DNA from: Daphnia pulex
Lineage: Eukaryota > Arthropoda > Branchiopoda > Diplostraca > Daphniidae
Direction: 5' to 3'
Length of the DNA stretch: 64,000 bases
Assembly: GCF_021134715.1 (NCBI RefSeq)
Contig: NC_060018.1
Coordinates: 10,495,501-10,559,500, forward strand
The notes beneath the pieces are model-generated. The model did not search any database, had not been told where the DNA came from, and worked only from the letters and a program-made list of their open reading frames with translations. A program made the translations under genes and the position numbers. Below, one piece after another: positions 1 through 64,000 of the stretch (within the stretch, counting starts at the first letter, position 1; the number at the start of each line of letters is the position of its first letter).

Positions 1-779
1 AACATTTTTACTGTTATTTTGTTAGAAAAGAATGGGCCATGCTTTCCGTTAAAAAAAACAAAAACAAATTATATTAATCGAATCGAATTTCCTTCTACCT
101 ACTACCGACATTAAATACCAGGAGAATATTCACAGACAATATTACGAATCGAACTAATAATAATACATTCCGGGAAAGAAATTTTTCAACCCAAATCTGT
201 CAAGAACTAGCTTGGAAATGTTATCGACAGTTGCGCATTTCCAGCACCCGAAGTGTAAAAGTAACATTTAGACACATATATAGATGTAGTCTCAAAACCA
301 CTTCTCGTTGGCTCTATAATCTGCATAACCTGTAGGGCCCATAGGCACGCACAACTCCCTACATCGTGAGGACGAACATGCGCCTTCGACATGTCGCCAT
401 GGAAATTCCCGTTTACCTTACGGAGACACTGCCTTTCTCTTTCCTTTTTTGTTCGCTAGCCGAGAGGCGAGAACGTTCAAGAAAGTGCGCAGCAGTAGAC
501 GTTGGCGAGTGGAACAGAGCTGACTGTTTTTGAGACCGAAATATTAAATCAATAATTAATTATTCGTCGTTTGTTTAATCCATAAACTATTTGCAACAAT
601 TTGAAATTGTGTTTCGTGTTTGGACGTGGGGCTGCTGCAATTCCCAGCATTGAGTTGACAATGTGTGACACTTATTCAACGAGACGGGCGCTGATGCTCG
701 GACTTTGGTTTTCTTTTTGAGCCAATCACATCGTTCAAACTGATGCTGACGAACAATTACATAATACTGCCCAAAGTAG
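1..779. other. Left flank, nothing recognised
   Basis: AT-rich sequence with only short open frames lacking any family signature. It precedes the first Ig-like exon of the receptor tyrosine kinase pseudogene and may contain its upstream introns or promoter, but no specific element can be supported. Confidence 0.4.
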
Positions 780-4453
<3,674 letters not shown>

Positions 4454-5284
4454 GCAACTGAATTATTGAGTCATCTACGATTTTGGAGTTTTAAGACAAT
4501 TGTTGAATGGCACCTCTTTTGCACACAAATTAAAAAAGGCGAATTAACTCGGAATTAACATTTCCAAACGGAATCCAAATATTTAAATAAGGATCTTGAA
4601 TTTCCCCTGGTAATAATAGCTTCTACCAATATTCACACAATTCTCTAAAGGATGCAGATAATACGATGCCTGGATTGTATTTGCTCACGTGGAGAAACAG
4701 AACTGTTTCCACAAGACCCTTTTATGGTATCATCACGCGAATAAATGAACTGCTAATAACGATGGTGGTAACGCTGGTGATACAATCAATTTGAAACATC
4801 ACGAGTATTACAAAGTTCTATCGTTTCAGATCAACTCGATTCATTCATTCATTACCATGAGGAAGTTGACAGAAACAAAGAATTCATCCAAATCAAATCG
4901 GAAAATCGCCCAACGGATCAGGGTGGAGAGAGGGGAAGAAAGCGAAAAAAAAGGAGAAAAATGCATTACAAACGATAGGCTTGTTAATTGCTGTACAGCC
5001 ACGAAACTAAAAATAATCCGAAAAAGCGATAAAAACATGATCCCTCTAAAATATCCAAAAGCCTCGTTTCATGTAAAAATCTCTGTGAAATACGCCTAAC
5101 AAACTAACAGAAATATCGGCCAGTAGTTTTTCTAACAGAAAACTGACTCGACTGCAGCACAGGCCACGAACGGATAAAATCACAAACGAGAGGAAAAGTG
5201 TTGCTATCAAAATCAAATTGAGGTAATTAAATCAGCGACAACATCAAAAATGCCTAAAATAGAGATTCAAGAGAGATAGATGAC
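4454..5284. other. Spacer between RTK pseudogene and viral block
   Basis: No gene is supported here; the open frame at 4791-5099 is lysine-rich and matches nothing I know. Recognisable viral fibre sequence begins near 5285, so the host/virus junction lies in this spacer or at its right end. Confidence 0.45.
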
Positions 5285-5410
5285 TTACTTCACAGGTATT
5301 ACTGTTGGTTCCTTAGCCATGACCAGTTGCGCCATCTCATATGATGGATTACTGTTACAAATGCGACAACTGTGTACCAATTAAATAATAACAGTTCAGG
5401 ATATACTGTT
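5285..5410 (+). pseudogene. Giant-virus fibre gene, 5' fragment left of the MULE
   Basis: This short segment is homologous, with the same order of motifs, to the middle of the other fibre gene at about 40,250-40,390 (minus strand). Both encode an ISYDG motif, then ATTVYQLNNNS and the start of the YadA-type head repeats. It stops exactly at the MULE target duplication and continues at 9767 on the other side of the transposon. The reading frame has at least one shift between the ISYDG and ATTVYQ blocks. It is the leftmost viral sequence I can recognise. Confidence 0.75.
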
Positions 5411-5540
5411 GGCATGGAGACTCTGGCTACCTTTTCCACTGGCTACCGATGGGGGCGACACCTGCTACCCCTACAGTGGCTACCTATATAAAGTGACACC
5501 AGCTACCCACAGATGGCGGCACTGGCCACCCACGGGTAGC
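5411..5540 (+). repeat. MULE left terminal inverted repeat
   Basis: Matches the reverse complement of 9644-9766 with scattered mismatches. The left copy has an extra short duplication of a CTGGCTACC unit near its outer end. Several CTGGCTACC/GCTACCC sub-repeats occur within it, typical of transposase-binding subterminal repeats. Confidence 0.88.
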
Positions 5541-6419
5541 GGACACTGGCTACCCTGTTTGATTTGTTTGAAATTATAAAATAATAAACTGGAAAGTGTT
5601 GTGAGGAGATATGATAAAAAATTACAGTAGAAAAGAATACAACATTTGATCTAAAACGGAAAACTGTGTCCAGCTATACATTGTATGATTCTTCTTCGTG
5701 GTAATGGTAATTTTTTCATTGAATAGTGAAATGAATATAAAGGGATACGAAGCATGAACAAGCAGCACAGAAGCAATACATCTATTTAGCCTAATGAAAA
5801 TCCGAAAGAAATCACACCACAGCTTCGTTATTGGCTGATCAATGCTGGCTGATAAGAAACGCAAATTTGTTTGAGTCATTTACATAACAGCCATGGCGAC
5901 AGATTATTTATTGGCCTCAACGGTCCCGGAAAAATAATTTTGTTAGGAAAATAAGTTTGTATGATATTCAGGAATGACGAGCGAAGTTGAAAGTGTACCA
6001 ATGAACCATATGATGTGACTAGGAAGATATTTGTTGAATTTCGGTTCATGTCATCGAGGGCTCTTGTTAAGTTAAAATTATATCAGCCAAACACTTGTTG
6101 TATACAAGTAAAAAAGGACTTAGGAATAAACTAGAAAACTTTCTAACTTAAAAACTTCATAGAATTGTTGGGTTGTGGTGGCCTTGCAAAAAGGCAGAAA
6201 ACTAGGCTCTTCAACGCCGAGAATCACCCTCAGAATTCCCAGAAGGATTGTATAAAGGGGTTGCGCACCGTTCCGGCGAGTTCAAAACAGAGCTGTTACG
6301 GCGGCAGCTGATCACCGCCGGTAAGATCACACGAAGGTTCTGTATTGGCTCTCAGAAACTGGTGGCTCTCAGAAACTGGCAACAGGCACGGAACTGTCTG
6401 AAACGGATATATAAGCAGA

Positions 6420-8910
6420 ATGGATGAATCGAAAGTCAGTTCAGTGTCTTTTCCAGTCTTACCCAAGCATCTTCTACCATCACTGCTGCCAAAGAGAAGA
6501 ACGACGATGAATGCAGAGCAGTTTGAGGAGGACGATCATCCCCAGGTTGAAAAGGTTAAAGCGTGGATTCATCTATCACTTCCAGAAGGCGACATATTGA
6601 TTTTCGTTAAAAAATTTAATGAATTTAAATTTGAACTAACTTGATAATCAATAAAATGATTTTGCAAAGGTTGTCCGACGAAGTCTTCATCTGCATTAAC
6701 CAGAAGAGGACGAAAGGGAACTGCAATGCTCGAATCCGCAAGGATACAGAGGCCGGCGAGTTCCGAAAAGACGGCCATCACGCCCATAACCATCCTCCTG
6801 AGCTGGATCAACAGCGAAATGTAGCTTTTGTCAACGCTTGCGCTGTCGAGGCCTGTATTTCAAGTGATCCTCCTCGTGAAATATTTGACCGTATTCGACG
6901 AGGGTATCCAGGCCTCCTTTTAACCTACAAAGACGCAATGCAACGACGAATCCAGCGTGCTAAGCGCAGCATGCAGCCTCGTATCCCCAAGACCATCGAC
7001 GAAGCCTATGAACTACTGATGCAGCATCCTGAATACACGTAAGATGACCGTACACTAATGAACTTAGCAACATTGCTGATTTAATTTTACTTTGTTACCA
7101 TTTTCCTTTTCTATTTTCATAACAGTGATGCCTTTGAAGGGGGTGAATTCTTCAAAGGGCGCGTGCAATCCAGTGACGGAGGAGAGGGCTTTGTGTTCAT
7201 ATCTCCAAAGCTTTTGCCAGAAATGTCGAATACGACAGAGCTCCAAGCTGACGGCACATTTGACAGTCTACCCTCCCTCTTTAAGCAGCTGTTCACTCTA
7301 CATATTAGCCGCTTTGGTCAGGTAAAAATGAGAAAAGATCGGCATTAAACAAGTTATTATTTTACTCAAAATATAATGTACCTAGGTGTATCCATTTGCG
7401 TTCGTGTTAATGACAAAAAAGACCCGAGAGCTATACGACACTGTCCTTGAGAAGATCTTGTCCGTCTACGATGAGCTTTACCCGGACGTGTACCTCATCG
7501 TAGAGAGGCTGATTTCAGATTTCGATAGGGCTATTCAAGATTCGTGCAAGCAGGCATTTATGGGATGTGAGTGTGTCGGCTGCTGGTTCCACTATGGACA
7601 GGTAACAAATCATTGACATCATACATCATTTGATTTAAATAATTAAAATTATTTCATTAACAAACCAATTTTTCATAGGCGATATGGAGAAAGGTACAAA
7701 AGTATGGACTGCAGTGCTCCTACCGTACTCGGAAACAGGTGCGGCAGATCATCAAAGAGCTCATCGCGTTAGCTCTCCTTCCTGCGGATGACATTTTACG
7801 AGGATTTCAGGTGAATCGAATTCTTCAATTTGTCAAACAGTTGCAAAAATTTAATAACCTGATTTGTGTTTGGTTCTGCAGAACATCAAAACCCACTATC
7901 GAAGGTCACTCTTGCAAGAATCAGGCGAGATCCAAGCTGCCATCAAACGACTGATGGACTATGTCTACAATTTCTGGATTGACGATGTTACACCAGAAGC
8001 ATTCAGCGTGTTCGGTCTTCTAAACCGAACCAACAATCTCGTTGAGGCGTGGTATCGTTGGTTCAACAAACGTTGCAGAGGAATTCACCTAAACTTTTGG
8101 GATTTCACCTGTAAGTTAAATTGTTTATTAGAATAATTCTAAAAATAATGGACTATTTTTTTTTATGTTTATACCTTTAAACAGACGCCTAAAAGTGTCG
8201 GAAAATTCAAAGATGCGCGATTACCTTGCTGAAGCAATCCTTGGGGATGATCATCGAAGAAGAAAGACACCATATCAGCGACAAAGGGAACGCAACATTT
8301 CCAACAACGAGAGGATGTACAGGGAGGGGCAAAAATCAATGGACGATGTGCGCAAGTTCCTAGAGACGGCAAGAATGTTTATGGAGCCTGATGTAAGTCC
8401 TATAATTTAATTAAGTGCGATTGTATATTAATATTTTATACACTTACAGCTCTCTGCTCCTGTTGAAAACGAGCAGGATGACGTCCAGCCCGAAGGAGAT
8501 CAACTCGATATTGGTCCAGCCCAGAATGAGGTACCACGATGACGTCAACGCTTTTTAGCTGGCACGCCTCAGCTTTTTGAGCCTGCTGATGAGCCTGTCG
8601 ATCCTGAAGTTCCGCGCCCAGCTGTTCGTGGTCGTCAACGTGGACGCCAAATCGTCGAGCCACGTCCAGCTGCCAATGATGTAAGGAAACGAGCTTTCGC
8701 TTTGCCTGCTCTTGCCGAAGAGCCCGTTGAGGTCGATGCTGTTGCTGCCGAACCGTTGCCTATTGAACCTGCCGGCCGTACACAGCGGATTCGTCGCCGA
8801 CCTCGAAGCCTGGAAGAAAATGGTGATTTTGTGTTCCCCTCTGCTCGCCGAGGAAGACTGAATGCTGCTCCTGTTCGTGGCCGTGGCCGTGGTCGTGGCA
8901 ATGGACGTTA
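6420..8910 (+). CDS. MULE transposase, FLYWCH + MULE DDE domain, multi-exon
   Basis: Likely exons: 6420-6640, 6641-7038, 7126-7321, 7386-7601, 7679-7810, 7882-8110, 8185-8392 and 8450-8910, most joined by clear GT-AG introns. The N-terminal part carries a FLYWCH-like zinc-binding module (spaced Cys, then GHHAHNHPPE). The core shows the MULE catalytic acidic residues: Asp in LQADGTFDSLP, Asp in ISDFDRAIQDS followed by a C..H pair (GCWFHYG), and Glu in NNLVEAWYRW. The C-terminus is Arg/Gly rich (GRGRGRGNGR). It would cut and paste DNA in the nucleus. Lesions: a frame change near 6640 inside the FLYWCH module and an in-frame TGA near 8540 (CGA to TGA likely), so the copy is probably inactive but not old. 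Confidence 0.85.
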
Positions 8911-9643
8911 AGATCTTCAATTCAGCCCAATTTCCATTGAACATATGTATGATCTAGACTATAAATAAAATTCATTTTCCTGCTCCAGTCGTCTATTCTT
9001 CAGTCACAATTCTCTATTCAAATATAATAATGAATGAAAATCATGTGAATAAGCAAAATTAGTTCATCTTACCACCGACCTCACACATTTGCTACATCAT
9101 TACTAAAGAATTCAATTGAATAAAGCACCTACAGCCTTATGTCTGCTTCTTCCATTGACCATCACAAGGTTGTTGTCGTATGTTGTGGACTTGTGGTGTA
9201 TCATTTGAAAAATAACTGTAACGAGAGCTTAAGGATCTTCAGATGAAAACACTAATTCTTGAAAGATTATGATGGAAGTTGCTATCCGATACATGACTGG
9301 CTTTTTTATGATGCAGCCCAGGAGAAACATTTTGTTAAGAGTAAAGCATGAAATTAGGATTGAGAAAATGTTGAAATAAAAGAATGAATTTTGTTTGAGA
9401 ACATATTTAAAAGTTACAATTCTTCTGAGCTACAGCTTATTGTGAGTTGTTCCATCTTCAAAGGATTTCCATATAATTTGGCCGGGTACAATATAATTCA
9501 GCTCTTGAAAAGCTCTTTTCTTCGTCAAATCAGTAAAAGCATTCTGTTGAGAGACGAAATTAGTGAATTTTAATGGGCTATCATGTTAACAAGGTTTTTG
9601 TGTATGCTGTGTGCCGTCAGCCCGTCAGTCCGTCACATTCCGA
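8911..9643. other. MULE 3' non-coding region
   Basis: AT-rich DNA between the transposase stop codon and the right inverted repeat, with an AATAAA polyadenylation-like signal near 8963. No other gene is supported. Confidence 0.6.
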
Positions 9644-9766
9644 AATGGGTAGCTAAGCAACGGGTAGCAAGTGTCGCCATCTGTGGGTAGCTGGTGTCAC
9701 TTTATATAGGTAGCCACTGTCGGGGTAGCAAGTGTCGCCCCCATCGGTAGCCAGTGTCCGATTCCC
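9644..9766 (-). repeat. MULE right terminal inverted repeat
   Basis: Inverted counterpart of 5411-5540. The outermost 21 bases of the two ends align without gaps apart from a few mismatches, which fixes the element ends next to the ATACTGTT duplication. Confidence 0.88.
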
Positions 9767-11282
9767 ATACTGTTGCAGTAGGAAACCAGGCAGGTGCAGT
9801 AAATCAAGCCCAGAACGCAATTCCGATAGGAAACAATGCAGGATTGGTACAACAAGGACAAAATGCGATTGCCATTGGAAACTTTGCAGGATTACAGTAT
9901 CAAATCTCTAATTCTATTATTCTGAATGCATCTGGATTATCAGTAAATGCTGCATCGCAAGGCTTTTATGTGGCACCGATTGCATCGTATAGTTTGTCTA
10001 GTTCTTCTTTATTTTCTTTATTAGCATATGGCACAGATAATCAAGTAATACAGACAGGACTTACGTATAGCTCTCCAAGTAGCATAATAAGTAATTCAAT
10101 AAGTGATTTAATATTACAATCAACACCATATAATTCATGGATTATATTATTTCCTGCATATAATTTTGGTAATGCATATCCTTGTACAGCATATGGATCA
10201 AGTTCAATGTCTATTACATGGACATTAGCAAATACTGGTGAAATAGATTTTTTAAATAATTATGGAATGACAGGAATTAATGCAGGAAGTCCTAGTCTTA
10301 CAGCTGGATTTAATTTTTATAATCGTTCAGGAACTTCTAGTTCGACTCTTCTTGCTTCTATAAAATCAACTGATATATTATCACTTAGTACTGCGACTGA
10401 TTTTGTCATAGGAGCAAATGCATTTGATTCAACAAATGGTTGGAATACAATTAGTCTTAATAATAATAATGGTAAACATCCAACTTCTATTCCTGGAAGC
10501 TCTACTGTATCTATTGGTTATAATCTTGATGGAGGAGGGATTATAAATTTTATGAATAATACAGGTAATGATGGATTTAGTTTTTATAATCGTGTTGCAA
10601 CAACAACATCAAGTCGTCTTTTAACAATTAATAGTGGTGGAATAACACTTCCTGCAGCCAAAGGAATCACATTAGTTTCTACTTCTACTAATTCTTGGTT
10701 TAATTTTATTGGAAGTACTAGTTCATATAGTCTTCAACAAGGAGGTGGATATCTTTATGAATTAGCATATTTAAATAGTACAGGAACTTTTACTGTAACA
10801 AGTGATAAAAATTCAAAGAAAAATATTGAACCAATAGAACCTATTCTTGTTAACTATTTACAACTTAAACCTTCATATTTTCATTATAATTTGCAAGAAG
10901 ATGAAACAACTGATAAAAGTATTGGTTTGATAGCACAAGATGTAGCAGAATTATTTAATAATAAAAATATTATAAATAAAAATGAATTGGAATATATAGT
11001 TTAAACTATGGTAATTTTACAGTGTTGACAATAAAAGCGGTTCAAGAACAGCACACAATTGTTGTCACACAGCAAACAGAAATTAACAATTTGATAATAC
11101 AACTTGTTATGAAAGTGACCCAAATTGATACACATACTACTAAAATTGATTCACTTGAAACACAAATCGCGTTAAAATCAACTCAAATTGATTCATTAGA
11201 ATTACAGTTGTCCCAAGTTCTTCAACGTCTAGCTGCTGCAGGGATTGCAGAATGCTTTTTAGCACTTTTTATAACGAAGTAA
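9767..11282 (+). pseudogene. Giant-virus fibre protein: YadA-like head repeats and S74 chaperone
   Basis: The segment right of the MULE encodes three head-type repeats (AVGNQAG, PIGNNAG, AIGNFAG), a central Ser/Asn/Gly-rich beta-type region, and a C-terminal Peptidase_S74 intramolecular chaperone: SDKNSKKNIEPI followed by LKPSYFHY and IGLIAQDVAELF. S74 domains trimerise and self-cleave from phage and giant-virus fibres, so a trimeric virion-surface fibre is the likely role. A one-base frameshift near 11,000 separates this from the final coiled-coil (11022-11282), which has repeated TQIDSLE-type heptads. Upstream coding sequence is cut off by the MULE and resumes at 5285-5410. Paralogues lie at 32275-38962 and 39220-41630. 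Confidence 0.85.
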
Positions 11283-11295
11283 AACAAAAGTGCGC

Positions 11296-11420
11296 AAAAC
11301 TATTCTGATATGCTTTTATAAGACATTATACTATTCTTATGCAAAAATGTATTATCAATCTATAATATATTTTTACAAAATAGTAGTATAATACATTATA
11401 AAAGCATACAGAATAGTTTT
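11296..11420. terminator. Large inverted repeat between convergent viral genes
   Basis: Arms of about 40 bases (11296-11335 and 11382-11420) are near-perfect reverse complements, sharing AAAACTATTCTG and TATGCTTTTATAA blocks, around an AT-rich centre. It sits between the fibre gene ending at 11282 (+) and the gene ending at 11502 (-). Hairpins at transcript ends are known to direct polyadenylation in mimiviruses; that role here is inference. Confidence 0.7.
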
Positions 11421-11501
11421 TTACCATCTTCGATAGCGTATGCCTTACTTTTTCTTTACTTCATTATAAAAACGATTATTGTATTTTTTGGCGTTTTTTT
11501 T

Positions 11502-12026
11502 TTAAGTGCAAATAGATACCTGGCTTTCCTTGCGAGCCTCCGAAGTACCATTGCCTATCAAACCAATAGGAGTATAGAGTTCCATGATACGACTGCAAAT
11601 TTGTTCACGTCGTGGAAAGGGAGTAGTTTGATCATAATACAGATAAATGCTTTGAATACTGTATGTATTCGATGCAACTTCAATTCCTGTTGAATAACGA
11701 ACCGAAGCCATGGGAGTATTTGTCCAGATTGCACCTGACTGTGTTCGCAAGTACGCCACCAATTCATTATAATGATCAATAATTTGCGGTGTATTTGGTA
11801 CCTCTGCTTCTACTATCATGGCGTGAACATGACGCATCCATCGTGCAGCCACTTCATTGCTTTTGAGTACATCGCATACATGTGGGTTTTCTTTTTTTTC
11901 GGTTTAACAGTTTTTTTTAGCTTTCTTTCCTTTAGTGGCGTTAGGTTTTTCATTAACTTTAACTTCATTAACTAAGTCATTAACTACTTCGTTGTTTGGT
12001 ACTTCGGTGGATCCCGATACAATGAC
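11502..12026 (-). pseudogene. Unrecognised viral protein, C-terminal part (split by Harbinger)
   Basis: On the minus strand a 116-codon open frame (11502-11852) encodes a soluble protein with motifs such as ARWMRHVHAMIVEAE and TQSGAIWTNT. Upstream, to the Harbinger target site at 12027, the same strand encodes a Val/Asn-rich then Lys-rich linker containing long A runs, with a frameshift around 11885-11905. The N-terminal part lies beyond the transposon at 16133-16366. I do not recognise the family. Its place between fibre and ligase genes, and its lack of introns, mark it as viral. Confidence 0.6.
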
Positions 12027-12029
12027 CTG
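12027..12029 (+). repeat. Harbinger target-site duplication CTG, left copy
   Basis: CTG is repeated at 16130-16132. Removing the element and one copy restores continuity of the minus-strand viral gene. Three-base duplications fit PIF/Harbinger, although TWA is the commoner target. Confidence 0.75.
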
Positions 12030-12245
12030 GGGTCGAATTCTGAACATGAAACTTGACTTGAAAATTGACTTAAGTCGGCTTTTTTAACTTGACTTTAGAG
12101 ATTTTCTGACTTGAATCTCCAAGTGTGATTCCGAACAAAATTTTTTAAGTCAAGTAAGCGACTTGAACTTAAAAATGTCAAAGTCGAGTGTGAAACTTAA
12201 TCTCAAGCCAAGGTACGTCGGGACGTATCTTGGCTTGGATTTTCT
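12030..12245. repeat. Harbinger left end: TIR plus subterminal ACTTGACTT repeats
   Basis: The 16-bp TIR is followed by at least six ACTTGACTT/AAGTCAAGT-type units in both orientations. The mirrored set is at 15930-16129. Such units usually bind the element's Myb-like protein. Confidence 0.8.
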
Positions 12246-12359
12246 GACTTAAGAGCGGTAAAAAGAGGTGAATTCTATTAAATGATATGGCAACGTCCGC
12301 TGTCAAAATTGCCATTTTTGATGTCTGCTGCTAGTTGTCTCTAGCTTTCTACTGCGAAA

Positions 12360-13817
12360 ATGGACATTGAGAACAATTTTATTGGTGATTTTTTAAACGA
12401 TTTAGCCTATATTACGGACAATGAAAGTAGCTCAGAGTCAAGTAATGAAGAAGAAGACGAAGCATACGCAAAACAAGTGAGAACATATCGTAGGAGCAAG
12501 TTAATCCCGTTTTACAACACTCGCAAGGACATCTTCACCTACTTTGAGGAAGAAAAGTTGATCAAGACTTTCAGATTTGACCGGGCATCAATTGAAATTA
12601 TTCTAAGTATTACATAATTTGTGTATGCTTAATTATCTTTGTGGTTTTTTAATGATTCATCATGCATCTCTCCCAATAGGCTTAATTGTTCACCTCTTGC
12701 CCAAGCGAAAGACCAAAGCTAAGCGGAACCTGGAGCCAATTGACATGCTATTAGTAACACTGCAATTCTATGCCACAGGCACCTTTCAAAGTGTGGTTGG
12801 CAATGTGTTACGCTACAGCCAATCATCAGTTTGTCGCTCAATATCCATTATTTCATTGGCACTGGCTATGATATCAAAAAAAAAGATAGCATTTCCAGCT
12901 GACCTTCTTACGGTACGTTATTGTTGTTTATGACATAATTGAAGGCTTATGTTTACTAATTGATTTTTTTATTTTGACAGTTGAAAAGAGATTTTTATGA
13001 GATCGCTCGGATGGCTGGTGTTGTTTGCTGTATAGACGGCACGCACATAAGGATTGTGAGGCCCCAAAATCACGAGAAAGCTTATGTCAACCGCAAGAAC
13101 TATCATTCTCTGAATGTTCAGGTAAATTTGTGGCCTTAATTTAGATTCTTATATGTTGTTTTGACTATTCTTCATCTCATATTCAGGCTATTTGTGATGC
13201 CAATCATCGTTTTCTCAGTGTTTGTGCAACAAAACCAGGGTCTTGCCATGATTCCACAATATTTAAACCAATTTGGAGAGCCTTTTCTGTTGGGAGACAG
13301 TGGATATTCCAACACCACCTTCCTGCTTACTCCTTATTCCAATCCTATTCAGCCATATGAGGTATAACTCAATAATAATTTGATTTTCATCCTTTCCCAA
13401 TAAATTAATGTCTAATTTTAACAGGTTCGATTCAATCGCTCTCACAAGTCAACTAGATGCACAATCGAGAGGGCATTTGGAGTGCTAAAAAAGCGCTTTA
13501 ATTTGCTGCACGGCGAGATTAGAATGAGCCCCACAAAGGCATCTTGGTATGTGCTCATCTTAAGTCACATTTTTCAGTCATATTTATTATACACATTTAT
13601 TTAATCATCTTAATATCATTGCAGGATTACGGTTGCTTGTTGTGTCTTACACAACATAGCGATTGACCGGAAAATGCCTCTTGATGATCCAGAGTTGGAT
13701 GAAATAGATGACGAAGTCGCTCACTGCCATCCTGCCCAGTCTGTTTCTGATGTTTGAGCTCGTCAGTTGGGCAGTGCTAAAAGACAAAGAATTGCTCAAA
13801 ATTTATTCAACTATTGA
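12360..13817 (+). CDS. HARBI1-like DDE nuclease of the Harbinger element
   Basis: Exons at about 12360-12606, 12680-12912, 12981-13121, 13187-13363, 13425-13549 and 13622-13817, with GT-AG introns. The N-terminus is acidic (EDEAYAKQ). A helical region ([13 protein letters not shown]) precedes the DDE_Tnp_4 nuclease: first Asp in [10 protein letters not shown], second in LLGDSGY, and catalytic Glu in [14 protein letters not shown]. The C-terminus ends [19 protein letters not shown]. It would cleave the TIRs together with its Myb-like partner. Lesions: a frame change or small deletion between DSTIFK and the GDSGY block (near 13270) and a TGA at about 13755, so this copy is probably dead. Confidence 0.85.
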
Positions 13818-14440
13818 TTTTTGTTTTGTTTTGTTGATCTTGCCAATACAAAATCAACTTGATAAGATACATGGTCGCAGGATCAACATGAAGCTGTTGC
13901 CCAATTGGGACCCGTTTATTTAAATGAACATACAGGGTGTTTATCAAAGTCGACTGAGAGTCATAGGTGTGTAGGGCTCCACCGAATTCAATCCATTTTC
14001 GCTGAAGGCCTCAATTAAATACCACACATCGATAAGGTGCACTGAAGAGATAATAACAACCAAGTGAATTCAACTAGAAAATATTTTAGGAATAAATGAA
14101 TGTGTTACAATAAGTTCTTCGCTGAATGAAACGGAATTTGACAGCCGTTCGATAAGAAGCTAGACGAATGACGTTGAAATTCTGTCCAATTTGCCCGACT
14201 CATTTTGTTCCATACTGATCCTATATATTCAATTATATTCACGTACAACGATCGATTTTCAAACACCCGAGAGGTAGTAGAGTAAATTATCTTGGTATTC
14301 ACATCCTGTTAAAATCAGAACTGCTGTAGTGCTACCGCTAAGCCGATTTGATCGACTTCGTGAGACAACAACAACAAGCACGTACCTAGCATTAATTGTA
14401 TTTGCACACAAACCGAGAACAAAATAGACAATCATGAGGT
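13818..14440. other. Harbinger central non-coding region
   Basis: Spacer between the convergent 3' ends of the nuclease and Myb-like genes. Short open frames only; no feature is supported. Confidence 0.6.
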
Positions 14441-15880
14441 TCAAATGTTTTCGTAAGGATCAAAGATAATGTCTTGTAAGTCTTTTGGGATTTCGGCAGC
14501 AGTCATTGGATTGTTTAACTTGTTACGCACCTCCATGGCAGAAGAGAGTAGTCGCAAGCGTGTCTCCATCATGCGGGCGTGGCCAGCCGTCTCACTTGTA
14601 GTACAAAGCTTGAATTGCGTAGTTTTCTTGGTCTCCCTGAGGGTTTTGGAATTGCGCTTGGAACTGTTATTTAAAATAGAATGAAGGGACGATTCAGCTG
14701 CAGGGGTCGTTCGGCCACCGGAATAAACAGCCATGGCACTTGATGGACGCTTTTGCGTATTCTTTGGGGCCCGTAAAGTCAAAGAGTCTTCTGGCGTAGA
14801 GTTGGAAAGAGCGTTGTCAAAAGATAGACGAAGTTCTCCTCTTTCATCATCAGCAGATAATCCTGTCCCATCTCCATCGTTACTCTGCTCACCCAAAAAC
14901 TGGCTAAAAACGAATCAATGGATGTAAAAATTGTGTTGAGAAATCGTTGCTGAATAAATAATTTATACCTGTTATCCTCCGACGACTCATCAGTCCTTTG
15001 AAAAAGGTCAGTATTGTGACTTTCATTTGGCTCCCTGCCCAAGAAGTGCTGAATCAAATCCCTTTCTTGCCCGGTGAGCAATTCATTAACTGCTTCGGTG
15101 TCAATCGCGCCCTGTTATGCAATAAATTATTAAAATAGTCAATATTTATCACACTTGATTTAGGAATTGAGTCAGAGATACATACCTCTATGGTTGATGT
15201 GACACAAGGATTGTCAATGTCCAAGTATTCATCCCAATACTTTTGGTACAAAGGATTCAATGGGCCAGTTGATGGGCCACCACCTGTTGATATGGAAATG
15301 GAACATGGCTATAAAATAGCTATTATAATTAGAGTGTTGAGTGAAATGGAGAGGCTACCTGTCTCGCTCAATCCAGCTTTATGATTGCGAATGATCTGAC
15401 GGGCTTTTTGCTCAAAATTGCCAAACTTCTTCTTCACAGCATCAGGAAGTTTTGGTGGACAATCGGGATGTTCCAACACAATGCACTCTGTAATAATCAC
15501 CCAAGCTTGCTTGCGAGTTTCCTTTGTCACAAGAGCACTGAAAGATCCAGCAATGGAATCCTATAATAAATAACTCTGTTTAGTTTGAATTGATGCAGTC
15601 AAATAAACTAGATTTTTACCTTGTTAATGATGGCATGAGAGAGCAACGATTCAGTTTCACCATCAGTCCACGTCTCTCGTTTCTTCTTGCCGACCGATGC
15701 TGAAGCAAGACGACTAACTGTATTTCTTGCATTTTTAGATTGAATCGAAACAGAGTTATTTACTGTTTTAGTAGCCATTTCTTTTAATTGAGATGAACAC
15801 AAGTCCACACCGGTGGGAAAAGTCAAAAAATTGTCAAACAAGGCTGTGTTTTTTCGTCTGCTATGATACCTATCTGCCAT
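14441..15880 (-). CDS. Myb/SANT-like DNA-binding protein of the Harbinger element
   Basis: Five minus-strand exons (about 15880-15620, 15560-15360, 15290-15187, 15112-14970, 14905-14441) with plausible splice sites. The first two encode a Myb/SANT-like trihelix: RETWTDGETESLLSHA, then KFGNFEQKARQIIRNHKAG. The rest is polar with a C-terminal helical segment (TRLRLLSSAMEVRNKL). In Harbinger elements this protein binds the subterminal repeats and brings the nuclease to the nucleus. No internal stop was seen in the exons checked, so it is better preserved than the nuclease. Confidence 0.8.
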
Positions 15881-16129
15881 GAAAGGACTATTTCTATTGG
15901 TTCATTAAACTCCTCCCCCTTCTTTTGCCAAGTCGAGTACTTCTTCTGCCAAGTCGAGTTTTAATTTTTAACTTGGCTAAGTCAGCATCGCTTTTGGTTT
16001 CAGAATTCTACTTAGACTTACAATTTCAAGTTTGAATTTCAAGTTGAATACTTGACTTAGCCAAGTCAAGTTTGATCGGTTAAGTCAAGTTTTTTTTCAA
16101 AGTCAAGTGAGAAGTTCAGAATTCGACCC

Positions 16130-16132
16130 CTG
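16130..16132 (+). repeat. Harbinger target-site duplication CTG, right copy
   Basis: Matches 12027-12029. The viral minus-strand gene resumes directly to its right. Confidence 0.75.
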
Positions 16133-16366
16133 TTCCAATGGAGCATGTAATGATTCTGCCCACAAAATTGGTGTATCATAAGTTTTAGAAGGACGCGGTC
16201 CTTTTACTTCTAAGACACGACCATCCTTCATGATTACAGCAGTATACCGTTCACTGTTTACAATTACACGAAGCATAGACTTTGGTTCAATGGTATCCGT
16301 TGCAATCGCGGCAAGTGGAGTAATTACCATATCATCATCCATGTAATTTGGGTCAATTGCAGCCAT
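16133..16366 (-). pseudogene. Unrecognised viral protein, N-terminal part (split by Harbinger)
   Basis: The minus-strand frame begins MAAIDPNYMDDDMVITPLAA and runs for about 78 codons to the Harbinger target site, including RYTAVIMKDGRVLEVKG and RPSKTYDTPILWAESL. It continues at 12026 on the other side of the transposon. An AAGAATAGTA motif lies about 80 bases upstream (16445-16454, minus strand). No family is recognised; the RPSK-Y-T-W motif might allow a profile search to place it. Confidence 0.6.
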
Positions 16367-16525
16367 TGTTTCTCTAACTTGTTGGTAAGAGCAGAAAGAA
16401 AAGAAATCAGTACTTCAATTTTTATTTTGTATTAATGATTATATTACTATTCTTACTAACTCGGTGGCAGCAAAGGTGCCGCATTTTTGCCAGGCTTTTT
16501 TTAACAAGTTCTTAAAAAGCGCTGC

Positions 16526-17676
16526 TTACTCATAATCTCTAATTGCAATCCCCACAGGAAACCGTAACAATCCATCATCTGTCTTCTCTTGATACCGCAC
16601 CGTTAACATTTTACCAATATAGTTATCACCTGATTCAAATAATTGTTGCCGTTCCTCTCGTGTACCACGTGGGCGACAGGCAAATTCTTTTCCTTCTTCT
16701 GTCTGGCAGATCCAAACAACACATCCCTTTTCTACACCATCTCCCATTCTCCCTCCTTGAACCCAACAATCTTACATTCTTCATCTAAGAACTCCTTGTA
16801 TTTCTGTAAATGAACCGATCGAGCATTCGAGTATAAACCCGTCATGTTTCGTAGCATAATTCCTTCATAGCCATCTGCAACATATTCTGCATGTTTCTCT
16901 TTCATTTTATTCTCTGATTCACAGTATTCTGTTTTTACTAAGACCAGGTGCTGAAAATTATATTCTTTGAAATGCCATCGTAATGTAATACATCGATCTT
17001 GAAAGTTTTGATCATTAATCATATCACACACATGAAACTTGATCTGTTCTTGTTTTGGTTGAAGTGTTTCATTCTTCACAAGCCCCATAATCTCTTGAAA
17101 TGTAAGTGTATCACTGTATAATTCACCATCCAGAATAATATTTGCAGATAATAAGTCAATTTCTTCTCGAATATGTTCCAAGTGAGGATATGCTTTTCGA
17201 TTACGAGAAAAGAGTCCGTTTCCAGGAATAGCTACCATTCGAGCTCCATCCAGTTTTGGCTGAATATAACAAGGAAACAATATACTTCTACCACGCTTGT
17301 TATAATCATGCGCCAACATTGGACTGGGAGCGGTATCATCTGTTGGTGCATTCCTTGTAGTAACGGTAGTTGCTCTAACAATGGATGCATTAGATGCAGT
17401 TGCAGCATCTTTGGATCGCGGAGCATATTTCCCATCTCGTTTCTTCTGCCATGTACTTTGTGCTTCTGAAATAGCCTGTTGCAATGGAGTTGTTTCATTT
17501 GATCGCCCAATATTTTTCCCTTTTAAAATTATTTTCTCATTTTGTTGTAGTTTACCACCTTCATACCCATGCAATGTTCGAATATAAATAGATCCCATGG
17601 TTTCCACCACTTCAATAGACCATTGCTTGATTTTACCATTCGTAGCCGTCCCATACAATGTAGGAAATTGTGACAT
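16526..17676 (-). pseudogene. ATP-dependent DNA ligase, giant-virus type
   Basis: It would seal nicks using ATP, probably in cytoplasmic virus factories. From the start Met at 17676 there is an N-terminal WGR-like region (ending KGKNIGRSNETTPLQQAI), a linker rich in Ala/Thr, then the nucleotidyltransferase core: motif I QPKLDGAR with the adenylation lysine, motif III LDGELY, motif IV EGIMLRN and motif V LQKYKEF. A frameshift near 16,735-16,745 separates the core from the OB-fold domain (16526-16735), which ends with the motif VI-like RFPVGIAIRDYE. All catalytic motifs are present; the single shift in a short overlap is the only clear lesion. An open TTG codon lies further upstream at 17700, but the ATG at 17676 better fits the alignment start. 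Confidence 0.88.
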
Positions 17677-17712
17677 AAGGTTATATAATGTACTATACAA
17701 TGTTATAGTTTA

Positions 17713-17714
17713 TA
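17713..17714 (+). repeat. TA target duplication, left of pogo-like element
   Basis: TA at 17713-17714 and 22129-22130 bracket the element, as expected for the pogo/Tc1/mariner superfamily. Confidence 0.7.
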
Positions 17715-18225
17715 GGGGGGAGTGGGGCTATTCCGGACAACATTTTTCCAACTGTGTTCTAGTAGATATTTCTTGAAATGCAAGCAAATATAAGTATTTC
17801 TTTTTGGACCAAAATGTAGCCTAGCTTTTCTACTTTTAAAAACTTATTTTACAAACTGTTTATGTTAATAAATGGCTTTCATATAAACGTTTTAGTTTCA
17901 TTGCCTTTTTGTCCGGTTTTACCCGACCGAAGGGGCTTTTTCGGACAGTTTACGAATAAATATATTTAAAATAGTTCCGGAACCGGAATTTCATTTCCGT
18001 TTTGATGGTATAACTTTTATGTTACCATAAAGTAAAGGAATTAAAAGAAATTAAAAGAAATGAAAGACAGTATAGTAAAAGGTTGTTTTCCGTTTTTATG
18101 TTGTTTTGTTTAGCAGAACCCGCAAAAAGGGGGAGGAGCCTATAGTAGCAGAAGTTATAGTGTCAGAACGGCGGGTTCTAATATTCTGTGTAGCATAACA
18201 ACTAAATTCAATAAGTTCATTGTGA

Positions 18226-20629
18226 AAATGATTCGTGTCTACAAGATAAAAAGGATAAACCACCACCTACTGATGCTGAGATAGTTTCTGCATTACTTTT
18301 GATTAAAACTAGTGATAAATCATTAAGAGAAGTTGCTAAAACAAGTGGTATTCCAAAAAGCACACTTTGTGATTATTCGAAACGGTTTCCAGACTTTTCA
18401 AACCTACCACCTGATACCAAAATTAAACCAACATTTCACCATCTACAAGTGCTCAAACCAACACACGAGAAAGAATTAACAGATTACTTGATTGCATCAC
18501 AACTAAGAAGCCATGGCCTGACACCCAAAAAGCTGAAACTTCTCGTGTACTCTTATGCTGTTTTTAATGGTATCCCAGTCCCTCCAACTTGGGTGCAAAA
18601 GAAAACAGCTGGAAAAGATTGGTTCACTAGTTTTCTCAAACGAAACCAGAGGCTGTCAATTCGTAAACCTGAAGCAACGAGCCAGGCTAGGGCAGCTGCA
18701 TTAAAAAAAGTCGTAATGACCGTGTTGAAGGTGGATGAGCAATATGTGACGCACAAGTTTGATGCAGATTCAGTTTTCAATACAGATGAGACGAATAACC
18801 CAACTGTAGTTGAACCAGCCAAAGTAATTGCACAGAAAGGCACTCACCAGGTATTATTTCTCGTTCAATTTGTTTTTCTTTTCTAAAGATTAACATATTT
18901 AATAATTTCAGGTTCATCAAATGACTTCTCAAGAAAGAGGTGTAAACGTAACAATGTTGCCCTTCGTAAATGCTGCTGGAAAGTTATTCGGTGGTGTTTT
19001 TGTTTTTCCACGTAAGAAAGTTAGCGAGAAAATGAAAAACTTGCCAGAAGGTTTTATTGCACTAGCCCACTCTTCAGGATGGATGACAGAGGAAAACTTT
19101 TTTAAAGCTCTAAAACATTTTCATTCACAAGTTAAAAGTAGTAAAGAAAAGCCTATATTGTTGTTCCTCGATAACCACATCAGCCATATGGGTTATTCGA
19201 TTTGTATTTTCGCCAAAGAAAATGGCATAATTCTTCAAACATTGCCCCCTCATACTTCTCATGCTTCACAACCATTGGATAGAACTACATTTGGCCCATT
19301 TAAGTCCAATCTTGCAGATAGTCACTCGGATTGGATGAGGGAACATCCAGGTCAACGCATTTCAATTTATGAAATCCCTCTTCTTTCAAACCCTGCTCTT
19401 CAACGCGCATTCACTGAGAAAAATATTAAAAAGGGTTCAAGGCAACAGGTTTATTCCCTTTTAATCGTAATGCCATTCCTGACAGCATGTATGCTCCTTC
19501 GTTAGTAACTAATTTTCCAGGTATGCAAGTGTTTCCATTACATTTACTCCTATGTTTATAAATTAATGTCGACTTTACTACATTATACCTACAGCGCCAA
19601 CTAAGGTTAATTCTCGTCAAAATGGTCTTACTATTAGTAATACTATCCAGCATCTTCCCATCTAAGGTAAGTTTAAATGTATTCTAATGACAAGCAACGT
19701 TATTAAACTAAAATCCCTTTTTACAATTAATAGCAAACCAAACATTGCGATTTGAGATGCCGCCTTCTATAGCTGAACAGCATACCACAATGGCAACACA
19801 AGATCCTCCAAAGAGTCATTATTTATTGACAGTTTCATCAGCTGGACAGTTGACGTTGAGTCCAATAAATGTTTCACCCGTTTCTCAGCTACAAGAAAGT
19901 CGTTCTTCTGAAATTACGTCATCTAGTCCTACGCCAATAATTCAGACGGAACAAGAAAGAACAACGTCAACTGGGTCACCCTCAACAATTAATGAAATGT
20001 CTTCTCCTACCTCAAGTTTGCCTAACCAGCCAAACCCTCAACTACTGCTAACTACTCCAGTATCATTTCGCGACATTTATTCTTTTCGTCCACACGATAT
20101 TCTCCAATTGCCACAAGTCGCACAAAATGGGCCAAGAAATTCCAATCGAAATAAACGACTTGGGGCATCACGTTGTTTGACCAGCTCTCCAGAAATGAAA
20201 CGAATTCGAGAGGAACATGAATAAAAGGAGCGCAAGCTAAAAGCAGCAGAGAATCGGAAGTTAGCCAAAGCAACAAAAGCAAAAGCAGTTGGTGGAAAAA
20301 GGAAATCAAACAAAGTAAACAATGTGGAAGAGGTAATCAAAACTTTTATTTGTTATATTTTTCAAACCAATGATGCCTTTCTTTGTTAACTGTATTACTT
20401 ATATAATTTTCAGGATCAAAACTTGGAAACGACACTTGCAGTTTCGAATCCACCACAGGGAAAGAACAGAACCTCCAGAGTGCTGCGGTACGATAAGGAA
20501 AATGTGCCACCAATCAATCTCGTAGAAGAAGAAGAGTACCTTCCGAGTGAACCACGTAATGATCCAGTTGTCCCAAGAAGGGAAAGAATAACTCGAGCAG
20601 TAAAGCAAAGCAGAATAACTAATGTATGA
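18226..20629 (+). CDS. Pogo/Tigger-like transposase (HTH + DDE_1)
   Basis: The N-terminal Psq-type HTH (SLREVAKTSGIPKSTLCDYS) is followed by a CENPB-like HTH region (LRSHGLTPKKLKLLVYSYA), then the DDE_1 core: NTDETNNPTVVEP, LFLDNHISH and PPHTSHASQPLD. The GT-AG intron is at about 18850-18910. The C-terminal part (19745-20224 and 20415-20629) is Ser/Pro-rich, then Lys/Arg-rich. Lesions: no clear start ATG in frame, a one-base shift in an A run near 19430, and a TAA at 20222. Nearest relative in this window is the decayed copy at 57.0-58.9 kb (shared EATSQARAA and DETNN blocks). It would act in the nucleus on the TIRs. Confidence 0.85.
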
Positions 20630-20777
20630 AGTCGTTAACCTTAACCATGTCTTTTAGTGTTTGTTTTCGTGAAAAAGATAACAAAGAAGGTTTCAATACA
20701 ACACCATTAATCGAGATAACATCTCTTGTGTTTTTATTTCCCTGATCAAGAAATCAATTAATGTTTCAATCGGTGAC

Positions 20778-21554
20778 TCACACTGACTCACCTTTCTTCA
20801 ACAAAATCTTTTGCAACTTAATTGGAATTTGGGAAATAATAGACTTTACATAACCATCTTTTTCAGTTAAAGAAACAAATGTGTTTTTGATTTCTTCATA
20901 AAGATCTTTTTCACTGTGTACACGCATTTCTTGTTCGTCGAACTCTGTCAAGATTTTTGAGAACACTGCATCCATTGGCATCAAATCACCACTAGCTGGT
21001 GGCCAGCTATCCAGAACAGACATTCTTGGATTTTCTCCGAGCCATTTAGTAACTTTGAGACTGCTATAAACTGGATATCTAAAACGATAAGAATTGTTTT
21101 ATATTAAATGAACATGAAGTTTTCCAATAAACAATAGGCTACTTATTGTGAACGACTGTAATGGGCTCCACTGTTGGGTAAGATGCCATCACCTCCAAGA
21201 GAAAATTAATATATTGCTGGGAGTCAATCCGGGTTTGAACTTTACGAATAAGATTGCATCCATCCTCATTTGGTTGTGAGATGCAACCAACCACGGAAAC
21301 CCTGCATGGTATATTGGTTCGTTGAGTACCAAAATATGAAGATATTACTCCTTTGCAATCAAACCTGGCATAATATTAAATCGATTGTTTTAAAAGTATG
21401 TATATGAATAAAATAAATAGAATTAAGTATACTTGTAGCGATGTTCGTTGACGTAAACTTTTGACAACCAAAATGTAACTGGCTTTTCACGAAGCTTTGA
21501 AGAAAAATCCATTCGTTCCTCTTTCTGTGAGGTAGAGATAGGCCACTGTGCCAT
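20778..21554 (-). CDS. Second, Tc1-like DDE_3 protein inside the pogo-like element
   Basis: Minus-strand exons (about 21554-21434, 21368-21147, 21080-20778) encode a protein with the DDE_3 layout: a beta-hairpin near FDCKGVISSYFGTQR, a helix (SQQYINFLLEVMASY), a strand where DN.P.H is expected but VVHNKYPVY is seen, and the WPPASGDLMPMDAVF motif that in Tc1/mariner reads WPP.SPDLNPIE. The second and third catalytic acidic positions therefore look altered. It could be a captured, nuclease-dead accessory protein or a domesticated regulator. No stop was seen in the exons checked. Confidence 0.65.
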
Positions 21555-22128
21555 CTTTCAACAATGAGCTCGTCTTATTCTATCTGTATAAAGAAATCAA
21601 TTCGTCCAACACAGCTTTAGAACACTTGTCACTTTTCACTTGACGATTTTTGTCAATCACGGAATATTCCGCATCACGTTTTTTGTTAAAAGCGAAATTA
21701 GGCTCCACCCTAAAGGAGGGGCTTAGCAGGCCAAAAAATCAAATTTTTTCGTCCGGAATAACCCCGCCAATATAGCATTCCCATTCTCGTTAATTGTGAA
21801 TAAACGAGACAACAAAAAATTTTAAAAAATTTTAAACTTTAAAAGAGAATTGAATGGGCATTTCAGTAATATATAGATAAACTAGATTTAGAATTTTTTA
21901 AATGTTCAAAGTCAAAATTAAAGCAGAACACAATTTTTTTGTATTGGAAAAACAAGATTTTCTTACATTACTCTAAAACTAATTATTATTTTTTTACCAA
22001 CTTTGGCATGCCAGTACCTAACATGGTTATGCATCACTTGGTAAAAAATTATTTCCGTAATGGATTTATATCAGGGCGATAAGGCGGTTGTCCGGAATAG
22101 CCCCGTCCGAAATAGCCCCTCTCCCCCT
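21555..22128. other. Pogo-like element right non-coding end
   Basis: AT-rich spacer with internal CCGGAATA(A/G)CCCCG units at about 21,762 and 22,092, which repeat the TIR core and may be extra transposase sites. Confidence 0.6.
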
Positions 22129-22186
22129 TATTCTACTTTTTAATAATTCATTTTTTTTATGTTTTGCTTTTTTCTGTAACACACGT

Positions 22187-23406
22187 TCAGCTCGGACTAT
22201 ATTTTGATAATGGATAGGTTAGATAGATTGATCTTATTGTTGGTAGACTAAATACTCGAAAATAAAATACACAGTCTTCTCTAACTTCATATTCAGGTTC
22301 TTCAGGAAACTGAACTTGTTGATACACCATTTGTGTAACAGAAACTTGACCATGACGTATTCGCTGTATACCATCAAGCATAATACATCCGCTTGGAGCT
22401 TGACGCAGTACATTATGCATAATCGTATAATCCAATGGATCAATCACAGAATAGGGCTGTGAATGCTCTCTGTCTTGAAAGAAACTACGAAGAAGAATAT
22501 CGGTGTTACCCATACTCTTCCCAATCAATTCCAATCGTTGTGGATGCATCTCATCATCTGCATTAAAAAAACAGAAAATATCTGTCTGTAATTGTTTTGC
22601 AGCACAATTACGATTGGTAGATGCATTCTGTTTCTTATCTGTTATCAAGATACGAATGGGATAGGAATAGGATACAACAGGAAAATCAGTTGTTGAACTA
22701 CAGCTTACTACAACTTCATCTGGACTACGAGTCTGATGTTCAAGCGCATCCAATAATCGCAGACAGTGTGAAATATGCTTTACAAAACATGGGATGGCAA
22801 CACCGATTCTCATATGGAGTTCTCTGTATTGTTCCTCCTTTTTAACATGATGAAATGTAATTGCATCTGTAATTCGATAAGTTACAGAATTGTAATAATC
22901 GCTGTGAAATTGCTCATGATGTACAATATGTACATAGGATAATGCATTAATCCATGTACCAATACATACATCTGCATTAGGATGTACTACTTCTGGGTGC
23001 AAATGTACATAGGAATACAGTTCCTTATAAAGTGTACTTGTTATGACAATTCCTGCACCACTATAGAAAAAATCAAAGGTTGGTGGATGATGTACATTTC
23101 CAATGGATGTCATGGTGGTTGGATCATTGGTTATTACTAATTGCTGCATACGATCATGAAATACATAGATATCATCATCAAATATAATCATATAATCATA
23201 TAATTCAAGTGTCATATTCATAAAGAAATCAATGACTTTCTGTGATTGTGATTCATGATCATCCTTTGCAGTCCAGTGATAGATACGCTGCGTAGGATCA
23301 TGAATATGCCCTAGATAATAGATATCTTCTACCAGGTTTCACGCTGCCATACAACTCGTGTATTCCATTAGGATTCACATGTTAGAATGACGTATGCAAT
23401 TCGCAT
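22187..23406 (-). pseudogene. Two-domain glycosyltransferase (GT31-like + GT2-like), viral
   Basis: The N-terminal half looks like a Fringe/galactosyltransferase (GT31) module: an RIAYVILTCES strand, WQRETW, then YDYMIIFDDDIYVF with the DxD metal site. The C-terminal half starts IGVAIPCFVKHISHCLRLLD and has NASTNRNCAAK and CFFNADDEMHPQRLE, typical of GT2 enzymes. Together they could build glycans on virion fibres, as in mimivirus-like viruses. The ATG at 23406 is chosen because homology starts there and AAGAATAGTA lies 15 bases upstream. Lesions: a TAA shortly after the start (near 23,368) and a frameshift before 23,340; from 23,330 to 22,187 the frame is open. Confidence 0.8.
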
Positions 23407-23420
23407 TGCCTACAATTATC

Positions 23421-23446
23421 TACTATTCTTTACATAAGCACTTTTT
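23421..23446 (-). promoter_or_regulatory. AAGAATAGTA promoter-like motif and hairpin
   Basis: Read on the minus strand, AAGAATAGTA (23421-23430) lies 15 bases before the glycosyltransferase ATG. Beside it a GCACTTTTT/AAAAAGTGC hairpin (about 23438-23458) follows the stop-proximal end of the phosphatase gene upstream. The pair looks like terminator plus promoter in an operon-like string of minus-strand genes. Confidence 0.5.
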
Positions 23447-23471
23447 AAAAAAAAGTGCGGCAAAAAGATTT

Positions 23472-23951
23472 TTAAATATACCTCACATGCGGTAAAATAT
23501 TTGTTTGCCATTCCTTTGTAAAATAGCGAATCGAATCCTCAAAGTTTGCACCTGGTGTAAATGCAATCGGTCGCCGTTGCCTAATATATGTCATTGCATC
23601 CTCCATCTTCATCCGATTATTTGCAATTAAAAAGAATGCAACTTCTGCTGCACTCCGTTGCATTCCTGCCATACAATGCACCAAGATCGTTTTACCTTTA
23701 TTATATTCACTCATAATTTTATGAGCAATCTCTACTGACCACAATGCCATATTACGTATTTCCTCTTCTTGTAAATTATCATCTACAGGAATACGATATC
23801 GAACAGGAACCATAAAAGAAAATGGTAAATTTTTGGTACAATTAAATACAACTTGAATATTTCAATCATGTAAAAAGCCTTCATCCACAGAAGCTCGGAC
23901 ATTGCCAAGCCAAAGACGTGGAACAATTTCGTCTGCATTATTTGATGGCAT
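23472..23951 (-). pseudogene. Dual-specificity protein phosphatase, viral
   Basis: The protein carries the DSP active-site loop HCMAGMQRSA (Cys nucleophile, Arg at +6), a general-acid region IPVDDN and a C-terminal helix with MEDAMTYIRQRRP. The N-terminus (from the ATG at 23951) has EIVPRLWLGN, a common DSP opening strand. Length is about 158 residues, normal for small DSPs. One in-frame TGA at 23862-23864 interrupts the N-terminal third; a shorter frame from the Met at 23813 is intact and keeps the catalytic core. Viral DSPs dephosphorylate host or virion proteins. Confidence 0.85.
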
Positions 23952-23986
23952 CGTTTACCTCCTTTATCATACTATTTATTCTGTTT

Positions 23987-24346
23987 TTATATTCTCGATT
24001 GTTTGGTACTCCATTTATTCTTCCGTCTGGCACTGTATTTTTTCCTCCATTTGGCACGTACATTGTCTAAACAAATCTTTTGCAGTATCAATCTGTTTAC
24101 GAATGGCAATGATGGCATATCAGGAAACCCAAACCGAAGTTGCTTTTGTGTAGTAGACCACGCATAGAATAGTTCAATCAATTGTACTGCAAGATTGTGG
24201 GCATCATCTCCGTTACGTCCTTCTACCGCGAATAATACATAATAAAATGACGTCATGTTCCATCCATCAAATAAGGGTTCGCGTAATGAATTCTGAAATA
24301 CACCAATGATATGCTCATTACGTGCGGGATGACAACGGGGGCACAT
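23987..24346 (-). CDS. Unrecognised viral protein (119 aa)
   Basis: Open frame starting MCPRCHPARNEHI, with a CxxC at the N-terminus and a helical stretch LAVQLIELFYAWSTTQ; the C-terminus is basic. It is transcribed away from the gene at 24418, sharing a 70-base AT-rich divergent promoter region. No family is recognised. The intact frame, the lack of introns and the position within the viral string support a real viral gene. Confidence 0.6.
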   Translation of the reverse strand: MCPRCHPARNEHIIGVFQNSLREPLFDGWNMTSFYYVLFAVEGRNGDDAHNLAVQLIELFYAWSTTQKQLRFGFPDMPSLPFVNRLILQKICLDNVRAKWRKKYSARRKNKWSTKQSRI

Positions 24347-24400
24347 TCTTTGTTACTATTATATAATAATGATCTAATCAATTTTATATATAAAGCAAAT

Positions 24401-24417
24401 GAATAGTAGATAGAGTA
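24401..24417 (+). promoter_or_regulatory. GAATAGTAGATAGAG motif before viral gene
   Basis: GAATAGTAGATAGAG directly precedes the ATG at 24418. The same core stands before the glycosyltransferase (AGAATAGTAGATA) and Erv1-like (AGAATAGTATA) genes, so it is probably a viral promoter element. Confidence 0.55.
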
Positions 24418-24648
24418 ATGAGTACAATTGCAGCCGTCGGCTGGGTAGATCTCAATCATATATTGGATTTATTTAAAGAAAATCGTAAGATAGAATGGCT
24501 TACCTTATATACTGTTAATCAATTATTGTTAGACAGAGAGAATCGTACAACGTTTTGGCATCGCTCTAAAGAATCCCAATTATTGATTCAAATGCTACGA
24601 AAACGTGAAACATTGGATAAAAAATTGAATGATTCATTACATATATAA
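24418..24648 (+). CDS. Unrecognised small viral protein (76 aa)
   Basis: Intact frame beginning MSTIAAVGWVDLNHILDLFK; predicted all-helical, without membrane segments. It ends 6 bases before the ATG of the next gene, suggesting tight viral packing. No family is recognised. Confidence 0.6.
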   Translation: MSTIAAVGWVDLNHILDLFKENRKIEWLTLYTVNQLLLDRENRTTFWHRSKESQLLIQMLRKRETLDKKLNDSLHI

Positions 24649-24654
24649 TTTACA

Positions 24655-25797
24655 ATGCCATTAACACGACATTTCTATGAATCCGATGAAGTACTATCCA
24701 CATTATATTATTGCACTAACCGTCGTGATCTATGGGAAACGGAATTCTGGTGCAACGAATGCTGCATCAGCGGATACAGCAGTGAAGCCATTTCCACTCT
24801 CTTTGAATCCTGGATCCTACAGCGTGTCCCCTTCTATTTACGATGGCTTCTTGACGCACACACATTGGCTTCACAGACTGTAACTGATGAAATGATTATG
24901 AAATCCACCATACAATTAAGTAGTTACGCAGAATGGGATAATTCATTGGTTGCCATTCTTCTTACTCCAACAGTAGACCGCGTCACACCTAAAACACCTC
25001 CCTTTATTCAAACAACTGATCCAAACCTATTATATTTATACCGTGCCTTATACCAAGGAAAAGCCCGAAGTGCTTGGGCCATATCCAGAAAGATCCACAA
25101 TGTATGGTCTGTATTACGAGAATACGGATCCTATCTCTCCCCTTTATATGCGCCATGCTTTGATATCTTGGAACGATATGAAGACCTACTCGGATACAAA
25201 TCCGATTCGTATGATATAATCATTCAATGCTGTGAAGTTCTCATGCTGTGTTTATCCGATAGTAAACGGGTCGCATCCTTTCAGGAACGGACAATTTCTA
25301 GTCGTAGTTATAGCATACCTGTAGGAAGAAAGGCAGCACGACGTTACAGTATTCCGTCTTTGGCATTGTATGGAACACGCCGAGGTGCAACATTATGTAC
25401 TCAATATCATGTAAATGGTTTATATGATATTGAGAAAGGAATAAAAGGATGTCCCTTCTGGGATGATGTATTGCAAGAATACCAACAAATGGAAAGTGGG
25501 TATCAGATGATGCGCAAACCGCATTCTATGATCTGTATGATATGATATTTCCCGATGATATTCCTGATGAATGGTCTAAAGATGAAAAGATGAAATCGCA
25601 TGACCAAGGACTTTTACATGCTGGTGAGACCATGACATTGCAAAAGTATGCAAATATACACTTTATGAAACCGTGCCGATTGGCACTGAAACGTGTTCTA
25701 CTAGATAATGTATGTATGGGAACAACCATCACGGATGCAATTGTATTACCTACAATGGATATTGTGATAACGCCATTGAAAAGACGATATATAATTT
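24655..25797 (+). pseudogene. Unrecognised viral protein (~380 aa), one frameshift
   Basis: The first 296 codons run open from MPLTRHFYESDEVLSTLYY, with a Cys/Trp-rich N-terminal part (CTNRRDLWETEFWCNECC) followed by helices. A one-base shift near 25,490 moves the frame; the C-terminal part (YDMIFPDDIPDEWSKDEK to PLKRRYII) continues to 25797. It has no transmembrane segment. The four Cys within about 30 residues could bind zinc. No family is recognised. Length and position suggest a conserved core-type viral gene worth a profile search. Confidence 0.6.
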
Positions 25798-25863
25798 GAA
25801 AAGACGATATGTTATCTAACATATCTTTGAAAAGACGATGTATAATTTGAAGAAAGACGATAT
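25776..25863 (+). repeat. TTGAAAAGACGATAT repeats after viral gene
   Basis: Four imperfect units at 25776, 25796, 25827 and 25846. The first overlaps the stop of the preceding gene. They fill the intergenic space before the convergent MORN gene. Confidence 0.8.
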
Positions 25864-25886
25864 GTGATTTGATCAAAACCGATATA

Positions 25887-26400
25887 TTATGGACGAGCGG
25901 CATTATTATTTTTCTTTGTTTTTCGTACAGACTTTTTCGGTGATGCTTTTTTTGTTGGCGATGATTTTGTTCCATCAGCAACAACCGTTAGTTTACCAGG
26001 TGATCCATCTGCTTTACATTGTCGATAGGTATCCACTCTTCCATCAGGATAGGAAATTGTTCCTGCACCATAGGCTCGTCCATTTCTGAATTTACTAACA
26101 CGTACTGAACCTTCTTTATAGGTAACTGTCCCATGTCCATCTTGTACAGACTCCTTAAATCCTCCAACATAGGTAAATTCATTGGTTACAAGTGTACCTT
26201 GGCCATGAGATGTTCCATGCACACATTCTCCTGTATATGTACCAGCATCTTGATTTGCTGTTACTGTAAATGTACCGGTTAATACAAATCCATTAAATAT
26301 GCCCGTAAATGTTCCATCATCCGTTGTAAAGGTTCCTTGACCATGCGGGATTCCATTTGTACATTGTCCTTTATATGAATTTCCACTGGTATCATCAAAT
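25887..26400 (-). pseudogene. MORN-repeat protein, viral, N-terminus lost
   Basis: The minus strand encodes successive MORN-type units (YKGQCTNGIPHGQGTFT, YTGECVHGTSHGQGTLV, YVGGFKESVQDGHGTVT, and a fourth degenerate GAGTISYPDGR) and a Lys/Ser-rich C-terminal tail ending NNNAARP. MORN repeats bind lipids or proteins and are frequent in giant viruses. No start codon is visible: at about 26,400 the sequence changes, on the same strand, into an XRN exonuclease N-terminus in a different frame. The repeats themselves are uninterrupted. Confidence 0.8.
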
Positions 26401-26673
26401 GAACAATGTACGCATCTTTGCCATCAGTACCACACCATCAATGTCAATGTATACACCTGTCTGAGGTGCAACTTCCTTCACAACTTCTTTCGTATACCGA
26501 ACTACTTCTGCAATGAGCGCAGCCTCTGTAAAGTGTAACGGATCAATGGCAGGAATACAGTGATAAATTAAACAATTAAAATCCATAAAGAGCCATGCGA
26601 CAGGATGTGCGTGAGAAGATACTAATCCATGCACACTGTGAATTAGTTTTTTATAATAAGAAGGGATACCCAT
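26400..26673 (-). pseudogene. XRN-type 5'-3' exoribonuclease, N-terminal fragment
   Basis: Starts MGIPSYYKKLIHSVHG, then the acidic active-site strand FMDFNCLIYHC, a helix (EVVRYTKEVVKEV) and YIDIDGVVLMAKMR, all hallmarks of the XRN 5'-3' exonuclease N-domain. The gene stops about 90 residues in, right where the family continues with the Gln/Arg-rich helix, and MORN-encoding sequence follows. XRN homologues in iridoviruses, marseilleviruses and mimivirus-like viruses degrade RNA. Several hundred residues are missing, so this is a deletion remnant and not a gene. Confidence 0.85.
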
Positions 26674-26730
26674 GAAGTACTACATATTATATTCGTAATA
26701 ATGCTTTAGATCTATATAATAGAAATAGAG

Positions 26731-27297
26731 ATGGCCGATCTATGAAGTGTGATAATTGGTACAATTCTACAACTTGGAGCATTAATGCCAGAATCTGTAT
26801 TATTTTGATCATTTCTTCTTTATTTTATTACACTCAATAAATCATTTGGAGTATTTGCTATTTTTATTGTGGAGCTTATTCTGTCGCATAAGTTTTTATC
26901 ATGGATGTTTACTCAAACAACGGGTGAGTCCGGACATAAAGACATAAAATGCTTTGCGGGATATAAAATACCGCGAACAGATGTACAGCAAATGGCACCA
27001 TTGCATCAATATCCATCGTATTCATTCTTTTCCATTACTGCAATTGCAACCTATCTAGGTCTATCAACAAGGGAATTTGAAGATACCATGAAAACAATGG
27101 GACCACAATGGGAAGGTCGTTCCTTTTTGTCCTGTATGTTTATTATTGGTGTACTTGTTACCTTTTTTATTGTTCGTTTAGCATTCTGTGATGCACCGAC
27201 AGAATTAATGATTGCATTCTTCGCAGCAATTGCATGTGGTTTTCTGTTTTTTAAACTAAATACAATGTTTTTTACGGTAGAAGCAATCAATTTTTAG
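26731..27297 (+). pseudogene. Multi-pass membrane protein, viral (unrecognised)
   Basis: From ATG 26731 there are four hydrophobic segments: IIGTILQLGALM, the 26,810-26,870 stretch (FLLYFITLNKS, FGVFAIFIVELI), FLSCMFIIGVLVTFFIV and MIAFFAAIACGFLFF. Two in-frame TGA codons interrupt the N-terminal part; from 26,869 the frame is open. It is followed by a second membrane gene on the same strand. Probably a virion inner-membrane protein; the family is not recognised. Confidence 0.6.
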
Positions 27298-27361
27298 GGC
27301 TTCCTATGATTGTTTCTAAAAATAAAGAGGGTGAGACCATTTATGTTTGTTCAAAGTAGTA

Positions 27362-28084
27362 ATGGATATAGAAACGACATTGAAAGATATTATATCCGAT
27401 GTAAAGTTTTTCTTAAAAGGAGGTGTTACGACATTACCACTAACCATTGGTGGATCAATGCTTATTATTGGGTTATTTACTTCAAATTATGCTATGTTAT
27501 TTTTTCTTCTTGGATTCTTATTTGCAGCACCATTTGTTGAATGGGTGATCAATACAGTTACAGCATTAGTACCAAATAATCCATTTAGCGTATTATCTAC
27601 TGATATGTGTCGTTTATCAAGTCCATTTCGAACAATGGCAAATGCTCCTGCAACAAAAGAAGTGCGTGTTGTTTCGGAATTGCTTACAATGGTTCTGTTT
27701 TTCTTTGGATACATGGGATTCAATGCATTTCAATTGTTGTACATTTATCCGAATGTAGATGGTCCAATGGACGATTCTACATCAGGTAAGGTGTCTGCAC
27801 GTAAAACACAGGCATTTATGTCACTTCTTGCAATCGTATTAGTATTAATATGTGTTATTATGTTTCAATTAACTTCAAATTGTGAATGATTCACTGCAAC
27901 GGCCTTTACAATGGTTATTGGATTTATTGTATCGAGTATCTTTTTAGTAGGTGGTGGAGCATGGTATTATCTACTTAGTTTAGTGTGTGAGAATCGTTTA
28001 TCGGATTTGTTTGGTATTGCAAATCGATTATTAGGTAAAGATGCTACAAAGAATGTACCTGTTGCTTGTGTACATATGCCATAA
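27362..28084 (+). pseudogene. Second multi-pass membrane protein, viral (unrecognised)
   Basis: ATG at 27362 (MDIETTLKDI), four hydrophobic spans (TIGGSMLIIGLF, MLFFLLGFLFAA, MVLFFFGYMGFNAFQLL, FMSLLAIVLVLICVIMF) and, beyond an in-frame TGA at 27887-27889, a fifth (MVIGFIVSSIFLVGGG) and a conserved-looking tail ending VPVACVHMP. Reading through the TGA is required to reach the tail, so the gene carries one nonsense mutation. It ends inside the hairpin at 28083. Confidence 0.6.
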
Positions 28085-28132
28085 GGTATAGCTAGTGTTG
28101 TGCTTTTAGCACAACATGTACCCTATGCCTTA
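28083..28132. terminator. Hairpin between convergent viral genes
   Basis: GTTGTGC-TTTTA-GCACAAC forms a perfect inner stem, and AAGGTATAG/CTATGCCTT pair outside it. It overlaps both stop codons of the convergent membrane-protein (+) and PI-PLC (-) genes. Its position matches the mimivirus rule that transcripts end in hairpins. Confidence 0.75.
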
Positions 28133-28879
28133 AGAACCACGTAGCAATTTAATCGTATTTGCATTAGTATGATTTACCATGATACACCGAATGACATTAT
28201 TATGAATACACATCATGATGTCATTTTCAATCTCTTCCCATAAATAATCAAATATCATTTATGGAGGATAGACGCCACTAAAATCAATAAAAATGGCCTT
28301 TGGTAGTCCATTGTTATGGAACGGCTTTAATTGAATACGTTGAGCAGCACTGTCAATGCTACTACATTCCCATGTTTCTACTGTATCAAATAATTGAGGA
28401 AATACCCATTGTGATGGAACATGATGATCACGTAATGTATCATTATCGGAATACGGAACAATATATTGACGATCTGGTTTTCCAGTAATATATTGCCATA
28501 AGGTGGATCCATCATATTCTATCATAAATGTTGTAACAGGAATGTCATGGAGAAGAATAGATGTAAAAAAAGATCCAAAGGAGGGAAGTGCAGGAGAAGA
28601 ACTGTCGCGTTTCAACCGAATGTAAATGTATTCATTGGCTTCTACTGCACATTTGATGAGTTCAGTAATGGCATGTTCAACTCTATAATTTGTGCTGAAC
28701 GTATGACTCAAATAGTATGTATTATTATCCATACGATAACGGAGATCAAATAGACGAACACCTAATGCAAATTGATCTTTCAAGGAAATATCTTGGGTTT
28801 GGGCCCATAGCCAACAGATGCACATGCATTCATCTTTAGCAACACATGCACAGAAATCGTGTGATCCGATAATAACCAT
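28130..28879 (-). pseudogene. PI-PLC X-domain protein, viral
   Basis: From ATG 28879: IIGSHDFCACVA (first catalytic His), WAQTQDISLKDQFALGVRLF then DLRY, and LSHTF (second His), the order seen in bacterial-type phosphatidylinositol phospholipase C and PLC-XD proteins. The C-terminal half has YIYIRLKRDSS and AIFIDFSGVYPP. An in-frame TAA near 28,258 separates the last 40 residues (MIFDYLWEEIENDI to KLLRGS), which stay in frame to 28130. It could cleave GPI or phosphoinositides at membranes. The nonsense codon would remove only the tail. Confidence 0.75.
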
Positions 28880-28896
28880 CTATGTGTATAACACAT

Positions 28897-29381
28897 TCAA
28901 AAAAAATCATAAAAACACTTCATTTCAATAAGGAATCGGATGGTTCGTTGAAGATCGATATGGGAGCATGTACCTTGTCGTATGGCTAATGTCATATGTT
29001 GTTGTACTAATGTAAAATATTCTTTAAAGTGAAAGATTGGTTCGTATTCTGTATATTTTTCAATAGGAAATGATTCTTTTCCTAGTCGTTGATTGACTTC
29101 ATTGTGAAGTTGAAACAACCATGTACGAATGTTTTCTTTTGTTACTGATCGGATCAGATGAGCATTCCAATAAGCGGTATAATGTTTTTTACATTGTGGA
29201 CAGGGAAGAGAATATCGTAGACTTTGAAGTAGTCCGATCCAAATTCGTGATTCTTCCTGTGGAAGTTTTTAAGTTGTTGTGATCAAATTTGTTCACATGC
29301 ACTGTGAAGGATTTTCCATAAGGCAGGACCCCATTTTCCATTGGATGGACTTTGAACAGGTGGAACTGATCTACGAAACAT
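28897..29381 (-). pseudogene. Erv1/ALR (E10R-like) thiol oxidoreductase, viral
   Basis: ATG 29381; KWGPALWKILHSACEQ is the family's N-terminal helix, PCPQCKKHY carries the CxxC redox centre, and WLFQLHNEVNQRLGK matches the FAD-binding HN.VN motif. NCLDV members form disulfides in virion proteins in the cytoplasm. Lesions: a TGA after CEQI and a frame change before the CxxC. The C-terminal 74 codons are open. AGAATAGTATA lies 14 bases upstream of the ATG (29395-29405, minus strand). Confidence 0.85.
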
Positions 29382-29390
29382 TACTAAGAG

Positions 29391-29430
29391 TGTATACTAT
29401 TCTATATACAAAATGTACACATAGAATAGG
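29391..29430. promoter_or_regulatory. Divergent viral promoter region
   Basis: Only 49 bases separate the Erv1-like ATG (29381, -) from the ATG at 29431 (+). AGAATAGTATA reads toward the Erv1 gene, and ATAGAATAGG directly precedes the right gene. Both share the GAATAG core found before other viral genes here. Confidence 0.55.
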
Positions 29431-30040
29431 ATGTCAAATAAAGATATGATGGAAGAAGAGGTTGTATATGAAGATGATGTAGATACACCTATGGAAAAAA
29501 TAACAATTGATGGAAAATCAATGAATGATATACAGGCAGCTGCATCTATGTCCAACAAAGTACCTTTAAACGAAGTACCTAATAACGGAGTACCTTCAAA
29601 CGAAGTACCCAATAACGAAGTCGTATATAAAAATAATATATCAATGAAAAATAATACACCCAATGTAGTACCTAATAATAATAATAATAATAATAAATTA
29701 AATAATAATGTACCAATGAATGAATTACCAGAGATACCAGAAGAAGAGGAAGATGAACAAGAACAATCATATGATGAAACCTTAACAAAACCAGAAACAG
29801 TATATTTGGAGAAAACATTGAGTTCATCTCAGATTAACCATATTCTGTCCCGTGTTGAACCCCGTGTAAAAAAGCAATACCATTTTCAATTTAAAAATGA
29901 AGAAGATGATACTGCCTTAAAAATGCCATGGCAAAAATACAATTAAATGTACTCTATGATGAAATGAAAAGCCATGCAGATGTGCGACTCATTCCCATTG
30001 GTCATACAGGTAAAGTTACATATGGACAGGAAGAGGGTAG
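29431..30040 (+). pseudogene. Acidic, Asn-rich low-complexity viral protein
   Basis: The frame starts MSNKDMMEEEVVYEDDVDTP, then repeats of NEVPNN(E/G)VPSN type, a poly-Asn run and an acidic EEEEDEQEQ stretch, ending in SQINHILSRVEPRVKKQYH. A frame change at about 29,930 leads into MAKIQLNVLYDEMKSHADVR and HTGKVTYGQEEG, after which coding stops. Asn repeats are typical of AT-rich giant viruses. It may once have been one gene with the block at 30317-30991. Function unknown. Confidence 0.55.
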
Positions 30041-30310
30041 AGTTTGTTGAAGTTAGAGAATTAACAAAGTGCTGATAGTGTTTAAACTTGTATGAAGTAT
30101 TCGAGGAGATACAAAAACACGTCCATTGTAAATCAGAACTGTCAAGTCAGAGTTAAGGTGTTACTAAACAGCAACCGAAGAAGACTATAGATAGGTAGCC
30201 TCACCTTCACAATCAGCGCCATTTGGTGGCTGTTACAATACAACATATATGATTACAGATTACACTTATAGGGTTCATCATTAAGAAGATATGTACATTC
30301 AATATCTGGA
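30041..30310. other. Non-coding insert-like segment within viral low-complexity gene
   Basis: About 200 bases with higher GC than the flanks and stops in every frame. ACATAT(AT)G occurs at both sides (about 30,014 and 30,243), so a short insertion with target duplication is possible, but no inverted ends are clear. Confidence 0.3.
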
Positions 30311-30316
30311 TTGAAT

Positions 30317-30991
30317 ATGATTTCCAACAGAGTTCATTTTATGTTATGTGATAAGGATAATGTAGGAAACTCAGAAACATATTATATTCGTTTATACTTT
30401 TTTCCATCACGTAATCCATCCATTCAAGAAACAGTTGTTGATTTTTTTACAACAATGGGACACAATGCAATGGGACACAATGCAATGGGACACAATGCAA
30501 TAGGTCAAAATGGAATGACTAATAATAATATGAATACAAATAATCTACTAGAAGAATCTGCTAAAAAAAGTAATACACCTAATTATCGAAAACGAGTCAT
30601 ACCTCACATTACATCTCGTAAACTTATGACACGTAAACGAAAGAGATCTGTAAAAAAATCTCCTATGTCCTATAATAATTCATATAATAACAAGTCATAT
30701 AATAACAAGTCATATAATAACTCATATACTAAATCGTATAACAATAGTCCATATAACAACTCATATGATAACAAGTCTTATAATAATATAAACTCATATA
30801 ATAGTTCCTATAATAGCTCATATAATAACCAAAATAACTAATTTAAAACAGTACGATCTTCCAAATATAAACCATACAAAAAACGTAGGTATAAAAAGCA
30901 TACTGATAAGAAGCGTACCCATAAGAAACGTGCCGATAAGAAGCGTACCCATAGAAAGCAGTATAAACATCGTATACAGTACAGATCATAA
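30317..30991 (+). pseudogene. Basic Ser-Tyr-Asn repeat viral protein
   Basis: After VHFMLCDKDNVGNSETYYIRL come three GHNAM repeats, a Lys/Arg stretch (RKLMTRKRKRSVKKS), then about a dozen SYNN-type repeats and, past an in-frame TAA at 30,839-30,841, a basic tail of DKKRTHKKRA units ending near 30,991. The charge and repeats suggest a DNA- or RNA-packaging protein; that is inference. The repeats are encoded by AT-rich tandem DNA at 30,665-30,835. Confidence 0.55.
30460..30835 (+). repeat. Coding tandem repeats (GHNAM and SYNN units)
   Basis: ATGGGACACAATGCA occurs three times at 30,461-30,505, and TCATATAATAAC-type units recur from 30,687. Such repeats expand and contract easily. Confidence 0.75.
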
Positions 30992-31054
30992 CAACTATAT
31001 CATAAAAATTGAAAATACAGAATGATATATATAAAGGAGACAATTACAATTGAA

Positions 31055-31523
31055 ATGAATGATACGCCTATCAAACAGAACTACAAAGTTCCTCGTATGT
31101 TATGGGAGAATTTTAAAGCAGTTCTGTTAGCACAATAAAAAAAAATACATTGAAGAACTTGCAAAAGTCCTAGAAGTAAACCCAATAGAATTACAGAGGC
31201 GTGTTATGCCTTCTGCAGATACCATTAAAGTTGTATTACAAGATGCAGAAGAAGGTGTCTGTCAAGCCTATGTTCAGAAAGATGCTCTTACTGTCTTTTG
31301 CAGAAAACCAATCTATTATCATTCCAGATTCTGTGCAGCACATACAGCTAATCGCTTATTGGTAAAAGATGGTAATACTACTGTGATACAGAGATTAAAA
31401 GATATTGAAACTGTCCCACCCATTTGGGCACTGAATATGGATATTATTACGTCAGCAGGACAGAATATTGGAAAAATTAATCATAGTACACAGAAAATTA
31501 AGATCTATGTACTAGATAAATGA
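31055..31523 (+). pseudogene. Unrecognised viral protein with Cys/His motif
   Basis: ATG 31055 follows a TATATATAAA sequence. The first 27 codons (MNDTPIKQNYKVPRMLWENF) are separated by a shift in a nine-A run (about 31,136-31,144) from the main part, which has a YIEELAKVLEVNP helix and VCQAYVQ..FCRKP..SRFCAAH, a possible zinc-binding C..C..C..H motif. It overlaps the SOD gene by 4 bases (ATGA). The shift in a homopolymer could be a sequencing artefact. No family is recognised. Confidence 0.6.
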
Positions 31524-31993
31524 ATAAGACTAGAAAAGCGAAAAAAGAAAAAACAGCTGCTGTTGCAGTGTTTCACGGAGCAGTAGAAGGTGATATGGTC
31601 ATTTTGAATTGTAGACAGGGTGTACGAATAAAAGCAACATTTACCGAGCTACCAAAAGTAAAACATGGGTTCCATATTCATAAAGCAGGAGATTTACGTG
31701 GCGAAGGCTGTAAGGGTGCTTGTGAGCATTATGATGTGGGGAAGCATACACATGGATCTTATACTTCGAAACAACGTCATACAGGTGATCTAGGAAACAT
31801 TGAAATGAAACACAAGAAATGTACACAAACTTATACTGTTAAAAATACTTCTGTCCGAGACTTATGGGGACGTTCTATCATTGTACATGCAGATGAAGAT
31901 GATTTGGGAAAAGGTGGATTTCCAGATTCAACAGCAATAGGTCACTCCGGAGCGCGTATTGCTTTTGCAATTATTAGACGAGGATTATGTTAG
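31520..31993 (+). CDS. Cu/Zn superoxide dismutase, viral
   Basis: Intact 157-residue frame, the usual SOD1 length. Copper and zinc ligand motifs are all present: HGFHIHKAGD, EHYDVGKHTHG, RHTGDLGN and SIIVHADEDD, then GHSGARIAFAIIRRG. Cysteines before the zinc loop (EGCKGACEHY) and at the C-terminus could form the stabilising disulfide. It would convert superoxide to peroxide. Cu/Zn SODs are known from several NCLDVs and baculoviruses, sometimes virion-packaged. It overlaps the preceding gene by 4 bases as in viral operon-like packing, has no introns and no lesions. Confidence 0.92.
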   Translation: MNKTRKAKKEKTAAVAVFHGAVEGDMVILNCRQGVRIKATFTELPKVKHGFHIHKAGDLRGEGCKGACEHYDVGKHTHGSYTSKQRHTGDLGNIEMKHKKCTQTYTVKNTSVRDLWGRSIIVHADEDDLGKGGFPDSTAIGHSGARIAFAIIRRGLC

Positions 31994-32025
31994 AACTAGG
32001 TTAGAACTGTGTTAGAACTGTGTTA
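31987..32025 (+). repeat. GTTAGAACT(GT) tandem units after SOD
   Basis: Four copies of a GTTAGAACT unit, the first overlapping the SOD stop codon. Confidence 0.7.
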
Positions 32026-32027
32026 AC

Positions 32028-32290
32028 TTATGGTTTGTTTGCAGATTTTCTAGTAGATGATCTCGATCTACTAGGAGATTTTCTACCAGGTGATCTACCA
32101 CGTCTAGTGGCAGAACGATTCGGTGATCTTCTATCAGGCGATCTTCTACCAGGTGATCTTCTACTAGATCTCATAGGAGATCTCATACCACGTCTAGTGT
32201 CAGACCGATTAGGCGATCTTCTACCTCGTCTAGTGGCAGAATGATTGGGTGAGCTTGCTCTATTGGGAGATTTTCTATGAGGTGATATTA
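32028..32290 (-). pseudogene. Arg/Ser-rich repeat protein fragment, viral
   Basis: The minus strand encodes about 85 residues of SP(G/N)R(R/K)SP and SATRRGR repeats ending STRKSANKP. No start codon exists: it emerges from the 3' end of the fibre gene at 32275-32290 in another frame. It resembles the SR-rich tails of giant-virus DNA-binding proteins. The + strand of the same repeats is also open (leucine/aspartate-rich) but is probably only the shadow. Confidence 0.5.
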
Positions 32291-35200
32291 CCCCTTACGT
32301 AACGGTACATAACTATTGTATTTGACCGTTGTAAATATCCAATTGATGTAATAAGAGAACCAGCACGAATAAAAGCAATATGACCTTTATTGTCTGTTAC
32401 ATTGGAAGGTCGTGTCAAATTAACCATACCATAGGTTGGTCCATTATCAACAGGTCCATCTGAAATACTGAGGGTTGGCTGAGTTACATATGTTATTGCT
32501 ACTGTAGGATTGGTGATTTGTACTAATGCACCTCGATTTGATATTCCAATTCCTATATTATTACTTGTATTAATATAAATTCCACTATTACCTGCACCCG
32601 TCTGTAAGATTAAATTTCCAGACAATGTATTGATCACTGTATCTCCTGCCGCAGCAAAATTTGAATATGCCCCTGCACTTGATGCAATAGGAATTTGTAA
32701 TGCAGTAGGATAGGTAGAATTACCCATAATGATCTGCGGATTGGTTGCACCATAAATATATAGTTTCTGTGAAGAACTTGATGTCCCAACTACTCAGACT
32801 ACATTCCCTGCAACAATCGCATTTCCACTCGTATACCCCGATGGCAATCGAGTGACAGACTCAATCACAACTTCACTAGAAGTACATGATCCAATATACT
32901 GTCTATTTGCTGACATAGCACAAAATGTCCATGGATTACTTGGAATGGTAGCAGAGGACCATGTTGTACCATACGTAGTAGAATAATAAATCAATTTAGT
33001 ACCTACAGTGTTAATTGTTGCAACTTGATACTATCCTGAAGCAGAAAAACATACACAATTCCAATTTGGCGATGAAATACTGTTTGATGTTGCCCATGAT
33101 ACACCATAATTACTTGAATAATAAATAACACCACCCCATGAGACAGCTGTTTGATATTGTCCAGAGGCAGAACAACATACACTTTCAAATGTAATACCTG
33201 ATAAACCACTTACTTGAGTCCACGTTTGGCCATAATCTGTTGATATATATAAAAATTTTGTTCCTGTTTTTTGTTACAGGTGCATAAAACATGGTTGCTG
33301 TCTGATACTGTTTAGAAGCAGAACAACATACAGATGTATAGTATCCAGAGACTGAATTAGATTGTGTCCATGTTACACCATAATTTGTAGAATACCAAAT
33401 GTAACTTGTAGTTCCACCTACATTTGCTTGTGTAGCAGTCTTATATTGTCCAGATGCAGATACACATGATCCATACCATCTAACTGTTGGTGAAGTAACT
33501 CGTGTTCATGATAGACCATAGGTAGAAGATATATATATATTACTTTCTGCATTAAGTACACCTATTATCTGATATTGCCCTGATGCTGACATGGCTCCAC
33601 CAATATAGTTTAATAGACCATTTGGTATTACTGGTGTCCAGCTTACACCATAATTGTTTGATACAATGACAGCAGTGGCATAATGCGTTACTAATTGATA
33701 CTGGCCATTAGCAGACATAGCAAATCCTTGACAATTAAGTCTTGTAGTATATGATACCCAGTTCTGTCCAAATGTTCCATAATCCAATGCAGGTGTTGCA
33801 GTAATCTGTGTTGAGTTATCCATAAACTGATGTACAGCACTACGAATTCTTCCTGCTACATCAAGTTGATATTGTGGCACAGATAATCCAGTTCCACCTG
33901 TTGCGGCAGTTGTCCCAAAAATAGTCTGAAAAAAAGTATTTGTTCTCGTTGGTCCCTGTCCAACACCAACAAATCCAGCAGAATATGTTAATGGATTACC
34001 AACTATTCCTGTAGAACCCGTTACATTCCATGTAATAGCACCAATAGAACCAGTAGTACCAGTAGAACCAGTAGAACCAGCAGAACCAGTGGGACTAGTG
34101 GGACCAGTAGAACCAGTGGAACGTCCCACTTGTAGAACGACAACAGCAATACGTGAATATGTTGTTTGTATGGTTACCGCATTATTATCATAATAATATA
34201 CCGCCATGGTTGCACCAGGAATCATCGTAACAACAAAAGAATTAGTAATAATATTGCTCATGGTCAACACCGATGCTGTTCCACCGAGTTGGAAAAAAGT
34301 AGATCCATTTCCTGTAGTATTCAGTTGTAATGTATATTCCACTAACACAGGTAGTGTCATATTAGTTTTATTCGTAAATAAACCTGATCCATTCGGTGCA
34401 CCCAGAATAGAAGTGTTGAGTGACTGAGATGTATCTGAGGTGTTCCATAGTACACTCGCACTCGTTGGTGCAGGAATGGCTTGAACACTTCCTAGTGTAA
34501 ACGATGACATGGTTGAACCTGACTAGTTAACCCTGGTCCTGTTACTCCAGTAGGACCTTGTGTACCAGCATTAATAAGTGATAATGTAATTGTAGATTCC
34601 TTTTTTATTGTTACTGCAGTACCAGCATTTTCTATATAATACAGTGCAATTGTTCCATTGGGAGAAACCAATACTGTACACGAATTGGATATAAAATTAC
34701 TGTCATTACATGTACCACCAAATAACGTGGTTGTTCCACTTAATCCAATTGCAGAGAAACCACCACCTGTTGTATTCAAACTCAATGAATATTTAATAAG
34801 TAAAAGGTGAGATACATTAGATATATTGGTAAAAAGGCCAGATGCATAGGTAAATGGAATGGTACCTTGTGACTGTAATGTTATTAATGTAGGAAAAGCA
34901 ACAGCTACAAAAATGCCCGATGAGAAGACTCCTCTTTGTGTTCCTGTTGCAGCATACGCTGCTTGTATGGCTTGTCCCTGTGGTCTAGCTGGACCTGTTA
35001 CACCTGGTGAACCAGCACTGAGTAGTGTGCATATAATACGTGAACTAGAAATCATTGTAGTTACTACTGCATTATCTTGATAGTATATGCCAAAATATAC
35101 ATTAGGAGCCAAAAGAATAGTACAACTATTTGAGAAACCATTTGTATCATTGAAGGTTCTACCAAAATTGTTTGTGGAACCGTTGATGCCAATGGCAGAA

Positions 35201-35752
35201 TAGCAACCAGATGTGTTTCATAAGTTTAATGTATATTCGATATTAAGAGAAAGAGTTATTGTTGTTGTATTTGTAAATGTTCCTGCAGGATTTGCTTCAT
35301 AATTATATATAACTCCTGTTGTTCCGATTGATTGTGTAAGATCTTGAGTAGACCATGCAATCAGAGTATTTAATTGTCCTTTAATTGGAATACTTTGTGC
35401 TCCACCAGCAGTGTATGAGAATTGTCCAACTTGACCAGATGAACCAGCTGCACCTGTTGCACCTGTTGTACCACCACATATTGTGGAACCTGTAACAGAT
35501 ACAAGACTTGATACAGACAATAGGGAAGCATACATGGTTACTGTGGATAAGGTGGATCCAGTGAGGGTAGAGAATGTAGTGAGAGATAGACCAGGAACAT
35601 TGGTGGTACTTGCATTTAATGTTGAAACCGTGAGTGTTGAAGCAAGTGTCATACTATTTCCTGAAAAAGTAGATGCAGTAATTGTAGAGGCTGTTAATGA
35701 ACTTCCAATCAGTGTGGAGAATGAGGTAAGTGATAGACCAGGAACATTATTA
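32275..35752 (-). pseudogene. Giant-virus fibre/collagen-like protein, C-terminal part
   Basis: Continuation (left of the 35753-38015 transposon) of the gene starting at 38962. In coding order there are a Ser/Thr stalk (STLTVSTLNAS repeats), three jelly-roll-like (C1q/TNF-type) modules with YTLQLNTTG or YSLSLNTTGG strands, collagen-like GSTGPTSPTGSAGSTG stretches, then repeated Asp-box-like units (STTYGTTW, SNNYGVSW, each with a SASGQYQ strand) and a final GDTVINTLSGNLILQTGAGN beta region. At least four frameshifts and several stops (e.g. near 32,795, 33,020, 33,505) break it. Likely a virion-surface fibre. The end at 32275 leads into Arg/Ser-rich sequence. Confidence 0.8.
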
Positions 35753-36789
35753 AAACAGCGAACTGGGACACGGCCCGCGAAAACGCAAATTGGGACACAA
35801 TTCGACGATTTTTTCTTTAAGTAAAATACAAAAAAATGTGAGGTTTATTGCAAAATCTAATTTATTTAATTTAAAATATAGGGGGGGGGATACGCAATTA
35901 GGCAAAAGGACGTAATATACTATTTAGAATTATTCGAGATATAATTAATTGAATTTTAAGAATTTGGCTTACGGCCAAGAAATTTGGGCTCTGTGTTGGC
36001 TGTTAGCAAACAACATTGCGGCATAAGGAATATCTAGACTATAAGTGGATTAATCCTTTAAATAATTATACCAAAAAGGTAGAGGGTGAAAAGTTCTACA
36101 ATAGTATATAAGGTTTTGTCAATATTTTGAATATTTATCGAAATATTTCATTACCAGGAAATGGAAGAAAAATGCGAATTTGGGACAGCAGACGCGAATT
36201 GGGACAACAAATTTTGAAAAAAAAAATTATTTCGTTATTTTGCAATGGTTGTACATCAATCGACGCAGAATTTCAAGGCAAATCGATTGATATACAGGAT
36301 TTATAGGTTTTATTGCGTAATTTTAGCATTATTAGCCAAAAACTATTTCAGTGACGTTGGATTGAGTCTGGCCAGATCCAAGAAAATTGTCACTTCCATC
36401 TGTTTTTTTTTAATTTGTTCTTAAAATGAACGATTGAAAGCGAATAGGGTTTCAGATATTTTCGCGAAAATTTTAGAATTTTATGTCAACATTTGAATTA
36501 GATCATGGCTCTTCTTTCTCATGGTGCCATACCTTATGTCCCAAACTGTAGCCCCAAATAATTTTATTAAAAATTATTGAAGTCTTAACGTTTTTCGTTA
36601 ATCCTGTTCATCTTGATAAAATATTTATAGTGCACTTTAAATAATGTAAATAAAACGAAAAACAGTTAATATTTTCGATAAAATAGTAGCAGTTTTGTTG
36701 CCATAAGGTGCTATGATGCTAATTGGGACAGCCGAATGGGAAGCTGTGCCTATTGTCTTATCGCAGACTTCTTCAAAGTCAATAAAGTA

Positions 36790-36863
36790 TCAGTGGCACC
36801 TTGGTTAAATGCTAAATTTGCATTTGTTTCATCTTATGGTGAGGTGTTCGAGCCCCAAATCCA
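36790..36863 (+). repeat. tRNA-like segment 1 in the TIR element
   Basis: Contains an A-box-like TGGCACCTTGGTTAAATGC and a B-box-like GTGTTCGAGCCCC, spaced about 40 bases apart as in tRNA genes. Acceptor stem pairing is not evident; it is likely tRNA-derived or a decayed pol III promoter. Confidence 0.5.
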
Positions 36864-37009
36864 ATAAAAAAAAGAATTAATTCTTCCATCGAATTTACGT
36901 GTATCTATAAAATTTTTGATTAAAATCCAACGACAAATAAATTTTTCTAACAAATAAAATGGATTATCGTATCAAAGTTTCACTTGTAATCATTTGAAAA
37001 ATCTAAAAC

Positions 37010-37090
37010 GCTCCTCAGGTTTGAACCTTTGCCATGTGAATCTGAAATCTACGACCTTATCAACTAGACCACCAATAGCTGTCGTTCAAG
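37010..37090 (-). repeat. tRNA-like segment 2 in the TIR element
   Basis: On the minus strand, TGGTCTAGTTGATAAGG (A box) is followed by AGGTTCAAACCTG (B box). The spacing and the T-arm-like palindrome fit a tRNA pseudogene or SINE head. Confidence 0.55.
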
Positions 37091-37239
37091 AACATATTGG
37101 GATAGCTATACGAATACCTGTTCCAACGGACCCGATTTAAATTTTATTTTCATTTGATTGCACGATTTCATCCCAATTGAACGCAAATATCAGAGTTTTA
37201 GAACTGTTGCCAAAATCGATTATAGATATCTGGTTGATT

Positions 37240-37318
37240 ATGGGTATCGAACCCCGAACTCATGTGAATCTAATTCGACGGCCGTGATGTTACCACCACG
37301 CCATGACAACTTAACGAA
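37240..37318 (-). repeat. tRNA-like segment 3 in the TIR element
   Basis: On the minus strand, TGGCGTGGTGGTAACA (A box) is followed by GGGGTTCGATACCCA (B box, T-arm). It has the best tRNA resemblance of the three. Confidence 0.55.
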
Positions 37319-38015
37319 AATGTAATTACCACTCTGTATGTTGATGCTACTTAAGTCTGCTGTCCCAGTTCGCATCATCGGCTTACATGGGAAACACAAA
37401 ACATTAATTAGATGAATAAAATCAGCGCTATGTTAGCAAAATACAGCTTAGTACATACAGAACACTATCCTGAATCCGCATACATAAATTTTTCTTATAA
37501 AACTATAGCTTTATTTTATTTTTAATAACACAAGTTTTCGGCTAGTTTGGGACATTCACAACACGGACGTCCAACTTTCAAATTGAATTTCTCGAGAAAT
37601 AAACAATAGAATTTCGCCTAGTTTATTATTTTGTAAATCTTAGGTTATTCCTTTCAAGTTAAGCTAATGAGTTAATAAGATATTCAAAATAACTTTTTTT
37701 TGTTGATGAATAGTTTTGATCCACTGTCGAAAAGTTCAGCAGACGGAAAAAGCTTTTTGACAGCTCAATGTTTTGATTTTTTAAATGAAAATATCTCAAT
37801 ATTTTTCTATTGCACCATACTTGGTGTCTTAAGCGATTCGATTCAGAAAAAAAATTCTGCGTCGAATGAAATAATTAGTTTTTAAAAATAAGTCTGTCCC
37901 AATTAGCATTTTTTGTCCCATGATTACATTTTTTCCCCATAATTCGCATTTCGTCGATACACGCAAATGCCATAAGAAAGTCTATTAGGAAAAACGCTGT
38001 TCCAGTTCGCTGTTT

Positions 38016-38962
38016 TACCCTAATAGAACTTGCATTCAATGTTGAGACAGTAAGTGTTGAGTTAACAATGACATCATTGCTATTCAGACTGGATACAGCA
38101 ATTGTTGATGCAGTTAATGAACTTCCAGTAAGTGTAGAGAATGAAGTAAGAGATAGACCAGGAACATTGATTGTGGATGCATTTAATGTTGAGACAGTAA
38201 TGGTTGAGTTAATGACAAGATTGTTGGCCTGTATTGTCGATCGGAGTGAGGAATAATAGATGAGTTGTGCTGTCAAAGTGGATACATTAGATACATTTGT
38301 TGTTATTGTGGATGTAACAAGTGTTGAAGCCAATTTAGAATTGGTTGCTGTTACATTACTAGCAGTAACATTCGTTGTGGTGACATTCGTTGTACCAATG
38401 GTTGATCCATGAAGTGAAGAGAAATTGATAAATTGTGCATTCAAGGTGGATACATTGGACACATTGGTTGTTATTGTGGATGTAACAAGTGTTGAAGCCA
38501 ATATAGAATCGGTTGCAGTTACATTCGTTGCATTAACATTGGTTGTACCAATGGTCGATCCTTGAAGTGAAGAAAAGGTAACAAACTGTGCAATCAAGGT
38601 GGATACATTAGATACATTTGTAGCTAACGTGGATGTAGTTAGCGTAGATGTGGATAATGAAGTAAGTGATACAATAGAGTTTGCTGTAAAAGGACCATTG
38701 AAGGTGTTAGAATAAACAACTTCTTTATTGACCGTATCGTACATCATAAGATTGGTGGCGGTGACATTTCGAACAGGAGCAATGTATAATGCATTTGTTG
38801 AAACACCCGATAAAGCCGTACCAGATGCAGGACGATACTGGATGCGGGCTGTGACACTGCTCCTGCCAAATATCCGATGGCAATTGATGTGGATCCTTGC
38901 AGTGTTGACCCTGCGCCAGTTCCGAAAGAAACGGCATTTATACCTCCATAGGGATACGACAT
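38016..38962 (-). pseudogene. Giant-virus fibre protein, N-terminal part
   Basis: ATG 38962 starts MSYPYGGINAVSFGTGAGST, then a YadA-like head repeat (SIAIGYLAGA). After a one-base shift near 38,830 a long threonine/serine stalk follows: NVSNVSTL(I/N/T)AQ, TTNVTATN and STLVTSTIT repeats, about 100 bases per unit at the DNA level. The gene is cut by the transposon at 38015 and continues at 35752; the frames on the two sides differ by one base. The stalk repeats resemble trimeric adhesin stalks. Confidence 0.8.
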
Positions 38963-38971
38963 GTTATCTAA

Positions 38972-38992
38972 AGGCTTTTTAGAAAAAAGCCT
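38972..38992. terminator. Hairpin AGGCTTTTT/AAAAAAGCCT
   Basis: A stem of nine to ten pairs with a tiny loop, 10 bases before the fibre ATG at 38962 and downstream of the fibre gene ending at 39220. It most likely terminates that upstream gene. Confidence 0.55.
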
Positions 38993-39219
38993 ACCAAAAA
39001 ATACAGGTTGTTTATAGGAAAATAGTACAATATGTAGTATTTTCGTATTATAATGGGACCGAAACCAATTATAATAGGAAATGTAGTAGGAACTGTATTA
39101 GAAAAAATAGAATAGATACCTAGAGAAAAGACATGGATAAGAACATATATGCATTTTTAAAAAATAGATAAATAATATACTAAAATTAATGAATTACTAT
39201 GTAGAGATAACATATATCA
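38993..39219. other. Viral intergenic spacer
   Basis: AT-rich gap between two minus-strand fibre genes. No gene is seen; an AATAGTAC motif is present near 39,025. Confidence 0.5.
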
Positions 39220-41630
39220 TTATATAGCATATATTGAAAATGTCATATTTACAAAATTTCCAGTATTATTACTAGTTCGTTGATAATAATTAAATATTAA
39301 AGGTGATGTTCCAGTAAATCCTAATGCTATACCTCCCATAGATGCTACAGTACCTGTTTCAGTTGTTATTGCAGTACCGTATGAACTATAAAATGTAATA
39401 CTTGAAGTAACAGGAACAAGTAGTGCCATTCCACCATAATATCCACTTGAAATATTTCCAGTATCAATGGATGCAAATACAAATAAATAAACAGAGGCAG
39501 TTCCATTTGACCATATCGTATTTGTAAATGCGGGAGTAGGATTGCTAGGACCACCATCAAGCAACACTTTTATAGGGGTTTGTACAATATTTGATTTAAA
39601 TCCAGATGTTGCAATTGTACCATTCACATGTAGTGCAGAAGTAGGATTCGTTGTCCCAATTCCTACAAGACCATTTGCTGCAATACGCATACGTTCAACT
39701 GCAGGGTTTCCTACAGTACCTGTAATTCCATCTATGGTTCCAAATGAAATTACTCCACTACGAAGTTCAACTGGATAATCACTACGTGTATTTACATCAA
39801 GAATACGTATAAATCCTCCTAAATTTTGATAAGAATCTCTTGTTATAAAATAATCATCTAGTCTAGCAACAATATATGTACTTCCATCTGCTCGTGGAGT
39901 AGCCCATGATGATCTAATTGTAGTATTTGGTGAAAATAAATGTAATAGTGCACCAGGATTCGTTGTTCCAATTCCTACGTTTCCATTAGATACCATTGAA
40001 ATTGCTCCATTACTATGTGTAAATTGATTATCTAGTCCATAACCCATAACAGATAAATAAAGTGAGGTAGATGCAGTATATCAGGCAATTAGTGCCAAAT
40101 AAAAGACCTGTGCAACAGAATTCAACCCTTGACTTAATGGGCCCAAACCAGATGCATTCAGAATAATCGAGTTTGCAGTTTGATTCTGGTACCCAGCATA
40201 GTTTCCAATCGCAATAGTATTCTGGGCTTGATTTTGATAACCAGATTGATTTCCTATCGCCACACTGTAACCATTACTATTATTATTTAGTTGATACACA
40301 GTTGTTGCATTTGAAACAGTACTATAAGAACCATCATACGAGATGTCACATCATACAAGTGGTGTGGTACCAACAGAGACACCTACAAATGTTACACCAT
40401 AATAAGTTGAATAGTATACATTATTACCTGTGGTTGCATTTGTAATAATTACCATATATTGTCCTGTAGTACTTATAGCAGACCCTGTAATTACACCAGG
40501 GATGGTTCCTGACGCAACCGATGAACCTGATGAAACATTTGTTATTGGTGATATGACATTATATAAGGAAGTGTTTGTTCGTCCTGTAAACATTGGTACA
40601 AATTCACCATATTCAAATGCTCCAACATTCATTGGCCATAGAGTTTGTCCAATCACTCTAAAATAGGTATATGCTGTTTTGGTAGTTAGAAAGGTACCAG
40701 TGGTTATAGGTTGGGATATACCTGCAATTACAGTTTGTACTCCATTATAATTTACATAGGTAATATTTGTCTGTGTTTGAGAAGCATTGGTAAATGGAAT
40801 TATACCAGAAAATGCACCCGTTGTTATATTATATCCAAAATTAGATGCCCAGCAATCAGACCCTGAATAATTGATAATTGCATTAAAAAGCATATAGGGT
40901 GCACTTAATGTGCCTGAATACGATGAACTTGCACTTACCGTCCATGCAATACCTCCTTGATTCCATGAGGTTGATGCTAACCCAGTTTGTTGTGGGGTTA
41001 CACTAAATGATGGAACCAATTGGGTAAGTGTGGTAGAATTGAAGTTATTTTCATAAATGACTTGCATTTGGTATGGTGTTAGTGCAGAGTTATAGATACG
41101 AAGATTATCGACATATCCTGCATATTGGTTATACAATCCAGCTACACATCCTACAATTAATGAGGTAGCTCCAACTGCAGTAGTTTGTGTACATGGTATG
41201 CCTGTATAACTTATTGAGTTTTGAAGTATTCCATTTACGTATAAATAAGCCATCCCATTTGCAATGACTCCTGCAATATGTGTCCATGTATTCATTACTA
41301 TAGGAATACTTGTTATAATCGTTTTTTGAGTGAATACACTTCCTACTGTTGAAAAACCTTAAATCCAACTAATCCCGCAGGTGAAATATAGAAATCTAAT
41401 AATGTAGCTCCTCCTTCTCCAGCTCCTAATTGAATTGGTGCCGCTGTATTTGGGGATGGAAGTGCAGTAGGATAAATCCATGCTGAAATGGAAAATGCAT
41501 TTGGCATCGCAGCAAAAAAGAAGGCAATGTATATGATACAAATGTATTTGATTCATTTGTTCCAGCAATACCAGTAATAACTAATGAATTTGATCCAACT
41601 TTTCCTGAACCATTTGTTCCTTGTTTGATT
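39220..41630 (-). pseudogene. Giant-virus fibre protein: LamG + head repeats + GIGTTNP units
   Basis: In coding order there is an LamG/concanavalin-like module (SNSLVITGIAGTNESNTF to WTHIAGVIANGMAYLYVNGI and YVDNLRIYNSALTPYQMQ), a linker, two YadA-like head repeats (AIGNQSGYQNQAQNTIAIGN), then VGIGTTNPGALLH and VGIGTTNPTSALHV units as in phage tail fibres, and a C-terminal beta domain ending MTFSIYAI. Breaks: a frameshift near 41,350, and TGA codons near 40,349 and 40,079. The LamG N-terminus runs into the capsid gene on the opposite strand at about 41,610-41,635, so its 5' end is lost. The head region is the closest paralogue of 5285-5410/9767. Confidence 0.82.
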
Positions 41631-42822
41631 CCTCGCAGAGGTGATTTACTTGGCAGAGTCTATCTTGATATTACACTCCCTCTCATCAAGAATACATCGG
41701 GAAATGTATTGTCCCACACAAATACGATTGGACATGCATTGATTGAAGAGATTTCCTTAGAAATTGGTGAGCAAGAGATCGATAAACAGACAGGAGAATG
41801 GATGGAAATTTGGACACAGATTTCTACACCTACTTCGCAACGGGATGCACTCAATCAGCTTATTGGTCGTCAAAAACAGTATGAAACGCCAAATATTATT
41901 CCAGATGCAACAGGTGGACTACAGCTTCTCATTCCATTACAATTCTTCTTCTGTAATAATCCTGGACTATACTTACCATTGATTGCTCTGCAGTATACAC
42001 CCATTCGTATTAATATTACATTGAGACCATTACAACAGCTTTTCTGGGTTCCGCCACCAGCAGGTGATCAGAGTCAATGGAATCCATTATGTAATACACA
42101 AGCAAGTTGTACAACACCCATTATGAATATGATGTTATGGGGAGATTATGTCTACTTTGATGTGGATGTCTACGTTTGTTTATGAGTACAACACATGAAT
42201 ATGTGATTGAACAAGTGCAATATACACCACCCTATTCGATTACTGCAAATCAAACAACGGCAACAATGTCTGTGGAATTCAATCACCCTGTAAAGGAATT
42301 CTTATTTGTGATACAACGAGATGCGATGACAAATCGCAATGAATGGTTTAATTATAGTAGTCTGGTAACTGGTGAATCTGCGATTCAGGCCTTCTGGTAC
42401 AACTACTATTGGTTCTACAACGTCAATACGTCCGGACTTACTTGCCTCGGCTGTTTTTCAATTGGATGGGTATGATCGATTTACATCACGAAATGCTACA
42501 TTTTTCCGTGTACATGATGGTCATACAGCTGTTGTAAGCTGTATGACCATCATACTACGACTCCGGTTGATGCATACATTTATAACTATTCCTTTGCATT
42601 ACGTCCAGAGGACATTCAACCGACGGGGTCAATGAATGCAAGTCGAATCGAAAGTATGACATGGCAGATTCAGATGAACACGGCGCTAACACATCCATTA
42701 CCTGCATCTGGAAGTCAGACGGCTTATCCTGCACGAGGCAATTGTCACATTGTAATATACGGGCACAATTACAATATATTTCGAGTGATTAATGGTTTCG
42801 GTAGATTATTGTTTACCATTTA
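41625..42822 (+). pseudogene. NCLDV major capsid protein (double jelly-roll), broken
   Basis: Begins inside the first jelly-roll at IPRRGDLLGRVYLDITLPL; also seen are EISLEIGEQEIDKQ, YVYFDVD, THEYVIEQVQ, VEFNHPVKEFLFVIQRD, TFFRV, ALRPEDIQPTGSMNASRIES and a C-terminal NYNIFRVINGFG, all standard for NCLDV capsid proteins. The first part of the N-terminal strand region is missing, replaced by antisense LamG-fibre sequence. Frameshifts lie near 42,165-42,180, 42,380 and 42,530 (at a 17-bp inverted repeat). The protein forms the trimeric capsomers. The MCP is the strongest single marker that this block derives from a giant virus. Confidence 0.9.
42514..42553. repeat. Perfect 17-bp inverted repeat inside the capsid gene
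   Basis: ATGATGGTCATACAGCT (42514-42530), a six-base loop GTTGTA, then its exact inverse (42537-42553). It coincides with a frame change in the capsid gene. Confidence 0.85.
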
Positions 42823-42864
42823 ATTTTGGTTTTTTCATAGACTTTTTCTTACAACATCTAAGTA

Positions 42865-43116
42865 ATGGCATCAGATCCATCTGTACTTCCTAAAGTGATA
42901 GAACCAATTCCAAGTGCAACTATTATGCCTACTCCAGGTTTGCCTCTTGCACCAAGTGCTCCAAGTGTACCGACTGCACCGCTTATACCTTCAACAAATG
43001 AACCTAAAAAACCAAATGTATCTACTCCTGTTGTTGGACCAGAAAAACCTGGTATAGCTACAGCAACTCCACCAACAGAAACTCCAAAAAAAGAGAAGGT
43101 ATTAGTAAAATCATAA
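42865..43116 (+). CDS. Proline-rich small viral protein (83 aa)
   Basis: Intact frame starting MASDPSVLPKVIEPIPSATI; Pro/Thr/Ala-rich without folded-domain motifs, and Lys-rich at the end. It lies 42 bases after the capsid gene on the same strand. Function unknown. Last recognisably viral gene on the right. Confidence 0.5.
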   Translation: MASDPSVLPKVIEPIPSATIMPTPGLPLAPSAPSVPTAPLIPSTNEPKKPNVSTPVVGPEKPGIATATPPTETPKKEKVLVKS

Positions 43117-44040
43117 CCCTCAAAGTACTTTCGTGGGTTTAAACCCTCGCGGATTGACAAACGGTTTTCGTGGGTTTTCATGAACGAAAATCGAAGATAT
43201 TTTTTAACAGTAGGAGTCCATTTTAACCACCAGACAATAATACAATAGTGACAAAAAAAAATTGAGATGTAGGGTGCCTTCAAGATTTTTCTTAAATAAT
43301 TGCTTTAAGCAGTCTTCAAGACGGTCAAACCCAACATCAGGCCATACAAATTTCTTCACAAATATAAACTATTTTATTTTCTACCCTCGTACCTTTTTTT
43401 TCATACCAACTTCATAAAAAAAGCCATCAAATTAAACCAAGTTTTGAACTGGGGCACGAACTACAGCGTCGTAACAGGAAAAGCCCAACAATTGCAACTT
43501 TTGAAGGATTAATTTGATCATTGCGTTTCCATGGAAATGAAGAGTTTTTTGTAATTTCTTCGTAAAATTTGCTTACAAGCGCATTGCAATTAGGTATACC
43601 TTTGGCAAACCACAAGCTACATCCGACAAGGATTTTTTCCCCTTCCTGTTGGACGAAGTTCACGAATAATGAATTTAACTGGCCAAAGTGCTGTATTAGT
43701 TGTTTTAATACTGAGAACGCCATAAGTGGATCCCAACAATTTAATTCTGTATTGTCCTTTTCGTCTCTCAAAATGCTGGGAATATATTAATAAGTTTTAT
43801 CACTAACGGATACTACGTTCCCAGGATTATGTTTCCCTTTAATACATTTTATATGCCACCCAAGTCTAAAACATTATGATATAACCTTTGACAGTTAATC
43901 AGCCACAGACCTGAACTGATAAAAACATCCGGTAAGAACCAAGTCACATTTTGCATGTTCCTTTACCCCATTTTCAAACTGGGAGGTTTCATTATCATTT
44001 TCCTCATTATTTTGATAATCTGTAATATAATTGGTATCGC
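43117..44040. other. Right virus/host boundary region
   Basis: TTCGTGGGTTT occurs twice (43,131 and 43,169). The minus-strand frame 43427-43771 (114 codons, LNCWDPLMAFSVLKQLIQH) is open but matches nothing I know. The change from viral to host composition is somewhere between 43.12 and 43.4 kb. Confidence 0.4.
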
Positions 44041-44142
44041 AGGGAATATTCCACATTTATAACGAATATGTTTACGAATATTTGAATGAGCATCCTCTAA
44101 TGTGAGAGACAAATCCTATAACCACTAAACTATATGATGACA
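44041..44142 (-). repeat. tRNA-derived SINE-like copy 1
   Basis: Minus strand: an A-box-like TAGTTTAGTGGTTATAGG, then CTCTCACATTAGAGGATGC, a weak B box and a tail (GTGGAATATTCC). It aligns with copy 2 at 44283-44370. Confidence 0.6.
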
Positions 44143-44282
44143 AATAAATACATGCTTCAGCTAGAAAATTTTGAACGTGACTTCCAACATGCAAATGCCT
44201 TTTTCGAAACAATGTAAACATAACATCACATTTTGCTGCACCTCGAAGAAGTAAGAATAATACTAATAATCAGTATTACATG

Positions 44283-44370
44283 AAATATTCCATAATTTAT
44301 TCGAATATTAAAACCAGCATCCAATAATGTAAGAGACCAGTTTTTTAACCACTATACAATATAACGACAA
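44283..44370 (-). repeat. tRNA-derived SINE-like copy 2
   Basis: Minus strand TTGTATAGTGGTTAAAAAAC, CTCTTACATTATTGGATGC and the ATGGAATATTTC tail match copy 1 in order with about 70-75% identity by eye. Confidence 0.6.
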
Positions 44371-44773
44371 ATATACTACACGCTTATAATTTAAATAACT
44401 ATTTTATTATTATTATTGTGAACATCATACCATGTGAAATATCGCTAAGCTCGGCGACACCTCGCTGTGATTTCTCTCGGTTTGTTCGGACGGACCTAGA
44501 GCTATCGATCGCTCAATCGGTACTTACTTTCTAATCTCTATCGGGAGAAGTAAGCTTTGCTTCGGCTGAGGAATATGTAAATTCTCGTACAGGCCTGCAA
44601 AGACAAATCAGACTAAGTTATTGGCGCTGCATGGCCATTCCTGGTAACGAAATATTAAAAAAAATACTCAAAATATTGAGAACACATTATGTAATATTGT
44701 AGAACTTTTCGTTCCTTATCTTTTGGTATAATTATTTATAGCATTAGTTAACTTTTTCTCTTGATATTCTTAA

Positions 44774-44990
44774 CGGCGCGATTTTTTCTTACAGCTAGCA
44801 CTGGGTCCTAATTTCCTTTTCGTAAGGGTCCAAAATTGAGTTAGTATAAGTTTAAGGCTCCAAAATAACCCGATATTTGATATCCTAGTTAAATTTTTGT
44901 TTAATTTTATGTGTTGGTTTAATTTCTTTGTGGCGCTATCTTTTCTTACAGCTTGTATACAAGGTCCAAATTTCTTGTCCGTAAGGGAAA
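44774..44990 (+). repeat. Direct duplication, ~55-bp unit
   Basis: The blocks at 44774-44830 and 44931-44990 share GGCGC(T)AT..TTTTCTTACAGCT and GGTCC(T)AA..TTTC..GTAAGGG. No coding meaning is seen. Confidence 0.55.
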
Positions 44991-44999
44991 TTGCGAGAT

Positions 45000-47650
45000 T
45001 TGTAACAATTGTAATTGCAATTGTAACAAACTTCATAAGCTCTTAGTTATGTGCATCTTAAAACAACGGAAAAAGTTTCATTCTGGTAGAAAAAGAAGAC
45101 CTTGGATCATGCCGTCTTGCCAGTCACCATTTACTTGAGACCGGATTCAAACATATCCAATACCTAAAACAGATAAAGGCGATTTTTTTGTCGATGACTT
45201 TGATGGTTCTAGTGCCTGGGGCATCGGTCATGAGTTTGGTTCAACCTGAGTCAGCATGCCAATATTTTTATGGAGGATTTGAGACACTTGAAGGGAAAGC
45301 ATAATCGTCTTCATAGTCGTCTTGCTTTCGCTGTTGTTGTTGTTACTGGAAGATTTAACGGTTAAGGCTGATCCTGCTGCAGCTTCTTTTTTGCCCTCTA
45401 GATATGCTTCTTTTCTCCAGCATACGTCTTCCCCAATGGTTGATTTGAATCCTCGGTGTCTACAGAAGTCGTATTGAGGTCGTTTTGTATTCTCGTTATT
45501 CATTTTGAATCGAACCATTGAAATTTGTTGACGAAGGGTCCCATTTCGTTGATTTCTGTTTTGAGGCAAAAAACGCTGAGTCGGACTGATATCCGATTGC
45601 AATAAACGCAATCTTCGTCATGTTTTCTTCACACAAATGGCGTGTGGTCAATAGGGCAATGGTCTTCTTACTTTCTTCAATATTATCCCAAAAGCTGATA
45701 GAAAAGATCTATAACTTGACGGCAGAGTCATCGTGTTCTTTGTGATTATTTGCCCGTCTGATACTAGTGTTCCAAGATCACTGAGCTGGGTAGCAAGTTC
45801 TTCTATAGCCGTGATGTGGCTATTGATAGTTTTTCCTTGATGAAAGATTGAAATTGAGTAGGGGCAACGCCACTTTGTTGTCGGCTATAAGAGTCCAAGG
45901 TGATGACTGTCAACAGCCGGATGGCGCAATGCAAATCCGGGATGGTGGTATTTGGAGCGTTTGGCACGACACGACCACCAACTGCTCGGTGACTAGGCTC
46001 AATTGATTTTCAAAAGTCTAAACCGTCAATTTGTCGCAATTGGGTAAGGCAAAAAATTCAATATTCCTCGAATCGCTGTAGTGACTCTGATAGTGGAAAA
46101 GAGTGTGATCCCAAACCGGTTCATGTAATACTCCCAAGACATCTAAATGTTCTGTCCTGCAAGGGAACTGCTGGTTTTGTGGTTCAAACCCTGCGGTTGA
46201 GCGAGTTTAAAGGTGGCCCTTGAGCATTACATGTTAAAAATGTTCCCAGTTCCCGATGAAATAGACGGAATTCAGCAATGTCTATATGATGAAAAGTCAT
46301 CAAATCCATTTATAACTTAAATAGCGCTGTGATATTACAGTCAAATTTTCATTCTTATTTACATCTTATTCATTTACATTTCACTTTGAAAAGGTTAAAC
46401 AAGAAAAAAATTCACAAAGATTGTAAGGATCTAGAGTACGCAAAGAATGAGCACAATAAACATCACCAGGAGTATTTTAATATTCCTAAAAGAGTAAAAA
46501 GGAAAAAAAATGAAGTTTTTGTGTATGAAAGCATCTTTTAAGTTCAAAGTATAAGTTCAAAGTATGAGAGCATGTTACAGTAGCATGCTCTCATACTTTG
46601 ACTGTATGTTCAATTACCTTCTTTTTAAATTCCGGAGATCACAGGGCCACCTTTGCAAAAAAGATTTGGATGCAACAGGGGATAATATATCTCGACAAAA
46701 TGTAAAGAAAAGTGAAAAAGACACCACGCAACGAGCAGGATTTGCAGAAAATTATTCAGAAAAGCGATGAAAAATTCGTCTATTGCAAATTGAAAATGAC
46801 GGTATTTTTCGAGCAAAGTAATACTGTATGAATTTAAAAGAAAGATATGAAAACCAAAAACATTATTTCATTTAAATCTAGAATTGCAAGGTCTTCCGCA
46901 TCCAATCAAAAATGGTCATCTAAAACTAAATGTTTTCATGTTGTCATTATGGACATATGTTCTTATTCGGTTGTACTTTCAATGGATAAAAGTGTTTTTA
47001 ATTTATATATCTTGTCTTTTATAGAGGATATCCACCATGAGCAATAACATTTTCGCTCCACCCTTGTTCAGCCAATTCATTTTGTTGATGTCGCTGGCAA
47101 AGATCTGGCGGCACAAAGAGACAAATCAAAGTGAGCTGACGAAAATGTGGAAGCCGCAGCTGTTGCTACCATGAACTCAGACCCTTCGCACTTTCCCCAT
47201 ACTATTTAGAATTGAAAGTTTTTGGTTGTAGGTGTAAATGTAAGAAACAGGTTGATTCATTTGCATATGAAATATGAACTTCTTTCTTCTTTAAAAATAA
47301 ACTAATCCATATGGCACACGAAATTTCCAAAGCTATATTTCGAGCGGATGTTTTATTGGTGATTATTCTGTCGGCAGAGCCGACACCCCCACCGGTCTTC
47401 GAATGCAGAAGCCAAGTATCCGTTGCTAGCGAGGAGAACTTTTCGCTCACATTAGCTACTAATTGTATTTTTGAAGACAACTGAATATCGATGGCTTCAC
47501 CGATGTGGTGGATGCCAGATTTCAACATTTTCTTCTTAGATCAAAGATCCTTTACGAATTGATGAACGAAAATTACGGATTTCGGGATAATATTTGCACT
47601 TCTACATTTATTAGAGCTATTTCATTTATTAGAGCTATTTCAACTAACAA
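45000..47650. other. Host non-coding stretch
   Basis: Only short open frames without recognisable motifs. A near-palindrome around 46,563-46,600 (AGTATGAGAGCATG and its inverse) is the only structure noted. Confidence 0.5.
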
Positions 47651-47700
47651 CTGTCAAGGTGTCATCTAATGCGCTTTTTATTTTATTCAGATTGAATCAA

Positions 47701-48156
47701 ATGGAGAATTTCGAGACAGGAAATGAGATGGACAATGTGCGCGACCAGCGCTATCACTCTCGCCGTAAAAGAAAGGAATTTGCCTCATTCATGCATGAAG
47801 TCTTCAGGAGATTTCCCTTATCCTCAACGAGGGATGTTATATTGACGAAGGAGGAACGGAACAGGAGTTTCATCCTGGAACATATTCCAGAAGCGGTTTT
47901 AGCAAGCCGTGTTTATTTTTTTGTAAATATTTTTGGAACTCTAAGGGACTTCAGTATGTCGAAGCCGAATCGTCGCAGGAAACATCGGGGTACTTCTACT
48001 GTCATCGTCGAGTTCGAGAGTGCTGAAGACGGGGCAAGGTTTTTGAAGGAATGTGGAGCCCGTCAGGTTTACATGTTTCAGGCACGTAGGATCACCGATG
48101 CTGTTGATGTTTTTCCACGTCATCACAAAGGTAACGTAAGAAAATATCTTGAATAG
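47701..48156 (+). CDS. Small La-type RRM protein, copy 1
   Basis: Frame from MENFETGNEMDNVRDQRYHS to NVRKYLE. The region around residues 75-130 looks like an RRM of the La/LARP7 kind: SRVYFFVNIFGTLRDFSM, then GTSTVIVEFESAEDGARFLK. The N-terminal part has FMHEVFRRFPLSSTRDVI and a KEE..RSF helix, shared with copy 2. Likely RNA-binding, nuclear. No introns are visible, so it may be a retrocopy family. An intact frame about 152 residues long. Confidence 0.6.
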   Translation: MENFETGNEMDNVRDQRYHSRRKRKEFASFMHEVFRRFPLSSTRDVILTKEERNRSFILEHIPEAVLASRVYFFVNIFGTLRDFSMSKPNRRRKHRGTSTVIVEFESAEDGARFLKECGARQVYMFQARRITDAVDVFPRHHKGNVRKYLE

Positions 48157-48221
48157 GGTTTCCTCTTATTGTCCTGTCTTCTTTCTCTTCTTGTCCTGTC
48201 TTCTTCCTCCTTCTTTCTGTT

Positions 48222-48268
48222 GTAGTCCCACTAGGGCATCGTTGGCTGTGGATTTAGCGTAGTTTTTG
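48222..48268 (+). repeat. Shared 3' repeat of the La-type genes, copy 1 (partial)
   Basis: GTAGTCCCACTAGGGCATCG and the next about 25 bases recur at 49092 and 54693. Confidence 0.75.
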
Positions 48269-48484
48269 GATTTTGTCTCTTACTTCTTATTGACTATTTC
48301 TAGAAAATAGAAAGCGGTTTCATACAAGTTTTGTTCGCATTCTCTAATTGAATTAAGAGACCGTTATCTATTTTATGAAAGAAGTCAATAAGAAGTCAGA
48401 GCGGTCTCTTGATTCAATCTTTGAATGAATATTTAATTTTAATAAGAATTTTTTATTTATTTTATTCAGGTTTAAAGGGAAAAA

Positions 48485-48898
48485 ATGAGGAAAAAAAGGT
48501 ATGAAGATCGCGAAAAACGATTGGGGTTTATCAATTTCATGGAGAGTGTCAAGCAGACATTTCCGTACTCCACCACGAGGGATGTGTTTATGACCCGGGA
48601 GGAAATGGACAAAAGTTTTCTCCTGACCGAAATCCATGAAACGACACAGGTAAGCAAAATCTATTTTTTGTTAATCAAATTTGGAGCTCTTAGGGATTTT
48701 TGCACAGCGAGGCCAAACCGTCGCAAAAAGAAAAAAGGATCCGTCTCAATCTTCGTTGAGTTCCGGAATGTAAAAGACGCGAAGAAATTTTGGGCGAAAT
48801 CGGAGCGGATTAATTTATTTGAGGCAAGTAATTACGACCCTCTCATTGACCCTCTTCCACGTCATAAAAAAGGCTACTCTAGGAAATATCTTTCTTAA
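48485..48898 (+). CDS. Small La-type RRM protein, copy 2
   Basis: Paralogue of copy 1: MRKKRYEDREKRLGFINFME, FPYSTTRDVFMTREEMDKSF, then the RRM-like VSKIYFLLIKFGALRDF and GSVSIFVEFRNVKDAKKFW, ending HKKGYSRKYLS. Intact 137-residue frame with no introns. The last 150 bases are tandemly duplicated just after it. Confidence 0.6.
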   Translation: MRKKRYEDREKRLGFINFMESVKQTFPYSTTRDVFMTREEMDKSFLLTEIHETTQVSKIYFLLIKFGALRDFCTARPNRRKKKKGSVSIFVEFRNVKDAKKFWAKSERINLFEASNYDPLIDPLPRHKKGYSRKYLS

Positions 48899-49046
48899 AG
48901 AAAGATATTTCGTTGAGTTCCGGAATGTAAAAAAAGCGAAGAAATTTTGGGCGAAATCGGAGCGGATTAATTTATTTGAGGCAAGTAATTACGACCCTCT
49001 CATTGACCCTCTTCCACTTCTTAAAGAAAGATATTTCCTAGAGTAG
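48899..49046 (+). pseudogene. Tandem duplicate of La-type copy 2 3' end
   Basis: Repeats the end of the preceding gene (VEFRNVKKAKKFWAKSER, ASNYDPLIDPLP) in the same orientation, joined through a TTTCTTAAAGAAAGATATTT palindrome. Confidence 0.75.
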
Positions 49047-49091
49047 GTTGGTCTTCTTTTCTGTCTTCTCCTTCTTCCATTTTTTTTTTGT

Positions 49092-49225
49092 AGTCCCACT
49101 AGGGCACCGTTGGCTGTGGATTTAGCGTAGTTAGCCAACGGTGAGTGTTACTGAGTTGTCTGTGCCTGTGACATGGGCCAGCGATTCAGTAGCTACTTTC
49201 AGTTGCTTATATTGCAGCCAGTGGT
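49092..49225 (+). repeat. Shared 3' repeat of the La-type genes, copy 2
   Basis: About 130 bases nearly identical to 54693-54826, including GTGAGTGTTACTGAGTTGTC and GCGATTCAGTAGCTACTTTC. Shows that gene and 3' flank duplicate together. Confidence 0.8.
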
Positions 49226-49247
49226 GTGTATGTGTGTGTATGTACAG

Positions 49248-52200
49248 TGGGTAACGAAAGTATCCGTATGGCTGAGAGGATCAGCTAATGTAGCAAGAGC
49301 ATGATTTTTCCAATTGTTTATTTCACTTTAAAGTAACTAAAATTCAATTGATTCAATCATCCACTCAACCCATGCAAAAGATCACCCCACTCTCCCCTAC
49401 ATTTGTTGCTCCTTTCCGCTCCTTTCCGTGGCTAAATTCGAGATCTCGTTCATGTGCGCTATCCGTTACCGAAATGGAATTACGGGGCGTCATGTAACGG
49501 GTCAGTAAGTGATATAATCGATGTAAAAGATCATCGCCCTATTGGGCTCTAATTTTCTATTTCAAATATGGAAGCGTGATTGATTGAAAATTCTGTCACG
49601 CTGACTTCATGTTTGACTGTTAAGACTGATAAACGTATAAAAGGATTAATGATTTCACATTTACGTGATCTGCAGCAATTCCCGTATTATTGGGTGGATA
49701 TTTGTGATAAAGTGAATAAACTAGACTTGATGTAGAGGTTACGGAATCTGTATTTGGGACGTTACCGTCGGCCGTCGTATGCTACAAGAGACTGTGAGAG
49801 ACAGAGTGAAACCGTGAGACAAAGGTGGCTTTAGGGCTGAACTAGATTCTGTAAGGGGATGGGAGCTGTGGTGCCAGATGGCGTCATCACAATCTTAACA
49901 TCATCATTTTCTGTCACCACTTTTGTTATCCACCAGCTAAGTGGTTTAATGATTCTGGCTGCTTCCGTTTCGCCAAATATTCCACAAATAAAAAAACGTG
50001 TTGTCTATAAATTCCTGTACGTGGATTGCAGAAACAAAGGCTCCCATAAAAATTATCTCTTACACTTGCTATTGTACTTGAAACATGTATTAATAATTCA
50101 GAAGTATTGTTCTCTAATTTGTTGTTTCTCATTTAAAAAAGTACCTGATACTAACGAATCTGTTTCCTTTAAAAACCTGTCATGTGTTCTACCTGATTAT
50201 CAACAACAAAAATATTTTTCAGTGGCTAATAATAGACTGTCAACGAGTTAATAGAGTCAACTGGATGATGGGCCTTAGCACAAACACATATGAGGAAAAA
50301 TAAGCAAAAAAAAACCGAGAAACATAAGAAAAAAAAACATCTCGCTTACATTTAAAAAAATATATATTTATTTTCCGTTGGTCAGACAACGCTAAAGATT
50401 AAAAAAATTCCCCAAAAAAGAGTCTGCTGACAAGGAGGATAATAAATAATCAATTCTTATAGTGCGGATCAGGGATTGGACCACCACGGTTAAAATATAC
50501 CACGGTACTACCGCGCGGTAAGCGCTACCGTAATAAGTACGGTACTAACGCAATCTTTTACCACGGTATGCTCAAAATTTTAACAACTACCGCAGTACCG
50601 CATGCCATGTATACTACTGCATGGTAGTTGTAGTAAAATGCCATCTATCAGCCATAAAATGAACTATATTTCAATCAACAATAGATGGTAGCACGTCATT
50701 TCCTCAGCCCCTAACGATTACAGCTATAGGGCTTTTCGACATCTTTTTGACATTTGTTGCCATCGCGGCAACGCAACATTTGAGTAAAGATGATGTCTGC
50801 TACAATTTTCCGCCCCACCTGGTCTGCAGTGTCTTGTACCGACTTTAAAAAATCGATTTTTAGTCGACTCAGGTCGACTTTTTAGGTCGACCCGAATAAT
50901 CTATTACGATTCGAAAAAAACGTGGACTTTGTAGTCGACTCTTTCGCAAAAGTCGAATTTACAACTTTTCATCTTCCAAAAAAAATTTTTGGTATTTGGC
51001 TTAAAAACACCTTACAGTCTTCATAAATATAATAACAGGTAATATTATTTTAGCTAGGAAAACGTATTTTTGCTTTCCTGTGTGTGTCTAAGCATCCACT
51101 ATTATTTTTATTTGGACACGCCAAGCCTTGTGTGTGAAATGGAATTGTTTTAGAAAATGCTATTTATTCCTGATCCTTAGTCTGTTTTGTTAGATTTGTC
51201 TGGCGATATTACTTAATTCTCGTGTTTTTACATATAGATTCGCTGCTAGTTCTAATGAGAACAATGTAGACTTCAAGATATATTGGCCTATGATTCTGAG
51301 TCTATTCTTGCTGTTCTTTTGAACTTCTAACAGGCTTAACAGTTGGTAATGATTATTTGTCATATGTTTAGTATATTCATTCTTTCAATTTACACATTGC
51401 TTTTAGGTCAGTATTTACAGAAAATATACATGGAAGCATAATTTTATATCGATGAGCGACATCAAGTAGTGTTACCATACTGTATTTCTGTTATTCATGT
51501 TCTAAATCAGGTAATGTTTATGCACTTGTATAAATATTCGGGATAGACACTTATGAAATTCCGTGAACGACTCAGCTTTATTGGTTACAAAATGGGTTTT
51601 TACACACAATCTTGTAACTTGACTTATAATTCGGCAATCGGAGAAATGCGGGGCAAAGTGTTTAGTTTTTGAAACAAAGTGTAAACGCGAAAGGACTCGG
51701 AGGAGACGGTTTCTCAGCTGGATGGAACCATTCGACGCGTTTTTTTATGGTAACGACCTGCCTGTTTTGCATGAATGGTCCGAGCGACTGTAATATTTCT
51801 TTTCTCAGAAAAAAACAAATCTTGAATGATGGAACGACGTCTCACTTTATTTTCTCGCGTAACCAAAGAAGGGAAGTTACATTAGGATAGGCTAGAAAGA
51901 TCCGCGGATGCGATAGATCCTAGTATTATTCTGGAGGATAAAATCTCCCATCCACCGTAATAATAACGAGAACGATTCAACCCACACAGCACAGGCCAAA
52001 TGAAAAGAGAAAGGGAAGCGCAAAGGCACAGAAAGGGAGAGAGATAGTAGCAACAGCACTGAAGAAGAATATTTTATTCTTACAGTGTGTTTTTTCTCAA
52101 AAAAGTAACGGGGGGATGTGGATGGTGACAAATCAATTGATAGGAGAGACACTATGGTGTCGTCTTATCTATTTTTTTGCCTACCTCTTTCTCTCTTTCT

Positions 52201-54335
52201 ACTTGACTGTCAGGACTATTAGCTTGGGCTCTTGCTTGCTTTGGCTAGTTCCTTTCCATAAATCAAAACAGTAGAGAGAGAGAGAAAAACAAATTAATCT
52301 TTCCAAAGCCATCCGGTGGACTGTGTTAATTAGGCCTACGTTTTCAAAAGAAGCCAAGACAAGAAAAAAAAATGTCAATCAAGAAAACGGCAACGCCATC
52401 ATTGTTCCCTTGTGTGAGTGTTGGCGCCAATAATTTAAAGAAAAAAAGATTTAAAAAAAAGTTCTTTTGGTTGCAGAAGCCTTTGCGGGCGACTTTTTTG
52501 TTTTCGGCTACTAGTCGAAAAAAAGATCTCGGGTCTTAAAAAAAAGAAAATCTTTCTCTCTTGTGTTTTAACCATCCTTCAAGTCTGGTCTCTTTGACAG
52601 TGTAAGAAATCTCTTCATCTAATTTTGTTTCTAAAGGTATTAAATTTTTTCCTCCATCAAATTCTAAATTTAATAAACCTTTTGCAGTTAAACATTTCTA
52701 GTAATATTTGCCAGTTGATTTTTCTCACATTTTGTGTGTGAGTGTGTCCCATGCCTTTATGGCTTTGGACCGAAAAATCTATGTCATAATTCACCAACAG
52801 TGAGAGAATTCCGTTAGCCGAAAAAAAGAGAAAGAATGAGGAAGACAAAATATAATAACACGTCCGTTTTTTTTCCTTTTTTTAGGAAAGAAACGCACAA
52901 ATACGTATGTTATATACGGGGGGGGAGGTGGGGAGGGTGATGACTAGGTTGGATTGGACAAATCATTTCGGACGTTATAGACCATTGTTGATTATTGAAA
53001 CGCGATACTGCGTTATATCTTCTTTTACGATTTTGGCCTTATTTTTTGTTTTTTTTCTCCTTTTTCTATTAGAATTTCGTTTCTCTCCCTTGATGGCCAT
53101 CGTAATTATACTATGTTAATTTCATCCGTCAAATCAATAAGGGTGGAATTTTTCAATTTGCCTCCACCCCACACCTAACGGAAAAAAGATTCACAGCGGC
53201 GCGTCATATCGGCAATATCGATTCGTTTTTACTTCGCGCTTTTCCCCAAGAACATCTCACGAACGAATCTCTCACCTAAAAACAGACTCGACTCAAAATA
53301 CTACATTCAAGGCGTATGTAGGTTAAACGGAAATGAATAATGCAAATATTCGCTCGATGTGTGAAACGTGGCCATCTCTTTCCACCAATAAGAGGTTAAA
53401 GGCGCGGGTAAAATTTTGCTACCTTTTATGTCAGTGCCTTTAGTCCCTGCGATGAAAGGAGTAGAAATGCGTTATTTATAAATCAAAATATAAAGGCGCC
53501 ATACACGGCAAAACTCTTACAAAGGAGGATGAAACTCTTTTTCGCTTTTTTTTTTGTTCGTCTTATCACGGCATTACAGAAGATTCTTGAACATAAACAA
53601 AATAAAAGTACGGAAACCCTGATTTGCGTTGTCACTTAACGAACTAAGGTCTCTATGATGACGGCTTATCTCGCAACGCAGCATCTAGCCTACCCTAACC
53701 TATTAGATGTTTCCAACAGATTAAAGAGAGGCTAACTCCCTTGAGTGGTCGTCCTAGGCGTCGTCCGAGGTTTGTCGTACTAAGAGCCTCCTAGCTATGG
53801 AACACAAAATAAATGAATTTTATGTTATTTACACGAAAAAGTTTTTTTCGTCTTGGGTGATCGACTTGAGCTTCGTATAGGTTTTGTTTAAGTAATAAGA
53901 TCCTGCTCTCTGTGGGACCTAACATAAATGGTTATTAATTGCCTAAACATAAATAGCGCCGAACACAAGAAAAGAGAACGAAAGAGAAAACGACTGAATT
54001 TGTACTGTTGTATACAAGGCAACGTAACATAAAAACACCGTAATAAACTCGTAGCCGATGGGCAACATTGAAATATTCAGCGCAAACGTGCCCTCGATGT
54101 ATTTGCATTTGAAAAATTCAGGTCAAATTTGAATTCACTTGCTTCTATAAGGAAAAGAATAAAAAAACTTGCTCCACTTGTAGACGACTTGAAACGGGAT
54201 TTTAAAACCGCCAAGCCAGTGCCTCTCGTAGCGCTGGTGAACGCTGACATCCCTTTGACGGCCGTCGTCCAAAATTGTTGAATCAAGAGTTTCCTCCTGC
54301 AGAAAGTTCCAGCTGGGGTAAAACCAAGTTTAATT
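49248..54335. other. Host non-coding stretch with degenerate repeats
   Basis: CAGTGGGTAACGAAAGTATC at 49,249 resembles a Tc1/mariner inverted end, without a visible partner. 50,490-50,640 is a cluster of palindromic TACCACGG/CCGTGGTA and GCGGTA units, MITE-like. 50,860-50,960 holds repeated AGTCGAC units. A G-rich run lies at 52,918-52,940. No gene is supported. Confidence 0.45.
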
Positions 54336-54357
54336 TATTTTATTTTTTAATTTTTTT

Positions 54358-54574
54358 GAAATCTTAGGGACTTCAGCATTAAGAGGTCGAATCGTCGCAA
54401 GAGAAAGGGAACCACAACTATCTTCGTGGAGTTCGAGAGGAAAGAAGACGGGGAGCGATTTTTGAAGCATTGCGGTACCAATCAGGTGAATTTGTTTGAA
54501 GCAAGTGTTATCCACCCTCTCATAAATATAGTTCCACGTCATCGCAAAGGATACTCTAGGAAATATCTTTCTTA
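54358..54574 (+). pseudogene. La-type RRM gene, copy 3 (3' part)
   Basis: Encodes LRDFSIKRSNRRKRKGTTT, IFVEFERKEDGERFLKHC and HRKGYSRKYLS, matching the C-terminal halves of copies 1 and 2. The N-terminal part is absent. Followed by the shared 3' repeat at 54693. Confidence 0.75.
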
Positions 54575-54692
54575 GGGGTTCCTTTTCTTGTCCTGGCTTC
54601 TTCCTTTTCTTGTCCTGTCTTCTTCCTCTTCTTGTCTGTCTTTCCTTAATCCCTCTTGTCTCTAGCTTGAATTTCCAACCTTCTTTCTGTTG

Positions 54693-54826
54693 TAGTCCCA
54701 TTAGGGCATCGTTGGCTGTGGATTATGCGTAGGTAGCCAACGGTGAGTGTTACTGAGTTGTCTGTGCCTGTGACATGGCCAGCGATTCAGTAGCTACTTT
54801 CAGTTGGTTATATTGCAGCCAGTGGT
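54693..54826 (+). repeat. Shared 3' repeat of the La-type genes, copy 3
   Basis: Near-identical to 49092-49225. The unit ends about 190 bases before the ARHGAP-like exon. Confidence 0.8.
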
Positions 54827-55019
54827 ATGCATGAAATGGGGCGTCCGTCCGTCTCTTTTCAATCGAAATTTGTGTTTCTTTTCTTTTCACTACTGGCATT
54901 GCGTCGAGTGTGTGTGTCGGCCTGGAATGTTGTATCATGTGATATCCATCTGTCACTCTTGTTGTTGTTTTTGTTGCTGTTGTATCTCTGCTCTTCTTCA
55001 TCTCCTTTTTCCCGTCCAG

Positions 55020-55915
55020 GATTGCCCTGTGGAATGGCAGCGAGGAATGTCCACCGGCCTGCTCGACCCCATGATACCGATGGACACCATCTTCGTCAAG
55101 CACGTGAGAGAGAACGGACCCGTCGTCAAGGCTGGTTTTTCCACTGGTAGGAAAGAAACAAATCGACGTCATTATTTGTTGCCCAGTTTAATTGGTTAAC
55201 GTTTCGATTTTTTTTCGCCCTCGGCAGGTGACCAGGTGGTGATTGTCAATGGCGAGTCGGTCATGTGCAAATCCTACGCCCAGGTGGTGCAATATTATTT
55301 TGTGTATTTTCCACTTATTTTTAGACGTTCTGCCCATCAGCCGCACAGCATCCAGAAACTGCGTTCGCTCTTTGGCGACACCAAAGTCTCGCTGACTTCC
55401 AAATCGCAGCAGCACGGAGGAGGAGGAGATTCCAGCGGAGCTCATCCGCCCAGTCCGTCGGAAGCCGAAGGACGCGAAGGATGGCTCTACGTCAAGCAGA
55501 CCATCATCGACTGCCGGCGATCCACCGACCGATCCTGGAGGCAAATGTGGACCCGCATTCGATCTGGCACGGTCCATTTCACGCGGGATCGCAACACGGC
55601 CATGGCCAGCAACGGCAACAACAGCTACAGCAGCTACAACAGCAACAGCGGCTCGACGCCAGGAGCCGGAACCGACGACATGATGATCGACTTGCGCGGA
55701 TGCACCGTTGAGGTGGCCGTCTACTACACCAAACGTAAGAACGTCCTCCGGCTGTCGACGTTCAACGGCCTCTGCGAGTACCTGATGCAGTGCGAGGACA
55801 GCAGCGACTAGGCCTCTGGCTGGACTCGTTCCAGCAGGAGTAGGCCGCCGCCAACAGCAGCGACAAGGAGGACGGACCGGGGTCCAGCTACAGCAGCAGC
55901 GAGATGATGCTGGTA
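55020..55915 (+). pseudogene. ARHGAP21/23-like (RhoGAP19D-type) PDZ-PH fragment
   Basis: Exon 1 (to about 55,146) encodes FVKHVRENGPVVKAGFSTG, and the next exon GDQVVIVNGESVMCKSYAQV; together they form the second half of a PDZ domain as in ARHGAP21/23. A PH domain follows: GREGWLYVKQTIIDCRRSTD, SWRQMWTRIRSGTVHFTRD, CTVEVAVYYTKRKNVLRLST. The last PH helix (LGLWLDSFQQE) is reached only by a frameshift at about 55,805 and is then followed by a TAG. The GAP domain and all downstream exons are absent. GC content is higher than the neighbours, as for conserved coding DNA. Most likely a truncated segmental duplicate of a Rho-GTPase regulator. Confidence 0.85.
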
Positions 55916-56990
55916 TTTCTACTGTTTTCTAACAAAATGTCAAATGTGGCAAAAGAATACTCAGACATTGGATGGTGGAAGATTTCATAGTCCGCATGAG
56001 TTCTTGTTCTATTACGACGTCAGATGACAATCCAGCCAGTATCGATCTGATATTCGAAAAACATGAAATCCACTTTGAATATTTCATGCACTGATGGATT
56101 TCAATTCCTTAAGTCTAACATGTCTTGAAGGTAGACGTGGATAGATTTTAGGTAATTGATGTTATGCGTTGCATGAATCCTTGCCATCCAGGTCTGGGTT
56201 GTTTAAACAAAAGTGATGAAAACCAGAGCAAATCAAAAAGTTTACTAGCATCCTCTGCATTGACAGGTAGATTTACTGTAAGTTATTGAAGATAAAATTG
56301 TGTGATCTATTTCGTGATGATGAATTTTTATCTGACTATGGTTTAGTATTTCAAAGTCACTCACCTAAAAAAATCGAGCATGATAATCAAATTTATTGTT
56401 CTCTCTTTAAAAAATGGTTATAACATATACTTTTCTTCGTTGAAAAACGAAAAAGCTACTTATTCGGTGGTGATGGTGTTTTACAACATTATTGTTTCCT
56501 TACTAGGCCTACCAGCAAGTCAAAGCAAGAAGCCTTCACACTTTCAACGATACTTTTCCAACATGTGTCACGATCGTTTCAGCCCTCTATTGATTGTGGG
56601 GTTAATGGTTTAATTACTTAACCCTAGGTGGCCTAATGTAGTTTGTCACCTTGTTTAACCTTGCTTCTTGGCCTTCATCTCTTTAACCTTGCTCCCCCTA
56701 TCGGTGACGGTCAGTCTAGTTTGGAGTGTTAACCTATCGCCTTGTCTCGTCCGTTGTTGCTGTGTGTTCTTATTTGGTGTAGTTAGTGGACGCTGTTGGT
56801 GTAGTAAGGTTAGATAGGCACCAACAGTGACAGTTTATCATCCTGTACCGGCTCTTGTGTAAAAGGGAGTCGGCAGAGTGATTAATTTCGCTTTAGTGAC
56901 CTCACTTCAAGTGTTAATTAGGCCATATGCTGATTTATGCAGTTTCCTTACTTCAAGCAAGTCAGTCCTGTTTAACAATGCAATGGTAAA
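55916..56990. other. Host spacer
   Basis: No gene is seen. Contains the left copy of the 24-bp direct repeat (56457-56480) and a TTAACCTTGCT(C/T)-type short repeat at 56,656-56,690. Confidence 0.45.
56457..56480 (+). repeat. 24-bp direct repeat, left copy
   Basis: The 24 bases starting TACTTATTCGGTGGTGATGG are repeated exactly at 59970-59993, beginning at the TA next to the second pogo-like element's right end. Confidence 0.9.
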
Positions 56991-57019
56991 TGTTTAACAA
57001 TACCGAGGAATTATATTGC

Positions 57020-58939
57020 AAAGAGAGTTAAGCCATCGGAAGAATCATTACACGGAGCGATTTCCGATGTTTTGAGTGGAAAATCTGCAATGGGGAAATC
57101 AGCGGATAAATTTAACCTAAGACTATCTACACTTGCATTTTATACAAACGATTCTCCTCAAGTGGGCTGTTTCCTCCTGCACAAATCAAACGTAAAAATC
57201 CTTCGCAGATTCCTTTTTCTTCTGAAATGGAATCTCAGTTGGCAGAATACTTGAAAAAGTGCACTCTTATTAATCACGGACTATCACCAAAGGAAACAAG
57301 AGTTATTGCTTCATCATTTGCTATCGCTAATGGCACGCGAATTCCACCTTAATGGCATAAAAATGGACAACCTCAGAAGATTGGCTAAGAGACTTCCTGA
57401 AACGCAATCAGAGTTTATCAATAAAAAACACGAAGCAACGAGTCAAGCACGGGCAGCTGGGTTTAATAAGCCTGTTGTGGAAAATATTTATGGCACGTAT
57501 GGCGGCTTACTTGTGAAACACAAATTCAAAGCCTATCAAGTGTTTAATTGCGACGAGACAAACAACTCAACTGTAATGCAACCACCAAACGTGATAGCAC
57601 CAAAAGGAACTAAACAAGTATGCCCCTAACATTTGAAATCTTCATTGTCTTTCTATTAAACTAATTTCTTTTACACATTCTTGATTAGTTTCAGCAAACT
57701 GTATCTGCTGAAAAAGGCACAAATGTTACCATACTGGCATTTGTAAATGAGGCTTGTGGTTCTGTGCCCCCAGTATTTGATCTTCCAAAGAAAAAAAGTA
57801 CTGCCAGTAATGTTTGAAAAAGGGCCTTCTGGATGCATAGGACTCGCCCATGAATCTGGGTGGATGACTGAGTCCAATTTTTTTAAATCCCTACAACATT
57901 TCCAATAATTTGTGAAATGTTCAAAAAGCAATCCTGTATTGCTTTTGTTAGATAATCATTCGAGTCACCTTGACTATCAGGCGGTATCCGTTGCGAAAGA
58001 AAATGGAATAATTTTGCTTACATTCCCTCCCCACTGCTCTCATGCTTTGCAGCCCTTGGATGTAAGTGTGTTTGGCCCATTCAAACGGGCATGCAAGAAA
58101 AGCCAAAATTATTGGTTAAATCGCAATCCAGATCAACGGATTTCTGTTAAGGAAATTGAAAAATTGTCTAATGGGCCACACCAAGAAACTATAACTAAAA
58201 CAAATATCATTGCTGGATTCCAACCAACAGAAATTTTTCCTTTTAATCGGATCATGATAAACCCTTCCAGGTTTGCTCCCTCATTTGTAACCGATAGACA
58301 ATGTAAGCCTTTATGTATCTTCTGCTATTTTATGTTGTCACTTTAATTATCTTTGTTAACGATTGAGTCCCGGTTGATTGTGCTACGACTTTTCCGAACG
58401 CTTCCGCTACTTCAGATCTGGATTCTTTATTGAATCCTTCAAGTTCTGCTCCTGCTTCATCATTGGATCCTTCAAGTTCTGCTCTTGCGTCTTCATTGGA
58501 TCCTTCAAGTTCTGCTCCGGCGTCATCATTGAATCCTTTTAGTTCTGCACCTGCTTCTTCATTGAATCACGCTAGTTCTCCTTCGTTGTGTTCTCCATTG
58601 GAATCCGTTGTTGGTGCTACTTCGTCATTGAATGACGCTACTACAGCTCCGTCTTATTTATTGCATTCCGGGATGGCCCCACAAATCGGTTGTGGAACCA
58701 TTTGTGTTTCATTGGAGGAAATCAGACCGTTGACCCAAGTTTACCAAAACACCCCATTGGTCAAACGACCCTGGGCCAATAATCGTGCAGGTAGCACAAG
58801 GATTCTAACCGATATCCCAGAGAAGATGAAAATTGACGAAGACAATAGACGAAAAGAGAAAGACATAAAAAAGAAAAAACGAGAGCGAAAAAAGTTAGCA
58901 TCGAAGAACATTTTCAAGCAAGTAGAAAAAAAGAATTGA
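57020..58939 (+). pseudogene. Decayed pogo/Tigger-like transposase, second copy
   Basis: Psq-type HTH (GKSAMGKSADKFNLRLSTL), CENPB-like LINHGLSPKETRVIASSFA, then the DDE_1 core: NCDETNNSTVMQP, LLLDNHSSHLDYQ and FPPHCSHALQPLDVSVFGP. A Ser/Ala/Pro tandem repeat (PSSSAPASSLD units, 58,430-58,565) and a Lys-rich tail end at 58939. Breaks: TAA near 57,351, frame changes near 57,360 and 57,815, TAA near 57,907. Related to the transposase at 18.2-20.6 kb but clearly diverged. Confidence 0.8.
58430..58570 (+). repeat. Coding tandem repeat, ~45-bp unit
   Basis: Four to five units of CCTTCAAGTTCTGCTCCTGC followed by TTCATTGGAT-type sequence, encoding PSSSAPASSLD. Confidence 0.8.
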
Positions 58940-59921
58940 GAAAAAGGCAAGAAAATAAAAAAGAAATGAAAACGAAGAAGAAACGATCAATTTCAACGAA
59001 GAAGATGACATAAAAACTGTAATACTCAACAACAAACTGTTACTCAAATAACACGTACTTGTTATTGTTAAAAAAAGAGCAATTACTAACCTATAGCTCG
59101 ATGTTCCTTTCAATTTATTGTGTTTAGTTAGTGTATTTTCATTTTAAGTCAACTTAGTTCATGCACAATTGTAATTCTAAATCACTGTTTTGTACGGTGA
59201 TGTTCATTAAAATTACAACTTAACGTTGCCGTCCAGTCAAAAGAGAAACCTAGAAGATCCAATCTAATTGTGTTTTTTTGTGTGTTGTGTTGTGCGTAAA
59301 TATTAAATTTAAATCAAATGTCAAACGGAGTAATGTTCCAGTTCAGGTGTCTTAAACCAGTTCAACCAGAAATAAAATGCATCGTTAATTCAACAAAATC
59401 TTAATCTTAATTAATTGTTATGAAAACGCACAGAGAAACATAAAAATTATAAGTTATTGGCTATCTATCGTAGTCGCTTTTTCGTCGTAGCGCTACGTAT
59501 CTGTTAGTCAACTGGAATTTTGAATTTCGTGCGTTAAATAAGCTCCTCTCTTTCCACGTCCATTGCTGTCCGATTTCATCCAAGTTAATCGTCCAACATT
59601 CCCCAAAAATAGCCTATTCCGGTAGAAGCGTAATAACTATCACAGTAAATCACATATTTTTTTTTCTTTTTTACAGCGTGTAAAGGAATGGCTACCAAAG
59701 ACATCCATGCACGTATTTTCATTTTCCAATACTAAATGAAAGAGTTAACTCAATAAATTGAACGAAAAAATTTGTAAATTTTGAGTGTGTTTTTTTATTT
59801 TGTATAATAACTCATAAAATAATATACATAAATGCATGAAAATTTAAACACATGAAGAATGCATAAAAACTAACATAAATTTTAAAAATGAGATTTTTAA
59901 AACTTATTTTACTATTTTTCC

Positions 59922-59969
59922 GGACACTGTACAAGGTGGTACAGTGTCCAATATGGGTCTGGTCTCCCC
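59922..59969. repeat. Right end of second pogo-like element with hairpin
   Basis: GGACACTGTAC-AAGGTG-GTACAGTGTCC (59922-59949), then an end that read inward is GGGGAGACCAGACCCATATT, similar in style to the first element's end. TA follows at 59970. No matching left end was found. Confidence 0.6.
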
Positions 59970-59993
59970 TACTTATTCGGTGGTGATGGTGTT
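59970..59993 (+). repeat. 24-bp direct repeat, right copy
   Basis: Identical to 56457-56480; see that entry. Confidence 0.9.
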
Positions 59994-62960
59994 ATGGATG
60001 CTATTATTCCCATTCCATGAAAGGTACCATTTCCGTCTTATTTGCACAAATTATGGTCGGCATTGTCATCTTACGTACTGAACAAATAAACTCGGATAAA
60101 TAACCAATTCTGTGTTAGTGGTTTTTGCCGCACGCCTTTCAAACTTCAGAACCTCTTCGTAACCAGCACAAAATCCATGTTCATGAATAATTTTCTTAAG
60201 ATTTTTTGAAGAGTATCAGTAATGCATTGTATGGCAAGTCTAAGCTTGCCTAATTTGGCTGCCGTTGTAATTATGCTAATTTCTCTTCTTCAATATTCGA
60301 ACTTGATTCTTGACTACAAAATTTGTTTACAACACGTCAGGTAGAATTTAAAAAAGGAATTAGATCTCCCTCACCTAACCTCTCGGTTATTTTTATTTCG
60401 TTTTTTCAATGTTCAAATAAATGTTTTTAATAATAAACTGCGAAGACAACATGATTGCATATTTTTACACAATCAACTAATTGAGAAAACTTCACATTCA
60501 CTTTTTTTTACATATTTCATAGTTAGTATTATTCATAGTTAGTTGATGAAAAACTAATAGTTTTTCTTCATCTCTAAGAACTCCGACACATTTACGTTTG
60601 ATTCCTAATTTTTTTCAGCTGCAATTGAAGAGTTCCGAATCAGTTTATTTTTCCTTTTACGGAAGTTTTCACTGCAAACGATGTGATATTTCTTTCCTGT
60701 AGAGGCACAGTCAACTATCTTGGATGTTTTCTTAGACTTCTATGGCCCATGCATTATTTCTCTTATCGTATTTTTTTACGAAGGTTTCATGGAAAGCTTT
60801 TGCGGTAAAAAAAGAAATGTTTAGCTTGTCACTATTGTTAATTTAAAACCACAAAAAATGCAACTTTCACTTTAAAAATTTCTCGTTGAATCCCCAGCAC
60901 TTTTTCACAATCGAACTTGGTTAACTTGATTTCTGTTTTGTTTATGAAATGATATTACGTTTGCTTACAAAAATGTTCCTACATTTCTCGTGAACCACTG
61001 TTTTTCTTGTAAAATGTAGTAGCAAAAACATATGTTCTACATATGTTTTATATGATTATATGTATATGTTCTTGCTTCACTTGAACGTTGAAGTGAATCA
61101 AATTGGTGTCATCGTCGATCAATTATTGATGAGAATGTTAACATTCCTTCACCATTGTTTAGAGTTCAACTACATCGTTGTGAGGATTTGTTAGAGGACA
61201 GTATGATAGACGTTTTCTGTGACACGTCTAATTATGATGAGTTTGTTTATTTGGGTTCCAGATAAAGATGTTGTATGAACGGAATATTGTCGCGTACAGA
61301 AAAGCACAAACGTTAAACAGCCAAAGTATTCCCAAGAAATGGCACCAAACTGACGACTATCAAAGACGAATTACGAGATATAACGTCACCTTGAATCCCT
61401 ATATAAATGACCCCGTCTATTCCTGTTGATTGTTATATCCTACATGTCTGACTGAGTGGAGCCTGTGTTTTAGTTGGGCACTGTCGTCTGTTTCGTGTGT
61501 AGTGACGACAGTGCATGTACTTATGAGGAGGCTGGGCTCGTGTGATCGCAGATCAAGCTCCATGAAACTACACCACTGGTCGGCCACAGCAGCGTGAAGT
61601 CTGCGCTAACCCGTTCGTGGCAATATCTTGAGTCTAACGTTCACCACATAATTGGCCGTCCGTCGGCTGAGATATACAAAAATCCCTCCATTAGAAAAAA
61701 AATAGAAGGAGTCTGCTTAAATAGACATTAACGACCCACATGCGGCCCCAATAGTCGTCGAGCGCGACCACTCAGAGTCCACCCCTACGATAATAGTGGT
61801 CGTGACTGACGACCCAGAAACGTCGTAAAAAATTTGTGATTAACAAACAAAAGAAGTTTCAGCTGTAGGATCTGCTAACTTAAGTACTCTAGCGGTCAGG
61901 TAACTGTCGTAAAATTTTATTTCTAATTTTAGTATTTACTGGCCGACTTATTTTATTTGTCTAGTAATGTTACCGGATATGTATTCCCCGAACGGCAAGA
62001 GATTATGCAGACTGTCAACGAGGAATCGAAATTGATTACGAGCGTCTTTAGCTAGTTTGTGAAATTAATGTAAAATCAGCATTCTACAAAAAGATTTTAA
62101 TACTTTTATTACATAAAGAAACACTTTAAAATCTTTCCTTTTATCCTTCTTGTGGTGAGAGATACAGATCTCCATGTTCTGACTCTTTAATTGTTCCATG
62201 AGTCTAATAGACGTGATCAAAAGCTGATTTAAAGTAGCAAACAAACCGGTCTTTATCACTGCAAATCATTGTATAATAACTTATTCTAGAGGTCCAGAGG
62301 TAGATTGTGGGAATAGGAGGTATGACGTGGAAATAATTCACGGCAGGGATGGCCATAAAGGCACAAAGCCTGACTTGGGTGGAAATGAAAAATGGAAATA
62401 TGCCATGGAATGAAATGAAATAAATCAGATGAGAGTTACAGGTGTATTCTCGTCTGAGTACTGAGACCAACTGCCCTAACTGAGTTCAGGGGGGGGGGGG
62501 GAGGGAGGGGGGCGACATTTACAGGTCATCACATGTCTCTTTCTCCAAGGTACAAAACACGCAATAGACTGCAGTAAATGAAACATAAATAAAAAGCCGT
62601 ATCAAAAGGGAAATAGGGGAAAGATTCACAGAGACTACATTAGGAAAAAAAAGTCTGGAGGGGTGTGGGGCCGACAACGAGAGAATTATGAGTTACACGA
62701 GGTGACCAATAAGCGAAGAATAAATTAACACGCAAAATTTCGTAGATCACCCCTGTTAACCAACACCGAGGCATTATGTTTTTCGGGACGCGATCCGCTG
62801 TGAGCGACGAAGACCGACCGATGAAGGGACCGTGGATGTGGTGAGAACAGGAGGATCCGCCAGGAATTATGGTGAGTCAGCAACCGGAGGATGGCAATCG
62901 ACAGGCGGCCAAGAAAGGCTATGTGGGACGACCGCAGGAGCACGCAGGCGAAGAAACTAA
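59994..62960. other. Host non-coding stretch
   Basis: AT-rich without recognisable genes. A moderately GC segment at 61,370-61,800 has a CCTATATAAATGACC TATA-like site; a poly-G run (12 G) lies at about 62,489-62,500. Confidence 0.45.
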
Positions 62961-64000
62961 TGACGTAATGACGACGAAACGTAATGACTTTAAGTGCCTC
63001 TTCCAATGCCAATTCAGGAAATTCTACTTCAGAAAACGTGCCGTCAACTGATGGAATTTGGAAATCTGCTTTCATTTGTAAGACGATAGAGTCAAGTACA
63101 TCTTTACCCTCTTCTTGAATCTTTTTTTCTTCTCGAACTTTCGCGTCTTCTTCTGTTGGAACAATTACAACTGCTTTGCGTTTGAATCCAGCAGAAAAGT
63201 TAGCCATGTTTTTCCTTAGTGCTAAAAGATAGATGTTAGGCTGATCAAGGATATAGTTCCTCCGCCGTTTGGCAGCAATTTTGATCAAGATATTCAGACA
63301 GCGAATGCACTTTTGGAACAAAACTTGCGACCTAAATGAGAGCGGAAATAAATCACTATTGCAATTTCTAAATTACAAAATAAGACTATTTTTAACATAC
63401 CTTCCAGTGTAGTATCCATTTACCTTCGTTTTATCCAGTAAAGCATTTATGCCCAAAATATTGAACTTTAGATCAGGATTTTCAGCAGAGAATTTGTTGG
63501 CTCAAGTTGTTTTCCCGGCATAGGGTAGACCACACACTACAATCATCTGACAATCAGTCTTAGTAGCAGGTCTGGAAACTCCTCGTAAACGATTTTCGAG
63601 TGGAATTTTGCTAGCCCACTCGTAGCCTTCCATTGGTGGGAACCAAGGTTCTTCTTTTTGGCCAAAATTTACCTCAAATCGACAATTTTTGGGGGATGCA
63701 AGATGTGGGGGAAAAGTACTCTATCATTCATTTCCTCTAGGGGCAGAGAGAATGCTACGCCTTGAATCACACCGTTGACGCTAAATGATATTTCTACCAA
63801 TTCTGTTTCCTCCGAAGCGTCCTAGAAATTAAAAAAAAATCTATATTTAATCCATCGTAACGTGAGAAAACGAGATTGTTAAGCAGGTAAACACCAACCA
63901 CGTCGTTCAATTTGAAAGGCACCCCGTAATCTTTGAATTCACCATTTTCATATATTTTGGCCGTACCTCCATAGCCGTAAGAAAATGGATCTGCGCCTAA
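62961..64000 (-). pseudogene. hnRNP U (SAF-A)-like gene, partial at window edge
   Basis: Read leftward from 64000: SPRY-domain exon (DPFSYGYGGTAKIYENGEF, KDYGVPFKLNDVV), a second SPRY exon (ELVEISFSVNGVIQGVAFSL), then FGQKEEPWFPPMEGYEW, a Walker-A-containing kinase-like domain (VVCGLPYAGKTT, ENPDLKFNILGINALLDK) and, past a GT-AG intron (about 63,335-63,398), RRNYILDQPNIYLLALRKN and FKRKAVVIVPTEEDAKVREE. This order is diagnostic of hnRNP U, a nuclear RNA/chromatin-binding protein. A TGA replaces the Trp after AGKTT (63502-63504), a frame change lies near 63,715, and the RGG tail is not seen, so it is probably a pseudogene; the rest of the gene lies outside the window. Confidence 0.82.

Follow-up and report, generated by a model that had tools for sequence, protein, structure and literature searches.

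The window, by which we mean the whole 64,000-nucleotide stretch of Daphnia DNA analysed here (C2:10495501-10559500, inside the chromosome-scale contig C2), contains at about 5290-43116 a giant-virus (Nucleocytoviricota) fragment. Judged from the sequence, it is very probably endogenous and decaying, with about 22 kb of viral DNA joined into a germ-line chromosome. The initial annotation had proposed giant-virus DNA in an arthropod chromosome, and this is borne out by capsid and ligase homology, by host transposons within viral genes, by a duplicated right junction and by shared lesions. The Nucleocytoviricota origin is indicated by the NCLDV-type major capsid protein (PF16903 at 1.2e-33, PF04451 at 2.4e-18); like a giant endogenous viral element, the block has several viral genes lying between host DNA on either side, with transposons inside, duplication and decay.

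On the left, the final host kinase stretch stops at about 4450, and fibre-gene DNA is discernible from 5333, with the reading frame alone taking it back to about 5290. On the right, the virus-side open reading frames stop at 43116 and genome-repetitive DNA begins at 43348. The edges at about 5290 and 43116 agree well with the span of 5285..43116 first assigned to the block, and the flanks, then described as animal-type, hold tyrosine-kinase exons on the left and genome-repeat DNA on the right, with several viral genes between them. The window has no N bases (0). The description of a densely packed block of about 38 kb needs correction: the viral part is decayed, and of the whole about 15.5 kb belongs to five transposable elements, leaving about 22.3 kb viral. 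The features, with strand in brackets and profile E values, are as follows.

2664..4450 (+), left host flank, tyrosine-kinase exons; PF07714 3.1e-8 at 4166-4450 and, just below the cut-off, 8.8e-5 at 2664-2990
5290..11282 (+), S74 fibre gene, interrupted by a MULE, 5' end cut off at the left junction; S74 6.6e-9
5412..9766 (+), MULE transposon within the fibre gene; 95-nt inverted arms (95%), PF10551 2.5e-6, genome copies up to 94%
12024..16135 (.), terminal-inverted-repeat element; inverted repeats (18/20 terminal bases), 4-bp duplication, genome copies
16529..17709 (-), ATP-dependent DNA ligase, broken, two frames; PF01068 2.9e-12, OB domain PF14743 5.6e-12
17711..22160 (+), pogo-like transposon; DDE_1 2.6e-13 at 18906-19502, both ends adjacent to each other at other genome sites
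22187..23338 (-), Fringe-like (GT31) plus GT2 glycosyltransferase; PF02434 1.8e-6, PF00535 5.5e-11
23472..23861 (-), dual-specificity phosphatase; PF00782 (DSPc) 1e-17
25887..26423 (-), MORN-repeat protein; PF02493 3.5e-8
26395..26679 (-), XRN exonuclease N-terminal fragment; PF03159 1.5e-10, profile positions 1-102 of 241
28259..28879 (-), possible PI-PLC; weak, Pfam 0.098 (below cut-off), PDB 0.0037
28897..29268 (-), Erv1/Alr sulfhydryl oxidase; PF04777 (Evr1_Alr) 4.9e-12
30045..30342 (.), short repeat; copies up to 98% on other contigs
31520..31993 (+), Cu/Zn superoxide dismutase (SOD), open frame; PF00080 (Sod_Cu) 3.5e-30
32275..41358 (-), fibre-like genes, LamG domain at 40351-41358, element inside at 35751-38028; PF13385 (Laminin_G_3) 5.5e-14, internal repeats
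32749..49234 (+), duplicated segment; second copy at C2:9129470-9148179, on the same contig 1.4 Mb away
35751..38028 (.), 2.3-kb transposable element, present in both duplicate copies; many genome copies, inverted ends 17/20
41487..42823 (+), NCLDV major capsid protein, broken, several frames; PF16903 (Capsid_N) and PF04451 (Capsid_NCLDV) in different frames
42862..43116 (+), final virus-side ORF, open in both copies
43348..49234 (.), right host flank, repeat-rich, copia gag piece; genome repeats from 43348, PF14223 1.7e-6 at 45651-45884

Twenty block proteins were scanned against Pfam at an E threshold of 0.1 plus the curated cut-offs. Six of the 20 have no Pfam family at 0.1, one of them (14444-14914) sitting in a transposable element, and two have solely sub-cut-off matches (the PI-PLC and a DUF). 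The capsid, ligase, Erv1, SOD, MORN, XRN, phosphatase, GT31-GT2 and S74 assignments of the initial annotation all have Pfam matches, and the profile check that it proposed for capsid, ligase and Erv1 came out positive at the values given above; its PI-PLC matches just weakly. Within the fibre-like region, no Pfam family is found for the stretches 33509-34522, 37878-38963 and 39223-40080. The small ORF adjoining the capsid gene (42862-43116) is proline-rich, has 84 codons and stays open in both copies despite the broken capsid. Across the genome searched (133.19 Mb, 13 contigs), the capsid profiles match at two loci only, the block and its duplicate. The A32 and D5 profiles have no match anywhere in the genome, in searches whose controls responded in 2 and 3 of 14 genomes respectively; nor has VLTF3, where the search responded in no control and the negative is therefore weak. 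The lack of A32, D5 and VLTF3 is what one would expect had no more than a small fragment been taken up. A second Peptidase_S74 domain lies at C10:6193268-6193432, presumably in the host MYRF gene.

In the fibre gene at the left edge, the MULE has a 9-bp target-site duplication (5403-5411/9767-9775), and the gene pieces flanking it match adjacent parts of the other fibre gene. The element at 12024..16135 has no Pfam match and, as a guess from its layout, may be Harbinger-like, while the short repeat at 30045..30342 is probably a MITE. This short repeat, the pogo-like transposon and the 35751-38028 element were delimited by where their genome copies start and stop, and none of the three shows a convincing target-site duplication.

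The duplicated 16.5-kb segment takes in the right half of the block together with the right virus/host junction. In a gapped alignment, the two copies are 97-98% identical over most of the segment and 94% in the outer 3 kb. Divergence between the copies is similar in the viral, transposon and flank parts, with K2P distances of 0.010 to 0.020 for viral pieces (n=5), 0.025 for the shared transposon, 0.020 and 0.033 for the main flank pieces and 0.033 to 0.075 for three small repeated flank pieces. Copy 2 carries a private 2.2-kb insertion with frames resembling mariner-type transposase, the family being judged by eye. The capsid is broken in both copies, with one common break and one private break each; since one break is common, decay began before the duplication, and the viral insertion is older than the duplication. 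Taking mutation rates of 1.0e-9 to 3.8e-9 per site per generation from PMC11550904, a divergence of 2% places the duplication roughly 2.6 to 10 million generations ago. In the right flank, 47566-49234 carries short coding units that repeat and have a motif in common; the duplicate has more copies of these units.

Decay was also counted as changes at columns invariant among the other reference sequences. The window ligase, whose OB domain lies in a different frame from the ligase domain, has 4/112 such changes, as has its 99% relative P0001 (4/112), while the relative P0002 has 0/150 and 30 references have 0 to 5; another relative, P0003, has 23/122, mostly in its tail. For SOD, the counts are 5/63 in the window, 4/63 in P0241, 1/63 in P0242 and 0 to 5 in 31 references, and for the capsid piece they are 10/81 in the window, 10/79 in P0121 and 0 to 7 in nine references. 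Single references show similar counts for ligase and SOD, so that the missense signal is modest in these two genes and the argument for decay rests on the broken frames of ligase and capsid. The SOD frame is still open, which we count against the reading of a decayed fossil. On its reading frames, we nevertheless take the block to be a dead fossil, with capsid and ligase frame-broken and the open SOD changed at residues that are invariant in relatives.

Relatives of the viral genes, among them intact ones (ligase up to 88%), are present in public assemblies. The ligase search returned 5847 proteins, and among the best 120 are P0001 (99%, 13 members), P0002 (88%) and P0003 (83%), with the rest at 75% to 55%. 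P0001 has the same broken tail as the window ligase, and the OB domain of P0002 is intact. Longest contigs reach 474 kb for P0017 (65%) and 570 kb for P0060 (57%), the largest among the ligase matches listed. The capsid-piece search, which reached proteins up to about 406 residues, returned 129; among the best 120, P0121 (99%, 19 members) has the same broken tail as the window piece and is followed by a 74% match that covers 79% of the query and then by lower ones, short overlaps reaching 77%. The SOD search returned 1788 proteins, the best 120 of which begin at 96% and 85% and continue at 74% and lower. The largest contigs among the listed SOD and capsid relatives are 227 and 76 kb. As to whether the block occurs beyond this genome, the broken pieces of ligase (P0001) and capsid (P0121) recur in other public assemblies; these two may come from Daphnia sequencing data, and hence are not surely from independent individuals. 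The 96% SOD relative, P0241 (8 members), has an open frame and 4 of the window SOD's 5 changes at invariant columns, and by this resemblance it probably represents the insertion as carried by another lineage of Daphnia. P0003, with its foreign-looking tail, was considered as a product of this genome and rejected, as its match to the window locus, at 84%, is confined to residues 2-285; it may perhaps represent a second broken insertion in another host.

Shared longest-contig sizes also bear on gene linkage. Seven sizes are common to the listed ligase and SOD matches (five of them >5 kb), whereas jittered sets (n=5000) average 0.16 and never exceed 3, which suggests indirectly that ligase and SOD are neighbours in relatives, as in the window. 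Among the matches listed, ligase and capsid share 0 sizes, and SOD and capsid share 1 (695). In the ligase tree, the window ligase groups with P0001, P0003 and P0002 with support 0.999. In the SOD tree, the window SOD is 0.04-0.45 from its six nearest relatives and at least 2.3 from four host SODs, which are set off from the rest by no single edge.

Named relatives are more distant. For a structure model of the capsid relative P0127 (mean pLDDT 73.8), the best matches are Terrestrivirus (25% identity) and Medusavirus (28%), and the highest identity is 31% among the best 50 of 112 matches at E <= 0.001, some of which are unnamed; the named viruses listed are at most 31% identical and spread across several groups. 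The block has no polymerase, and these matches do not establish the Imitervirales-like lineage suggested by the initial annotation. When P0127 is compared by sequence with solved structures, a set with few giant viruses, the first matches are PBCV-1 MCPv1 (1.4e-57) and the PBCV-1 capsid (1.4e-42). In IMG/VR, neither two capsid pieces nor an alignment of 20 relatives recovered any relative, and tblastn of P0127 in the phage collection likewise recovered none. IMG/VR ligases (80 of 90 loci kept) were considered as donors and set aside, because the stretches around them are without any of 19 other window proteins and because one edge with support 0.985 splits the 10 IMG/VR ligases in the tree from the other 61. 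Judged from these comparisons, the virus is without a close named relative in the collections searched, and the block suggests that a giant virus of fresh water, as yet undescribed, once entered the germ line of an animal. As a doubtful further possibility, the donor may come from a clade of freshwater giant viruses with large genomes, not described so far, that infects Daphnia or close crustaceans, with fragments fixed in more than one Daphnia lineage.

The position of the block in a scaffold proves nothing by itself, since the same assembly contains, at C1:1140001-1210000, a region of about 70 kb packed with T4-like phage genes, including those for clamp loader, DNA polymerase, ligase and fibres. 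This stretch, found via the P0003 search and N-free in its examined part, is probably contaminant DNA joined into the scaffold, and possibly a real insertion. The argument for integration of the viral block hence rests on transposons within viral genes, the duplicated junction and broken genes. That free-virus DNA from the sample was likewise joined into the chromosome scaffold, for which the T4-like stretch is a precedent, is very improbable: host transposons sit within the viral genes, the right junction is present at two separately assembled and diverged places, the viral genes are broken and the window is without N.

Two other readings accept the integration. At least one gene, for example the open SOD, might be retained for host use in a domesticated viral island, as would fit a complete open frame whose histidines follow the metal-site pattern, with ligand positions that we in part assume, and the likewise open frame of P0241. 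However, SOD in the window and in P0241 is changed at 5 and 4 of 63 invariant columns, against 0 to 5 in 31 references, and the neighbouring genes are broken; we hold domestication to be very improbable. An integrated block encoding a jelly-roll type capsid could also be a Polinton/Maverick or virophage-type element, but its capsid matches NCLDV profiles, the listed ligase, SOD and capsid relatives lie on contigs of up to 570, 227 and 76 kb, and an integrase is absent among the block proteins scanned, which together make such an origin exceedingly improbable.

If the block is the endogenous giant-virus fragment that we favour, about 22 kb of viral DNA would have been joined into a germ-line chromosome, probably in the course of an abortive infection or of uptake and through non-homologous end joining, where we infer both the mechanism and the germ-line route. 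Host DNA transposons would then have jumped into viral genes while the frames broke, and the 16.5-kb segment with the right half and right junction would have been copied 1.4 Mb away. The block would now be without evident function.

Giant-virus insertions that span several genes are known from algae and protists but have seldom been reported in animals. The decayed insertion is of a known kind, and what is unusual is its host, an arthropod. The host is a model crustacean, existing Daphnia panels allow the insertion to be genotyped, and the relatives that it has today in public assemblies could lead to an unknown virus of Daphnia or its food. A literature search that covered few subscription papers and no preprints found the block unreported apart from a 2017 capsid record. 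This record, by Gallot-Lavallee and Blanc (PMC5294986), lists D. pulex capsid gene copies, with no clade given in its table, and probably concerns the same locus or its duplicate. There it is described as a lone core gene among animal genes; here it belongs to a viral block of many genes that contains transposons and is partly duplicated, which is what is new, and the reported lone capsid gene becomes a datable multi-gene fossil. The Daphnia iridovirus of white fat cell disease is, from the accessible part of PMC5873915, also a large DNA virus of Daphnia, but an iridovirus. The giant endogenous viral elements of Euglena gracilis, in the passages available from PMC12455990, are likewise eroded, transposon-invaded and duplicated, whereas in comparison with such protist and algal elements the Daphnia block lies in an arthropod, has about 22 kb of viral DNA and occurs in a genome where the A32 and D5 profiles were not found.
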